DNA from: Panax quinquefolius
Taxonomy: Eukaryota > Streptophyta > Magnoliopsida > Apiales > Araliaceae
DNA length: 64,000 bases
Direction: 5' to 3'
NCBI GenBank assembly: GCA_020205615.1
Contig: CM035156.1
Span: 21,603,128 to 21,667,127 of the forward strand
The notes beneath the pieces were generated by a model that ran no database searches, was not told the DNA's origin, and was given only the letters and a program-made list of their open reading frames with translations. Below, piece after piece: positions 1 to 64,000 of this stretch (position 1 is its first letter; each line of letters opens with the position of its first letter). Both the position numbers and the translations under genes were made by a program.

Positions 1-880
1 ACTTCACATAACATATTTAACTCATATGTTCAGTAATTAAACTATTTTCATGAAAAATACCAAATCAGTCCCCAAAAATATTTCTTTTCTGGGATTTAGA
101 ATAATATAGTCCCATAATGAAAATATATTTTTCTCAGAATTTTTAAAATTCATTTACTATTTTTTAAAAATCAATTTCTAATTAATTCCTTAAGAAATTA
201 GCTACCTCAAGTTTAACTCCAAAAATTCCCAAATCTTGGCAGGACCTTACACATGTTAATGTGAGCTTCTAGTTTAAATTTCATGGTCATCGGAGTTATA
301 GAACTTTGGTTATAGCTTTTTTCGTCGGAAAAACCTAAATATTGAAATAGTCATAACTTGCTCATTTTAAGTCAGAATGAGCTCATTTTTGGACAGGAGG
401 TACTTTATATCATATACTTTTATGTCCCAAAAGGCCAGAATTTTTCTCATAATTTAAGTGGCCGAAACAGCCCCTCTAAAATCATGGCAGCAGCTTTTTC
501 GATTTTTGCAGCTTTGCACTCCTTTGCTAAAATCAGTCCACACAAAAATCTACAACACCTTTTCTAGTAATTCCACTTGGATTAGTTAGGTAACTCATAG
601 ATCTAACTCTAGGACTTGACCACACTCAAAAATTCAAAATATAATAGGAGATATGGTCAATTGAATTTTATGTTACGTTTTTCACCAAAATCTGATTTTT
701 CAACCCTTTGTGATTTCTAAGAAACTTTCATGTTTTCACATAATAACCACATAACTCATCATAACACTTACTAATACATCATATACCCATGATTTTCATT
801 AGTCCAATGCTTTTATTTGACTTTCATCATAAACCACGTAAACTGTTCATTTTAGTTGAAGAAATATTTGAGGGTTTAAG
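1..880 (-). mobile_element. Diverged gypsy LTR fragment
   Basis: The reverse complement of bases 1-190 aligns by eye with the middle of the family-A LTR (around 6320-6520): the same run of phrases about actatat, tctaaat, agaaaagaaat and tttttcat in the same order. The rest (190-880) has the style of long chromovirus LTRs (AT-rich, repeated 'aactcc' phrases) but I could not align it to another copy here. It joins directly to the pol remnant at about 881. It is probably part of a minus-strand LTR, truncated by the window edge. Small ORFs here (for example 358-567) look like chance. Confidence 0.5.
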
Positions 881-1625
881 AAATGGGTTTTGTACTGGGG
901 TCAATACAAAATTCGATTTCACGCTCTAGGGTAGGCTAGGAAGTCTTCAAGAATACGCCAAGAAATTTATTAATGATAGAAATATCATTCAAAACTATTA
1001 TTTCGTCAAAACTTGGATAAGACGTCACATTGATACCAACCGTGACTTCTATCCCTTAACCTAGATAGCACCTCACAATGATACCTATAAACTTGCCATC
1101 TTCATTCACGAAAGTCGCCTACGAGAAAGTCCGGCCGGTGCATTCCACACAAGGAAGTCGACAACGAAAGGTTGGGGCTCTTTTACTTATGGCTTGATAT
1201 AACAAAGTTGATTAACTTTAGGGTTTGGTTACTTTGAATTCGTATAACAGGTTGGTTAGGAATATGAAAGCTAACAACCTTACAAAAGAGAATAATGAGT
1301 AGTTAATCAATCACTTTCAAAAATTACCTCAAAGGCAAGTATTTTCAAAGAGATAAGATCGTGAAAGTGTTTATTTGAAACAACAAGATTAATAAACAGT
1401 GGAGGTAACGAAGGTTTCTCCCAACGAAGTTTCAATAGATAAATCAAAGTCTAATTTTTCCGGAGTCAAATTTAAACATTGAACACAACTAGGTAGAATA
1501 AAAGAGTGGGTAGAACTTGTATTGAATAAAGTATAGACTTCGTAATAATTTATAATTAATTTACCCGTAATAACTTCGTTCGGGTTTTCTCGATAAAACG
1601 CTCTCGCTTAAATTACCGAAGTTTG
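881..1625 (-). pseudogene. Gypsy protease/early RT remnant
   Basis: This stretch is colinear with 45050-45680, the protease-to-RT linker of family-C element on the same strand. Shared landmarks are the 'ggtaggc' block near 930, the 'ggaatatgaaagctaacaac' block near 1262 and the 'gaaggtttctcccaacg' block near 1410. It encodes no usable reading frame as read. At about 1625 it jumps straight into LTR sequence, so gag and the leader are missing. It is therefore an internally deleted Ty3/gypsy remnant and a paralogue, not a piece, of the element at 33817-49631. Confidence 0.6.
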
Positions 1626-2481
1626 ACTTTACTATATAGGGTACATTCCACCCTTAAGTGCTTCTCTCTATAATTTTCTCTCTAGAGTTTCGGTGAATTC
1701 GTAAGAAAATAATGAAGGAATGAGCTTTATTTATAGGAAAATAGAATGCATAGTAATTAATCCATGAACGGTCCAGATTGATTTACTTTTAATCGACGGT
1801 CCATATTTAAAAGCAAAATCTTTTAAATAAAATATAATATATTCTATTTATATAAAAACATTTTACTATGCAAACACTATGCAACACTATGCAAAAAAAA
1901 CACTATGCAAAACACTATGCAACACTATGCATAATAAAATATAATATATTTTATTTATAGAATAACTTTAATAAAGTATTTTGTTTTATATAAAAGAAGT
2001 TTCGCATTTTATTACGTTAATAATCTGAATAAAACAAAACGTCATTATCGCATTATAATAATTCATATTATTAATCGACAATAATGGAATCAAACCGAGT
2101 GACTTCTAACATAAAGATCGATAATCAATACCGTGTGCTCTTATTCAACCACACGACATCTTTACTTTTACTACCGAAAGTAGTTCAACAAAGATCAACC
2201 CAGTAAAACTTCCGCCGTTATTTCAATAAAATATTTTTGTCGTTTTTCAATCCGACAATAATTACATTGCTGGGGTCCACCAATGATTGAGTAGTTATGC
2301 GAATATTCCCTCGCTAAACCGAATATTCCCAGACCAATCGAATATAATATAACCACTTGCATACTTTGCAAAATTTATAAATACTACCCACAACTATAAT
2401 ATTATCTCAAATTCACACCATAATATTAAAAATTATTTCGACAAAATTTAAATCTTTATTGATAAAATATGGGGTCTCACA
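1626..2481 (-). mobile_element. Family-C-type LTR fragment
   Basis: On the minus strand the sequence starts TGTGAGACCCC at 2481, matching the TGTAAAACCCC start of the family-C LTR at 49631, and the two run in parallel (ggtccaccaatgattgag, cttgcatacttttgcaaaatttataaat). A TATA-like stretch and the ctctctctata run near 1680 match 48600-48670. Only the first roughly 0.85 kb of the LTR is present. It abuts copia sequence at 2482. Confidence 0.7.
1865..1932. repeat. Short tandem repeat (cactatgcaa)n
   Basis: About six imperfect 8-12 bp units built on 'cactatgcaa' lie inside the LTR fragment, with one unit expanded by a run of A. The homologous place in the full family-C LTR carries different tandem repeats, so this region expands independently in each copy. 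Confidence 0.8.
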
Positions 2482-2720
2482 ATAACACACCTTACCATCA
2501 GAAAAATCAAAATGGCAAGAGTTTACAAAATAAACCATCAAATGGTCATGAAAATAAGTGTTATAGGTGTGGAATGGAAGGTCATTGGTCACGCACACAT
2601 GTCATACTTCTAAATATTTGGTAGAGTTGTACAAGCCTCCATAAAAAAAGGGGAAAAGGAATTGAAACAAACTTTATTGATCATAATGATGTTAAAGATC
2701 CCATGAATTATCTTAATCTT
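2482..2720 (+). pseudogene. Ty1/copia gag 3' end with zinc knuckle
   Basis: The translated plus strand contains a CCHC zinc knuckle of form C-Y-R-C-G-x4-H-x4 (about 2556-2600) followed by a basic stretch. This is the normal C-terminus of a plant Ty1/copia Gag, the nucleocapsid part that binds genomic RNA. The last knuckle cysteine and the following frame are disrupted by a small indel near 2600. The N-terminal two thirds of gag and the whole 5' LTR are missing because sequence begins abruptly at the LTR fragment ending at 2481. Pol continues downstream in the same direction. Confidence 0.65.
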
Positions 2721-2979
2721 CAAAATGGAGTGGATATGATTTATCTTGATGCTGCGATTTATATTAGAATGTTGATAAAAATTTGACAATTTGATTGGTG
2801 ATGAAAATATTCATACCAATTAATTATTTTCTTTACTATATTATCGCATCTTAATTATAAGTATGATTGGTGTTGGAAATGTCCAAACCAATTAATTATT
2901 TTTCTTTTATTATATTATGGAAAGGTAATAAGTATTTTTATAAAGTTTAATTTATGTTTTGTATATATGAAGATGCATG

Positions 2980-3530
2980 GATTCAATTGGTAAAATCAAT
3001 TCCAAGATGACTATGAAAGATTTTTGTCTAGCGGACAGTGTAACAACTCATACGATACTCAAAGATAAAAAATATTTTTAAAATTTAAAATTATGCAAAG
3101 CCAATGTCAATACCATATCAGGTGCATTGAACTTAATTGAAGGTTCTGGAAGAGCGATTATAATGTTGCCAAAGGGCAGAAAATTTTGTATTGATGATGC
3201 TTTGTATTCTTCTAAATCAAGCAGAAATTTACTCACCTTTAAGGATATACGTTATAATGGTTATCATATTGAAACCAATAACGAAGGCAATGAAGAATTT
3301 CTTTATATTACTTCAATAGTATCGGGCCAGAAGCTTATACTAGAAAAACTGCCTATTTTCTCTTCTAGGTTATATTATACTACAATGAGAACAATTGAAA
3401 CAAAATATTGCAATACACCAAAAGTGTTCTGACCCAAAGGTTTTTATGCTTTGGCATGATCGTTTTGGTCATCCAGGATCTATAATGATGCGTCGAATTA
3501 TTGATAACTCCTACGGACATCCCTTAAAGA
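2980..3530 (+). pseudogene. Ty1/copia protease and GAG-pre-integrase
   Basis: The protease active-site segment reads C-L-A-D-S-V-T-T-H-T-I-L (about 3027-3062), the D-S-x-T/A-x-H form typical of plant copia proteases. An open stretch of 101 codons (3127-3432) then covers the rest of protease and its link, including 'NLLTFKDIRYNGYHIET'. After a stop or frameshift near 3432, L-W-H-D-R-F-G-H-P-G (about 3448-3480) is the GAG-pre-integrase zinc-binding region. Protease would cut the polyprotein; the pre-integrase region binds zinc. The order gag-PR-INT before RT is diagnostic of Ty1/copia. Frames are broken between the blocks. Confidence 0.75.
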
Positions 3531-3893
3531 ACTAGAAGATTCTTTTAACTACTGATTATTCATGTAGTGCATGTTCTCAAGGTAAATTAATTACCAAACC
3601 ATCACATTCAAATATTGTTGTTGAGTGCCCGTCTTTCTTAGAAAGAATTCAGGGTGATATATGTGGACCAATGCACCCACCTTGTGGTCCATTCAAGTAT
3701 TTTATGGTTTTAATTAATTCATCAACCAGATGGTCACATGTATATATGTTTACTTTCTACTAGAAATGTTGCATTTGCTAGACTTCTTGCTCAAATAATT
3801 AGGTTGAGAACACAATTTCCTGATTATCCAATTAAGAAAATTCGTTTAGATAATGCTGGTGAATTCACATCTCATATTTTTGATGTTTCCATA
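3531..3893 (+). pseudogene. Ty1/copia integrase core, truncated
   Basis: The translation shows the integrase catalytic core: C-S-A-C-S-Q-G-K (zinc region end, near 3570), G-D-I-C-G-P-M-H-P-P-C-G-P (first Asp near 3655), then R-L-D-N-A-G-E-F-T-S (second Asp near 3850). One frameshift lies near 3757. The sequence stops being integrase right after this, so the catalytic Glu, the rest of integrase and the N-terminal RT are absent. The remaining half of the same element resumes at 31293, so the intervening 27 kb arrived later and/or a deletion removed about 1 kb of pol. Confidence 0.75.
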
Positions 3894-3943
3894 TGAACGT
3901 TTGGGAAGTGTTATGGAAAAGACTATGAAAAGGTGGAAAAATG

Positions 3944-4215
3944 GCTCCATATGAACATTAGATTCATGTCCTTGAACATTTTCTAAAGATTTTATTTTCT
4001 AAAACAGTTATTGAATGTTCCTTTATCTAAGGTACCATTATGACGTGATATCCAAGGTTGGGACATGAGTCACAAATGGTATTAAAACTCATAGTATATG
4101 TGTTATTGTATTTTGCACGACAATGGTAGTAATAAAGTTGTAGTTATTTTTTGTACCATGTATTTGGCGACTTAGAATATGTTGGATGGATTGGACCTAT
4201 TTTGGGGGCGTCATA
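3944..4215 (+). mobile_element. Family-A LTR tail (copy 0)
   Basis: This is colinear with the last ~270 bp of the family-A LTR (8350-8619, 17210-17470). It has the 'taataaagttgtagtt' poly(A)-signal region and ends '...gggggcgtcata' just before a primer-binding site; other copies end '...cgtcaca'. The 5' 3.8 kb is missing. Between copia and this tail (3894-3943) lies a short scrap containing tttgggaagtgtt, the inverse of a segment of the same LTR, which suggests a rearranged junction. Confidence 0.75.
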
Positions 4216-4473
4216 GTTAGTATCAGAGCTTAGGGATATGATCTCTGGCGGAGATCCGGGATTAGAACTAGGAAGGGAGAGACGAGTAATGTCCTTTACT
4301 AGTGTGTGTCCTACCTAAGCTGAATATCCTTACTTAAGTTGACAAATTGTGATATGTCAATTAACCTTTGTTTTGAAGCTGTATTCTAGAATGATATCTG
4401 AAATACAGGAGATGAGCAATGGAGAAATCATGATGACAAGGAAGATGAAATCTGAAATGAAAGCAAGGTATAT
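4216..4473 (+). mobile_element. Family-A internal region (copy 1)
   Basis: It begins with a tRNA-iMet primer-binding site (ttagtatcagagc, 4217-4229, one mismatch) and carries about 250 bp matching the other two A internal regions (8620-8933, 17471-17791). It lacks the final ~60 bp with the polypurine tract: 'aaagcaaggtat' is joined directly to the next LTR start 'tgtaagacc'. No protein-coding capacity is left. Confidence 0.8.
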
Positions 4474-5837
4474 TGTAAGACCGAATTTTATGAAATAAAA
4501 GTATTTAATTTTGCTTATAATTGTTATTCAGTAAATGGTTAAATTGATAAAAAGTTAAAGTTAATGGTGATATATGAAATTTTTCAAAATACGCAAGTGG
4601 TTATAAAATATTCATTTCTGTCGGGGAATATTCATTTGGTCATGGAATATTCTTGTTGTCGGGAAATATTCGTACGACGGTGCAGCCTTTTGTGGGCCCC
4701 ATAACAGAATAACTGTCGGATGAAGAAAATGACAAGTTTGAGTTTTTATAAATAACGGCAAAGTTGTTACCGTTAACACTGTTGGAATACCTGGTGGTTA
4801 AAATACATTAATACACGTGGTTGCACAAGAGTACACTACAGTATTGCATGTGATTTTTTGAATTATTGATTCTTACATAAGAAGGCACTACTCAATAATT
4901 GTTACAGTAATTACTGTTAAATATTTTATTTTATTGATTCAATAATCGCTGCGTTGATATTTTATATTATTGTTGTTTCAATAATTGTCACTGCACAGTA
5001 TTTCCCATTATCAGATCAATAATTCGTATTATTTGAATAATATTATTAGATAGTATTATTGGCAATGTCCAGAAAGTTCTGTCAAGGAGAGGTTTGGTCA
5101 CTTAATCATGCGCCAAGAAGGAGAAATCCTTATTGAAAGCCCCTCTTTCCAGGAACCACACGGTTGTCATAATTGTGATTCTGTAATATTATTTATGAAT
5201 AATTATTTATTGATTTATATGATAAGGAAATATTTATTTGATGCGGATATAAATGATGGATTTATTTATGTGGTTATAAATGAAGAAATTAATATTGAGG
5301 TGTTTTATCAGTATTTTGTCGGATTGGAGGTATTAAAAACTCAAATCAGTGTTCTTAAATCTCTATTGTGTGAGTTATAATTTTAATCTGACCGTTAGAT
5401 TGTTGTGATGTTTGGATATGTTATACATATATAAGTTGAGTATATGTCCACAAATTTTGAACCGTTAAAAATTAACGTATGATTTGTTATGAATTTTATG
5501 AGGTATTGAAAATCATCCGTTTGTGGATTTTGGATATTTTCGGTTTGGAATTTGGAAAAACTTTCTTCTGCAAAGTTGTAGAGAATTCGATTTCGTGTGG
5601 AAAATTCGTATTTTTCTGATAAACGGACTATTTTCTATGAATTACTAAAGTTTTGGAAAATAAAATATTTTTTATTAAAATTGGGTGGAACCCACTTTTT
5701 GGTTGGTGTTGAATGCATGTGCTGAATTAAGATTCAAGTGTGGTGGGCTGGTCTTAAATGGTTGGTGCGTAGGAAATGAGAAATAATTAATATATTATTT
5801 TATTAATTTAGTCTCCTTTGGCGTTCTAGCATTTTCC

Positions 5838-5845
5838 TATAAATA
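5838..5845 (+). promoter_or_regulatory. TATA box of family-A LTR
   Basis: TATAAATA in the context cctataaataggtgctta. The same box occurs at 19165-19172 in another A copy and in the B LTRs. It would place transcription start near 5865-5875, giving U3 of about 1.4 kb and a leader of more than 2.5 kb. Confidence 0.6.
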
Positions 5846-6772
5846 GGTGCTTATGTTAGAATTGAAAATCACACCAGAAATAAGTTTTCTTTTTCTCTTT
5901 ATGATCGAGCGTATTTTTTGTGAGTATTTAGATACTTTGAGAGTTGCTATTGAGTGGAAGTTTCCTTCGGCTTTACATCTGATATTTCAGTCAGAAGTAT
6001 TGCTCTTTGGAGGTAAGGAATTTTAATGGTTATTATGTTTTTCAGATTCGTAATTTTTCTTACCTTTAAAAATTCTGAAAAAATTTAAAATGATAATTTG
6101 ATGAGTTTTCATGATTGTGTCCAAAACTGGCGATTTTTGGATGTAAAGATTAGGAGTTATGGATTTTATGAGAAAAAACTATTTTAAAAGTAAACCCTTA
6201 TAACTCCTTGTCGTTAACTCCAAAATTGGTGAAATTTTTATTGGAAATACATATATATATAACATAAGTATACTCTGTAAATTTTGGAATTTTTGGACAA
6301 ACGTACAATTTATGATAAATGTCTAAATATTCGGCAGTTTTGGCCATGTAAAAAATAGTAAATGAATTTTAAAAATTCCGAGAAAAATATACGTTCAATA
6401 TGAGACTATATTCTACTAAATCTCAGAAAAGAAATTTTTTTGGAACTAATTTGCTATTTTTCATAAAAATGGACTTGTTATGAGTAAATGAATCAAATAT
6501 TTTATGTGAAGTAACAAAATTGAAAAATAGGATTTTATGGTTTGGGAATCTTATATATGGTATATGCATATTTTTGATGAGGTTGTTGGTTATTGGTGAT
6601 GAAATCTTATGAGTTTGGCATTTTAGGATGATTAAATGCATTATTTAGTAAAGTGTAAACAATTAAAATAAATTATTTATAAGTTTAAGAAATATTATTC
6701 TTTCAATATTATTATATATTAGAAATATTGGTATGGATTTTTATCAGGAATTTCTATTTTTTCATATATCGG

Positions 6773-6841
6773 GGTTACTATTCATGAATTACTATTCATG
6801 AGTTATTATTCACGAAGTTACTATTCACGGGTACTATTCAC
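6773..6841 (+). repeat. Short tandem repeats (ttactattcatga)
   Basis: Five imperfect units of about 13-15 bp based on 'ttactattcatgaa' or 'ttactattcacgag'. Equivalent arrays occur in every A copy (near 11235, 15625, 20095) and, more degenerate, in the B LTRs (near 13545, 22390, 29700). They sit in the presumed transcribed leader. Confidence 0.8.
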
Positions 6842-7195
6842 AACAAAATTGGTTTCTTTTTCTGACCAAATTATCGTTGATTTATGAATCTTACTCTTGA
6901 AATTAAATTCATGTTTTGATCGTATTGTTTTTATTATCATATATAACATTTTTATAACCCTGGTGAAGAAATTTCTCTTTGACTTGAGTGTAAAGATGGG
7001 TAGATTATTGGTATGATCGTGACTATGGGTTTCTTTGGCCAAGAAGGCAAAAGATGAATTGTTGACTGGTATGATCATGACCATTGAATTTATAATTGAA
7101 TATTTTTAGCTTAAGTGCAAAGGTGAATTGATCAACATGGTTATAATTATTGTTTATATAAATTCTGAAATGATTATATATTTCTTTAAGATATT

Positions 7196-7419
7196 AATAT
7201 CTTTAGCCCGTAGTGCAAAGATGACATGTTGTTGAATATCTTTGGTCTGTAGTGCAAAGATGAATTGTTGATGAATATCTTTGGTCCGTAGTGCAAAGAT
7301 GACATGTTGTTGAATATCTTTGGCATGTAGTTCAAAGATGACCTGTTGCCGAATATCTTTGGCCTATAGTGCAAAGATCAACTGTTAATGAATATCTTTG
7401 GCCCGTAGTGCAAAGATGA
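7196..7419 (+). repeat. 39-bp hairpin repeat array (A copy 1)
   Basis: Six units at a 39-bp period. Each contains ATCTTTG, about 10 bases, then CAAAGAT, i.e. a 7-bp perfect inverted repeat able to form a stem-loop. Equivalent six-unit arrays are at 11668-11893, 16049-16274 and 20519-20744. Because 39 is a multiple of three, the array reads as a periodic 13-residue peptide on the minus strand; I treat that as a by-product. Confidence 0.9.
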
Positions 7420-8619
7420 ACTTATTAGTATGATTATGAACAGGAATTGTGATTTGGTATAACCATGATCTTTGATGTTTCTCGTAAAGACAAAGTGATA
7501 TAAATTATCTTTCGCCCGGATGAGAAAAGGACTTTGAACCACAAATATGATTATGAAGTTATTCATATGATTGTGAATGTGGCTGCTGATTGATGTTACA
7601 GGATAAAACATTGTTGGTGGACTTTTAACATGGAGAAGATAATAGACATTATGGTCTATTCGACTCTTTTAATGGATCGCTTCATTCCACCGCAACTATG
7701 GTTGAAAAGTTTTATCATCTACCATATGTTCTAAATCTCTATTTATTACTATTGAAGGCTATTGATAATTTAATTATCTTTAGTCATGATATTCTTTAAT
7801 GAGCTAGTTGTGCTCACCCTTTTGCTTCACAATTTCTTTAAGGTAATAAGAGTGTAGCGGGGTCGAGCGGGGATAACAGGGGAGTAGTGTGGTGGTCCGA
7901 GACTGTCAAAGTTTCTCAACACATTATAAAACGGCATGACATACAATATATAATTGTATTGAGGACCTAAGATGTGTGTGTCGTATATTATACGTCACTT
8001 AATAATTGATTTTGGTGAACAACAATAGGGTGAGGTGAACCCAACTTTGGAAGGGTGTTTTACCACTATCATACAAGATGTCTAATGACATACAACCTCA
8101 TTGTTATCATAAGACAAGGTTGTGCACATCCACTTGTCGAGTATATCTACGATGAGCACTACCTATATGATCTTGGAGTTGGTTGAAACATAACGTTCAA
8201 TCGCAGAGACGGTGGAGATAGTTATATGTCAAGAGAAGACTCACCATGGAAGGAACATGATAGTAATCTTCTCTTTTTCTTTGGGGTCTATAGGATCAAC
8301 CAAGGATAATTCTCTCGGACATATGATATCTATCATAACTTAGATTCATAGCCTCCTATGTACGAAGGTTTCCTTGAACACTTCCCAAAGATTTTAATTT
8401 TTAAAACAGTTATCGATTGTGCCTTTATGTAAGGTGCCATTATGACGTGCTATCCAAAGTTTGGACATGAGTCACAATTGGTATTAAAACTCACAAGATA
8501 TATGTGTTGTTGTATTTTGCACGACAATGGTAGTAATAAAGTTGTAGTTGTTTTTTCGTACCATGTATTTGGCTAACTTAGAATAGGTGGATGGATGGAC
8601 CTTTTTTGGGGGCGCCACA

Positions 8620-8933
8620 ATTGGTATCGAGCTTAGGATATGATCTCTGGCGGAGATCCGAGATTAGAACTAGGAAGGAGAGACGAGTAATATCCTTCGC
8701 TAGTAGTGTCCTACCTAAGTTTAATTTTCTTACTTAAGTCGACAAATTGTGATATGTCAATTAACCTTTGTTTTGAAGTCGTATTCTAGAATGATATCTA
8801 AAATACAGGAGATAAGCAATGGAGAAATCATGATGACAAGGAAGATGGAATCTAAAATGAAAGCAAGGTATTCTCAACTCTTTGAAATACCAGGTACGTA
8901 AATTTCAGGGACGAAATTTCATAAAGAGGGAGA
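8620..8933 (+). mobile_element. Family-A internal region (copy 2)
   Basis: About 314 bp between two A LTRs. It opens with the primer-binding site read as ttggtatcgagctt (8621-8634; CAG read as CG), then a leader, a gag-start-like stretch (gagataagcaatggagaaatc near 8810), and then jumps to a segment colinear with the last ~100 bp before the PPT of element B (aaatgaaagcaaggtattctc; compare 28018). All of gag-pol between is missing. The same junction is present in the other two A internal regions. Confidence 0.8.
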
Positions 8934-11900
8934 TCAGAAGACCCCGAATTTTATGAAATAAAAGTATTTAATTTTTCTTATAATTATTATTCAGTAAATG
9001 GATAAATTGATAAAAAGTTAAAGTTAAGGATGATATATGAAATTTTTCAAAATACGCAAGTGGTTATAAAATATTAATTTCTGTCGGGGAATATTCGTTT
9101 GGTCGTGGAATATTCTTGTTGTCGGGAATATTCGATTTACTGCCGTAGTACCATTTCAGGGCCCCATAATGTAATAACCGCTTCGGATGAAGAAAACGAC
9201 AAGTTTGAGTTTTTATAAATAACGACGTAGTTGTTACCGTTAACATCGTTGGAATATTCGGTGGTTAAAATACGAAGAATACGCGTGGTCGCACAAAGAA
9301 GCATTACCAGATTGCACAAAGTATTTTTTGAATTATTGATTCTTACGTAGTAAGGCACTACTCAATAATTGTTACAGTAATTATCGCTCAATATTTTATT
9401 TTATTGATTCAATAATTGTTGCGTTGATATTTTATATTATTGTTGTTTTAATAATTGTCACTACACAAGATTTCCCATTATCGATCAATAATTCATATTA
9501 TTTGAATAATATTATTAGATAGCATTATTGGAAATGTCTAGAAAGTTCATCAAGGAGAGGTTTGGTCACCTAATCATTACGCCAAGAAGGAGAAATCCTT
9601 ATGGAAAGCCCCCTCTTTCGGGAACCACACTGGTTGTCATAATTGTGATTCTCGTAATATTATTTGTGAATAATTATTTATTGATTTATATGATAAGAAA
9701 ATATTTATTTGATGTGGATATAAATGATGGATTTATTTATGTGGTTATAAATGAAGGAATTAATATTGAGGTATTTTATCAATATTTTGTCGGATTGGAG
9801 GTATTAAAAACTCAAATCAGTGTTCTTAAATCTCTATTACGTGAGTTATAATTTTAATCCGACCGTTAGATCGTTGTGATTTTTGGATATGTTATACATA
9901 TATAAGTTGAGTATATGTCCACAAATTTTGAACCGTTAAAAATTAACGTATGATTTGTTATGAATTTTATGAGGTATTGAAAATCATTAGTTTGTGGATT
10001 TTTTGATATTTTTGGTTTGGAATTTGGAAAAACTTTTTCTTGCAAAGTTGTAGAGAATTCGATTTTTGTGGAAATGGAAAATTCAGTATTTTTTGATAAA
10101 CGGGCTATTTTCTATGAATTCTTCAAGTTTTGAAAATAAAATAATTTTTATTAAAATTGGGTGGACCCACTTTTTTTGGTTGGTGTTGAATGCATGTCTT
10201 TGAATTGAGATTCAAGTGTGGTGGGCTATTCTTAAATGGATGGTGCGAGGAAATGAGAAATAATTAATATATATTATTTTATTAATTTAGTCTCTTTCAT
10301 GTTTCTAGCATTTTTCCTATAATAAGTGCTTATGTTAGAATTGAAAATCACACCGTAAAACAAGTTTTTCTTTTCTCTATATTATCGAGCGTATTTTTGT
10401 GAGTATTTAGATACTTTGAGAGTTGCTATTCGTTGAAGTTTCCTTCTGGCTTTACATCCGATATTCTAATGTAAATATCGCACTTTTGAGGTAAGGGATT
10501 TTAAGTGGTTATTATGTTTTTCGATTTGTAATTTTTTCCGACCTTCAAAAATTCTGGAAAAATTTGAAATGATAATTTGATGAGTTTTCATGATTGTGTC
10601 CAAAATGGCGATTTTGGATGTATAGATTAGAGTTATGGATTTTATGAGAAAAACTATTTTAAAAGTAAACCCTTATAACTCCTTGTGGTTAACTCCAAAA
10701 TTGGTGAAATTTTTATTGGGAGTACATATATATAACATAAGTATATTCTATAAATTTTGGAATTTTTGGACAAACGTACAATTTATGATAAATGTCTAAA
10801 TATTCGGCAGTTTTGGCCATTTGAAAAATAGTAAATGAATTTTAAAAATTCAGAAAAAAAATATATGTTCAATATGGGACTATATTCTGCTAAATCTTAG
10901 AAAAGAAATATTTTTGAAACCGATTTGGTATTTTTCATAAAAATGGACTAGTTATGAGTAAATGAATTAAATATGTTATGTGAAGTAAAAAATTAGAAAA
11001 TAGGATTTTATGGCTTGGGAATCCTATATATGGTATATGCAGATTTTTGATGAGGTTGTTGATTATTGGTGATGAAATCTTATGAGTTTGGCATTTTAGG
11101 ATGATTAAATGCATTATTTAGTAAAGTGTAAACAATTAAAATAAATTATTTATAAGTTTAAGAAATGTTATTCTTTCAATATCATTATACCAAAATATTG
11201 GTATGGATTTTATTGTGGAATTTCTATCTTTTTCATATCGGGGTTACTATTCATGAATTACTATTCATGAGTTATTATTCACGAAGTTACTATTCACAAG
11301 GTACTATTCACGACAAAATTGGTTTCTTTTTTCGGACCAAATTATCGTTGATTTATGAATCTTACTCTTGAAATTAAATCATGTTTTGATCATATTGTTT
11401 TTATTATCATATATAACATTTTTATAACCCTGGTGAAGAAATTTCTCTTTGACTTGAGTGTAAAGATGGGTAGATTATTGGTACGATCGATGACTATGGG
11501 TTCTCTTTGGCCAAGAAGTGCAAAGATGAATTGTCGATCGGTATGATCGTGACCATTGAATTTACAATTGAATATTTTTAGCTTAAGTGCAAAGGTGAAT
11601 TGATCAACATGATTATAATTATTGTTTATATAAATTTTCGAAATGATTATATATTTTTCGAGATATTAATATCTTTGGCCCGTAGTGCAAATATGACATA
11701 TTGTTGAATATCTTTGGCGTAGAAGTAAAAAGATGAATTGTTGATGAATATCTTTGGTCCGTAGTGCAAAGATGACATGCTGTTGAATATCTTTGACATG
11801 TAGTGCAAAGATGACATGTTGCTGAATATCTTTGGCCTGTAGTGCAAAGATGAACTGTTAATGAATATCTTTTGCCCGTAGTGCAAAGATGAACTTATTA

Positions 11901-12473
11901 GTATGATTATGAAGATGAACTATGATTTGGTATAACCATAATCTTTGATGTTTCTGGTAAAGACAGGTGATGTAAATTATCTTCGTCCTGGATGAGAAAA
12001 GGACTTTGAGACCACAAATATGATTATGAGTTATTCATATGATTGTGGACAGGAACTGTTGATTGATGTTACAGGGATAAAACATTGTTGGTGGACTTTT
12101 AACATAGAGAAGATAATAGACATTATGGTCTATTTGACTCTTTTAATGGATCGCTTCGTTCACCGCAACTATGGTTGAAAAGTTTTATCATCTACCATAT
12201 GTTCTAAATCTCTCGATTTATTACTATGAAGGCTATTGATAATTTAATTATCTTTAGTCATGATATTCTTTAATGAGCTAGTTCAGGCTCACCCTTTTGC
12301 TTCACAATTCCTTTAAGGTAATAAGAGTGTAGCGGGGTCGAGTTGGGGATAATACGGGAGTAAAGTGTGGTGGTCCGAGATCACAAAGTTTCTCAACACA
12401 TTATAAAACGGCATATTACATACAATATATAATTGTATTGAGTACCTAAGATGTATGTGTCGTATATTATACG
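8934..12473 (+). mobile_element. Family-A LTR, 5' part (copy 2)
   Basis: Colinear with 4474-8000 of the complete LTR; the first bases are read as 'agaagaccccgaattt' where others have 'tgtaagacc'. It ends at '...cgtatattatacg', the point where a family-B LTR was inserted. It includes a damaged TATA region (cctataataagtg, near 10317) and six hairpin repeats at 11668-11893. Confidence 0.85.
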
Positions 12474-13188
12474 TGTAAGACCCCAACTTATTATTAATGA
12501 AATTTAATTTTCTCTATTTATTATTTTGAAATAGTAAGGGTTGATTTGATTAATGTGGATAGTTATGGGTAAAATACGCAAATATTTCAAAATAAGCAAG
12601 TGGTTATAAAATATTCATTGTTGTCGGAGAATATTCGTTTGGTCGTGGAATATTCTTGCTGTCGGAGAATATTCGTTTGGTCGTGGATTATTTTTAATGT
12701 GACAATTGTTGAAAATTGAAATTTTATCTTTTTCTGATAAAATAATTCATTTAAATATATTATTATATTTTAATAATATAATAATGGTGATATTTTTACA
12801 ACGAATGTGGGATATATGAGTATACGAGGAGGAAGAGTATTTTTGTTGCAATAAATGTTTAAAACATGTCAAACATGTCTGTGGACCCCATTTATCATCG
12901 AAATTTGATTATACCGTAAAATCGCCTCGCTTCAGGATTTCAAATAATTTCTATTTGGAATTTGGAAAACTTTCTTTCGCAAAGTTTTAGAGAATTGAAT
13001 TTCCTATAAAAATACGAGAGATTTGAATTTTTCTGACAAAAGGGCTATTTATTATGAATTATTGAAGTTCAAGCTCCAAAATAATTAATTTTTGAAGTTT
13101 TAAATATTTTTTTACAAAAACGTTTTTTTTGCATGTGTGAGGCATGTATTCAATTCAATGAATTTCAGATTCAAAGGTATGCGTGAAG

Positions 13189-13224
<36 letters not shown>

Positions 13225-14528
13225 AATAAATTTTCTACTTTGGTGTTCTAAAGATCATTCTATAAATAAGGTGCTTAGGTTAGAATTGAAAATCACACCG
13301 TAAACTCAAGTTTTCTCTATATTATCGAGCGTATTCTTGTGAGTATTTTGAGTATATTTTGAGTATTGCTATATACTGGTGCAAGTTCAAGTCATAGCCT
13401 ATATCCCTGTTTCAACTGTAAACTGCTTTTCTTTGTGAGGTAAGAGATATATTTTTTTCGTAATGATATTATTTCTTCAATATCATTATGTGAAATATCG
13501 ATCCAAGTTTTTATCAAATTTGGAACTTTTGGTGTCTGAGTTATTGCTCATGTATTCTAAGACTATTCACGATATCTGATAATTATTCACGAATACACAG
13601 ACTATTCATCGAAAAATAAAATTTTCCTTTTCGTCCCCAAAATATCTATTGTGGATACTAGCTTTGATTGTATCCATGTTTTGATCATTCTTGAATTTTA
13701 CACCACTATGATTATTTTTGAGGTATTTTTGGACATGGATAAAACAAAGTACGAATCCTTAATCCTTAATCCTTGTCATTTTGTTTCACTGGATTCGCTT
13801 CTTTAAAAATATGTTTCATCATCCTCAGTCTTAAATGATGATATTATTGAATATCTTTGGCCTGTAGTGCAAAGATGAATGATTTCTGATGAATATCTTT
13901 GGCCCGTAGTGCAAAGATGAACAGGTGTTTAGATTAACATGACTAATCGATGAATATCTTTGGCTCAGTAGTGCAAAGATGAATATTTGATTCCAGATGT
14001 ATATTGATTGATGTTTACAGGATAAAAGATAGACGATGAACTTTTAAATTCATACATGTAAGATAGTAGTTTGCATTCTCTACTTAACTCTTCTAATGAA
14101 TTATTTTCATTTACGAATATTGATTTAAAACTTGTTGTCTATTGTATTCTATTAGATTTTTCCCTGTTGAAGACTAACGATAATTTGTTGTATATTATCT
14201 TAGTCATAATATTCTTTATTGGGCTAATTGAGCTCACCCTTTTCCTTGTTGTTCCATTTTTTTTCTCAGGAGGCGAGAATGTAGCGAGTATTAGTTGGGG
14301 TATGGAATGAAGGTTCTAGAGAGAGTTGTTTAGTAGTCCTCACCATTTTTGTAAAATAATGTATCAATAATTATGATGGGGATTTATTTGCGTGTGGATA
14401 TTGTCTAGATGACAATATCTGTATTTAAACTCACAATTTATATGTTGTAATAATAAAGTTATAGTTGTTTTACGTATATGTATTGATAAACTCGAATGGG
14501 TGATGTATACCTATTTTGGGGCGCCACG
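12474..14528 (+). mobile_element. Family-B LTR (duplicated copy)
   Basis: A 2.06-kb LTR starting TGTAAGACCCCAAC and ending '...gcgccacg' before a primer-binding site. It is almost identical to the 5' LTR at 21321-23378, including the absence of a ~560-bp segment found in the 3' LTR. It has TATAAATA at 13261-13268, a (TA)n tract at 13191-13221 and three hairpin repeats (13848-13985). It sits at the same base of the A LTR as element B, because it is part of the tandem duplication rather than an independent insertion. Confidence 0.85.
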
Positions 14529-14944
14529 GTTGGTATCGAGCTTAGGGATATGATCTCCATGAGATCGGGGAATAGAACTAGAGGGGAGAGATGAGTAAAT
14601 CCTTCGCCAAGTGTGTCCTACAAGCTTATTTGTTAGTTGGTCAAGATATATAGGATATTATGTGATATATTGATTTCCTTAATTAACTCTTGTTTTATGA
14701 CAAGATTTGAGAATGTCGATCGAGAATATTAACAATGGAAATGAGACCGTGGAGACGCCTGTACTCACCAACGAGGAGAACGCGTAACAGTATTGGCGCA
14801 ATTCCTCCCGTGAACAACAACCACCGAGCGGAGATGATGAACGAGGGGATGTTTAGAAGCTTTTTGCAGTTCACGCAAAATCGCAGACGAGGGAGACTCG
14901 TGTTCAAAATACAGGAGGAAATGATAGCAATTCACGGGTTGTCA
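14529..14944 (+). pseudogene. Family-B leader and gag N-terminal fragment
   Basis: This has a tRNA-iMet primer-binding site (tggtatcgagctt, 14531-14543), a ~180-bp leader, then a gag start ATG at 14713 encoding M-S-I-E-N-I-N-N-G-N-E-T. It is colinear with 23379-23782 of element B and stops at 14944, where sequence returns to A-LTR text. Only about 75 codons of Gag remain. Compared with the other copy the frame differs by small indels near 14750 ('cctgtact' against 'cttcagact') and near 14800, again at CTG/CAG positions. Confidence 0.8.
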
Positions 14945-17470
14945 TTTGAAATGATAATTTGATGAGTTTTCATGATTGTGTCCAAAAATGGCGATTTTTG
15001 GATGTATAGATTAGGAGTTATGGATTTTATGAGAAAAAACTATTTTAAAAATAAACCCTTATAACTCATTGTGGTTAACTCCAAAATTGGTGAAATTTTT
15101 ATTGGGAGTACATATATATAACATAAGTATATTCTATAAATTTTGGAATTTTTTGGACAAACGTACAATTTATGATAAATGTCTAAATATTATAGTTTTG
15201 GCCATTTGAAAAATAGTAAATGAATTTTAAAATTCGTAAAAAAATATATGTTCAATATGGGACTATATTCTTCTAAATCTTAGAAAAGAAATATTTTTGA
15301 AACCGATTTGGTATTTTTCATAAAATGGACTAGTTATGAGTAAATGAATTAAATATGTTATGCGAAGTAACAAAATTAGAAAATAGGATTTTATGGCTTG
15401 GGAATCCTATATATGGTATATGCAGATTTTTGATGAGGTTGTTGATTATTGGTGATGAAATCTTATGAGTTTGGCATTTTAGGATGATTAAATGCATTAT
15501 TTAGTAATGTGTAAACAATTAAAATAAATTATTTATAAGTTTAAGAAATGTTATTCTTTCAATATCATTATACCAAAATATTGGTATGGATTTTATCATG
15601 GAATTTCTATCTTTTCATATCAAGGGGTTACTATTCATGAATTACTATTCATGAGTTATTATTCACGAGTTACTATTCACAATGTACTATTCACGACAAA
15701 ATTGGTTTCTTTTTCTGACCAAATTATCGTTGATTTATGAATCTTACTCTTGAAATTAAATTCATGTTTTGATCGTATTGTTTTTATTATCATATATAAC
15801 ATTTTTATAACCCTGGTGAAGAAATTTCTCTTTGACTTGAGTGTAAAGATAGGTAGATTATTGGTATGATCGTGACTATGGGTTCTCTTTGGCCAGTAGT
15901 GCAAAGATGAATTGTTGACTGGTATGATCGTGACCATTGAATTTACAATTGAATACTTTTAGCTTAAGTGCAAAGGTGAATTGATCAACATGATTATAAT
16001 TATTGTTTATATAAATTCTGAAATGATTATATATTTCTTTGAGATATTAATATCTTTGGCCCGTAGTGCAAATATGACATATTGTTGAATATCTTTGGCC
16101 TGTAGTGCAAAGATGAATTGTTGATGAATATCTTTGGTCCGTAGTGCAAAGATGACATGCTGTTGAATATCTTTGACATGTAGTGCAAAGATGACATGTT
16201 GCTGAATATCTTTGGCCTGTAGTGCAAAGATGAACTGTTAATGAATATCTTTTGCCCGTAGTGCAAAGATGAACTTATTAGTATGATTATGAAGATGAAC
16301 TATGATTTGGTATAACCATAATCTTTGATGTTTTACGGTAAAGACAGTGATGTAAATTATCTTCATTCCGGATGAGAAAAGGACTTTGAGACCACAAATA
16401 TGATTATGAAGTTATTCATATGATTGTGTATGTGAACCTGTTGATTGATGTTACGAGGATAAAACATTGTTGGTGGACTATTAACATAGAGAAGATAATA
16501 GACATTATGGTCTATTTGACTCTTTTAATGGATTGCTCGTTCCACTGCAACTATGGTTGAAAAGTTTTATCATCTACCATATGTTCTAAATCTCTTATTT
16601 ATTACTATTGAAGGCTATTGATAATTTAATTATCTTTAGTCATGATATTCTTTAATGAGCTAGTTGTGCTCACCCTTTTGCTTCACAATTTCTTTAAGGT
16701 AATAAGAGTGTAGCGGGGTCGAGCGGGGATAACAGGGGAGTAGTGTGGTGGTCCGAGACTGTCAAAGTTTCTCAACACATTATAAAACGGCATGACATAC
16801 AATATATAATTGTATTGAGGACCTAAGATGTATGTGTCGTATATTATACGTCACTTAATAATTGATTTTGGTGAACAACAATATGGTGAGGTGAACCCAA
16901 CTTTGAAAGGGTGTTTTACCACTATCATACAAGATGTATATAACATACAACCCCGCTGTTATAATAAGACAAGGTTGTGCACATCCACTTGCTGAGTATA
17001 TCTACGAGCACTACCTATATGATCTTGGAGTTTGGTTGAAACATAACGTTCAATTGCAGACGGTGGAGATAGTTATATGTCAAGAGAAGACTCACCATTG
17101 GAAGGAACATGATAATAATCTTCTCGCTTTTTCTTTGGGGTCTATAGGATCAACCAAGGATAATTCTCTGGACATATGATATCTATCATAACTTAGATTC
17201 ATAGCCTCCTATGTACGAAGGTTTCCTTGAACACTTCCCAAAGATTTTAATTTTTAAAACAGTTATTGACTGTGCCTTTATGTAAGGTGCCATTATGACG
17301 TGCTATCCAAAGTTTGGACATGAGTCACAATTGGTATTAAAACTCACAGTATATGTGTTGTTGTATTTTGCACGACAATGGTAGTAATAAAGTTCTAGTT
17401 GTTTTCTGTACCATGTATTTGGCGTCTTAGAATAGGTTGGATGGATTGGACCTATTTTGGGGGCGTCACA
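14945..17470 (+). mobile_element. Family-A LTR, 3' part (copy 3)
   Basis: Colinear with 6084-8619. It ends '...gggggcgtcaca' at 17470. It contains five 'ttactattcatga' repeats (15625-15695), six hairpin repeats (16049-16274) and the AATAAA region near 17390. It begins at the duplication junction, so it overlaps copy 2 in content (A-LTR positions ~1610-3540 are present on both sides of the B copy). Confidence 0.85.
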
Positions 17471-17791
17471 GTTGGTATCAGAGCTTAGGGATATGATCTC
17501 TAGCGGAGATCCGAGATTAGAACTAGGAAGGGAGAGACGAGTAATATCCTTCGCTAGTGTGTGTCCTACCTAAGCTGAATATGCTTACTTAAGTTGACAA
17601 ATTGTGATATGTCAATTAACCTTTGTTTTGAAGCTGTATTCTAGAATGATATCTGAAATACAGGAGATAAGCAATGGAGAAATCATGATGACAAGGAAGA
17701 TGGAATCTAAAATGAAAGCAAGGTATTCTCAACTCTTTGAAATACTGTGCACGAAATTTTCAGTGGACTTAAATTTCATAAGAGGGGAGAT
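17471..17791 (+). mobile_element. Family-A internal region (copy 3), PBS and PPT
   Basis: The best preserved A internal region, 321 bp. The PBS tggtatcagagc (17473-17484) is a perfect tRNA-iMet match of 12 bases. A polypurine tract agaggggaga (17781-17790) lies just before the next LTR. Between are a leader, a short gag-start-like stretch and the very end of pol ('aaatttcataag'), with everything else deleted. As a unit LTR-321 bp-LTR this is a non-autonomous retrotransposon. An 85-codon ORF (17604-17861) crosses into the LTR and has no family match that I recognise. Confidence 0.85.
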
Positions 17792-20700
17792 TGTAAGACC
17801 CGAATTTTATGAAATAAAAGTATTTAATTTTTCTTATAATTATTATTCAGTAAATGGATAAATTGATAAAAAGTTAAAGTTAAGGATGATATATGAAATT
17901 TTTCAAAATACGCAAGTGGTTATAAAATATTAATTTACATTTAGGGAATATTCGTTTGGTCGTGGAATATTCTTGTTGTTTGGGAATATTCGTAAATGCG
18001 CTGCCAAAATACCATTTCAGGGCCCCATAATGTAATAACCGTTGGATGAAGAAAATGACAAGTTTGAGTTTTTATAAATAACTGGTGAAGTTGTTATACT
18101 GCTAACACCATCGTTGGAATATTCGGTGGTTAAAATACGAATACTGCATTGGTTGCACAAAAGAAAGACACCGGTATTGCGATATTTTTGAATTATTGAT
18201 TCTTACATAAGAAAGCACTACTCAATAATTGTTACAGTAATTACTGTTCAATATTTTATTTTATTGTTTCAATAATTGTTGCGTTGATATTTTATTTTAT
18301 TGTTGTTTTAATAATTGTCACTACACAGTGTTTCCCATTATCAGATCAATAGTTCATATTATTTGAATAATAATATTAGATAGCATTATTGGAAATGTCC
18401 TGAAACTTACACAAGGAGAGGTTTGGTCACCTAATTGCGCCAAGAAGTGAGAAATCCTTATGGAAAGCCCCTCTTTCTTGGGAACCACCGGTTGTCATAA
18501 TAATGGATTCGTAATATTATTTGTGAATAATTATTTATTGATTTATATGATAAGAAAATATTTATTTGATGCGGATATAAATGATGGATTTATTTATGTG
18601 GTTATAAATGAAGGAATTAATATTGAGGTATTTTATCAATATTTTGTCGGATTGGAGGTATTAAAACTCAAATCAGTGTTCTTAAATCTCTATTACGTGA
18701 GTTATAATTTTAATCCGACCGTTAGATCGTTGTGATTTTTGGATATGTTATACATATATAAGTTGAGTATATGTCCACAAATTTTGAACCGTTAAAAATT
18801 AACGTATGATTTGTTATGAATTTTATGAGGTATTGAAAATCATTAGTTTGTGGATTTCGGATATTTTCGGTTTGGAATTTGGAAAAACTTTCTTCTGCAA
18901 AGTTGTAGAGAATTCGATTTCGTGTGGAAAATTCGTATTTTTTTGATAAACGGGATATTTTCTATGAATTACTGAAGTTTCAGAAAATAAAATAATTTTT
19001 ATTAAAATTGGGTGAGACCCACTTTTTGGTTGGTGTTGAATGCATGTGCTGAATTGAGATTCAAGTGTGGTGGGCTGGTCTTAAATGGATGGTGCGTAGG
19101 AAATGAGAAATAATTAATATATTACTTTATTAATTTAGTCTCCTTTGGCGTTCTAGCATTTTCCTATAAATAGGTGCTTATGTTAGAATTGAAAATCACA
19201 CCAGAAACAAGTTTTCTTTTTCTTTTTATGATCGAGCGTATTTTTGTGAGTATTTAAATACTTTGAGAGTTGCTATTCAGTGGAAGTTTCCTTCGGCTTT
19301 ACATCCGATATTACAGTCAGAAGTACTGCACTTTTGAGGTTAGGGATTTTAAGGGTTATTATGTTTTTCAGATTTGTAATTTTTCTGACCTTTAAAAATT
19401 CTGGAAAAATTTGAAATGATAATTTGATGAGTTTTCATGATTGTGTCCAAAAATGGCGATTTTTGGATGTATAGATTAGGAGTTATGGATTTTATGAGAA
19501 AAAACTATTTTAAAAATAAACCCTTATAACTCATTGTGGTTAACTCCAAAATTGGTGAAATTTTTATTGGGAGTACATATATATAACATAAGTATATTCT
19601 ATAAATTTTGGAATTTTTGGACAAACGTACAATTTATGATAAATGTCTAAATATTCGGCAGTTTTGGCCATTTGAAAAATAGTAAATGAATTTTAAAAAT
19701 TCAGAAAAAAATATATGTTCAATATGGGACTATATTCTTCTAAATCTTAGAAAAGAAATATTTTTGAAACTGATTTGGTATTTTTTCATAAAAATGGACT
19801 AGTTATGAGTAAATGAATTAAATATGTTATGCGAAGTAACAAAATTAGAAAATAGGATTTTATGGCTTGGGAATCCTATATATGGTATATGCAGATTTTT
19901 GATGAGGTTGTTGATTATTGGTGATGAAATCTTATGAGTTTGGCATTTTAGGATGATTAAATGCATTATTTAGTAATGTGTAAACAATTAAAATAAATTA
20001 TTTATAAGTTTAAGAAATGTTATTCTTTCAATATCATTATACCAAAATATTGGTATGGATTTTATTGTGGAATTTCTATCTTTTTCATATCGGGGTTACT
20101 ATTCATGAATTACTATTCATGAGTTATTATTCACGAGTTACTATTCACAAGGTACTATTCACGACAAAATTGGTTTCTTTTTCTGACCAAATTATCGTTG
20201 ATTTATGAATCTTACTCTTGAAATTAAATTCATGTTTTGATCGTATTGTTTTTATTATCATATATAACATTTTTATAACCCTGGTGAAGAAATTTCTCTT
20301 TGACTTGAGTGTAAAGATAGGTAGATTATTGGTATGATCGTGATTATGGGTTCTCTTTCGCCAAGAAGTGCAAAAGATGAATTGTTGATCGGTATGATCG
20401 TGACCATTGAATTTACAATTGAATACTTTTAGCTTAAGTGCAAAGGTGAATTGATCAACATGATTATAATTATTGTTTATATAAATTCTGAAATGATTAT
20501 ATATTTCTTTGAGATATTAATATCTTTGGCCCGTAGTGCAAATATGACATATTGTTGAATATCTTTGGCCTGTAGTGCAAAGATGAATTGTTGATGAATA
20601 TCTTTGGTCCGTAGTGCAAAGATGACATGTCATTGAATATCTTTGATATGTAGTGCAAAGATGACGTATTCTTGAATATCTTTGGCCTGTAGAAAAAGAT

Positions 20701-21320
20701 GAATCGTTAATGAATATCTTTTTGCGTGAAGTGCAAAGATGAACTTATTAGTATGATTATGAAGATGAACTATGATTTGGTATAACCATAATCTTTGATG
20801 TTTCTGGTAAAGACAGGTGATGTAAATTATCTTCGTCCTGGATGAGAAAAGGACTTTGAGACCACAAATATGATTATGAGTTATTCATATGATTGTGGGA
20901 TGAGGCTGATTGATTGATGTTACTGGGGATAAAACATTGTTGGTGGACTTTTAACATGTAGAAGATAATAGACATTATGGTCTATTTGACTCTTTTAATG
21001 GATTGCTCGTTCCGCTGCTACTATGGTTGAAAAGTTTTATCATCTACCATATGTTCTAAATCTCTGATTTATTACTATTGAAGGCTATTGATAATTTAAT
21101 TATCTTTAGTCATGATATTCTTTAATGAGCTAGTTGTGCTCACCCTTTTGCTTCACAATTCCTTTAAGGTAATAAGAGTGTAGCGGGGTCGAGCGGGGAT
21201 AACATGGGAGTAGTGTGGTGGTCCGAGACTGTCAAAGTTTCTCAACATATTATAAAACGGCATGACATACAATATATAATTGTATTGAGTACCTAAGATG
21301 TATGTGTCGTATATTATACG
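17792..21320 (+). mobile_element. Family-A LTR, 5' part (copy 4)
   Basis: It starts TGTAAGACCCGAATTT and runs to '...atattatacg' where element B is inserted; it continues at 30673. The TATA box is at 19165-19172 and the hairpin array at 20519-20744. The 5-bp target site ATACG (21316-21320) is repeated at 30673-30677. Without B and the TSD this LTR would be about 4.14 kb, matching copy 1. Confidence 0.88.
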
Positions 21321-22037
21321 TGTAAGACCCCAACTTATTATTAATGAAATTTAATTTTCTCTATTTATTATTTTGAAATAGTAAGGGTTGATTTGATTAA
21401 TGTGGATAGTTATGGGTAAAATACGCAAATATTTCAAAATAATGCAAGTGGTTATAAAATATTCATTGTTATTCGGAGAATATTCGTTTGGTCGTGGAAT
21501 ATTCTTTGTCGGAGAATATTCGTTTGGTCGTGGATTATTTTTAATGTGACAAATTTGAAAATTGAAATTTTATCTTTTTCTGATAAAATAATTCATTTAA
21601 ATATATTATTATATTTTAATAATATAATAATGGTGATATTTTTACAACGAATGTGGGATATATGAGTATACGAGGAGGAAGAGTATTTTTGTTGCAATAA
21701 ATGTTTAAAACATGTCAAACATGTCGGTGGACCCCATTTATTGACTGAAATTTGATTATAGCCTGTAAAATCGCCCGTTTGTGGATTTCAGTCAATTTCT
21801 ATTTGGAATTTGGAAAAACTTTCTTCTGCAAAGTTTTAGAGAATTGAATTTCCTATAAAAATACGAGAGATTTGAATTTTCTGACAAAAGGGCTATTTAT
21901 TATGAATTATTGAAGTTCTGAAGCTCCAAAATAATTAATTTTTGAAGTTTTAAATATTTTTTTTACAAAAACGTTTTTGCATGTGTGAGGCATGTATTCA
22001 ATTCTTTGAATTTCAGATTCAAAGGTATGAAGATTGA

Positions 22038-22072
<35 letters not shown>

Positions 22073-23378
22073 AATAAATTTTCTACTTTGGTGTTCTAAG
22101 CATTCATCCTATAAATAGGTGCTTAGGTTAGAATTGAAAATCACACCGTAAATCAAGTTTCTCTCTATATTATCGAGCGTATTCTTGTGAGTATTTTGAG
22201 TATATTTTGAGTATTGCTATATCGGTGCAAGTTCAAGTCATAGCTTTATATCAAGTTTCAACTGTAAGTAATGTCTTTTTGTGAGGTAAGAGATATATTT
22301 TTTTCAGAATGATATTATTTCTTCAATATCATTATGTCAAATATTGATCTGAAGTTTTATCAAATTTGGAACTTTTGCTCTGAGTTATTCGATTCTTGTT
22401 ACTATTCATGACTATTCACGATTACTTACACTTATTCACGAATACGAAAGACTATTCATCTGAAAAATAAAAATTTTCCTTTTCGTCTCCAAAATATCTA
22501 TTGTGGATACTAGCTTTGATTGTATCCATGTTTTGATCATTCTTGAATTTTACACCACTATGATTATTTTTGAGGTATTTTGGACATGGATAAAACAAAG
22601 TACGAATCCTTAATCCTTAATCCTTGTCATTTTGTTTCACCGGATTCGCTTTTTTTAAAATATGTTTCATCATCCTCGGCCTTAAATGATGATATTATTG
22701 AATATCTTTGGCAGTGTAGCAAAAAGATGAATGATTTCGATGAATATCTTTGGCCCGTAGTGTGAAAAGATGAACAGTGTTTAGATGAACATGACTAATG
22801 ATGAATATCTTTGGCCTCAGAGTGCAAAGATGAATATTTGATTCCAGATGTATATTGATTGATGTTACAGGATAAAAGATAGACGATGAACTTTTAAATT
22901 CATACATGTAAGATAGTAGTTTGCATTCTCTACTTAACTCTTCTAATGAATTATTTTTTCCATCGCGAATATTGATTTAAAACTTGTTTGCTATTGTATT
23001 CTATTAGATTTTTCCTCGTTGAAGACTAACGATAATTTGTTGTATATTATCTTAGTCATAATATTCTTTATTGGGCTAATTGAGCTCACCCTTTTCCTTG
23101 TTGTTCATTTTTTTTTCTCGGGAGGCGAGAATGTAAATGAGTATTAGTTGGGGTATGGAATGAAGGTTCTAGAGAGAGTTGTTTAGTAGTCCTCACCATT
23201 TTTGTAAAATAATGTATCAATAATTATGATGGGGATTTATTTGCGTGTGGATATTGTCTAGATGACAATATCGTATTTAAACTCACAGCTTTATATGTTG
23301 TAATAATAAAGTTATAGTTGTTTATTTATGTATTGACAACTCGTAATGGGTGATGTATACCTATTTTGGGGCGCCACA
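21321..23378 (+). repeat. 5' LTR of element B
   Basis: 2058 bp from TGTAAGACCCC to GCGCCACA. TATAAATA at 22110-22117, (TA)n at about 22039-22069, donor-like gag|gtaaga near 22284, three hairpin repeats 22699-22832, acceptor-like ttacag at 22865-22870, AATAAA near 23307. It carries two copies of 'ggagaatattcgtttggtcg' (near 21475 and 21510), which look like the scar of a deletion: the 3' LTR has ~560 bp more here. Confidence 0.9.
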
Positions 23379-23380
23379 GT

Positions 23381-23391
23381 TGGTATCGAGC
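23381..23391 (+). promoter_or_regulatory. Primer-binding site of B (tRNA-iMet)
   Basis: It reads tggtatcgagc directly after the LTR. The initiator-Met tRNA complement is TGGTATCAGAGC, so the copy lacks one base exactly at CAG. The A copies at 4218 and 17473 read CAG. Confidence 0.85.
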
Positions 23392-23571
23392 TTAGGATAT
23401 ATGATCTCCGCGGAGATCGGGGAATAGAACTAGAGGGAGAGATGAGTAAATCCTTCGCTAGTGTGTCCTACCAAGCTTATTTGTTAGTTGGTCAATATAT
23501 AGGATATTATGTGATATATTGATTTCCTTAATTAACCCTTGTTTTATGTGATGATTTGAGAATGTCGATCG

Positions 23572-24660
23572 AGAATATTAACAATGGAAATGAGACCGTG
23601 GAGACGCTTCAGACTCACCAACGAGGAGAACGTAACAGTGGCAATGTTCCTCCCGTGAACAACACCACCGAAAGATGATGAACGAGGGGATGTTTGAAGC
23701 TTTTTGCAGATTCATGCAAAATCGCACGAGGAGACTCGTGTTCAAAATACAGGAGGAAATGATAGCAATTCACGGGTTGTCACAACCAAGCAGCTTCAAA
23801 GAGTTGGGACCACCAGAATTTAAAGGAAAGCCGATCCGATCATGGCGGAATAATGGGTCAAGCAAATTACCAAGATATTCGATGTCTTGGGATGCACGGA
23901 GGAACAGAAGGTTCCATTCGCCACCTTTATGTTCCGTGGCGAGGCAAACCACTGGTGGGAGTCTGTGAAGCGCACTCCATCCACCGCACTCAAAGATGTC
24001 TTAGGAGACATTTCAGAAACTATTTAATGACAAATACTTTCACGAAAGTGTTCGCTATATGAAGGAAGTGGAGTTCATCGATTAGAACAAACAAATGACG
24101 CGGTGTCTCAAAGACGAAGCAAAAGTTTGCAGAGTTATCCAGTTTGCACCTCATTTGGTGGAGAATGAGGAACGATGACGCGGATGTTTCGAGAGGTTTG
24201 AAACCCCAGATACGACAATATCTCATTTCTCATAAATTTTCTCTCTATTCAGATGTTGTTAACAGGGCTCAATTGTTAGAGCGAGATAACGAGTATGTTC
24301 AACCGAGGGACCATAACCAGGATCATACCGTAGATAGTAATCAATGTAATAACGATAACCAAATGGAGAAAAAACAGATGGACAAAATGGTAACCACTCT
24401 AGTGGTAATCATGGCCATGAAAATAGAAGAAGCGAGTCGGGAGGAGATTTTAAAAGAGGAGATTTAACAACGACCATGTGAAGACGACAAAGGCAAAGAA
24501 GAATCGGTTCGAAGGGAGGAGAACGACCACCCATTATATGCTATAAATCAGAAAGAGGGACATATCATTCAAACCGCCACAACAGTTCAAGGTATGCTAT
24601 AATTGTGGAAAGGAAGGACATATCGCCGAGATCAGATGCAGAGCGAAACCTAGTTCAATG
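23572..24660 (+). pseudogene. Element B gag
   Basis: Gag forms the virus-like particle and packages RNA. The start ATG at 23572 encodes M-S-I-E-N-I-N-N-G, and the same start occurs in the duplicated copy (14713). The body includes Q-P-S-S-F-K-E-L-G-P-P-E-F-K-G near 23785-23830 and a segment typical of the retrotransposon gag family (V-N-R-A-Q-L-L-E-R-D-N-E near 24260-24300). Two CCHC knuckle regions follow: a damaged one near 24538-24575 and a better one C-Y-N-C-G-K-E-G-H-I-A (24595-24630). Several frameshifts split the frame into ORFs 23675-23968 and 24144-24467. The homologous minus-strand gag of element C lies at 45780-46822. Confidence 0.8.
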
Positions 24661-25390
24661 AGGCGGTGACTCAAAAGACCGTCCCCGTAAAAGTCAAAGT
24701 CAACGGTTCTGGAAGAGTGTTTGTTGTGACCTGGTCAAAATGCGAGGAACCCAAACGAGGTGATCACGGTAAGCTATTTAAAATTCTTGCTAAGTTTATA
24801 CCTTACTTGATACCGGCATACCCATTCATTTATCTCTCCGCTTGTGCTCAACGTTTAAACTTGACTCGGAGAAATTAGACTTTGACCTATCTGTGGAAAC
24901 TCCGTTAGAGAAACTTTCATCACATCCATCGCTTATAAATCTTGTTTGATTCAAGTTGGCACCATCACCTTACCATTGACCTTATCTCTTTAAAGATACT
25001 TGCTTTTGATGTGATTTTAGGATTGATTGGTTAACTACTCATCATGCCAAAATTGATTGTTTTCGTAAGGTTGTTAGTTTTCATATTCCTAACCAACCTA
25101 TTGTATTTAATTCAAGCAACTAAACCATTAAAATCAATCATCGCTCATATCTAATCATAAAGCTATTCGCTTATTGAAAAACGGATGTCAAGCTTTCTTA
25201 GCCCATGTTATGGATTTGAATAAAGACACGCCAAATTTGAATAATATTCTGTTGTTGTTGACTTTCCTAATATTTCCTCAAAAACTTCCTGGCTCACCCC
25301 GTAACGTGAAGTTGAATTCTTTATTGATCTTGAACCCGGCACAAAGCCCATTTCTAAAACCCCATATCGAATGGCTCCTATTGAACTTCA
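24661..25390 (+). pseudogene. Element B protease and linker
   Basis: The aspartic protease region is recognised by L-L-D-T-G followed by a hydrophobic run and 'SACAQRLNL' (about 24800-24865), the usual chromovirus form where the D-T-G is the active site. The linker to RT covers 24900-25390 and matches the minus-strand C copy (45150-45600), including 'FPKKLPGSP'-like and 'ELDPGTKP'-like text near 25270-25350. The frame is broken at least three times. The protease would process Gag-Pol. Confidence 0.7.
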
Positions 25391-25990
25391 GAGTTAAAGG
25401 TCCAACTACGTGAATTGTTGGACATCGGTTTCATTCGTCCCAGTACATCTCCTGGGGTGCTCCTGCTTTTATTCAGTAAAGAAGAAAGACGGAGTATGCG
25501 ACTTTGTATTGACTATCGGAATTGAACCATGTCACCATCAAGAATAGGTATCCCTCACCTCGTATTGATGACTTGTTTGACCCGATTGTAAGGGGCACAA
25601 TTTTTTCAAAGATCGATCTTCGCTCGGATATCATCAAACCAAGATTAGAACCGAGGATATTCCAAAGCGCATTTAGAACCCAGACGGGCATTATGAATTC
25701 TTAGTCATGTCTTTCGGATTGACTAATGCTCCCGGTGGCTTTCATGGATATGATGAATCGAGTATTCAAGGAATATTTGGATCAATTCGTTGTTGTCTTT
25801 ATTGATGACATCCTCATATATTCTAAAAGCCGTGAAGATCATGAGCACCATTTGAAGTCGGTACTCCAAAGGCTTCGTGAAAACCAACTATATGCCAAAT
25901 TAAAGAAATGCGAAGTTACGGCTTCGAGGAAGTAGCATTCCTTGGGCACGTGGTGTCGAAACATGGAGTATCTGTTGATCCTGCCAAGAT
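25391..25990 (+). pseudogene. Element B reverse transcriptase
   Basis: RT motifs in order: S-P-W-G-A-P region (near 25450), N-R-Y-P-S-P-R-I-D-D-L-F-D (25537-25575), F-S-K-I-D-L-R-S (25605-25632), and the catalytic box F-I-D-D (25798-25809) followed by I-L-I-Y-S-K-S. The box F/Y-x-D-D binds the catalytic metal ions. A 69-codon open stretch (25726-25935) carries the palm. Frameshifts near 25520 and 25640 and a stop near 25704 separate the blocks, though flanking residues are conserved, so the breaks may be consensus errors. Same family as the C copy at 34974-35345. Confidence 0.88.
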
Positions 25991-26690
25991 TCAAGCAATA
26001 CAAAGTTGGGAGCAACCAAGTCGATGATCAAGCACGAGCTTTTTGGGCTTAGCTAGTTATTATCGGAGATTCGTGGAGGGTTTTCAGAATCGCTACTCCA
26101 TTAACCCAAATTTAACTCCTAAGAATACAAAATTTGTTTGGAGCGAAGAACGCGAGAAGAGTTTCCAAGAGCTTAAGAGGAGACTTATTTTTAAGACCTG
26201 CTCTAACAATACCATCCGGTTCGGATGAATTTTTATCTACAAATGATGCTTCGTGCAAAGGGTTAGGATATGTTCTCATGCAACGGGAAAGTCATAGCCT
26301 ATGCCTCATGACAACTTAAAGAATATGAGAGGAATTATCCTACCATGATCTAGAGTTCAAGCAATGCTGCCGCTTAAAGATATGGAGGCACTATCTATAT
26401 GGGGAGAAAGTGGAGATATATTTAGACCATAAAAGCCTTAAATATTTCTTCACTCAAAAAAGAACTCAATACGCTGGCAAAGACAACATTGGCTCGAGCT
26501 ATTGAAAGACTACAACCACACTATTCAATACCATCCCGAAAAGCGAACGTGGTAGCCGACGCGTTGAGTAGAAGATCATACGCAGGAATGAGTGCGATGA
26601 TGTCAAGTATACGACAGAGCCAACTTTAATAGAAAAAGTTAAGGTTGCTTCAAGCCACCGAATCTTTGAAATCGATGCGTATGAAGAAGA
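25991..26690 (+). pseudogene. Element B RNase H
   Basis: It follows RT directly: the connection 'FLGLASYYRRFVEGF' (about 26040-26085), F-V-W-S-E-E-R-E-K-S-F-Q-E-L-K (about 26130-26178), then a T-N-D-A-S segment (the first catalytic Asp; near 26240-26255). K-S-L-K-Y-F near 26430 and A-D-A-L-S-R near 26557 mark the end of the domain. RNase H degrades the RNA strand of the RNA-DNA hybrid. There are several frameshifts. Confidence 0.8.
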
Positions 26691-27640
26691 AAGTACAAGA
26701 ATGAGCTATTAGGGCGAGAATTGATGAAGAAGGAATACTTTGAGTCCACTCTAGACTTTTGTGTTCCTAACGACTCTCGATTTGAAGTACAAGATTATGA
26801 TGGAGGCACACAATACACCATTTACAATCCATCCTCGAAGTACTAAATGTATCGTGATCTTGACATACATTTTGGTGGAACAATATGAAGAGAGAGATTG
26901 CAAAGTTTATCTCAATGTGTTTAACTTGTCAACGTGTAAAGGCGAGCATCTAGTACCTAAGGGTCCGCTATAACCACTTGAGATTCCGAAATGGAAGTGG
27001 GAACACATTACCATGGATTTTGTTACGGGTCTTCCTACGGTTTCTCAAGGCATCAATGCTATTTGGGTTATTGTTTATAGATTAACCAAGTCCGCTTTCA
27101 TTTTTTGCCGATACGGAGACTTATTCCTCGAACGTCTTGCTAGTATATACGTGAATGAGATTGTGAGGTTGCATGGCATGCCAGATCCATAGTTTGGATC
27201 GTGACCCAAGATTCATTCAAGATTTTGGGTTAGCTTGCAAAAAGCTATGGGCACGGATTTACGATTGATTAAGATACCATCCTCAAACCAGATTTGGACA
27301 ATCGAGAGGACTATTCAAACTCTTCAAGATCTATTAAGACTCGTGGTCCTAGACTTCAGGCGGTTGGGATAAGTATTTACCATTGGTGGAATTCTCCTAC
27401 AACAAATGCTTATCAAGCAAGTATAGGTGTGGCTCCATTCAAGCATTATATGGGACGAAAATGTCGCTCCGGTATGTTGGGACGAGGTGGGTGAAGCAAC
27501 ATTGTTGGGACCCGAGTTGAGTACGTATGACTCACGTAAAAGATCCAAATGATTCGACAACGATACAAAAGCGGCACAAGATCGACAAAAGAGTTATGCG
27601 GATCTTCATCGAAAGGATGTGGAATTTAGTATAGGGGATC
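26691..27640 (+). pseudogene. Element B integrase
   Basis: The HHCC zinc region spans about 26790-26960 (A-H-N-T-P-F ... L-V-P-K-G-P-L). The core starts at W-E-H-I-T-M-D-F (first catalytic Asp codon at 27016-27018), the second Asp lies near 27200 and the catalytic Glu near 27303 within a 'QxERTIQTL'-type helix. At that Glu the text reads 'caatcgagagg', one base short of the expected frame and again consistent with CAG read as CG. An in-frame stop and duplication-like text occur near 27190-27215. Integrase inserts the cDNA into the genome. Confidence 0.82.
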
Positions 27641-28086
27641 ATGTATTATCATGAGTTGCTCCATGGAAGGGAGTTACAAGATTTGGGAAGAGAGGAAAGC
27701 TCAATCCACGATTTATTGGTCCATTTCAAATTCTCGACCGAAAGTAGGAAATGTAGCCTATAGACTCGCGTTACCTCCAAGTATGTCTCGTGTTCATAAT
27801 GTGTTTCACATATTTGTACTTCGTAAATATGTGAAAGACCCGAATCACGTTATAGAAGTTAGAACAGGACGAGATAGCCAGAAGACTTAACGATATGAGG
27901 AGGTACTGTCAAGATCTTGGATAGGAAGGAGCATGTCCCTACGCAAAGGTCATACCACAAGTTAAAGTTTTCAGAGGAATCATGCTATAGAGGAAATGAC
28001 CCGGGAATTGAAACGGAAATGAAAGCGAGGTATCCTCACCTTTTCAAAACACCAGTACGTCACGCCAATTTCGAGGACGAAATTTC
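27641..28086 (+). pseudogene. Element B pol C-terminus / chromodomain-like
   Basis: After integrase the frame shows 'YRLALPPSMSRVHNVFHIF' and 'LRKYVKDPNHVIE' (27755-27860), then Y-E-E-V, I-L-D-R-K-E-H-V and an R-N-H-A-I-E-E block (about 27893-27995), ending with F-E-D-E-I-S-like text just before the PPT. This is the chromovirus pattern: an integrase tail plus a chromodomain of the plant type, thought to guide insertion to marked chromatin. It is frameshifted near 27890 and 27920. The A family retains only the last ~100 bp of this region. Confidence 0.75.
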
Positions 28087-28090
28087 ATAA

Positions 28091-28100
28091 GGAGGGAGGT
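28091..28100 (+). promoter_or_regulatory. Polypurine tract of B
   Basis: ggagggaggt lies directly before the 3' LTR start TGTAAGACCCC; it primes plus-strand DNA synthesis. The A internal region has agaggggaga at the same place. Confidence 0.85.
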
Positions 28101-30672
28101 TGTAAGACCCCAACTTATTATTAATGGAATTTAATTTTTCTATTTATTATTTTGAAATAGTAAGGGTTGATTTGATTAATGTGGATAGTTATGGGTAAAA
28201 TACACAAATATTTAAAAATAAAAGTGGTTATAAAATATTCATTGTTGTCGGGGAATATTCGTTTGGTCGTGGAAATATCTTCATTGTTGGGAATATTTCT
28301 GATTTACGTATGATCTTTTGTGGGCCCCATAACGAAAAGCGATTGGATGAAGAAAACGACAAATATAAGTTGTTTAAAAATAACTTGGCGTTGTTGTTAC
28401 TAGATTAATATTGTTAAAATACTCGGTGGTTAAAACACAAAGAGTACTGCAGATCGCACCAATTATTGATTCTTACGTAAGAAGGCACTACTCAATAATG
28501 GTTACAATAATTATTGTTTAGTATTTTATTGATTTAATAATTGCTGCGTTGATATTTTGTATTTCTTGTTGTTTCAATAAATGTCATTACACAAGATTTT
28601 TTCATTATCGAAGCAATAATTCATATTATCTCGAATAATATTATTAGATAACATTATTGGCAATGTCTAGAAAGTTCTCATCAAGGAGAGGTTTGGTCAC
28701 CTAATTGGGCGCCAAAGAAGGAGAAATTTTATTGAAAGCCCCTCTTTCAGGAAGCGCACTCGGTTGTCAATATTGTGATTCGTAATATTATTTGTGAATA
28801 ATTAATTATTGATTCATATGATGAGAAAATATTGATTTTATGTGGATATAGATGGAGAAAAATTTTAATGTGACAATTGTTGAAAATTGAAATTTTATCT
28901 TTTCTCGATAAAATAATTCATTTAAATATATTATTATATTTTAATAATATAATAATGGTGATATTTTTACAACGAATGTGGGATATATGAGTATACTGAG
29001 GAGGAAGAGTATTTTTGTTGCAATAAATGTTTAAAACATGTTAAACATGTCGGTGGACCCTATTTATCGATCGAAATTTGATTATAGCACAAAAATCGTC
29101 TGCTTATGGATTTGGCCAATTTCTATTTGGAATTTGAAAAACTTTCTTCGCAAAGTTTTTAGAGAATTGAATTTCCTATAAAAATCGCGAGATTTGAATT
29201 TTCTAACAAAATGACTATTTATTATAAATTATTGAAGTTCAAGCTCCAAAATAATTAATTTTGAAGTTTTAAATATTTTTTACAAAAAACGTTTTTTTGC
29301 ATATGTGAGGCATGTATTCAATTGCTGAATTTCAGATTCAAAGGTGTGCATGAAGATATATATATATATATATTAATATTTTAATAAATTTTCTACTTTG
29401 GTGTTCTAAGCATTTTCCTATAAATAGGTGCTTAGGTTAGAATTGAAAATCACACGTAAAGCTCAAGTTTTCTCTCTATATTATCGAGCATATTCTTGTG
29501 AGTATTTTGAGTATATTTTGAGTATTGCTATACTGATGCAAGTTCAAGTCATATTTATATCCTGTTTCAACTAAGCACTTGTCTTTGTGAGGTAAGGGAT
29601 ATTATTTTTTTTTGTAATGATATTATTTCTTCAATATCATTATTGACATATTGATCCGAAGTTTTAATCAAATTTGGAACTTTTGGTGTTTGATTCTTGT
29701 TCACGATCTGACTATTCACGATATACGACACTATTCACGAATCACTAAGACTATTCATCGAAAATGAAAATTTTCCTTTTCATCCCAAAATATCTATTGT
29801 GGATACTAGCTTTGATTGTATCCATGTTTTGATCATTCTTGAATTTTACACCACTCTGATTATTTTTGAGGTATTTTTGGACATGGATAAAACAAAGTAC
29901 AAATCCTTAATCCTTAATCCTTGTCATTTTGTTTCACTGGATTCATTTCTTTAAAAATATGTTTCATCATCCTCAGTCTTAAATGATGATATTATTGAAT
30001 ATCTTTGGCCTGTAGTGCAAAGATGAATGATTTCGATGAATATCTTTGGTAGTAGCAAAAAAGATGAACAGTGTTTAGATGATGAACATGACTAATCGAT
30101 GAATATCTTTGGCCGTAGTGCAAAGATGAATATTTGATTCCAGATGTATATTGATTGATGTTACATGGATTAAAGATAGACGATGAACTTTTAAATTCAT
30201 AAGTAGTTTGCATTCTCTACTTAACTCTTCTAATGAATTATTATTTCCGCTGCGAATATTGATTTAAAACTTGTTGTCTATTGTATTCTATTAGATTTTT
30301 CCCTGTTGAAGACTAACGATAATTTGTTGTATATTATCTTAGTCATAATATTCTTCTTCGGGCTAGTTGAGCTCACCCTTTTTCTTGTTGTTCCATTTTT
30401 CTTCTCCTCGGGAGGCGAGAATATAGCGAAAGTACTAGTCGGGTATGGAATGAAGGTTCTAGAGAGAGTTGTTTTAGTAGTCCTCACTATTTTGTAAAAT
30501 AATGTATCAATAATTATGATGGGGATTTATTTGCGTGTGGATATTGTCTAGATGGAAATATCTGTATTTAAACTCACAATTTATATGTTGTAATAATAAA
30601 GTTGTAGTTATTTCTGTACCATGTATTGACAACTCAGAATGGGTGATGTATACCTATTTTGGGGGCGTCATA
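28101..30672 (+). repeat. 3' LTR of element B (long form)
   Basis: 2572 bp, TGTAAGACCCC to ...GCGTCATA. It is near-identical to the 5' LTR except for an extra segment of roughly 560 bp (about 28300-28860) whose text matches the U3 of the A LTR (compare 'gtgggccccataac' 28320 with 4692, and 'caaggagaggtttggtcac' 28681 with 5083). TATAAATA at 29419-29426; hairpin repeats 29996-30130; (TA)n about 29348-29372. Confidence 0.88.
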
Positions 30673-31292
30673 ATACGTCACTTAATAATTGTTTTTGGTG
30701 AATAACAATAGGGTGAGGTGAACCCAACTTTGGAAGGGTGTTTTGCCACTATCATACAAGATGTCTAATGACATACAACCTCGTGTTATCATAAGACGGG
30801 GTGTACATCCACTTCGAAAGTATATCTACGAGCACTACCTATATGATCTTGGAGTTTGGTTTGAAACATAACGTTCAATTGCAGAGCGGTGGAGATAGTT
30901 ATATGTCGAGAAGACTCACCATTGGAAGGAACATGATAGTAATCTTCTCTTTTTCTTTGGGGTCTATTGGATCAACCAAGGATAATTCTCTGTACATATG
31001 ATATCTATCATAACTTAGATTCATGGCCTCCTATGTACGAAGGTTTCCTTTAACACTTCCCAAATATTTTAATTTCTAAAACAGTTATTAACTGTTCCTT
31101 TATGTAAGGTGCCATTATGACGTGCTATCCAAGGTTGGGACATGAGTCACAATTGGTATTAAAACTCACAGTATATGTGTTGTTGTATTTTGCATGACAA
31201 TGGTAGTAATAAAGTTGTAGTTATTTTCTGTACCATGTATTTGGAGACTTAGAATAGGTTGGATGGATTGGACCTATTTTTGGGGCGTCACA
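30673..31292 (+). mobile_element. Family-A LTR, 3' end (copy 4, continued)
   Basis: It starts with the ATACG target duplicate (30673-30677), then continues the A LTR exactly where copy 4 was interrupted ('tcacttaataattg'). It ends '...tggggcgtcaca' at 31292 and is followed directly by copia reverse-transcriptase sequence, so this is the right border of the whole A/B complex. No convincing target duplication links it to the left border near 3893. Confidence 0.88.
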
Positions 31293-31905
31293 ATATTTAT
31301 ATGGATCATTAAATAATGATATCCACATGAAAATCCCTGAAAGATATAAAATGCCTGAAGCATATAATTCTACGTCTCGAAGTATGTTTTCTATCAAGTT
31401 ACAAAGATCCTTATATGGGTTAAAACAATCCGGACGCATGTGGTATAATCGCCTCAGTGACTATCTTTTGAAAGAAGGATTTAAAAATAATCTAATTTGT
31501 CCATGTGTTTTTATCAAGAAATCAGAATCCGAATTTGCTATTGTTGCAGTATATGTTGATGATCTAAATCTTATAGGGACTCCAGAAGAGTTAACAAAAA
31601 TAACAAATTATTTAAAAAATGAATTTGTGATGAAAGAACTTCGTAAGACAAAATTCTGTCTTGGACTGCAAATTGAACATCTTTCAAATGAAATTCTTGT
31701 TCATCAATCAACATACACAGAAAAAGTTCTGAAGCAATTTTACATGGATAAAGCTTATCCTTTGCGCACTCCAATGGTGGGTCGGTCACTTAATGTCAAG
31801 AAAGATCCGTTTCGACCGCAAGAAAATGATGAAGAAACTCTTAGTCCTAAAGTACAATATCTTAGTGCAATTGGTGCTTTACTGTATCTTATAAATTTCA
31901 CTTGA
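31293..31905 (+). CDS. Ty1/copia reverse transcriptase (partial)
   Basis: An open frame of 192 codons from 31327 (and readable upstream from about 31293: Y-L-Y-G-S-L-N-N-D-I) encodes copia RT. Motifs: L-Q-R-S-L-Y-G-L-K-Q-S-G-R-M-W-Y-N-R-L (residues ~22-40), catalytic Y-V-D-D (31552-31563, residues 76-79), the L-G-L-Q-I-E segment, and the 'YTEKVLKQF' helix. RT copies RNA into cDNA. The true start lies upstream in the lost part of pol: it continues the copia element interrupted at about 3893. The frame closes at a TGA at 31903-31905 in the 'T-R/stop-P-D-I-A-F' motif. Confidence 0.9.
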
Positions 31906-32430
31906 CCTGATATAGCATTTGCAGTTAACTTACTAGCAAGGTATAGTTCTGCACTAACTCGGAGACATTGGAATGAAATTAAGCATATTTTTCGATATCT
32001 TCGCGGGACTACTAATTTTGGATGATTTTATTTAAATGGATCAAAATCATAGTTAGTTTGATATGCTGATGAGGGTTACCTTTCTGATCCACACAAGGCC
32101 GATAACAAACAATATATTTATTTATTTATGGAAATACTGCTATTTTTTGGAGATTTGTTAAGCAAACAATTTCTGCTACTTTCTCAAATCATGCAGAGAT
32201 TATTATAATTCACGAAGCGAGTCGTGAATGTGTTTGGTTAAGATAGATAATTCAACATATTTATGAGAATTGTGGATTATCATTAATCATAAATAGTCCA
32301 ACAATAGTATATGAAGATAATACCGCTTGTATCACTCAAATTATGGGAGACTATATCAAAGGTGATAGAACCAATCATATTGCACAACATTGGCATGCGT
32401 CGACTTAAGAATATTTTTATCATGAACATT
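31906..32430 (+). pseudogene. Ty1/copia RNase H (partial)
   Basis: It continues from [15 protein letters not shown] (31906-31945), [22 protein letters not shown] (32060-32100; first catalytic Asp), N-H-A-E-I (32188-32203), a 'YEDN'-like site near 32311, and M-R-R-L-K-N near 32396. Stops at 32024 and 32050 and frameshifts near 32130 and 32230 break it, and about 100 bp seem to be missing between 32370 and 32390. Gene order INT-RT-RH confirms copia. Confidence 0.85.
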
Positions 32431-32729
32431 GATACTCATGAGGGGGAGTAAAATTTTCTGAAGGATATGTGCTGATTGTACTTTTTTTCTTTCGCTAAGG
32501 TTTTTTTCCCATTGAATTTTTCTTTGCAAGGTTTTAATGAGGCAATCCTATGGCACTAGAAGTTATACAAGAATACTGTACTCTTTTCCTTAGCCAAATT
32601 TTTCTTTGGAAAAATTTTAACGAGCCATATTCTTAGGAAGTTAACCACCACAATAAATGGTAGAGCCTTAAAAGGTTTTAAGTTGTTTTAATACAGCTTA
32701 AAGTTATTTTAATGCAAATGTTAGCTTGT

Positions 32730-32731
<2 letters not shown>
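32431..32731 (+). mobile_element. Copia PPT and 3' tail / LTR start
   Basis: 'catgagggggagta' (32437-32450) is the polypurine tract directly after RNase H. The next 250 bp repeat the pattern 'ggttttttcccattg...ggttttaatgaggc' at 32500-32545 and 32630, a style common at the 3' ends of plant copia elements. I cannot define LTR ends because no second LTR is in the window. Confidence 0.6.

Positions 32732-32786
<55 letters not shown>
32732..32786. repeat. Microsatellite (TA)n(GA)n
   Basis: About 15 TA units followed by about 12 GA units. It abuts the foldback element. Confidence 0.95.
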
Positions 32787-33145
32787 TCCGATTCTTATCC
32801 AGACTCTCGCATTTTCTTAAAATGCAGACTTTTTTTTTTTTGCTTTTTTTTAAACAACTAAAAAAAATAAATAAATAAATATGGAACTGGAATTTTTACA
32901 TAATACAGTGTTTTGAGTGTGATTTGGATACATATAACAAAACATGTTTGTACAGTTTGTGCAGACTGTACATATATTTTTTGGTATAGGTATCTAAATC
33001 ACGCCCAAAATATTGTATTATGAAAAAATTTCAGTTCCATAATTTTTTATTTTTTTTTTAGTTGTTTAAAAAAAAATAAAAAAGCAAAAAAATTTGGTCG
33101 CAAGATTTTACTCAAATCGAGTCCAGGATTTGGATCAATCACTAA
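32787..33145. mobile_element. Foldback/MITE-like inverted repeat
   Basis: Two arms of about 160-170 bp are inverted copies of one another. The left arm runs (tccgattcttatccagactc ... tatggaactggaattttt ... gtgatttggatac) from about 32787 to 32955; the right arm mirrors it (gtatctaaatcacgcc ... atttcagttccataa ... gagtccaggatttggatcaa) from about 32985 to 33145. They are separated by a ~30-bp spacer containing gtgcagactgtac. A (GA)n tract lies on the left side and a shorter gagagag near 33165 on the right. No coding capacity. Confidence 0.75.
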
Positions 33146-33264
33146 ATATATATATTATATAGAGAGAGATATGGAGATAAGTTTGAAAAACACACCACAT
33201 CCGAGAACTCTATTTGATATTAAAAGTGGATGACCACTTGAATGTAAGAGATTATTAATATATA

Positions 33265-33519
33265 CTCCATCTGTCCCAAATTAATTGCTCAGTTTTGACT
33301 TTTTAAGTCAAATTGACTATTTTTAGAATTAATAATTAAGCATATATAAATATATTTCTAAAATTATAAAAATTGGGGTTAGTAATAAATTGTATATACT
33401 TTCTTTTGGTTATAATATCTTCACCTATATTTTAGCAAAAATAATAAAAAATTAGTTTTAAAAATGGTCAATTTGATTTTAAAAAGTCAAACCGAACAAT
33501 TAATTTGAGACGAAAATAG
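33265..33519. mobile_element. Stowaway-type MITE
   Basis: 255 bp with terminal inverted repeats beginning CTCCATCTGTCCCAAATTAA on the left and, inverted, CTATTTTCGTCTCAAATTAA on the right, with about 55 bp of near-complementary ends. It is flanked by TA on both sides (33263-33264, 33520-33521). CTCC-TC-GTCCC termini and the TA target are the hallmarks of Stowaway elements mobilised by mariner-like transposases. Confidence 0.9.
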
Positions 33520-33521
33520 TA

Positions 33522-33716
33522 TTTTTTATTCTCTTTTAAATTTATTTTATCTATCATTTCACAACACAACTTAGCTTGATGGACTTCTTTTATTATGGCT
33601 TTTGCGTTGGGTACGTTGTAGCTCGATTCAACATAATCTTTATCTTTTTTATCTACAATTATTTTGTAATTGAATACATGAAATGTAATATACAGAGTGA
33701 GATGGCAAACTAGATT
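33522..33716 (-). other. Unassigned stretch, possible exon at gap
   Basis: 195 bp that I could not match to any repeat in the window. The minus strand is open across it (frame ending at 33468) with a charged, protein-like composition, including 'VDKKDKDYVESSYNVPNAK' and 'IIKEVHQAKLCCEMIDKIN' (about 33545-33660). I do not recognise the family. The frame runs into the N gap upstream and ends inside the MITE downstream, so it may equally be chance. Confidence 0.25.
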
Positions 33717-33816
33717 NNNNNNNNNNNNNNNNNNNNNNNNNNNNNNNNNNNNNNNNNNNNNNNNNNNNNNNNNNNNNNNNNNNNNNNNNNNNNNNNNNNN
33801 NNNNNNNNNNNNNNNN
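33717..33816. other. Assembly gap (100 N)
   Basis: Exactly 100 N, the usual placeholder for a scaffold gap of unknown size. It cuts element C inside integrase, so the 3' end and 3' LTR of C are not in the window. Translated ORFs that cross the gap are meaningless. Confidence 0.99.
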
Positions 33817-34360
33817 ACTATGGATCTTGGGCATACCATGCGATCTTACAATCTCGTTTATGTACATCTGACGAAGGCGTTCAAGTGTATAAGTTTCTCG
33901 TGTCGGTAAGAAATGAAGCGGACTTGGTCGATCTATCAACAATGACCCAAATCGCATCAATGCCTTGAGAAACCTTAGGAAGGCCGTGCTTGAAATCCAT
34001 GGTAATGTGCTCCCACTTCCATTACGGAATTTCAAGTGGTTCTGATGGACCTTTTGGTACTTGATGCTCGCTTTAACTTCGTTGACAAGTTAGACACCTT
34101 GAGATAAACAGTATATCTCTTTCTTCATATTGCTCCACCAAAATGTATGGCCGAATATCATGATACATTTGGTACTTCGAGATGGATTGCAAAATGGTGT
34201 GTTGTGCGCCTCCATCATGATATTATACTTTAAATTAGGGTCGTTAGGAACACTGAAAGTGCAGAGTTGACTCAAGTATTCCTTCTTCATCGATTCTTGC
34301 TTCGGCGTAGCACCTTCTTGCACTTTCTTCCTCATACGCATCGGCTCCCAGTGCGTAGCT
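33817..34360 (-). pseudogene. Element C integrase (partial)
   Basis: Read on the minus strand: a zinc-binding region 'LKYNIMMEAHNTPF' with the following H and CC positions (about 34250-34085), the core '[10 protein letters not shown]' near 34020-33990, then 'SASFLTD', 'TFERLRQMYINEIVR' and 'HGMP' (33900-33830). It is cut by the gap before the second catalytic Asp. It is clearly homologous to element B integrase (27000-27185). Frameshifts occur near 34060 and 33960. Confidence 0.85.
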
Positions 34361-34990
34361 TGGCGACTTTAACTTTATCGATTAAAGTCGGTTCTACTCG
34401 TATATACCGCTATCATCACATGGGTCCACAGAGTCTTTAACTCTATCTCCATCCTTTGCAAGTCACACAAAATGGGCCTTTGCGTTGACAATATCGCTTT
34501 TCGTGCTTGCGTATGATTTTCTACTCGATCGTCAAATTTACCGTTAAGCTTTTCGAGGATGGTATTGGATGGTATGATCATAATCTTTCAACAGTTCAAG
34601 CCCAGCGTCGTTGTCGCGTGTTGAGTTCCTTTTGAGTGAAGAAATATTTGAGGCTTTTATGATCAAGTAAAGATCTCCACTTTCTCCCCATCAAGTAATG
34701 CCTCCAATTTTTAAGTGCAAAAGACAACATTTATGACTCTAGATCATGAGTAGGATAATTCCTCTCATATTCTTTGAGTTATCAAGCGAGGCATAAACTA
34801 TAACTTTTCCATGTTGCATGAGAACACATCCCACCCTTTGCACGAAGCATCACTTTGTAGATGACAAATCCCTCAAGGCGGATGGTATTGTCGAGCAGTC
34901 TTTGAAATAAGTCTCCTCTTGAGTTCTTGAAAACTCTTCTCACATTCTTCGCTCCAATAGAACTTTGTATCTTTCAAAATTCAATTTGAG
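34361..34990 (-). pseudogene. Element C RNase H
   Basis: The minus strand matches element B RNase H: F-Y-W-S-E-E-C-E-K-S-F-Q-E-L (near 34960-34915), the 'DASCKG' block with first catalytic Asp (near 34850), the 'AYASR' region (near 34790), 'RHYLMG' and '[10 protein letters not shown]' (34700-34630), then the tail to the 'LLKDYD' region near 34570. Broken in frame, as in B. Together with RT it completes one polyprotein read from 46822 down to the gap. Confidence 0.75.
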
Positions 34991-35517
34991 TCGATGGAGT
35001 AGCGATTAGAGAAAATCCTTCCACGAATCTCAGATAATAACCATTAAGCAAAAAGCTACGTGCTTGATCCAGATTTAGGTTGTTCCCGACTTTGAATAAA
35101 CTTGATCTTTCTTTGGTCAGCGGATATTCCATGACTTGATACCACGTGCCCAAGGAATGCTTCTTCTTGCCGAACTTCGCATTTCTTGACTTGGCATAAA
35201 GCTTATATTCACGAAGCTTTTGGAGTGTCGACCTCAAGTGTTGCTCATGATCTTCACGGCTTTTGGAATAAATAAGGATGTCATCAATAAAGGCGACCAC
35301 AAAGTGATCTAAATATTCCTTGAATACTCGGTTCATCATATCCATGAAAGCGGCGGGAGCATTAGTCGATCGAAGGACATGACTAGGAATTCATAATGCC
35401 GTCTGGGGATTACGGCGAATCTTTGGAATGTCGTGATTTAATCTTCAATTGGTGATATTCGGAACGAAGATCGATCTTTGAAAAATTTGGCTCCTTTTGG
35501 GTTGGTCCGGTCATCGA
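34991..35517 (-). pseudogene. Element C reverse transcriptase, C-terminal part
   Basis: The open frame at 34974-35345 (minus) begins [13 protein letters not shown] and contains the catalytic F-I-D-D (near 35290-35279) followed by [12 protein letters not shown]. Upstream (35345-35517) lie F-K-I-D-L-R-S and the I-D-D that precedes it. At 35517 the RT text stops at 'tcga' where copia element D was inserted; the N-terminal RT resumes at 44829. Gypsy type, sister to element B. Confidence 0.88.
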
Positions 35518-37386
35518 TGTTAGGTTTGTAATATTCATAATTGATCAAATTGCATAAAATTAAGCGAAAAGCGTGTAAAAATCGAGTTTAAAAATTTACA
35601 AACCATATACGGGATCATCCTTTATGCAAATTATTAATTAAGCGAAAAGATAAAGAATAAATCATACCCTTGAAGATCGAGCTTCCTCGTTGAAGTTCAC
35701 CTCAAATCCTTTTCGCGTTCGATCTTGAATCCATAGGGTTTGGTTCCTTCCTTTGATCGGCGTTAGCCACCCATGTGTTTGGCCTCTGGGGTGATCCACG
35801 AGGAAGAATAAAATTGAAGAAGATGGGTGTTATGGCTAAACCCTAGTTTTCTATCTACTATAGAAAAGGCATACTCTCCAACAACTTGGAATTATTACGT
35901 CTTTATTAAAATCGACAACCCATACCACCCATAATAAGACTCCTCTTATTTATAGATGTGTGGGCAACCCACCTTAACAATTAAGGAATTGGGTTTATTT
36001 AATTAATTAAATTCTTTTAATTAATTAAGCTCCCTAATCTTATTAGGGATAATTAATTAAACTCCTTTAACTAATTTTCCTTCTAATCCAATTAGGAATA
36101 AATGAAATACTTATATTAAATTAATTCCTAAACTCTTTTAGAAATTAAAATAATAATAATTGTAATAATATTAATAAGACTCCTCTTATTAATTTATATT
36201 TAATATTTCTAAAATATTAAATAATAAATATTAAAACTATTTAATTTATTCTATCACCATAGATTAAATTAAATATACTTAACTATATTATTACGATTAT
36301 GCCATTAACTTCTTAAATAATTATTCTTCCTTTTATGGTGTGACCCTTTAGGTTCTCCGTATTAAGCAGGTTGTGAATAAATCAATTAGAACAATTCTAA
36401 TCTTATTTAAATAAATAAATTAAACAATTAATTTATTTAAATAAATATTATTCTTCTGATAGGGATAAGCCTCCACTAGCGATCAGCGACTTTCCGGATA
36501 ATATAGATTTCAACATTAATCATTAAAGAACCTTTGAGTAAATAGTCTGCAAATCTGATTCAATCCTTCCACCATCTGATGTCCCATTAAATATAAGGCA
36601 TGGAATTCTTGTCGAGTCTTATTTTATTTAATTATATGTATTTAAATCCTTAAATGCACACTCGAAATAATGCAAATTAGAAACTCCTTTCTAATTTCAT
36701 TACGCCTATAACCAAGGACTCTTTGGGTTGTCATTTATCGAATCACATAGGACATTTCTCTTCTTTTATTAGAAGTGGTAGATTCTTTATTGATCATACA
36801 TTATCTCCATATACTGACTTATTATACCCAAGCATACCCTTTGATATACCTAAAGGGTCTTAAGGAATAAGTCAAAGTATAACTCATCATACAAGAATCT
36901 TATGATGATCTCGAGTCAAGGATTACTTGTCTTACTATCACTCTGAGAATTCTATTGACGAGCAAATAAAACTCCATTAGGTATTCCTTAGCGAGCCACG
37001 TTCGATGAACTTATTCTCTAATAAGCACCTACATACTTGCTTTAGTGTCTCCACAAAATGATCGTGAGATCGATCATCCTCATCCAATGAGCAAACGGCG
37101 TATGTACCCGATCTATCCGGTTCACTAATCCCCGATTTAGTAATCGATGATTGGGAACTATTTTAGTTTTAAGCTTTCTAAATTTAGATCTCATTAGAAT
37201 GATCATCATCATTATTCTAAAAGCATTGCTTAAAACTATGGGTTTATCACATATTATAAAAGCGACATCATGTAGATAATTAAAGCCTTTAATAAATTAA
37301 TACTTTTTATTAATAAATGAATAAGATTATTCTGAAGTATATGCTTTATCATCAAACATGATTGGCTTGTGTGCATACTACTTTCA
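35518..37386 (-). repeat. 3' LTR of element D
   Basis: 1869 bp, colinear with 42949-44828. It contains TATAAATA on the minus strand (35947-35954). Differences from the other LTR cluster in small patches (for example 'tctgaagtat' 37331 against 'gttacaaagt' 44771). No coding. Confidence 0.9.
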
Positions 37387-37400
37387 ATCTCCCACTTGCA
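37387..37400 (-). promoter_or_regulatory. Polypurine tract of D
   Basis: The minus strand reads tgcaagtgggagat immediately before the 3' LTR, the standard tract of many plant Ty1/copia elements. Confidence 0.85.
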
Positions 37401-38640
37401 CTAAAAAGCGATAAATCGTCGTGTATATCTTATACTCTTCTTCTCTAAAGTGGCGATTATCCTGCATTGGATAAGCTTTAGTTAATGGATATGTAATGTT
37501 GTTCTTGAGAGTCCACTATCTACATAGTGATTTCCCATCTTTCAATGATTCTAATAATCAAATGAAAGTGCCCTGACACATGTTTAGATCGAAGATGAGA
37601 CTTAGGAACTATTCTGATTACGTAATGAACTTTTAATCCAAACAATCAACTTGCGACTTCATTTATAGCTATATACTTTGTCTTTATCACTAAACCGGCA
37701 ACTCTTTCTTTGTTTGGAACCTTTCGATTCAACTGCTTGCTTTATTCGAGTAACACTTTACCTTAAAGTGGATTTTTACGTCATCTTGAGTGCATACGAA
37801 AACTTGAGTGCATTAAGCCCTCTGGTTTTAATTTAGACCCACCATGTTATGCTCACATCCTTAGTGTTGGGTTAAGAACTTTAAGATGTTTTCAGCGACT
37901 CATGATGATCTTCTCGAATATATGGTGATCGACATCGGTCTCGTATATTTCATTGCATATATGATTGTCACTCATGCGATCTCTCTTTTTGAGTCTATAT
38001 GGGGACTATTAAGAGATACACTCCATAGCTCATCGACATGAGACATCTCTTGGAGTTTGCCATGCTAAAACGACTTTAGCATCAAATGAATATCGTTCCT
38101 TGGGTTAAGTCGAGCATCCTCTTGAATCTATCTATATAGATTTGCATCCCCAATTAAGATACTCTTCCCAAATCATTCATGGAGGAATGTTTAGACAACT
38201 TTATCTTTCTTGATTGTAGCATTGGTATGTAATTCCTCATCAAGTAGTATATCAACATATAATACTAGAAATTTCACGGCGCTCCCATTTGACCCTTTTG
38301 TACACACTAGAAGTCTTACCTCATCGAATGTAACTACGGATCATCATCTTCTATGATGTGTACCTCATCATCATCATCCATGATGAATCCATACCTCTAG
38401 GTATCTTTGGTACTATTCGAGTTCTGATTGGTTTGTGGTATAATAGATTACATCTACTGAGTTCCTCTTATTTGACTTATAGTGTTTTGTGGTTCTTGAA
38501 CTCTTGAAGATCTATTATCCTCCACTAGCCCTTTTTAATGATAAACACCTTTATCTTAGAAGCGGCGTGTTTATTAACAAAAACACCTTTTGCTAAGTAG
38601 AATTATAGAACATATACCTAAACTTACTTTAGGATGTCCC
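37401..38640 (-). pseudogene. Element D reverse transcriptase and RNase H
   Basis: The minus strand carries decayed copia RT/RH. A Y-V-D-x-I-L box lies near 38250-38235 (the Y-V-D-D site with one residue lost). The segment where plant copia RTs have 'MSHG...LS...CPKT...M' followed by 'IMYAM-TRPD' is readable at about 38060-37930 (Y-A-M-K-Y-T-R-P). The RNase H tail runs to the PPT. No frame exceeds 60 codons. Order INT-RT-RH on the minus strand agrees with copia. Confidence 0.65.
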
Positions 38641-39280
38641 ACAAATCTGTACTTGTCAAATCTTGTCCCAAGCTTATCCTTTGAAACCTTTTTCACATAA
38701 GTTGGACAACCCTTATCTTAACATACTTAAGATTAGGAATCCTCCACATCCATAACTTTTATGGAGTCTTGGGGCTGGATTTTGAGGTTACCTTTTACGT
38801 GTAGATATCGACCATTTCTAGGACATGATCCTGAAGGATCTTTGGAATGTCGGTAAAATCATTATGGACCGTACCATGTCCAACAAGTGCAATTTTTCCA
38901 TTCGATACATCGATCAATTATTGCGTATCGGGATGCGTCCATTATGAAAACCATTTGAGATGATCTAAAACTTATTGCACAAGTATTTATTCCTTGATCT
39001 AATCGAAGAATCTTAATACTTTGCCAATTTGTTTCACTTTTGAATTCTTTGAACCTTTCAAATAATTCACACTTGTATTTTAACAAATACACACATTCAA
39101 CTCTTTGAATGATCATCTCCTTTTCTTATACTAATTTGTTCGATATACAAAATTATTTTCATGTAAAGTCAGTATACAAAATTTATTAAGTAATATTCGA
39201 TTCTATACAAAACATTATTATTATAAATAGAACAACAATTGTTCTTAATTATAATACCAAAGATTTCATTGTCCAACAAT
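38641..39280 (-). pseudogene. Element D integrase
   Basis: An 84-codon minus-strand ORF (38862-39116) contains L-L-K-Y-K-C-E-L-F-E-R-F-K-E-F-K-S-E and S-I-K-I-L-R-L-D-Q-G, the part of the copia integrase core that leads to the second catalytic Asp ('LRSDRGGEY' in intact relatives; here L-D-Q-G). The GAG-pre-integrase and first Asp region upstream and the C-terminal part downstream are unreadable. Frameshifted. Confidence 0.7.
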
Positions 39281-39530
39281 AAAATGGAAATAATATTTTT
39301 AACAAGCTGGAATCTGATAACAACTTATTGACTTAATAGATTTGCCGTAAGCGATGTTAAACTATAAGTTTCTATGGCTAATGTTGCAACCTTTTTGCTT
39401 CATTTCCCACACATAGGATTACTTATATTTGTTTAGCTTTCTACTTACTTGGTCCTTTCATAAATCTATATTTATGATAACCAAAGTCGGTATCCAATAC
39501 CCAAGTAGAACCTTGACTTAAAGAAAAATT
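39281..39530 (-). pseudogene. Element D protease
   Basis: On the minus strand W-V-L-D-T-D-F-G-Y-H (near 39510-39480) corresponds to the 'W-x-L-D-T-G-x-x-x-H' active site of plant copia proteases, with the Gly of D-T-G read as Asp. The rest of the ~100-residue domain is broken. It lies between the gag knuckle and integrase, as expected. Confidence 0.6.
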
Positions 39531-40290
39531 TATTTCAATCATGAACAAAAAAGCGTATTATGCAAAACTTCACTAAGCTTCTTTGGTTAGCCTCTGCAAG
39601 ATGCTTCTCATGATTTTCTTTTCCGATGTCGGGGCTTATTGCGGTGGAAACAAACTCCTTTCTTATCCATATCTATCGATTTTGTTCTTATTATCCTTTG
39701 TTTATGCCTTTACTATTTACCTTCTTTGAATCGTTCTTCTTTTGAGAAGATCCTTTGGCCCTACCGGTAAGACTTGATCTTTCTTGGTTGGAAAGTGACT
39801 CTCGACATTTTTCAATATGTTAAGCAAATCGGTGAGTGGTGATATCTAAGCTTGTTCATATGAAAAATTCACAACAATTAATGAAAGAAGTCAGGGAGTG
39901 AGTGCAAGAGATCAAATCTTGGCTCAACTCTCCATCCATGACAAAACTTCGTTGTCTAATTGATCAATCAAATTGATTATGTTAAGAACTTTTATATGCA
40001 TCTTATAGTGTCATTTGGCCGTTCTAGATCGGAAGAGCTCCTTGATGTCGATATCTATCGGTCCTACTTTCCTCACCATCAACTACTTGATGTGCGGGAA
40101 TATAGTAGGAGCATCCATAGTTTCATCTTGTGGCTTGAAGCTCGTTACTCGTGGATCGAGCATGATGCGTTGAGCCAGCTGTGCATCATCTTGCCACTTT
40201 CTAAAAGTAGCAATCTCTTCCTCGGAGGCATTATGCGCAACCATTCTTGAGGATAGGCGTATTAAGGACATAAGATAGCTTTTCGACTAT
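39531..40290 (-). pseudogene. Element D gag
   Basis: The minus strand reads, in order: A-S-E-E-E-I-A-T-F-R-K-W-Q-D-D-A-Q-L-A-Q (about 40232-40170), 'KPQDETMDAP' (40130-40100), then an 'L-L-N-I-L-K-x-V-E-S-H-F-P-T-K-K-D' block (39825-39780), a basic stretch, and a CCHC-like knuckle C-F-H-R-N-K-P-R-H (near 39640) where one Cys is read as Arg. This is the Gag of a common plant copia group (DUF4219/UBN2-type gag). Frameshifted several times. Confidence 0.7.
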
Positions 40291-41639
40291 GAGAACTATT
40301 CTCAAATTCCTTAACCAATCCGTTTAATTGATTACGATTAATTTAGCATCTAATATGCTTCGCGATGATAGTAATTTTAGACATTGTAAAATTACGTAAA
40401 TGAATTTGTAATTAACAACATTTTAACATACATTCTTTTATTAATTACCAAAATAATTTAGGTCTTGTTTTAAATTGGTATCTCCCACTATTTTCTTCAA
40501 ACTATATTACCCTCACTTATATATAGTTCGACAAAATCTAATTAAAGATTTGCTAGTGAGAATAAGGATCCCATTTCAAATGTATATAGCCTTGTGGTGA
40601 CACAACAAACTATATATAAATAAATAGGTAGACAACTTTTGTCGATTACATCAACTATCTGACTCCTTGTATTTTGCTCTTAGATTATTTTGATCAGTGG
40701 TGGCACATCCAGAATCAAAATTATCCAAGTTAAGTCAAACCTAGCACTCCGTATATTCAAAAAGAAAAATATCATCCTTGTGGTGACCTGACAAAACAAT
40801 ATTGTTCAATTTTCTTTATAAGCATCAAATGTGATAAATTAACATCTTAAATACTTAATACTTGCCTTGTGGTGACACAACAAACTCATATTAAATATTT
40901 AATACTCTATTAATTTTATCATGCTAGAAAGCGACGTTCGATATTCCAAATATCTTTGAGCGCTTAGGACTTAATATAAAAAAATTGAGGGGTTTGTTAT
41001 TAATTTGTCTCATCTTGTTTAAGCGGCAGCGTACATATATATATATATATCGCGTCGTATTAATGAACATCGAAGCATGTTTGCATAATATATAATATAT
41101 ATAGTATAAGCATGCACATATAGAATACTATATTCTACGGATTGATTATGGACTTTTATTCTAGTTTGGTTCACTAGAGCCACCAAGTGTGAACCAAAAA
41201 TTGAACTCCCCCTGGGGTGCGAGAAATAATATTTAAATATAACTATTACATTTAAACTTGGGCTCCATTACTGAAGCTGGGTCTTGGCGATCCTTGCTCC
41301 TTGATCTCTAATTTTTCAAAATTAATTCTAACTATTCTATTACAAAACTATTTAAAATAAATAGAAACCTTGATCGTGATCGAGGGAAGCACATAGGAGG
41401 AGATAGAATTTACATTAAGAAAAAATTAGAGAAGGCAGTCTGTGAGACCCCATTTAATAAAACCCATACATTCATGCATCCAACTAAAATAAAATCCAAT
41501 CACATTGGTTGATAGTCCATAATCAATCCCATTTATTATCATATACATCATCATATCATCGATAAATAACATTCATCTTATGAATAATAAACATTTAATA
41601 TATATATTGATATCATTTAATGGGCAAATTTAGTTAGTA

Positions 41640-42400
41640 TAAAATCTATTTTTGAATCAAAATAAACTCCTTTATTTTAATCCAATTTAAATCAAAATAA
41701 AACTATTTTATTTTAATTTATCTAATTTTGAATAAAATAAACTATTTTATTTTAATCAAAATCTTAATCAAAATAAACTCCTTTATTTTAATTAATTATG
41801 GAATCGAATTCATATATAAAAAAAAAAATTTTTAATTAAAATAAACTCTTTTATTTTAATTAATTATGAAATCGATTCCATGTAAAAAAAATCTTTATTA
41901 AAGGAAACACGGATTATATTTTCTATTCACAAAATAAACTCCTTTATTTTGAATAATATGAAATCTTATTTCATATTTAAATAAACTCCTTTATTTAAGG
42001 AAACATGGATTTTCTTTTCTATTCACAAATAAACTCTTTTATTTTGAATAATATGAAATCTTATTTCATATCTAAATAAACTCCTTTATTTAAGGAAAGA
42101 TGGATTTACTTACTCCTATTCACAAATAAACTCCTTTATTTTAAAAAAAATAAAATCCAATTTCAACTCCAATTAGTTATATTATGGAATCCAATTCCAA
42201 CTCTAATTAGTTAGCATGAAATTCTAATTTTAAAATTAAAATAAAATTTTTATTTTAATATTAAAATAAACCTTTTATTTTAAGATTAAAATAAACCTTT
42301 TTATTTTAATTATAAAATTATTTTTAAAATTAAAATAAAACTTTATATTTTAATATTAAAATAAACTTTTTATTTTAAAATTAAAATAAACTTTTATTTT
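41640..42400. repeat. Palindromic AT-rich repeat array in D
   Basis: About 20-25 irregular units built on AAATAAAC-TC-CTTTATTT, each nearly self-complementary (AAATAAA ... TTTATTT) with spacers of 10-50 bp. As RNA each would fold into a short hairpin. Confidence 0.75.
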
Positions 42401-42403
42401 AAT

Positions 42404-42413
42404 TATATATATA

Positions 42414-42466
<53 letters not shown>
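42404..42466. repeat. (TA)n microsatellite
   Basis: Interrupted TA dinucleotide tract of about 60 bp. Poly-T tracts follow at 42496-42509 and near 42800-42820. Confidence 0.95.
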
Positions 42467-42467
<1 letters not shown>

Positions 42468-42933
42468 CTTTCCAATATCCTAATTGCCGTATATTTTTTT
42501 TTTTTTTTTATTTATATATATATTGATGTCATATAATTTCGTGCCTCGACTTGAAAAAAAACCGCCTTCGCTTGGATTTCAAGTGACTTCATGGTTTTTA
42601 TATATATAATATTAAAGCATAATCAAGCATTACTTTTTTTTTTAAAATATCATATATATATATATATTATATCATTTTTTTTTTGGAAAATAAAAAATGA
42701 CGTTATATAGGAAGTTATGCATTTTTTTTTTAATTATAAATGAAATACGTGTAAATATATATATCTTTTCCATTTAATTTTTTATACAAAATTCATCTTT
42801 TTTATTTTTTTTTTTTTTTTTATTTATTTATTTATTAAATTTTATCTGATAAAATTATGCCCAATTAAATTGTTACTAAACACATATCAATATAATATCA
42901 AATTAAAACAATTAATAATTTGCATAAAGGTTT

Positions 42934-42946
42934 GGCTCTGATGCCA
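42934..42946 (-). promoter_or_regulatory. Primer-binding site of D (tRNA-iMet)
   Basis: The minus strand reads tggcatcagagcc, two bases after the end of the 5' LTR; one mismatch (C for T) to the initiator-Met tRNA complement. Here the CAG is intact. Confidence 0.9.
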
Positions 42947-42948
42947 CT

Positions 42949-44828
42949 TATTGGGTTTGTAATATTCATAACTTGATCAAATTGCATAAAAGTGCGAGCG
43001 TGTAAAATCGAGTTTAAAAATTTACAAACCATATACTGGGATCATCCTTTATGCACAATTATTAATTAAGCGAAAAGATAAAATAATAAATCATACCCTT
43101 GAAGATCGAGCTTCCTCGGTGCAAGTTCACCTCGAAATCCTTTTAGCGTTCGATCTTGAATCCACGGGTTTGGTTCCTTCCTTTGATCGGCGTTAGCCAC
43201 CCATGTGTTTGGCCTCTGGGGTGATCCACGAGGAAGAATAAAATTCAAGAAGATGGGTGTTATTGGCTAAACCCTAGTTTTTTATCTACTATAGAAAAGG
43301 CGTACTCTCAACAATTGGAATTATTACGTCTATTTTAAAAGTCAACAACCCATACCACCCATAATAAGACTCCTCTTATTTATAGATGTGGGCAACCCAC
43401 CTTAACAATTAAGGAATTGGGTTTTATTTAATTAATTAAATTCTTTTAATTAATTAAGCTCCACTAATCTTATTAGGGATAATTAATTAAACTCCTTTAA
43501 CTAATTTTCCTTCTAATCCAATTAGGAATAAATGAAATACTTATATTAAATTAATTCCTAAACTCTTTTAGAAATTAAAATAATAATAATTGTAATAATA
43601 TTAATAAGACTCCTCTTATTAATTTATATTTAATATTTCTAAAATATTAAATAATAAATATTAAACTATTTAATTTATTACATCACCATAGATTAAATTA
43701 AATATACTTAACTATATTATTACGATTATGCCATTAACTTCTTAAATAATTATTCTTCCTTTTATGGTGTGACCCTTTAGGTTCTCCATATTAAGCCGGT
43801 TTGTGAATAAATCAATTAGAACAATTCTAATCTTATTTAAATAAATAAATTAAACAATTAATTTATTTAAATAATATAATATTTATTCTCTGATAGGATA
43901 AGCCTCCTAGCGATCAACGACTTTCCGGATAATATAGATTTCAACATTAATCATTAAAGAACCTTTGAGTAAATAGTTCTGCAAATGAATTCAATCCTTC
44001 CACCATCTGATGTCCCAATTAAATATAAGACATGGAATTCTTTGTCGAGTCTTATTTTATTTAATTATATGTATTTCGATCCTTAAATGCACAACTCCAA
44101 ATAATGCAAATTAGAAACTCCTTTCTAATTTCATTACGCCTAACCCGAGGACTCTTTGGGTTGTCATTTATCGAATCACATAGGACATTTCTCTTCTTTT
44201 ATTAGAAGTGGTAGATTCTTTATTGATCATACATTATCTCCATATACTGACTTATTATACCCAAGCATACCCTTTGATATACCTAAGGGTCTTAAGGAAT
44301 AAGTCAAAGTATAACTCATCATACACAAGATACTATGATGATCTCAAGTCGAAGGATTACTTGTCTTACTATCACTACTGAGAATTCCTATTGACGAATG
44401 AATAAAACTCCATTAGGTATTCCTTAGCGAGCCACGTTCGATGAACTTATTCTCTAATAAGCACCTACATACTTGCTTTAGTGTCTCCACACAAATGATC
44501 ATGAGATCAATCATCCTCATCCAATGAAGCAAACAGCGTATGTACCCGATCTATCTGGATTCACTAATCCCCAATTTAGTAATCCAACGATTGGGAACTA
44601 TTTTAGTTTTAAGCTTTCTAAAATTTAGATCTCATTAGAATGATCATCATCATTATTCTAAAAGCATTGCTTAAAACTATGGGTTTATCACATATTATAA
44701 AAGCGACATCGTGTAGATAATTAAAAGCCTTTAATAAATTAATACTTTTTATTAATAAATGAATAAGATTGTTACAAAGTATATGCTTTATCATCAAACA
44801 TGATTGGCTTGTATATACTACTTTATCA
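42949..44828 (-). repeat. 5' LTR of element D
   Basis: 1880 bp, colinear with the 3' LTR. The minus-strand TATA box is at 43377-43384 (tatttata on the plus strand). On the plus strand it begins 'tattgggtttgtaat' and ends 'ctttatca' next to TCGA. Confidence 0.9.
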
Positions 44829-45140
44829 TCGAAACATACCTATTTTGATGGTGACATGATTCAACTCCCCGATAATCAATACAAAATCGCATACTCCCAT
44901 CTTTCTTCATCACGAATAGATAGCACCCCAAGGAGAAGTCTAGGACGAATAAAGCCAATGCCTAACAATTCCTGCGGTTGGGTCTTTAACTCCTCAAGTT
45001 CAATAGAGCCATTCGACATGGGGCTTTGGAAATAGGTTTTGTATTCAAGGGTTCATACATACAAAATTCATTTCACGCCCTGGGTAGGCCGGGAAGTTCT
45101 TCGGGAATATGTCGGAAATTTATTAACAATAGAATATCGT
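44829..45140 (-). pseudogene. Element C reverse transcriptase, N-terminal part
   Basis: On the minus strand: an 'SPWGAPVLFV'-like region near 44950, 'MRFCIDYRG' near 44890 and N-R-Y near 44850, then interruption by D at the I-D-D-L site. A minus-strand 'YRMAPMSNGSIELEEL'-like text (45000) precedes it. Homologous to 25390-25560 of element B. Confidence 0.75.
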
Positions 45141-45779
45141 TTAAAACCGGCGTATTTTTATTTAAATCATGACATGAGCTAAGAAAGCTTGACATCCGTT
45201 TTTCAATAAACGAATGACTTTATGGCTTGAGATGACCGTGATTGATTTTAATGGTTTGGTCGTTTGAATTAGCATAATAGGTTGATTAGGAATATGAAAG
45301 CTAACAACCTTACGAAAACAATCAATTTTGCATGATAAGTAGTTAACCAATCAATCCACTAGAATCACGTAAATGCAAGTATTTTTAATGAAATAAGATC
45401 GACCAGTGTAATGTGAAGGTACGATTTGAACCAAACAAGACTTATAAGCGATGTGGATGTGATGAAGGTTTCTCCCAACGGAATTTCCACAGAGATAAGT
45501 CATAGTCTAATTTCTCCTGAGTCAAATTTAATCGATGGCGCAAGTAGGAGAAATAAAAGAATGGGTAAAACCGGTATCAAATAAAGTATAGACTTCATTA
45601 GAGTTTATGATAAGCTTACCCGTGATGACCTCATTCGGATTCCTTGCTCTTTGGGAGGTCACAACAAACGCTCTCCTCAGACTACTGGGTTTGAATTTTC
45701 TAAGATGGCCTTTGGTGCCTCCATCCTAGCTGAATTTGTTTTCGATGGCAACAAAATCGAAGAGCTAAGTGACCTTCTC
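45141..45779 (-). pseudogene. Element C protease and linker
   Basis: Minus-strand text parallels B (24780-25380): 'LLKNGCQAFLAHVM' (near 45210-45170), 'FRIPNQPI' and 'VVSFHIPNQPI' (45310-45270), and earlier protease text with V-T-S-E-E near 45620. The D-T-G site is not legible. It also matches the remnant at 881-1625. Several frameshifts. Confidence 0.65.
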
Positions 45780-46822
45780 TTCCACAATTATAACATGCTA
45801 TGCGCTTTGGATTGATGAGTCCTCTCTCCCGCATTTGAAGCATATGATAGGTGGTCTTTCTCCTTCCTTAACAATGGGTCTTTGGTCTTGACGATTTCCA
45901 CCATTGTTGAATCTCCGCTTTCTTGAAATGTCCATTCTTATTGTTTGGCCCTGATTACCACCGGTGGTTACCATATCTCGCCCGTTGATTCCCTCCACGC
46001 TTGTTGTCACCGCTTGATGACTACTCTCATTTGGTATTATAATTTCAAATACGCTCTCTTTTAGTTGTGTTGACTCATTATCGCGTTCCACTAATTGAGC
46101 CCTATTTACAACATCCGAATACAAACACGGTTTATGAGAAATAAGATGTTGGCGTATCTCCCGCTTCAAACCTCTTAAAAACATTCGCCCATTCTCTCTT
46201 TTATCCACCAGTGGGGACGAAACCGTGATAACTCATAAAATTTTGCCTCGTATCATGCGACACGGTCGTACATTGTTTTGTTCCAACTTGATAAATTCCA
46301 CCTCCTTCATGTATGGCGAATACTTTCGAAAAGTATTTGTCGTTGAACGACTCTGAACTTCTCCCAAGATATCTTGATCTGACAAGAAGTTGAGTACGTT
46401 TCTGGAATTCCCACCAAGAATCCGCCTCTTGCGCGTGAACATAAAGGCGTGAAAGGAACCTTTTGCTCCTCGGAGCATCCCAAGACATCAAATATCTTGG
46501 TAATCTGCTTTATCCATGCTTCCGCCAAGTGGTTTTGGCTCTCCCTTAAACTCCGGTGGTCCCAACTCCTTGAATTGTTTAGCGGTGACCGCCAGAGTTT
46601 TCCGTGTTTCCACCTACGTTTTGGACAAGAGTCGCTCTCACTTTCTTTGTTGCATAAATTGCATAAAAGCTTCGAACATTTGATCATTCATCATTTGGTC
46701 GGTTGTTGTTGTTTGCATGAGGATTATCGCCTTCACGATGCACATTATCCTCGATTATTGATATGTGGTGAATCAACGATCGCTCATGCTCCATCTTTAT
46801 TCTCAATATTCTCGGATGTCAT
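45780..46822 (-). pseudogene. Element C gag
   Basis: The gag start ATG on the minus strand is at 46822 (M-T-S-E-N-I-E-N-K-D-G), mirroring M-S-I-E-N-I-N-N-G of element B. ORFs 46307-46687 and 45798-46208 carry 'FMQ'-type text, 'WIKQITKIFDVLGCSEE', 'FLRGLKREIRQHLISH', 'YSDVVNRAQLVERDNE' and a zinc knuckle C-F-K-C-G-R-E near 45830. Frameshifts occur near 46470, 46300 and 46205. Gag builds the particle and binds the RNA. Confidence 0.82.
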
Positions 46823-47007
46823 TTTCGAATCGCCACAAAAAAAAAAGGTTAATTGACATATAACAAATTATCCCTATCTTCCGACCAACCAATAAAATAA
46901 AGACATAAACTTAGGTAGGTCATACCAATGAAGGTATTCCCGTCTCTCCCCTCTAGTACTATTCTCACATCTTAGCCAGGATCATATCCTAAGCTACGAT
47001 ATTAATC
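46823..47007 (-). mobile_element. Element C leader and primer-binding site
   Basis: The minus strand from the LTR end at 47008 reads 'gattaatatcgtagctt' (47007-46991), a corrupted form of gttggtatcagagctt. Then comes the same leader as B (agctacgat..., 'gggaatacctt', 'ggtatgacctacctaag'). 185 bp to the gag ATG. Confidence 0.7.
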
Positions 47008-48107
47008 TGTGGCCCCCCAAAATTAGGTATACATCACCCATCTTGGGTCGCCACTTACATGGTAGTGTAATTTAAATACAACTTACTAACATAACTGCTG
47101 TAGGTATGCAATCGACATAAAAGCGTGAGTTTAAATACAAATATCGCTCTACTAGATATTATACAAACTCAAAAAAATCCTCATTACAATTATTATCACA
47201 CTATTTCACAGAATAGTGAGGACTACTAATGCTATCTTCGGACCATCTCTGTTTCCAGACTTCGTCCCGGTATATTCTCATTTCACGAAGAGAACGGTGA
47301 AAGAAAGGGGTGAGCTCAACTAGCCCGATAAGAAATATTATGACTAAGATAATGCGAAATAAATTATCAATAGTCTTCAACAATGTTAAACCGATAAAAT
47401 ACAATAAAAACCGGTTTAAGCTGCGGTTGAATATCGCAATCCATTAAAAGAGTCAAGTAGAAAATAAAGTCTACTATCTTTTAGGTTTTAAAAGTTTTTC
47501 ATCATCATGTTATAAATTTGAGACTCGACTTTTTAATAAATATTCCACATCATCGAATCACCCCTCGCTTCTGACTACGACGAGGATATTCTTTAGTATC
47601 ACGACCACAATTATTCATGCACTACTGGGCCAAGAATATTTGTGTATTCATTAATAATCATGATCATGCCAACAACATCCCATCAATACACTACTACCAT
47701 TTGAGGATTTTTACCAAATCATTTGTAACATTACTACCATGATTACACCGAATAGTCTCTCGTCATAATCATACCAAGTCCATCTATGCACTCTGAATAC
47801 AAATGACTTTAAAAATATAAACATGAGGATGATGACAATGATATAAGAATTCAATAAAACAAGTTCAAGAATTATTTTATCCGGGAATTATTAACGTCCA
47901 AATTGTCAACATGATCTTCGTTTTGTAGAGTAAAATTCAAGAATGATCGGAAGAATATTTCCATGAAAAGATCTTCGGATGAAACGCAAATATCGAGGAT
48001 ATTCTACTAATTTCATGGAGTATAGAAGTCAAAGTTTTAACCAACCTGGGTATAATAAAGAATGGAATAACAAAAGAAATCACCACGCGTGTGGTACTTG
48101 CATATGC

Positions 48108-48485
48108 GGGTTATTCCAACGTAATAATAATAATAACGGAACGGTGTCGTGAAATTCACACCAAGCGGATGTTCCAACAGAATAATAAAGATGGAACCGG
48201 ATCCTGGTGTAAAACACACGATAGGATATTCCAACGTAGAATGATAAAGATTTTAACCGGTCCTGTAAAACACATGATGTGATGTTCCAACGAATAATAA
48301 TAATAAGAGCGGAACCAGTCCTGTAAAACACACGCATGTGGATGTTCCAATGTAATAATAATAAAGACGAACCAGTCCGATGTAAAACACACGCACGTGG
48401 ATGTTCCAACAGAATAATAGAAGAATGTCACCAAGTATAGGGTAAACCACATTATACAAAGTTATTCCAATGTAATAATAAGCAA
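48108..48485. repeat. Tandem repeat, ~59 bp x 7, in C LTR
   Basis: Units start with 'gatgttccaac(g/a)taataataataaag' and contain 'ccagtcctgtaaaacacac'. Starts at about 48110, 48170, 48229, 48282, 48341, 48400 and 48462. Differences between units sit mostly at 'gtcctg' and 'ccaacag' positions. Confidence 0.85.
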
Positions 48486-48696
48486 TGAAATAACAACAGC
48501 TTCTCTTCATGAATAAGAAAGAATAACACCCCTTACATTTGGTAGAGATTGAATCTTTACAACGAAGTGTAGTAACAAAATACTCTTCTTCTTTCTCTCT
48601 TATTCTCTCTATACTTTCTCTCTCTATAGCTTGAATGAATTCGTGAAAAATAATGAAGCCCTAGGCCTCTATTTATAGAAGATTTCTAGCTTAGCA

Positions 48697-48857
48697 CCTG
48701 CCGTGTGAAAAGGCAAGTGGCTTGACGACTAATGATGTGAAAAAAAAAGTGGTTTGACGCCTGTAATGTGAAACGACAAGTGGTTCGACGCCTGTAATGT
48801 GAAACGACAAGTGGTTCGACGCCTGTAATGTGAAACGACAAGTGGTTCGACGTCTGG
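48697..48857. repeat. Tandem repeat, ~31 bp x 5, in C LTR
   Basis: Units of 'aagtggttcgacgcctgtaa' plus 'tgtgaaacgac'; the three central units are identical. It lies immediately upstream of the TATA box on the transcribed (minus) strand, i.e. in a typical enhancer position. Confidence 0.9.
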
Positions 48858-48861
48858 TAAA

Positions 48862-49016
48862 GGTAATTACTATTAACGAAGGTAAATACTATTGACGAAG
48901 GTAAATACTATTCACAAGTGTAATTACTATTGACGAAGGTAATTACTATTGACGAAGGTAAATACTATTCACAAGGGTAATTACTATTGACGAAGGTAAA
49001 TACTATTGACGAAGAG
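48862..49016. repeat. Tandem repeat, ~20 bp x 8, in C LTR
   Basis: Units of 'ggtaattactattgacgaa' and 'ggtaaatactattcacaa' alternate. Adjacent to the 31-bp block and further upstream of the TATA box. Confidence 0.9.
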
Positions 49017-49631
49017 ACTCTTAGATGATGACATATGAGCCCCCCATAAAATAATCAAACTTACCACAAATTATTTTTTTTTCATCAACACATTTAATCT
49101 TTCAACAATTATTAATCATTTATAACTTGTCGTCTCAATTATTGATTTAATACTATAACATATTATACAGATGATACTGTGACAATAATTGAATCAATAA
49201 TATAAGAGATATGATGCGGCAATTCTCAGAAATAATTGATCATACATGGTGTGTGACTTCTCACGTAAGCATCAATAATCAATACCGTGTCTTCTTATGC
49301 AACCACGCCAGATTCTCGTACTTTTACCACCGGGTAGTTCAACAGCTTTTAACTTAACACCTCCGTTTATTTTTATAAAATATTTTTGTCGTTTTCTCGA
49401 TCCGAATAATAATTACATTGTGGGTCCACCAATGATTGAGCCATTGTATTTAATATTCCTAACAAAAAGAATATTCCCGATCAAACGAATATTTTATAAC
49501 AACTTGCATACTTTTGCAAAATTTATAAATATTACCTACAACTATAACATTATATCAAATTTATTCCATAATATTCAAAAATAATATTTATAGAAAATTT
49601 CATCTTTATTTATAAAAGCTGGGGTTTTACA

Positions 49632-50588
49632 TCTATGACGATTTTAATTTTGTTTTGGGTTAAACATGTGGATTCGGATCCAGTTAGCATGAAATTTATT
49701 TTAGGGTAAATTGGTCAATAAAATATTAGCACATGCATATTATATTCTATTAATCAATTGACCAACTTACTTTAAAATAAATTTCATATTAAGCAGTAAC
49801 CACTTCCTGTGGATTCATTTATGCATGTTTTGGTCGCACCCTTCAGCCTCAATCTAATGTATGTAGGTCATATCATGGTGATGACATATTCAAGATCCCA
49901 TTAATTCATGACCAATATTCAATATGTATCAAACCGTTACCCAATCAACTTATTTATTTGGTTGCTTGGGCCTACACTAAATATATCCATAATTAATTAA
50001 CCTCTGATTTAGACAACTATATATATATATATATATATATAAAACCTAAGGTTAATTTTGTTGTCTTTTGAATTTAATAATTTAGTATTTTATAGAAATC
50101 TTAAACCTGTAGAATCAAATAATTTATTTTCTTGATTACATATTCCCAATCTATATCATATATTATCTTTTCCACAACCACATAAAATAACAAAACTCCA
50201 CTAGCTAGTTTTATTTTACTTCTTTTAAGTCAGAAAATTATTTTAAGAAAAAGGGACATTGAAAGATGAGCCAATCTTGATTGACATCCAAGAGTTTTTA
50301 TTTATTTGCTTTAGATGGGTAAGATTTGAATAGTAACTTAGAAGTAAGCAAGTTCAACTAATAGTCAAAATATACTAATATATTGTTTGATTAAAGGAAG
50401 GTTAATTGCCCTCACATGATTTGGTTAGTACAGAGCCGTTCTTAAGCACGAACGTGAGGATCGATTATTCTGGATCTTCGATTAAGAGGAATCTAATTTT
50501 TTGTTTTATATAGAATTAATCATTAAAATTATCTGGAGTTTATAAAAGATTTAGATTGTTTTCTTAATGGTTCAATTACTAACGTGGT
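49632..50588. other. Low-copy-looking intergenic DNA
   Basis: About 0.95 kb between elements C and E. Nothing coding is visible. It contains a small inverted-repeat element (49680-49805) and a (TA)n tract at 50021-50042. I see no second copy in the window. Confidence 0.6.
49680..49805. mobile_element. Small MITE-like inverted repeat
   Basis: The arms 'gcatgaaatttattttaggg' + 'taaattggtcaat' (about 49688-49720) and the inverse 'attgaccaacttac' + 'tttaaaataaatttcat' (about 49758-49789) pair over ~31 bp with few mismatches, around a ~38-bp centre. The element class is not recognised and no clear target duplication is visible. Confidence 0.55.
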
Positions 50589-51259
50589 TGTTAACGCCAA
50601 GATCTTTCGTCACGCCCCAATCACCTAAAACGCCCCGATCCTCGCAGAACGTAAACACAATAAACACCACAAGCTTCGACTACGGTTCCGGTTGGGATAT
50701 AGCTTCAAAGCGTGAGAATCAAGATGTGAATTCACAAGGTTTATAGAAAAATGTAGGCTATATCACCTAGTTATTGATATCAAGAGATAATAATTCTCTC
50801 ATGAATATCTCGATTCTAAATGAAGAAGAGTATGAGAACGCACTCTCTCGTGGAGACTCCTTTGCCAAGTTATACCTCCTCGATCAAATATCGTACACCC
50901 ACTACTACCCGACACATTCCCTTTTTCCCGATGGGTTCTCGCGTACCGCATGTAGTTTGTTCACTTTTTTGATCAACTGTTTCTACCACGAATCGATTAT
51001 AATCCCATCCACATTAATGCACGGCAGTTCTTTAGTCAACCGACATGCTTTTTTCATCATTACAGTCAAAGATTAGTAGATATTTAAAATGTCTAAATGA
51101 TCGATCCATCGACCAATCTTGGCCTTATAAGTTTGAAATGAAAATGATATGATAATCGGGCTTAATGATTTTTATAATTCAATAATAAAGGCCCAATAGA
51201 ATAAAAAATAATAAGCCCAATATATTTGGCCCAAAGGGATAAAATATCACGACCCAACA
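50589..51259 (-). repeat. 3' LTR of element E
   Basis: 671 bp; on the plus strand TGTTAACGCC ... GACCCAACA. Colinear with 61050-61723 and nearly identical, so the insertion is recent. The 100-codon plus-strand ORF inside (50774-51076) is antisense to LTR transcription and recurs in the other LTR only by identity. Confidence 0.92.
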
Positions 51260-51270
51260 TTGCCCCCCTA
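51260..51270 (-). promoter_or_regulatory. Polypurine tract of E
   Basis: The minus strand reads taggggggcaa directly before the LTR start TGTTGGG. It fixes the orientation of the element. Confidence 0.9.
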
Positions 51271-51623
51271 GTTTTTGTCGAATGTAATGTTTAATAGAAA
51301 ACTATAAACAATCCATGATATTTTTACCGAGAATCAATAAATGACAAGGTGTAATTAAAACGTACCCATTTATTGTCCACGAAATGAAATGAAAGGAAGT
51401 TAAGGGCCCAATTCGTAAAGACTCTATCCATTAAGTACCAGACCAAACCGACGCTTCCCATTCAAATTCCAAATTATTACTAGCCATTTAATGCTACTGC
51501 TCAACACCGTAAAACCACAAGATAAAAGGATAACTTTACCAATTTTGACAGCTTTACTGCTCATTTGAAATTGAAATATTTCTAAAATTTCTCGATCTCT
51601 TTCTCTCTCGCAAATCTTCACAA
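51271..51623. other. E region between PPT and antisense ORF
   Basis: About 350 bp with no coding signal. On the plus strand, ctctttctctctcgc (51596-51612) just before the ATG at 51624 resembles a plant pyrimidine-rich 5' leader; 'taccattaagt' text and AT-rich DNA precede it. It may hold the promoter of the antisense gene; no clear TATA box. Confidence 0.4.
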
Positions 51624-52415
51624 ATGGCTTCTCAAAACCCCGAACAGAAGTTCTCCCATACTTGTAACACCCATCACCGTGGTTCCCCAAACCCTAATCT
51701 TCATGAGGGACTTTAGGTACGAATCCCAAACAGAAAACCCGTAAAACCCCTCTCGACTATTATAGAGTACGGAGCGATTCTCGCGTGCTAACACTCCTTC
51801 TATCATAACCGAGGTCAATCAAGAGAGTTCAACTCTGCCCACATTCCGCACACCCATGCCGCCGTGGTACCCTGCTCGAGAGAAAATGTATCAACTACCA
51901 AGGATGGACTACCGCATACCAAATGACTTTATCGAGAAGGGGTTCGATTCTCTTCATATCTTCATAGTGACCCTCTACGGGGTTTTTGGGTGTAGGATTT
52001 TCACAATCGGTGCCAACTCCTACATCCATATTCGCGCCTTCGTGGCCTTCATCATTAATCGGGCGCCGAGCCCTCATCGACTTCTTCTTTCACCGCCTAC
52101 AAGATAGTACAATCCAGGAAAAGGGGTTCAAGGCCCTCAAAGAAACATTCTCCAAGTCCTGAGAGAAATTTGACAGACGTCACGGTGAACACCCCTTCGA
52201 GCAATAGGGGATGGCACGAAAAATGGTTCTTTTTCGTCAAAGGCCCTCAAATCTCTCTCTCCTAACTGGGCAACCGATGAAAAAATATCTCACCGACTTT
52301 GGAGATGTTTCAAGAACGAGAAGTGGAGATGATGGAGCTGTTTTGACAACTTCCCAAGGAGGAGTGAAATACTTTTACTCCTCTCAAGCAAAAGCATGGT
52401 TGTATGACCATAAAC

Positions 52416-52509
52416 GTAAGTCCCAAATTATTTTTCAAATATATATATTTTTTTTGAAATATTCCATAAAATATAATTATAACATGGAATTGTTTGATTT
52501 GTGGCAAAG
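52416..52509 (+). other. Candidate intron 1 of antisense ORF
   Basis: Donor c|gtaagt at 52416, very AT-rich body with T-runs, acceptor ttgtggcaaag| at 52509 (or tctgcag at 52538). Short and AU-rich like plant introns. Confidence 0.5.
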
Positions 52510-53331
52510 ATTTTTGATCGTGCCGAGCTCTGCAGTAAGAAAGGAGCTCAAGATTTTTATCCGGGAAGTCTTCTAAGTAATTGAGGCTACACCCACCGGC
52601 TACCTCAAGTATATTCAATACCGTAAATTCACACGATGAATTTCAACTGAAGAAACAGAGGTCAAGATATTCTCATACCGTAAGAGAATCTTCACCCTCG
52701 GCCAAAAGAGAGGGCTACCGTAAAACCCAGGTTAGTTCCTCTAATAAATCCTTCCAACCCACAATGTAAATAGTAACCAACCCCCAAAACCATTCCTCGA
52801 TCAAAGGCTTTACTTGATCGTCTCCGATCAAGGAGTATACTTAGACCAAAAAACTAAAACAAAATAACCCCATTAATCGTCAAGAACTCGTGGTTCCTCG
52901 CCTTTCTGGCCATTCCTCCCTTCGTGCCCCTCAGAAATACAGATCAAGAGGATGGTGACCAGATTTAAGGGATTCCAACGTTATCCGTAAAAAGGAAACG
53001 CACTCGAGAGTCATCCAAGTTCCGCATCCGCTTCAACACCCAAAGAACCTAATTCAAACAAATCTCCCATAATCGAAACCGCTTTATGCCGAACCTACAC
53101 CCCGACCAAATTTACTTCTTTTTCCCCGAAGGTCGAGACCTTCTCCTAATCTACCCTTGGCCCTTCAGTGTCAAGGTTATCACGCCAAGTTGTGGATCTC
53201 CGACCCTCGCCCAGTTCAATGCCAACTTTCCTTTCGACCTCTTCGGGCTTTCGTCGACACACCGACGATCACCGGCTCAAAGATCACACGGACGGAAATC
53301 TTCTCGATGAAGGAATGAGTTATCCGCCAAG

Positions 53332-53416
53332 GTAAACATAATGACTTCTTCCTTTACATCTCTATTTTCCTTCGAGCATTTTAGAATTTAACTTGAGTAC
53401 TTTGAAATGTGCGCAG
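53332..53416 (+). other. Candidate intron 2 of antisense ORF
   Basis: Donor ccaag|gtaaac at 53332, T-rich body (cttcctttacatctctattttcc), acceptor tgtgcgcag| at 53416. 85 bp. Flanking sequence is GC-richer coding-like text. Confidence 0.55.
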
Positions 53417-54030
53417 CTAATCGTTTTCGATCGATCAAGGCCCGAGACACATAAATGGAGAGGCCGAGGAAGATTTCATGCGCCAAGAAATAAACATGCC
53501 GAAATCGACCTTTTGACCGAGAAAGAGCCGGTCGCTAAGATGCTTTTCATACCATCAATGGTCTTCAAAGAGAATCGATCGGGCCAAGATGGATTTCAAG
53601 ACATCCGATGATGAACCGAGGGCCACAAGAGATGAGTCACGCATCCGCCGCCCAACAAAATCGACCAACCTCGAACGCCGGCTTCGTCAAGAGAACTTAC
53701 TCAAGGCTAAAAATGAGGAGTTCTCTTCACCCAACCAAGCTTAGTCCTTCAACTTGGTGAAGCCGAGACGAAGATCCGTGATGAAGCTCAAGGCATAAGA
53801 CCAAACGCCATAAACTCCGCCATAAGATAAAGACTTGAGGGACGAGGCCCCTGCTCGATCAAGATCTTCGAAATGATTCAGCAGTAGTATAGGACTTCTG
53901 ATGAACTCAATGTAGAGATCACGAAGGTCTATTCGAGGGATATGAGGACCGCTTCAGAACGAGGGAAAGAGAAGCTATCACCGCTTCAATCGACCCTAGA
54001 TTGCTCAATTCCGATGATGAAGGTGCGCGT

Positions 54031-54424
54031 CTAATACGTATATCATGCTTTTTGATTCTATGTAAATATTTAACTTTTTATGTTCATGTAATTTAATCGA
54101 TTTAAATGAAATGAACATTTTATGCTTATTGATAAATCTTTAACTGCCTTGATTATAACTTCGCCTCGATCGCTTTCTTGTCAATAATTTAGTATCAATA
54201 AAATGAACTATTGAATTAGATATGGCATATAACAGCTTAACTCATACAAATGAAGTGAGTTGAATTTTACTAGACAGATTCAAGTTAATCAACTAATGAA
54301 CCGAACTCAACACTTAAACAAAATAAATAACTTATACTCACTCCAGATCAAGAAGAGAGAGATCAATCATACGTGAAGTAAATTTGACGACAAACAGATA
54401 AGAACCAAGACATAAGGATTAATA
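54031..54424. other. E spacer between antisense ORF and repeats
   Basis: About 390 bp, AT-rich, no coding signal. A possible 3' end of the antisense transcript: gatgaag|gtgcgcg near 54027 may be another donor. Confidence 0.4.
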
Positions 54425-55110
54425 ATGACCATCGACTTACCACCCCGATAAGATCAATATAGACCAAAAGGACTCGGGTTACCATCGAATGGCCAAATAG
54501 TCCTACCATACCTCCTTACACCATCTGACCAATAATAAAGGACCATCGACTTACCACCACCGAGAAAGATCAATATAGACCAAAAGGACTCTGGGCTACC
54601 AATGAATGGCCACCATGAGTCCTACCATACCTCCTTACACCATCTAATTCAATAAGTGACCATCGACTTACCACCCCTAATAAGATCAATATAGACCAAA
54701 AGGACTCGGGCTACCATCGAATGGCCAAATGAGTCCTACCATACCTCCTTACACCATCGGACCAATAAAGTGACCATCGACTTACCACCCTCGATAAGAT
54801 CAATATAGACCAAAAGGACTGGGCTACCATCGAATGGCCAAATAGTCCTACCATACCTCCTTACACCATCTGACCAATAGTGACCATCGACTTACCAATT
54901 CCGATAAGATCAATATAGGACCAAAAGGACCTGGGCTACCATCGAATGGCCAAATGAGTCCTACCATACCTCCTTACACCATCTGGACCAATAAATGACC
55001 ATCGACTTACCACCGATAAGATCAATATAGACCAAAAGGACTGGGGCTACCATCGAATGGCCAAATGAGTCCTACCATACCTCCTTACACCATCTAATCA
55101 ATAAGACCAA
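54425..55110. repeat. Tandem repeat, ~114 bp x 6, in element E
   Basis: Units start with 'gaccatcgacttaccac' at 54427, 54541, 54658, 54772, 54882 and 54997. They are near-identical except for three hot spots: the base run after 'cttacca', the 'ggact(c)ggg' word and the 'accatctgacc' word. The last two contain CTG in the best-supported form. The block lies downstream of pol. Confidence 0.95.
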
Positions 55111-56345
55111 AGGATAATTTGTAGAAAAGTGATCTTTATCGATATCAAATAGTTGTGTACAGACTTCCGATAAACCGACTTAAACTTTATTGAAAATACT
55201 TCAAGTCCCGCCAAAGATGCCATGTATTCTCGATCTCTAACCATCAAGTGCCTTTAATCGATAAGTACTGCTTTGGTACTTCGATCACTTCATATGGCCC
55301 TTCCCAATTCTAAGATTAGCTTTCCAGTATTCTCGAGGTGTAGATGCTTCGCTTCTCTCGAATGAAGTCTCCTACTTCAATCTACGGGTTTGACACCTTT
55401 GTTATAATGTTTGGCCACCCTTCGCTGATAAGCAAAGCGTACCAATTTGATTAAAGCTTCCTCTCGACTTCGCCTAAGCAGTCCAAGTTAGCCTTCACCC
55501 CTTCATCATTGTAGATTTCTTTGAATCGACTTACCAAGACTTGAGATCCGATCTCGACCGACTAAGGCATCGCATTATAGGCCAATCTAAAGGGCTTAAT
55601 CCTCGTAGTAGTCCTCTACAGTAGTTCGCAGATGCCCACAAAGACGCCAAAGAATTCTTCCGCCATCTCCCTTAGCTTTCATCCAATCTTCGCTTATTCC
55701 GCTCAAAGAACGGCCCCGTTGGTTACTTCAACTTGCCCATTCGACCGTGGATGAGCCACGTAAGTCTTCTTGTGTCAATCTCCAAATCGCTCAAAAATTC
55801 TTCAAATTTTGAACCCACGAATCAAGGCCCATTGTCCGATATCAATATCTTAGGGATTCCGGGCGAAACACCACGCACTTTTATAAACTTTAAGCACTTC
55901 GCTCATATCGAATCAAGCGGTTTCGCTTCTACCCACTTGGTCATATAATCAATAAGAACTATGACGGTTAACCTCGACCTTTTAGCTTTAGGTAACTGGT
56001 CCCAATATATCCACCCCCCGCATAAATAAGGGTATAGAGATAAAATCGAGTATAACTCTTCCTATGGGTCGATGGGGACCTGACTATCGAGTGGGCATTT
56101 TCACATTTCTTGACGATTCTCAGAGCTTCTTTGAAAATTGCTTTACCAATAAGAACCTTTGTCGGCACTTTGTAAGCCAAAGACTTGGCAAACCATATGA
56201 TCACCGCAAATCCTTCATTAACTTCCCAAGAGAGCATACTCGGCTTTGGACGGAACCAAACATTTCAATAATGGTGAGGAAAATGCCAATCGATAAAGAT
56301 CCCCATCAATAAGATCAAATTAGTACTTTTCAGACTTGATTTTCT
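55111..56345 (-). pseudogene. Element E integrase
   Basis: The minus strand shows V-D-I-L-G-P (first catalytic Asp, near 56020), then V-L-I-D-Y-M-T-K-W-V-E-A-K (about 55965-55925), P-K-I-L-I-S-D-N-G (second Asp, near 55855-55830) and a G-Q-x-E-x-x-N-R-like region degraded near 55740. The C-terminal 'LAYNAMP' and 'RVAKHYNKGVKP' text extends to about 55400. The zinc region is around 56250-56130 ('HKVPTKVLIGK'). Frames are broken, but residues between breaks fit Tat-lineage integrases well. Confidence 0.82.
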
Positions 56346-57020
56346 TTGCAAAGATCTCGATCCGGGCGAAGGACGCCATCCGCCAAATACTCACGTAGGG
56401 GTCATCCAACAGCTTTGTTCGCTCGATGCACATCATCGTTTACGTCAACACTCTACCGCCGCAAAATTTCCAAATACACCGATCCATGAAAGACATCTCG
56501 CATCCAGAGTAGGGCCAATTTCGACAAAGCATCGCCAGTAGAATTGTCGCTAAGCGCCTATAGCCCTCAAACTCGTATCAAGCAAAAAATTGAAGTCGGT
56601 TTCTTAACTCCACCAGATATTTGATCATTCGGGTCCCCGAGCTTCATAATCTCCCGATAAATCGCTTAACGACCAACCGAGAATCACTATAGATAATTAT
56701 CTCGCTGACTTCGAGACTCTTCGCTAATCTGGACACCGCTAACACCGCTTCAGATCACCTTTCATTATTCGTTGCTTTAAACCCGAATCATGGCTCATTA
56801 ACCTTAAATCCTCCCACTTATTAGAATAATTCTCGCCCACTAATAAATATCGTAGAGGATCCATCTCGCATACAACGCCCACGCTTTCGACTTCGTCAAA
56901 TAACGACCACCAACGCCGATCGTAAGATTCACTTTTCAAGAATTTCAGATTCGCTTTGCGAAACGAACATTCTACCATAAAGTCGCCAAGGCTTGGCCTT
57001 TGATGGCGCTTCGGATGATA
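56346..57020 (-). pseudogene. Element E second (archaeal-type) RNase H
   Basis: The minus strand reads 'LGDFMVECSF' (near 56980), W-W-S-L-F-x-D-E (near 56905; W-x-L-x-V-D-G in intact relatives), 'NNE' (near 56770), and 'SLEVSEIIIYSDSRLVVKRF' across two frames (56735-56665). An extra RNase H domain downstream of the normal one is characteristic of the Tat lineage. Frameshifts near 56740 and 56660. Confidence 0.78.
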
Positions 57021-57500
57021 CTCGATAAAAAATCGACAATTCCATAGTCCATGCCGCTAATCTACCCGAGACCTCGCTTGCTCATCACCTTCTTCAATGG
57101 CCGATCCGTAGAGACGCATCAGAGTCGCCCTTGAAAATATCGCCAAGCTTTCTACCGGCAATTATTAAAGCAAAGGCAAATTTCTCAATGTTAGATACCT
57201 TGTTTCAAAGATCTCGTAGGACGCGGTCGACGTAATAGACCGGATGTCGCTTCCCACCGATCTCCGAATCAAAACCGCTTCCAATCGCTAAGGAACCGCC
57301 GCAAGGTACAAATATAAAGTCTCTCACGGACAAAGCTTGACCAATAAAGGAGCCAAGATGATACGCCTTTATACTTTGGAAAGCATCTTCACACTTGAAG
57401 TCCACCGAATGTCTTCGCATTCTTCTGGCCCCTTCAATGTATCAAAGAAAGGAAGACATCTTTCGCAGATTTGGCGCATTTAACCTCCTTAAAGCCGCAA
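57021..57500 (-). pseudogene. Element E RNase H (first)
   Basis: The minus-strand ORF 57205-57420 holds 'FKCEDAFQSIKAYH', 'GQALSVRDFIFVP', 'GGSL' and 'HPVYYVDRVLRDL', matching the gypsy RNase H connection ('AFxxLK... P.L..P... LYL... V.SVLVRE... QxPVYYVS') and domain start. The region to 57021 is its remainder and the tether to the second RNase H. Confidence 0.7.
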
Positions 57501-58250
57501 TCCTACCAAATGACGCCGAACGCCTTTGAATGACCGAGGAGTCTTCATGTCGAGGATGGCTCGGATCTTCTCTCGATTGGCTTCGATGCCCTTTCGATCG
57601 ACTCAGATAACCTGTAAATTTTCCAAAGACCAAGGCCGAAAGTACATTTGGTCGATTAAGTCGCAGCTTGTCCGATGACGAATAGTTTGAAAACATTCCT
57701 CTAGATCGTCCAAATGTTTCAATTTGCATACTCTTCACGATCATGTCATCTACATAAACCTCCATGTTCCTTCCCAATTGCCTATCAATATAAAGTTCAT
57801 CATCCTCCGATAGGTAGCTCCAAAGATTAATGAGGCCAAAAGTCATTTTTTTGTACGCATACACCGAATCTGCAGTAATGAATGCCGCTTTTTGGAATGT
57901 CTTCTTTGCACATGGATATTTGATGATAACCTAAAAAGCATCCATAAAACTTAATAATGCATACCCAAGTGGCATCGATGAGCCGATCGATATGGGCAGT
58001 AGGATAAAGTCCTTCTGACAAAGCTTTGTTGAGGCTCTGTAGTCGATGCAAACCCGCCACTTTCCATTATGCTTCAAGCACCAATACTACATTTGCTATC
58101 CACTCCGGTAATCAATCTCAGATGAAGTCAAGAAAGTTAATTTTGCAACCTCTTCATCGATGATCTTTTGACGCTCGAGCAAATATCCGCTTCTTCCGAT
58201 TTAACCGCTTTTTTGAAGGATCTATCTCCGCTTATGCTCAAAGAACCTTC
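57501..58250 (-). pseudogene. Element E reverse transcriptase
   Basis: The catalytic Y-V-D-D is at 57745-57756 on the minus strand, within M-E-V-Y-V-D-D-M-I-V-K-S. Upstream are 'TFGLINLWSYL' (near 57840; F-G-L-x-N-A in relatives), 'GIHYCRFGVCVQKN' (57890), 'LGYHQISM' (57930), and 'WRVCIDYRA'-like text near 58050. This is the gypsy RT order, Tat type (M-E-V-Y-V-D-D-M). Split by frameshifts near 57860 and 57700. Confidence 0.88.
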
Positions 58251-58480
58251 CTACCGACTCTGTGCATATCTTGTGGCTCCCATGCAAAAATATCAACATA
58301 GCATCGTAAAAGTTCCATAAGATTCGTCCAAAGAGGTTCTCGTAAGTTCAACCCAATCTTCACTGCTCTTCCGGGCTTCCGACGACCAACTCAATTTCCT
58401 CCGCCCCTCCAAATGGGATTACCAACGGTTCTCGAATCGCTTCTTGTGAAGGGTTCGATTTCAATTGCCATCGCTTTTTT
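58251..58480 (-). pseudogene. Element E PR-RT linker
   Basis: The minus strand carries 'QAIREPLVIPFGGAEEIELV' (about 58450-58390), then 'LREPLWTNLMELLRCYVDIF'-like text (58340-58280) of the kind that joins protease and RT in Tat elements. No catalytic motif. Confidence 0.55.
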
Positions 58481-58935
58481 TGTTTATCGACCCCCATTCC
58501 TGATGAAATGACGTAATTCCGATAACATCTTCTGCCGATCCAAGTCACCCATCACCTCTCCTACCCACGTGCCGGGGGAACTTGATTTTGAAATGTGGAT
58601 GGAAGTTACACCAAGAGTCACAACAATGTAGTCTTCCCAAAATGGCGCCAGATGCCAATCCACATGCACAACATAAAATTTACAAGTTATCTCCACTTGC
58701 TGAGGGGCTGTGCCGAAGATGACAGGGAGTTCAGTAGTGCCGGCCACTTTGACAGGATCGTTTCCGAAACCATATAGAGGAGCTTCCTGTCCGACCTCCA
58801 TTTTGTGCTCATCGAGATGCATTCTTTGATAAGCATGGGCATAAAGAATGTCCACCGAAGATCCGTTATCTATCATCATGCGTTTCACATCCACTGAGCC
58901 CACTTCAGGCCGCGATCACCAATGCTCCTTCACGC
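58481..58935 (-). CDS. Element E protease (partial, open frame)
   Basis: A 139-codon open minus-strand frame (58903 to 58484). It contains M-M-I-D-N-G-S-S-V-D-I-L-Y (active-site region; D-N/G-G-S-S in Tat proteases), 'LYGFGNDPVKVAGTTELPV' and 'FYVVH', the standard Tat-lineage retropepsin. It is the longest uninterrupted piece of pol in this element. The enzyme would cut Gag-Pol; its Asp lies at about residue 12. Confidence 0.82.
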
Positions 58936-60993
58936 GGCTTCAATGGGCTCCGGCGATAATCCGCATCCAGAAATGAAATAATAGCCTCGAAAAGGCCTCA
59001 CAACCTTCAGTAGAGATCGGCTATCGACATAACTCAATCAAGATAAGACCTCCTCTTCTTCCCTACTAATTTCCCAACAGATCCACCCGCTTATTACATC
59101 AACGACTTGCCTTCAAGGTGGTGGAACATTTTGAACAAAGGTACTTGAACTGCTTTGAATCTGACGATTGATAACCTCACGATTTTGACGGCCTTTCTCA
59201 CCACATATCAATCAAGAAGCCACTTTTAATCTTGTTTTCACAAAAATCCTTTAAATTACAACATTCATTAGTGTCACGACCAAAGCAATTTTGATGATAA
59301 CCACAATATTTACGAGGGTCACCATGTCCCGCTTTGTAATTATCACGAGGTGGTTCAAAGAAAGGTCGGTTTCGGATCCGATCCAAAATTATCGACCTCT
59401 CTCTCAGATTCAACTGGGTATAAACCTTATTAACCTTCGGGTAGAACAGTAACGATCACGCTTTGTCGCCACGAAGTTATCAGACTTCTTCAACTACCTT
59501 CCGCCTTTTCGTTGTATCCTCCCTCTTCTCCGATCAACATCGGCCTTGGGAACCTCTACTTCCTTTCGATTGGCTCAAAGAAGGATTCTTCGCATCTATT
59601 CATAGCCTCTTCCACAACAATATAGCCTTCCGCTTTGTCAAAAAGGCTTCGCTAGGCTCTTCTGATGGTGAAACATCGCTTTTTTACTAATTTCTCCGAT
59701 TTAACCAGATCCAAATTTCATTCGAATAATCCAACAAATTGAGATCATTAAGATCGACACCGTCCGACCGCTTCCCTAAACCTCTTTACATATCGCCTAA
59801 AGATTCATCAGTGAATCACGGACTTGTGCTAAAGAACCCAGAAGCTTCCCCTTCTTCTGCTTTCCAAAACGAAAGCATGGAACTTATCACAAAGTTCACC
59901 CACGAGGAGATAGAATCCGATGGTAAAGTCCCCATCCACCGTCTCGCCGCCTTTTCTCAAAGTAGTGACAAAGGTGTGACATTTAGCAGAAGATCAAGAA
60001 AGTCATAGTAATCCATTAATCTACCAAACGCTCGACTATGGTCATAAGGATCTCCCCACCCATCATAGCTCTCCATGCGAGGTAATTTTTTGGTAAAGAT
60101 CTCGCTTTCTCCGGAGAATATCGAGGAAAAAGGGGATGCCTTCTTACCGTAAGTATCTTTCACCGTTGGACCTCACCAATTGTTTTCGAAGTTCTTCAAC
60201 TCTCTAACTGTAAAATCAACACCTTCTGTCAGGATGAGATCTCCTTTCCGGGCGACACTAGGTTTTGGAATGGATCGACCCTTCCCCGCCGATTTTATCG
60301 CCTTTACGGACTTCTTGATTTATTAGGTCGTAAAATTTCATCCTCACGATGAGAACGATCAGTGACGCAGATTCTCCCTTCTAAGCTTCGGCATAATTTC
60401 TCTCGACCGCTTTTTCGCCTTTCATCGCACGATGAATCGATCTAACAACTGCCGCTGCTTCTTTCGAGGTCAAGGCGCTCGCTTCTCGATCTCCTCCTAC
60501 CGTAAGAATGATCCCCGACACATGCATAGAATGTTCCGGCCCTTACCCTTCCGACGGGTACTTCCTTATGCCTACTTTGTCCTTCTGAATGAAAATGGCT
60601 AGATGCTTCGCCTCTCAACTCATTCACCCAAGCATCCGTTCGGGCTATATCTTCCTTTGTCTTAACAGTAACCTCCAAAGCCTTATCCGCTTCGTCCGCC
60701 ATCCTTGCCAACTTGGTAGCTCTGGCCTCTCGACCACTTCTACGATGAGTGAGTCCCGGTCAGTGAACCGCCTACCCGCTCCGGATTGGGATCACGCCTT
60801 TATCGCATAAAAACTAACTTCCGTCTGCTCCACCACGGATCTTCTGGACGAAGTTCTTCCGAATCGTTTAGAAGCCGTGTTTCACGACCACTTTTAGAAG
60901 GACCCAACCGATCCTTTTATCGAGATACGAGGCGTTGATGAACTAATGTACCATCGCCGCCTCTTCCGGTGTTACATCTCTACTCCTCATCAT
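58936..60993 (-). pseudogene. Element E gag
   Basis: The minus strand begins M-M-R-S-R-D-V-T-P-E-E-A-A-M at 60993. A coiled-coil-like 89-codon frame (60442-60711) follows with 'ARMADEADKALEVTVKTKED'. The gag core is at 60163-59740: 'LPRMESYDGWGDPYDH', then text equivalent to 'FCKMFVTHF' and 'ESLREFIGRFNKEAM' in other frames. Near 59413-59198 'FFEPPRDN', C-G-Y-H-x8-D-T-N-E-C is the usual Tat zinc-binding motif near the Gag C-terminus. Many frameshifts. Confidence 0.8.
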
Positions 60994-61028
60994 TTTTCAA
61001 GCAAATTTAAACAATCAGGATTGAAAAG

Positions 61029-61049
61029 AGCCCTCCTTCTAAATACCAA
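61029..61049 (-). promoter_or_regulatory. Putative primer-binding site of E
   Basis: The minus strand after the 5' LTR reads ttggtatttagaaggaggg. It starts TTGGTAT like the iMet site but then departs; I cannot assign the tRNA. Confidence 0.4.
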
Positions 61050-61723
61050 TGTTAACGCCAAGATCTTTCGTCACGCTCCAATCACCTAAAACGCCCCGAT
61101 CCTCGCAAACGTAAACACAATAAACACCACAAGCTTCGACGGCGGTTCCGCTTTGGGATAGCTTTCAAAGCGTGAGAATCAAGATGTGAATTCACAAGGT
61201 TTATAGAAAAACTGAGGCTATATCACCTAAAGGTATTGATATCAAGAGATAATAATAATTCTCCGAATATCCGATTCTAAATGAAGAAGAGTATGAGAAC
61301 GCACTCTCGGTCGAGACTCCTTTGCCAAGTTATACCCTCCTCGATCGAAATATCGTACCACCCACTACTACCCCGACACATTCCCTTTTCCCGATGGGTT
61401 CTGCCAATCGCATGTAGTTTGTTCATCGCTTTTGATCACCGCTTTACCGCCGAATCGATTATAATCCCATCCACATTAATGCACGGCGTGTTCTTTAGTC
61501 AACCGACATGCTTTTTCATCATTACAGTCAAAGATTGTAGATATTTAAAATGTCTAAACGATTGATCCATCGATTCTAATCTTGGCCTTATAAGTTTGAA
61601 ATGAAAATGATATGATAATTGGGCTTAATGATTTTTATAATTCAATAATAAAGGCCCAATAGAATAAAAAAATAATAGTTCAATATATTTGGCCCAAAGT
61701 GATAAAATATCACGCACCCAACA
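61050..61723 (-). repeat. 5' LTR of element E
   Basis: 674 bp, TGTTAACGCC ... GCACCCAACA on the plus strand, colinear with 50589-51259. Differences are small patches, e.g. 'gactacggttccggttgggat' in one copy against a 'gacggcggttccgctttggg' form in the other. Confidence 0.92.
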
Positions 61724-63447
61724 AGGGTATTACTAACTATTCCTGTGACGGTGACATCCGTCGAAAGAAATTTTTCAAATAATAATTTCGATAAAATAAT
61801 AAAATTTAAAAAGACCCTTATATAAATATATGATCCCATCAAAATCATAAATTAATAATTTATTTTAATTATAAATATATCTAGGGTAATATTATAAAAT
61901 ATGATTCTATTCTCGTTTGTTTTGTCTTGAAATTCAAATCTAATTGAATTTCATCCTTAATTTTTCTCATTGCGTCCAAAAGTTCAAGTGTTGCATTCTC
62001 GAATTGTAATAAAAACTTGTGAAGATTCGCGTTATTGGCTCTAAAGGTATTTTATCATCCTCACAAGTATGATACATTAATTTAATAAGTAGGATACATT
62101 GCATCAAAAAAATATGATATAAACATTAATAAAATACAATAATTTTAATGTAATTAAATTTATGTTCACCGAATAGAAAAATACTCTTTAAATTAATAAA
62201 GTATTAATTTATCGATTAAATAATAACTCTTTAAATTAATAAAATTTTCCAATCTCAACTGTATAAATTAAATTTATATAGATTCTACTGTACATTAATA
62301 TGATATATTACTCGATCCATAAATTGAAAGCATGACGTATTACTGGTAAGGTTTCCCTATGTTTTCATAAGATGTGTACGTGTATTAATATATAGTATAT
62401 AGATTATTTAATAATGGGGTCGCTATTGGTGACTCCTAACATTATTACAAGATCTTTTCACGTATTCATATTAGAATCACAATAGCCCATGGTCACAAGT
62501 TTGCACTACAACAAGTAATACCCCCCCAAGTCCCCAACCCAACAATAGAGATTGAAAGCAACAACCCTTTACTTGGCTACTATTTCACCCTCAACTTTAT
62601 TAAGCTATTGCTCCTCTCTGTTTCACTAGGGTTGAGGGTTTATTTTAAATTATTAAATTGTTAGTGACATAGTAATAATATCAAAAAGGTCGTACTATAA
62701 AGAAAATAATCAATCACAAACTGAATTAGTCAACAACCATACTGTGGGAATTAATACTCTGCTACTTTCTTCTTGTAGAGAAATCAAAGTTCACATTAAA
62801 AGAGGTAGTAGTAGGATGGAGTAGCTTTATTTGGAAGAAATCGACCCATTCTCCAACAAAGCCCAAGTGTTTCAAACGATGTCAGGTAACACTAAATTTA
62901 GAGTCCCCAGTTGGCCATTTGACTAGATGATCTTCCCTATATATATATTTTTTAATTTTTTTTTTGTTAAATTGAGAGTATATAAAAGAAAAAAAGGATA
63001 CATAAACTGGGGGCATACCCAGCGAGTCCACTATAGCAGACACATCAAAGACAAATCAGTGATGTTAATGCTATAGTCAAAGACTATAACTGTCAAACCC
63101 TAAGATAAAGATATTTTCAACAATTTACATTTAATAATTTTAAGACAATCTTGGGCATGAACAAAAGTAGTAGAGGGATTGTCTCCATGAGATTGTCGAT
63201 TTTGCTCGTTCTAAATTTTATAAATCATAGTAGCCGAGCAAATGCATATGATGCGAGAAGACATGTAGTCCTTTCGAGTGAAATAGATATGTTAAATGAT
63301 CAGTGATATAGGTATAAGATTGTTCTTAGAATTTCTCAACATGTCACCGTTTGTTTATTTATTCATCAATAAACTAAATTACAAATAATATATGTTTCTA
63401 TTGAAATGACAAAACTTAATATCATATGCTAAAATAATCTGCACAAC

Positions 63448-63500
<53 letters not shown>

Positions 63501-64000
63501 CACCTAATATCTAGAAACTATAGTGTGTTGGTGTACTTGGAAAGCAAATTTATTTTGTATTTCTTGTCATCACTCTTAAGGAAAATGAATGGAAAAAGAA
63601 ACAAAAGGAAAACTTCCACTCCTTTCAAGTACGTAATTGAAATTTATAACAAGACATAAACCTAAGCCAAACATAAAGGCCAAAATAGCATGCATGGGAG
63701 AAAATTGAGAATTGCAACTAAATCTCTTAATTAAACAAATTCATTTGTTTAGATGGTACTACTACTTATTTTTTTAATCTAGAAAACCTGAAAGATTGCT
63801 GTCCACCAATGTCTATAAATTTATTGACCACTTATCTAAAGAAAGGTTCATTGGGGGGCCAATGTAAGTATTTATTTAAGGAATTTCTTTTTCCCCATCA
63901 CATCCTAAATTTTCACTGTGGTAGGTCACGTGCTCATATCTGGCAAGGAGAATTAGGGAATAGAAGGTTTAAGAAGAATGGAATAGAAACTATATATATA
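61724..64000. other. AT-rich flank without recognisable genes
   Basis: About 2.3 kb. No repeat of the window recurs here and no ORF looks coding. Features: (TA)n at 63453-63497, a run of C at 62521-62527, a CACGTG hexamer at 63927-63932 with a TATA-like tatttaag near 63870. Low confidence that it is a promoter of a gene beyond the window. Confidence 0.5.
63453..63497. repeat. (TA)n microsatellite
   Basis: About 22 uninterrupted TA units. Confidence 0.97.

Follow-up and report, generated by a model that had tools for sequence, protein, structure and literature searches.

The window analysed here, meaning the whole 64,000-nucleotide stretch of Panax quinquefolius DNA, contains element copies, tandem units, coding pieces and an array of 114-bp units (Table 1). 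When 26 different frame pieces were scanned against Pfam, matches above the curated cut-off were only to reverse transcriptase (25723-25932, 34977-35390, and 31258-31902) and to a Tf2-1-like SH3 piece (27630-27887). Below its cut-off lay an integrase zinc-binding match (34093-34368), a few other matches were at chance level, and the piece at 27273-27491, which includes the putative catalytic-Glu region of an integrase at 27300, matched no Pfam family. At 215 aa, the copia-type reverse transcriptase at 31258-31902 is the window's longest open stretch; in a protein search it fell among plant copia elements (best 120 of 2605 matches). A plasmid search returned two distant bacterial matches.

Table 1. 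Repeat copies, patches, primer-binding sites and array in the window
Feature	Coordinates	Strand	Details
Element copy, well read	4481-7995	+	49 CAG/CTG, 37 CGA/TCG; private changes mainly substitutions
Copy of 4481 element, badly read	8944-12474	+	27 CAG/CTG, 61 CGA/TCG; private changes mainly indels
Copy of 4481 element, well read	17800-21321	+	42 CAG/CTG, 41 CGA/TCG
Tandem unit 1	8371-14521	+	Base-by-base against 17224-23371: 224 difference clusters, 133 indels
Tandem unit 2	17224-23371	+	Partner of 8371-14521
Normal-CAG/CTG patch	31258-33716	+	35 CAG/CTG vs 30 CGA/TCG
Long CAG/CTG-poor block	33817-61723		241 CAG/CTG, 801 CGA/TCG; CpG 0.86-1.16 of expectation
Primer-binding site read as TATCAGAGC	4221-4229	+	CAG/CTG-rich patch; bin 3001-4500, ratio 0.65
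Primer-binding site read as TATCGAGC	8625-8632	+	CAG/CTG-poor patch; bin 7501-9000, ratio 0.32
Primer-binding site read as TATCGAGC	14534-14541	+	CAG/CTG-poor patch; bin 13501-15000, ratio 0.38
Primer-binding site read as TATCAGAGC	17476-17484	+	CAG/CTG-rich patch; bin 16501-18000, ratio 0.54
Primer-binding site read as TATCGAGC	23384-23391	+	CAG/CTG-poor patch; bin 22501-24000, ratio 0.32
Array of 114-bp units	54421-55105	+	A few words vary in almost all units; remainder near-identical

To compare the copies, 11 alignments were made, and 7 were pooled for the trinucleotide, CpG-gain, CCWGG, and cluster counts. The four that repeated sequence of others were left out, and the pooled seven still share sequence. 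The alignments and the CpG-gain, allele-cluster, three-copy, and tandem-pair counts passed over any cluster whose words exceeded 16 to 24 bases. Among the 32 trinucleotide classes in these seven paralogous alignments, CAG/CTG was the least stable, differing between copies at 255 of 417 occurrences (61%), while the overall position-wise difference rate was 16.7% (0.167 of 41,754 positions). The same-composition control GAC/GTC differed at only 113 of 591 occurrences (P of about 1e-42 on non-independent data). Relative to a matched control word, the differences thus concentrate at a motif that can be methylated, as expected of methylation-induced nanopore consensus error. In the single pair of tandem units, the corresponding counts were 78/130 and 32/172 (P = 1.4e-13). 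Indels touched 24% of CAG/CTG words, nearly four times the average of 6.3%. Words containing both G and C were generally more variable, and CpG words varied too. CGA/TCG differed at 44%, and its changes were partly of the C-to-T kind (CGA to TGA 38 and to CAA 24, of 279).

The number of forms at a site was also unusual. Where one copy carried CAG/CTG, at least three forms were present at 37.6% of 210 sites, compared with 8.7% of 19,777 sites, and the other copies were mutually discordant at 73% versus 29%. This per-site count replaced a cluster-level test, in which at least three alleles were found in 46/91 clusters for CAG/CTG but also in 22/42 for GAC/GTC and 19/32 for AGC/GCT. The cluster-level test was dropped, and its earlier form was likewise biased, because clusters with more alleles contain more words. 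Near-identical copies thus read one and the same site differently, with indels, as expected of methylation-induced nanopore consensus error.

The sequence-only reading had proposed that, where function fixes the sequence, copies differ only at CAG/CTG. In general this fails. CAG/CTG stood in either copy in 241 of 924 difference clusters (26%), compared with 7.7% at random places, and the other 683 clusters lacked it; other contexts are affected too, with CAG/CTG the worst of them all. Among 426 indel clusters, 136 were pure homopolymer-length differences, an error that is present in addition and does not explain CAG/CTG. In an LTR-like pair (35520-37384 and 42951-44824), just 7 of 64 clusters held CAG/CTG. 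For three coding-type inverted pairs, indels with CAG/CTG numbered 6/44, 6/18, and 30/138 (3.3, 1.7, and 17.9 at random). These pairs are diverged, their CAG/CTG enrichment is modest and their three-base mismatch rhythm weak, and frame-changing indel clusters made up 40/44, 15/18, and 127/138. Variation in the 114-bp array extends beyond the two words to which it had been limited: ccacc..ataag, aaat(g)agtcc, and caata..tgacc vary as well, along with several single-unit differences. That many frameshifts are artefacts nevertheless appears likely, with CAG/CTG as only part of the basis (116 of the 426 indel clusters).

At individual sites, all the words quoted in the sequence-only reading could be located, some of them offset by 3 to 15 bases relative to the positions given there, and its six gatgttaCAGgat variants were as described. 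GACTGGTATGAT was found at 7064 and 15917, GATCGGTATGAT at 11536 and 20387, and AATCGAGAGG at 27300, while TATCGAGC also occurred in other context at 10383, 13323, 22171, and 29482. The reading of the primer-binding site agreed with the patch index in all five cases and that of gactggtatgat in three of four; the gatgttaCAGgat sites did not follow the index.

The kind of change was distinctive. The new form gained a CpG at 105 of the 255 changed CAG/CTG sites, compared with 13 of 113 for the GAC control. Exact C-to-T or G-to-A forms accounted for 22 of the 255 (TAG 14 and CAA 8), which bears out the earlier remark that methylation decay would yield C-to-T changes, unlike those seen here. If deamination had shaped these copies, such forms should dominate and CpG should be depleted at least as strongly as CHG. 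From 33817 to 61723, however, CpG was not depleted in this way, and the observed/expected ratio of CAG/CTG was 0.34-0.47. Over 32 bins, there was no trade-off between CAG/CTG and its deamination products (rho = -0.11).

The CAG/CTG effect is patchy, even within one repeat family. Between 3961 and 61723, segments had observed/expected CAG/CTG ratios of 0.34 to 0.72, with 31301-33716 as the exception at 0.98. A contrast had been proposed with the end of the window (61724-64000), but it was absent, as the ratio there was 0.62. Across the family copies at 4481, 8944, and 17800, the GAC/GTC level was even (48, 46, and 44). A 1.9-kb part present in four copies kept a level CAG/CTG count (18, 16, 16, and 17) with an uneven CGA/TCG count (19, 28, 16, and 19), and the three copies of the B-type pieces all resembled one another. 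The two tandem units (about 6.15 kb) appeared to differ at 6.8% of the columns in their alignment, but just 30 of the 224 clusters were plain single substitutions lying outside CAG/CTG and CpG words. Their share of indel clusters far exceeded that in a pair of better-read copies (133/224 versus 42/200, P = 5e-16).

Taken together, the CAG/CTG excess is very probably in the main a consensus error of a native-DNA long-read plant assembly and not mutation. This explanation is preferred over real mutation because of the indel excess, the exchange of CAG/CTG for CpG words, and the many alleles, and because CpG is near expectation where CAG/CTG is at less than half, with patchiness inside one family. 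The tests thus support the consensus-error part of the sequence-only reading; its further step, that CHG methylation and the base-caller are the cause, exceeds the evidence. CAG/CTG sites in plant transposons commonly carry a methylated C on each strand. We infer that the platform was most likely Oxford Nanopore. A base-caller presumably trained on 5mC chiefly in CpG would meet a shifted signal at methylated CHG and would either call a CpG-containing word or miscount a base. CAG/CTG would then emerge as CG, CGG, CGA, CGAG, and similar words, varying by copy. Some patches (at about 3.0-7.5, 15-21, 31.3-33.7, and 62.4-64 kb) may have escaped through short-read correction or low methylation, which would put good and bad readings next to each other in one repeat family.

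What spared these patches can be explained in another way. The patches at about 3.0-7.5, 15-21, and 31.3-33.7 kb might mirror methylation and not correction, being truly less CHG-methylated, and the errors would then chart the methylome. Such a reading modifies the consensus-error explanation and does not oppose it; base-calling error should track methylation, and copies of one family are indeed read differently. We consider it unlikely, however, since tandem copies of one family are expected to share their methylation. In addition, the good copy (4481) had indels at 9 of its 89 private changes and the bad copy (8944) at 21 of 37, and most of these indels lay away from CAG/CTG, which points to a correction that acted on errors of every type. 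The division into good and bad copies was based on their CAG and CGA counts, so that tests on this ratio are post hoc and the indel shares form a separate measure; the third L-type copy (30670, 6 versus 7) was left out of this comparison.

A long-read weakness for CAG/CTG simply as a word, whether or not it is methylated, would fit the fact that the data reveal a word and not a mark, and homopolymer and scattered indels do indicate general long-read error. To our knowledge, however, no such weakness exists on unmethylated DNA, and the drift toward CpG words would be expected of a CpG-trained caller, which makes this explanation improbable. Least probable of all is that CHG and CpG methylation made the sites hypermutable and the copies decayed: CpG words do vary, a few TAG and CAA forms occur, and ordinary substitutions are present (3969-7995 and 17224-21321 differ by 91 plain single substitutions), but the CpG gains, the near-expected CpG, the missing trade-off with deamination products, and the predominance of indels over plain substitutions in the tandem pair all argue against it.

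Many of the mutations seen between the transposon copies are thus probably artefacts. If the consensus-error explanation holds, the dating of insertions, the calling of pseudogenes, the counting of frameshifts, and claims of transposon motifs would be badly off in such assemblies, and their CpG content would be inflated. The result is little new biology but a useful warning. The count of CAG+CTG against CGA+TCG, with GAC+GTC as the control, may flag trustworthy stretches without reads. More tentatively, methylated CHG could be an attractor, with a CpG-only caller regularly rewriting mCAG/mCTG as CpG words. Followed through a finished plant assembly, the ratio CAG/(CAG+CGA), counted on both strands, might then gauge, with no need for a reference, where CHG-methylated sequence had gone uncorrected, and published plant transposons might carry in their errors a legible record of the methylome as it stood when they were sequenced.

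Methylation-driven C-to-T decay of plant transposons is well established and, like the present effect, acts on methylated CpG and CHG, but it would lower CpG and give changes of the TAG/CAA type, which are a minority here. In the window, CCWGG sites were changed at 7 of 17 and CAG/CTG elsewhere at 248 of 400, a difference that was not significant (P = 0.12, with 17 CCWGG sites). Sparing of CCWGG is expected if Dcm methylation was included in training; some models lack such training, so sparing is not required. Among titles and abstract openings of the open-licence literature, no description of CAG/CTG being read as CpG words was found. General nanopore models are reported to be less accurate on native plant DNA, with plant DNA modification named as a likely cause and missing plant training data noted as well (PMC9749173; reviewed in PMC7501810). 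Unlike the present counts, the passages concerned give no error breakdown by CHG context, and the words CHG and CAG are absent from PMC9749173. The closest precedent is in enterobacteria, where Dcm CCWGG sites were described as giving about 70% of the consensus errors of the then-current Oxford Nanopore callers in Klebsiella pneumoniae (PMC6591954). There, as would be the case here, 5mC in a CWG word lay outside the training, and coverage did not remove the errors. The Dcm case as described concerns one five-base bacterial motif, whereas here a plant shows the effect at CAG/CTG across numerous contexts, and the readings drift toward CpG words.

Eleven paralogous pairs were aligned and 7 were pooled, with the omission of 4 that repeated the sequence of others; pooled P values are only indicative because the 7 pairs still share sequence. 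CAG/CTG was the least stable of 32 trinucleotide classes: 255 of 417 occurrences, counted in both directions, were not conserved in the other copy, compared with an average of 16.7% of 41,754 positions over the trinucleotide classes, 113/591 for the same-composition control word GAC/GTC, and 113/773 for CTC/GAG. Indels hit CAG/CTG in 24% of cases, compared with 6.3% on average. In the two tandem units (8371-14521 and 17224-23371) alone, 78/130 CAG/CTG and 32/172 GAC/GTC were changed (P = 1.4e-13). CpG words came next in instability (CGA/TCG, 44%), which is partly ordinary C-to-T change; 38 of 279 CGA changes led to TGA and 24 to CAA. CpG words are not unstable per se, since TATCGAGC in another context (ctatatTATCGAGC) reads alike in four copies.

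Among the 255 changed CAG/CTG, CpG was gained in 105 and lost in 10, and the commonest exact replacements were CG (17), CGG (15), TAG (14), CAT (9), CAA (8), and CGA (8). GAC changes gained CpG in 13/113. The exchange of TCAGA and TCGA was the joint most frequent in the largest aligned pair (5 times); it also occurs at the primer-binding site, and TCGA is contained in the word at 27300, which the sequence-only reading assigned to a putative integrase active site.

Sites reading CAG/CTG in at least one of three or four aligned copies were compared form by form. Three or more forms were found at 37.6% of 210 CAG/CTG sites, 8.7% of 19,777 sites overall, and 16.1% of GAC/GTC sites, and the other copies disagreed mutually at 73%, 29%, and 42%, respectively. 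In copies so similar, inheritance would hardly account for such sites. An initial version of this test was biased and did not set CAG/CTG apart.

Alignment-free counts were made in three 3.5-kb copies of one element piece, starting at 4481, 8944, and 17800. CAG/CTG numbered 49, 27, and 42 and CGA/TCG 37, 61, and 41; GAC/GTC stayed nearly level (48, 46, and 44), as did TAG, CTA, CAA, and TTG, the products of deamination (229, 238, and 234). Two shorter piece families showed a like trade of CAG/CTG for CGA/TCG (8:3, 3:12, and 10:4; 2:10, 8:4, and 6:7). However, in a 1.9-kb part with four copies, CAG/CTG was level (18, 16, 16, and 17) and only CGA/TCG rose (19, 28, 16, and 19), and three B-type copies were similar (23:29, 19:28, and 18:33). 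In 2-kb bins (n = 32), CAG/CTG was negatively correlated with CGA/TCG (rho = -0.63) and with CpG content (rho = -0.47, P = 0.006) and not with deamination products (rho = -0.11); for GAC/GTC and CpG, rho was -0.30 (P = 0.09). Methylation decay is expected to reduce CpG first. At 33817-61723, CAG/CTG numbered 241 and CGA/TCG 801, with observed/expected ratios of 0.86 to 1.16 for CpG and 0.34 to 0.47 for CAG/CTG. The segment 55111-61723 (G+C, 43.6%) had the highest CpG of 11 segments (1.16 of expectation), with CAG/CTG at 0.45.

A patch index, CAG/(CAG+CGA) on both strands in 1.5-kb bins, separated patches rich (good) and poor in CAG/CTG relative to CGA/TCG. It was 0.52 to 0.65 in bins 3001-7500 and 15001-21000, 0.59 at 31501-33000, and 0.58 at 63001-64000; it was 0.49 in the first bin of the window and 0.14 to 0.44 in all remaining bins. 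The primer-binding sites, whose expected word TGGTATCAGAGC matches initiator tRNA-Met, agreed with the index in 5/5 cases, each site being one count within its own bin. The gactggtatgat word was in line with it in 3/4 cases, and the gatgttaCAGgat sites compared with it showed no agreement. Private changes were indels in 21/37 cases in the poor copy 8944 and 9/89 in the good copy 4481 (P = 1e-7). Among 115 open stretches of at least 70 aa listed for the window, the longest covers 31258-31902 (215 aa). It falls within a good patch with normal CAG/CTG and encodes part of a copia-type reverse transcriptase (RVT_2, E = 4e-28). The best 120 of its 2605 relatives, Vitis, Sesamum, and Cucumis proteins among them, share 62 to 84% identity with this piece.

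Positions of primer-binding sites, repeats, and other features
Feature	Positions	Remarks
Large LTR-type units in tandem	3969-23782	Long blocks recur at ~4.4 and 8.85 kb spacing
Primer-binding site reading CAG	4221, 17476	Good bins; within the tandem region
Primer-binding site reading CG	8625, 14534, 23384	Poor bins; within the tandem region
TATCGAGC in ctatatTATCGAGC	10383, 13323, 22171, 29482	Identical reading
39-bp tandem repeat, 5.7 copies	7196-7419, 11668-11892, 16049-16272, 20519-20742	One repeat per element copy (four copies)
Gap of exactly 100 N	33717-33816	Only gap in the window
Inverted copy of 25590-27193	33817-35496	Starts right at the gap's right edge
Three adjacent tandem arrays	48167-49014	Periods of 59, 31, and 19 bp

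The sequence-only reading had located the differences between transposon copies at CAG/CTG and ascribed them to base-calling error at CHG-methylated sites. The words it quoted are present, some being displaced by 3 to 15 bases from the positions assigned to them, and the pattern is real, but its scope was overstated: CAG/CTG was seen in only 241/924 difference clusters of the 7 pairs, compared with 7.7% by chance. One LTR-like pair had CAG/CTG in 7/64 clusters, and in three inverted, partly coding pairs, CAG/CTG-bearing indels numbered 6/44, 6/18, and 30/138 (random, 3.3, 1.7, and 17.9). Sites wrong in all copies are invisible to copy-to-copy comparison; the 114-bp array suggests that they exist, because several of its words vary in almost all units. 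The tandem units are 93.2% identical, with 224 clusters: 72 with CAG/CTG, a further 33 with a CpG difference (12 being single substitutions), 41 with homopolymer length only, and 78 others, including 35 indels. Plain single substitutions numbered 30. The better-read pair 3969-7995/17224-21321 had 200 clusters, with 42 indels and 91 plain single substitutions. Thus, the tandem units probably owe a large share of their apparent divergence to artefact.

The disturbance is centred on CAG/CTG, directed toward CpG, rich in indels, and patchy, which supports the proposed base-calling error at CHG-methylated sites as an interpretation. Differences at CAG/CTG are for the most part not biology. Their cause is probably that the CAG/CTG cytosines were CHG methylated and read on a nanopore platform, with a base-caller presumably familiar with 5mC chiefly in CpG. 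That the primer-binding site normally reads CAG is supported by a search pattern for plant retrotransposons in which TGGTATCAGAGC is a fixed word adjoining the LTR (PMC7215508). Plant reads were improved by species-trained models (PMC9749173). In Klebsiella pneumoniae, about 70% of consensus errors by then-current ONT callers fell at Dcm CCWGG sites (PMC6591954), and these errors are a precedent for the mechanism proposed here.
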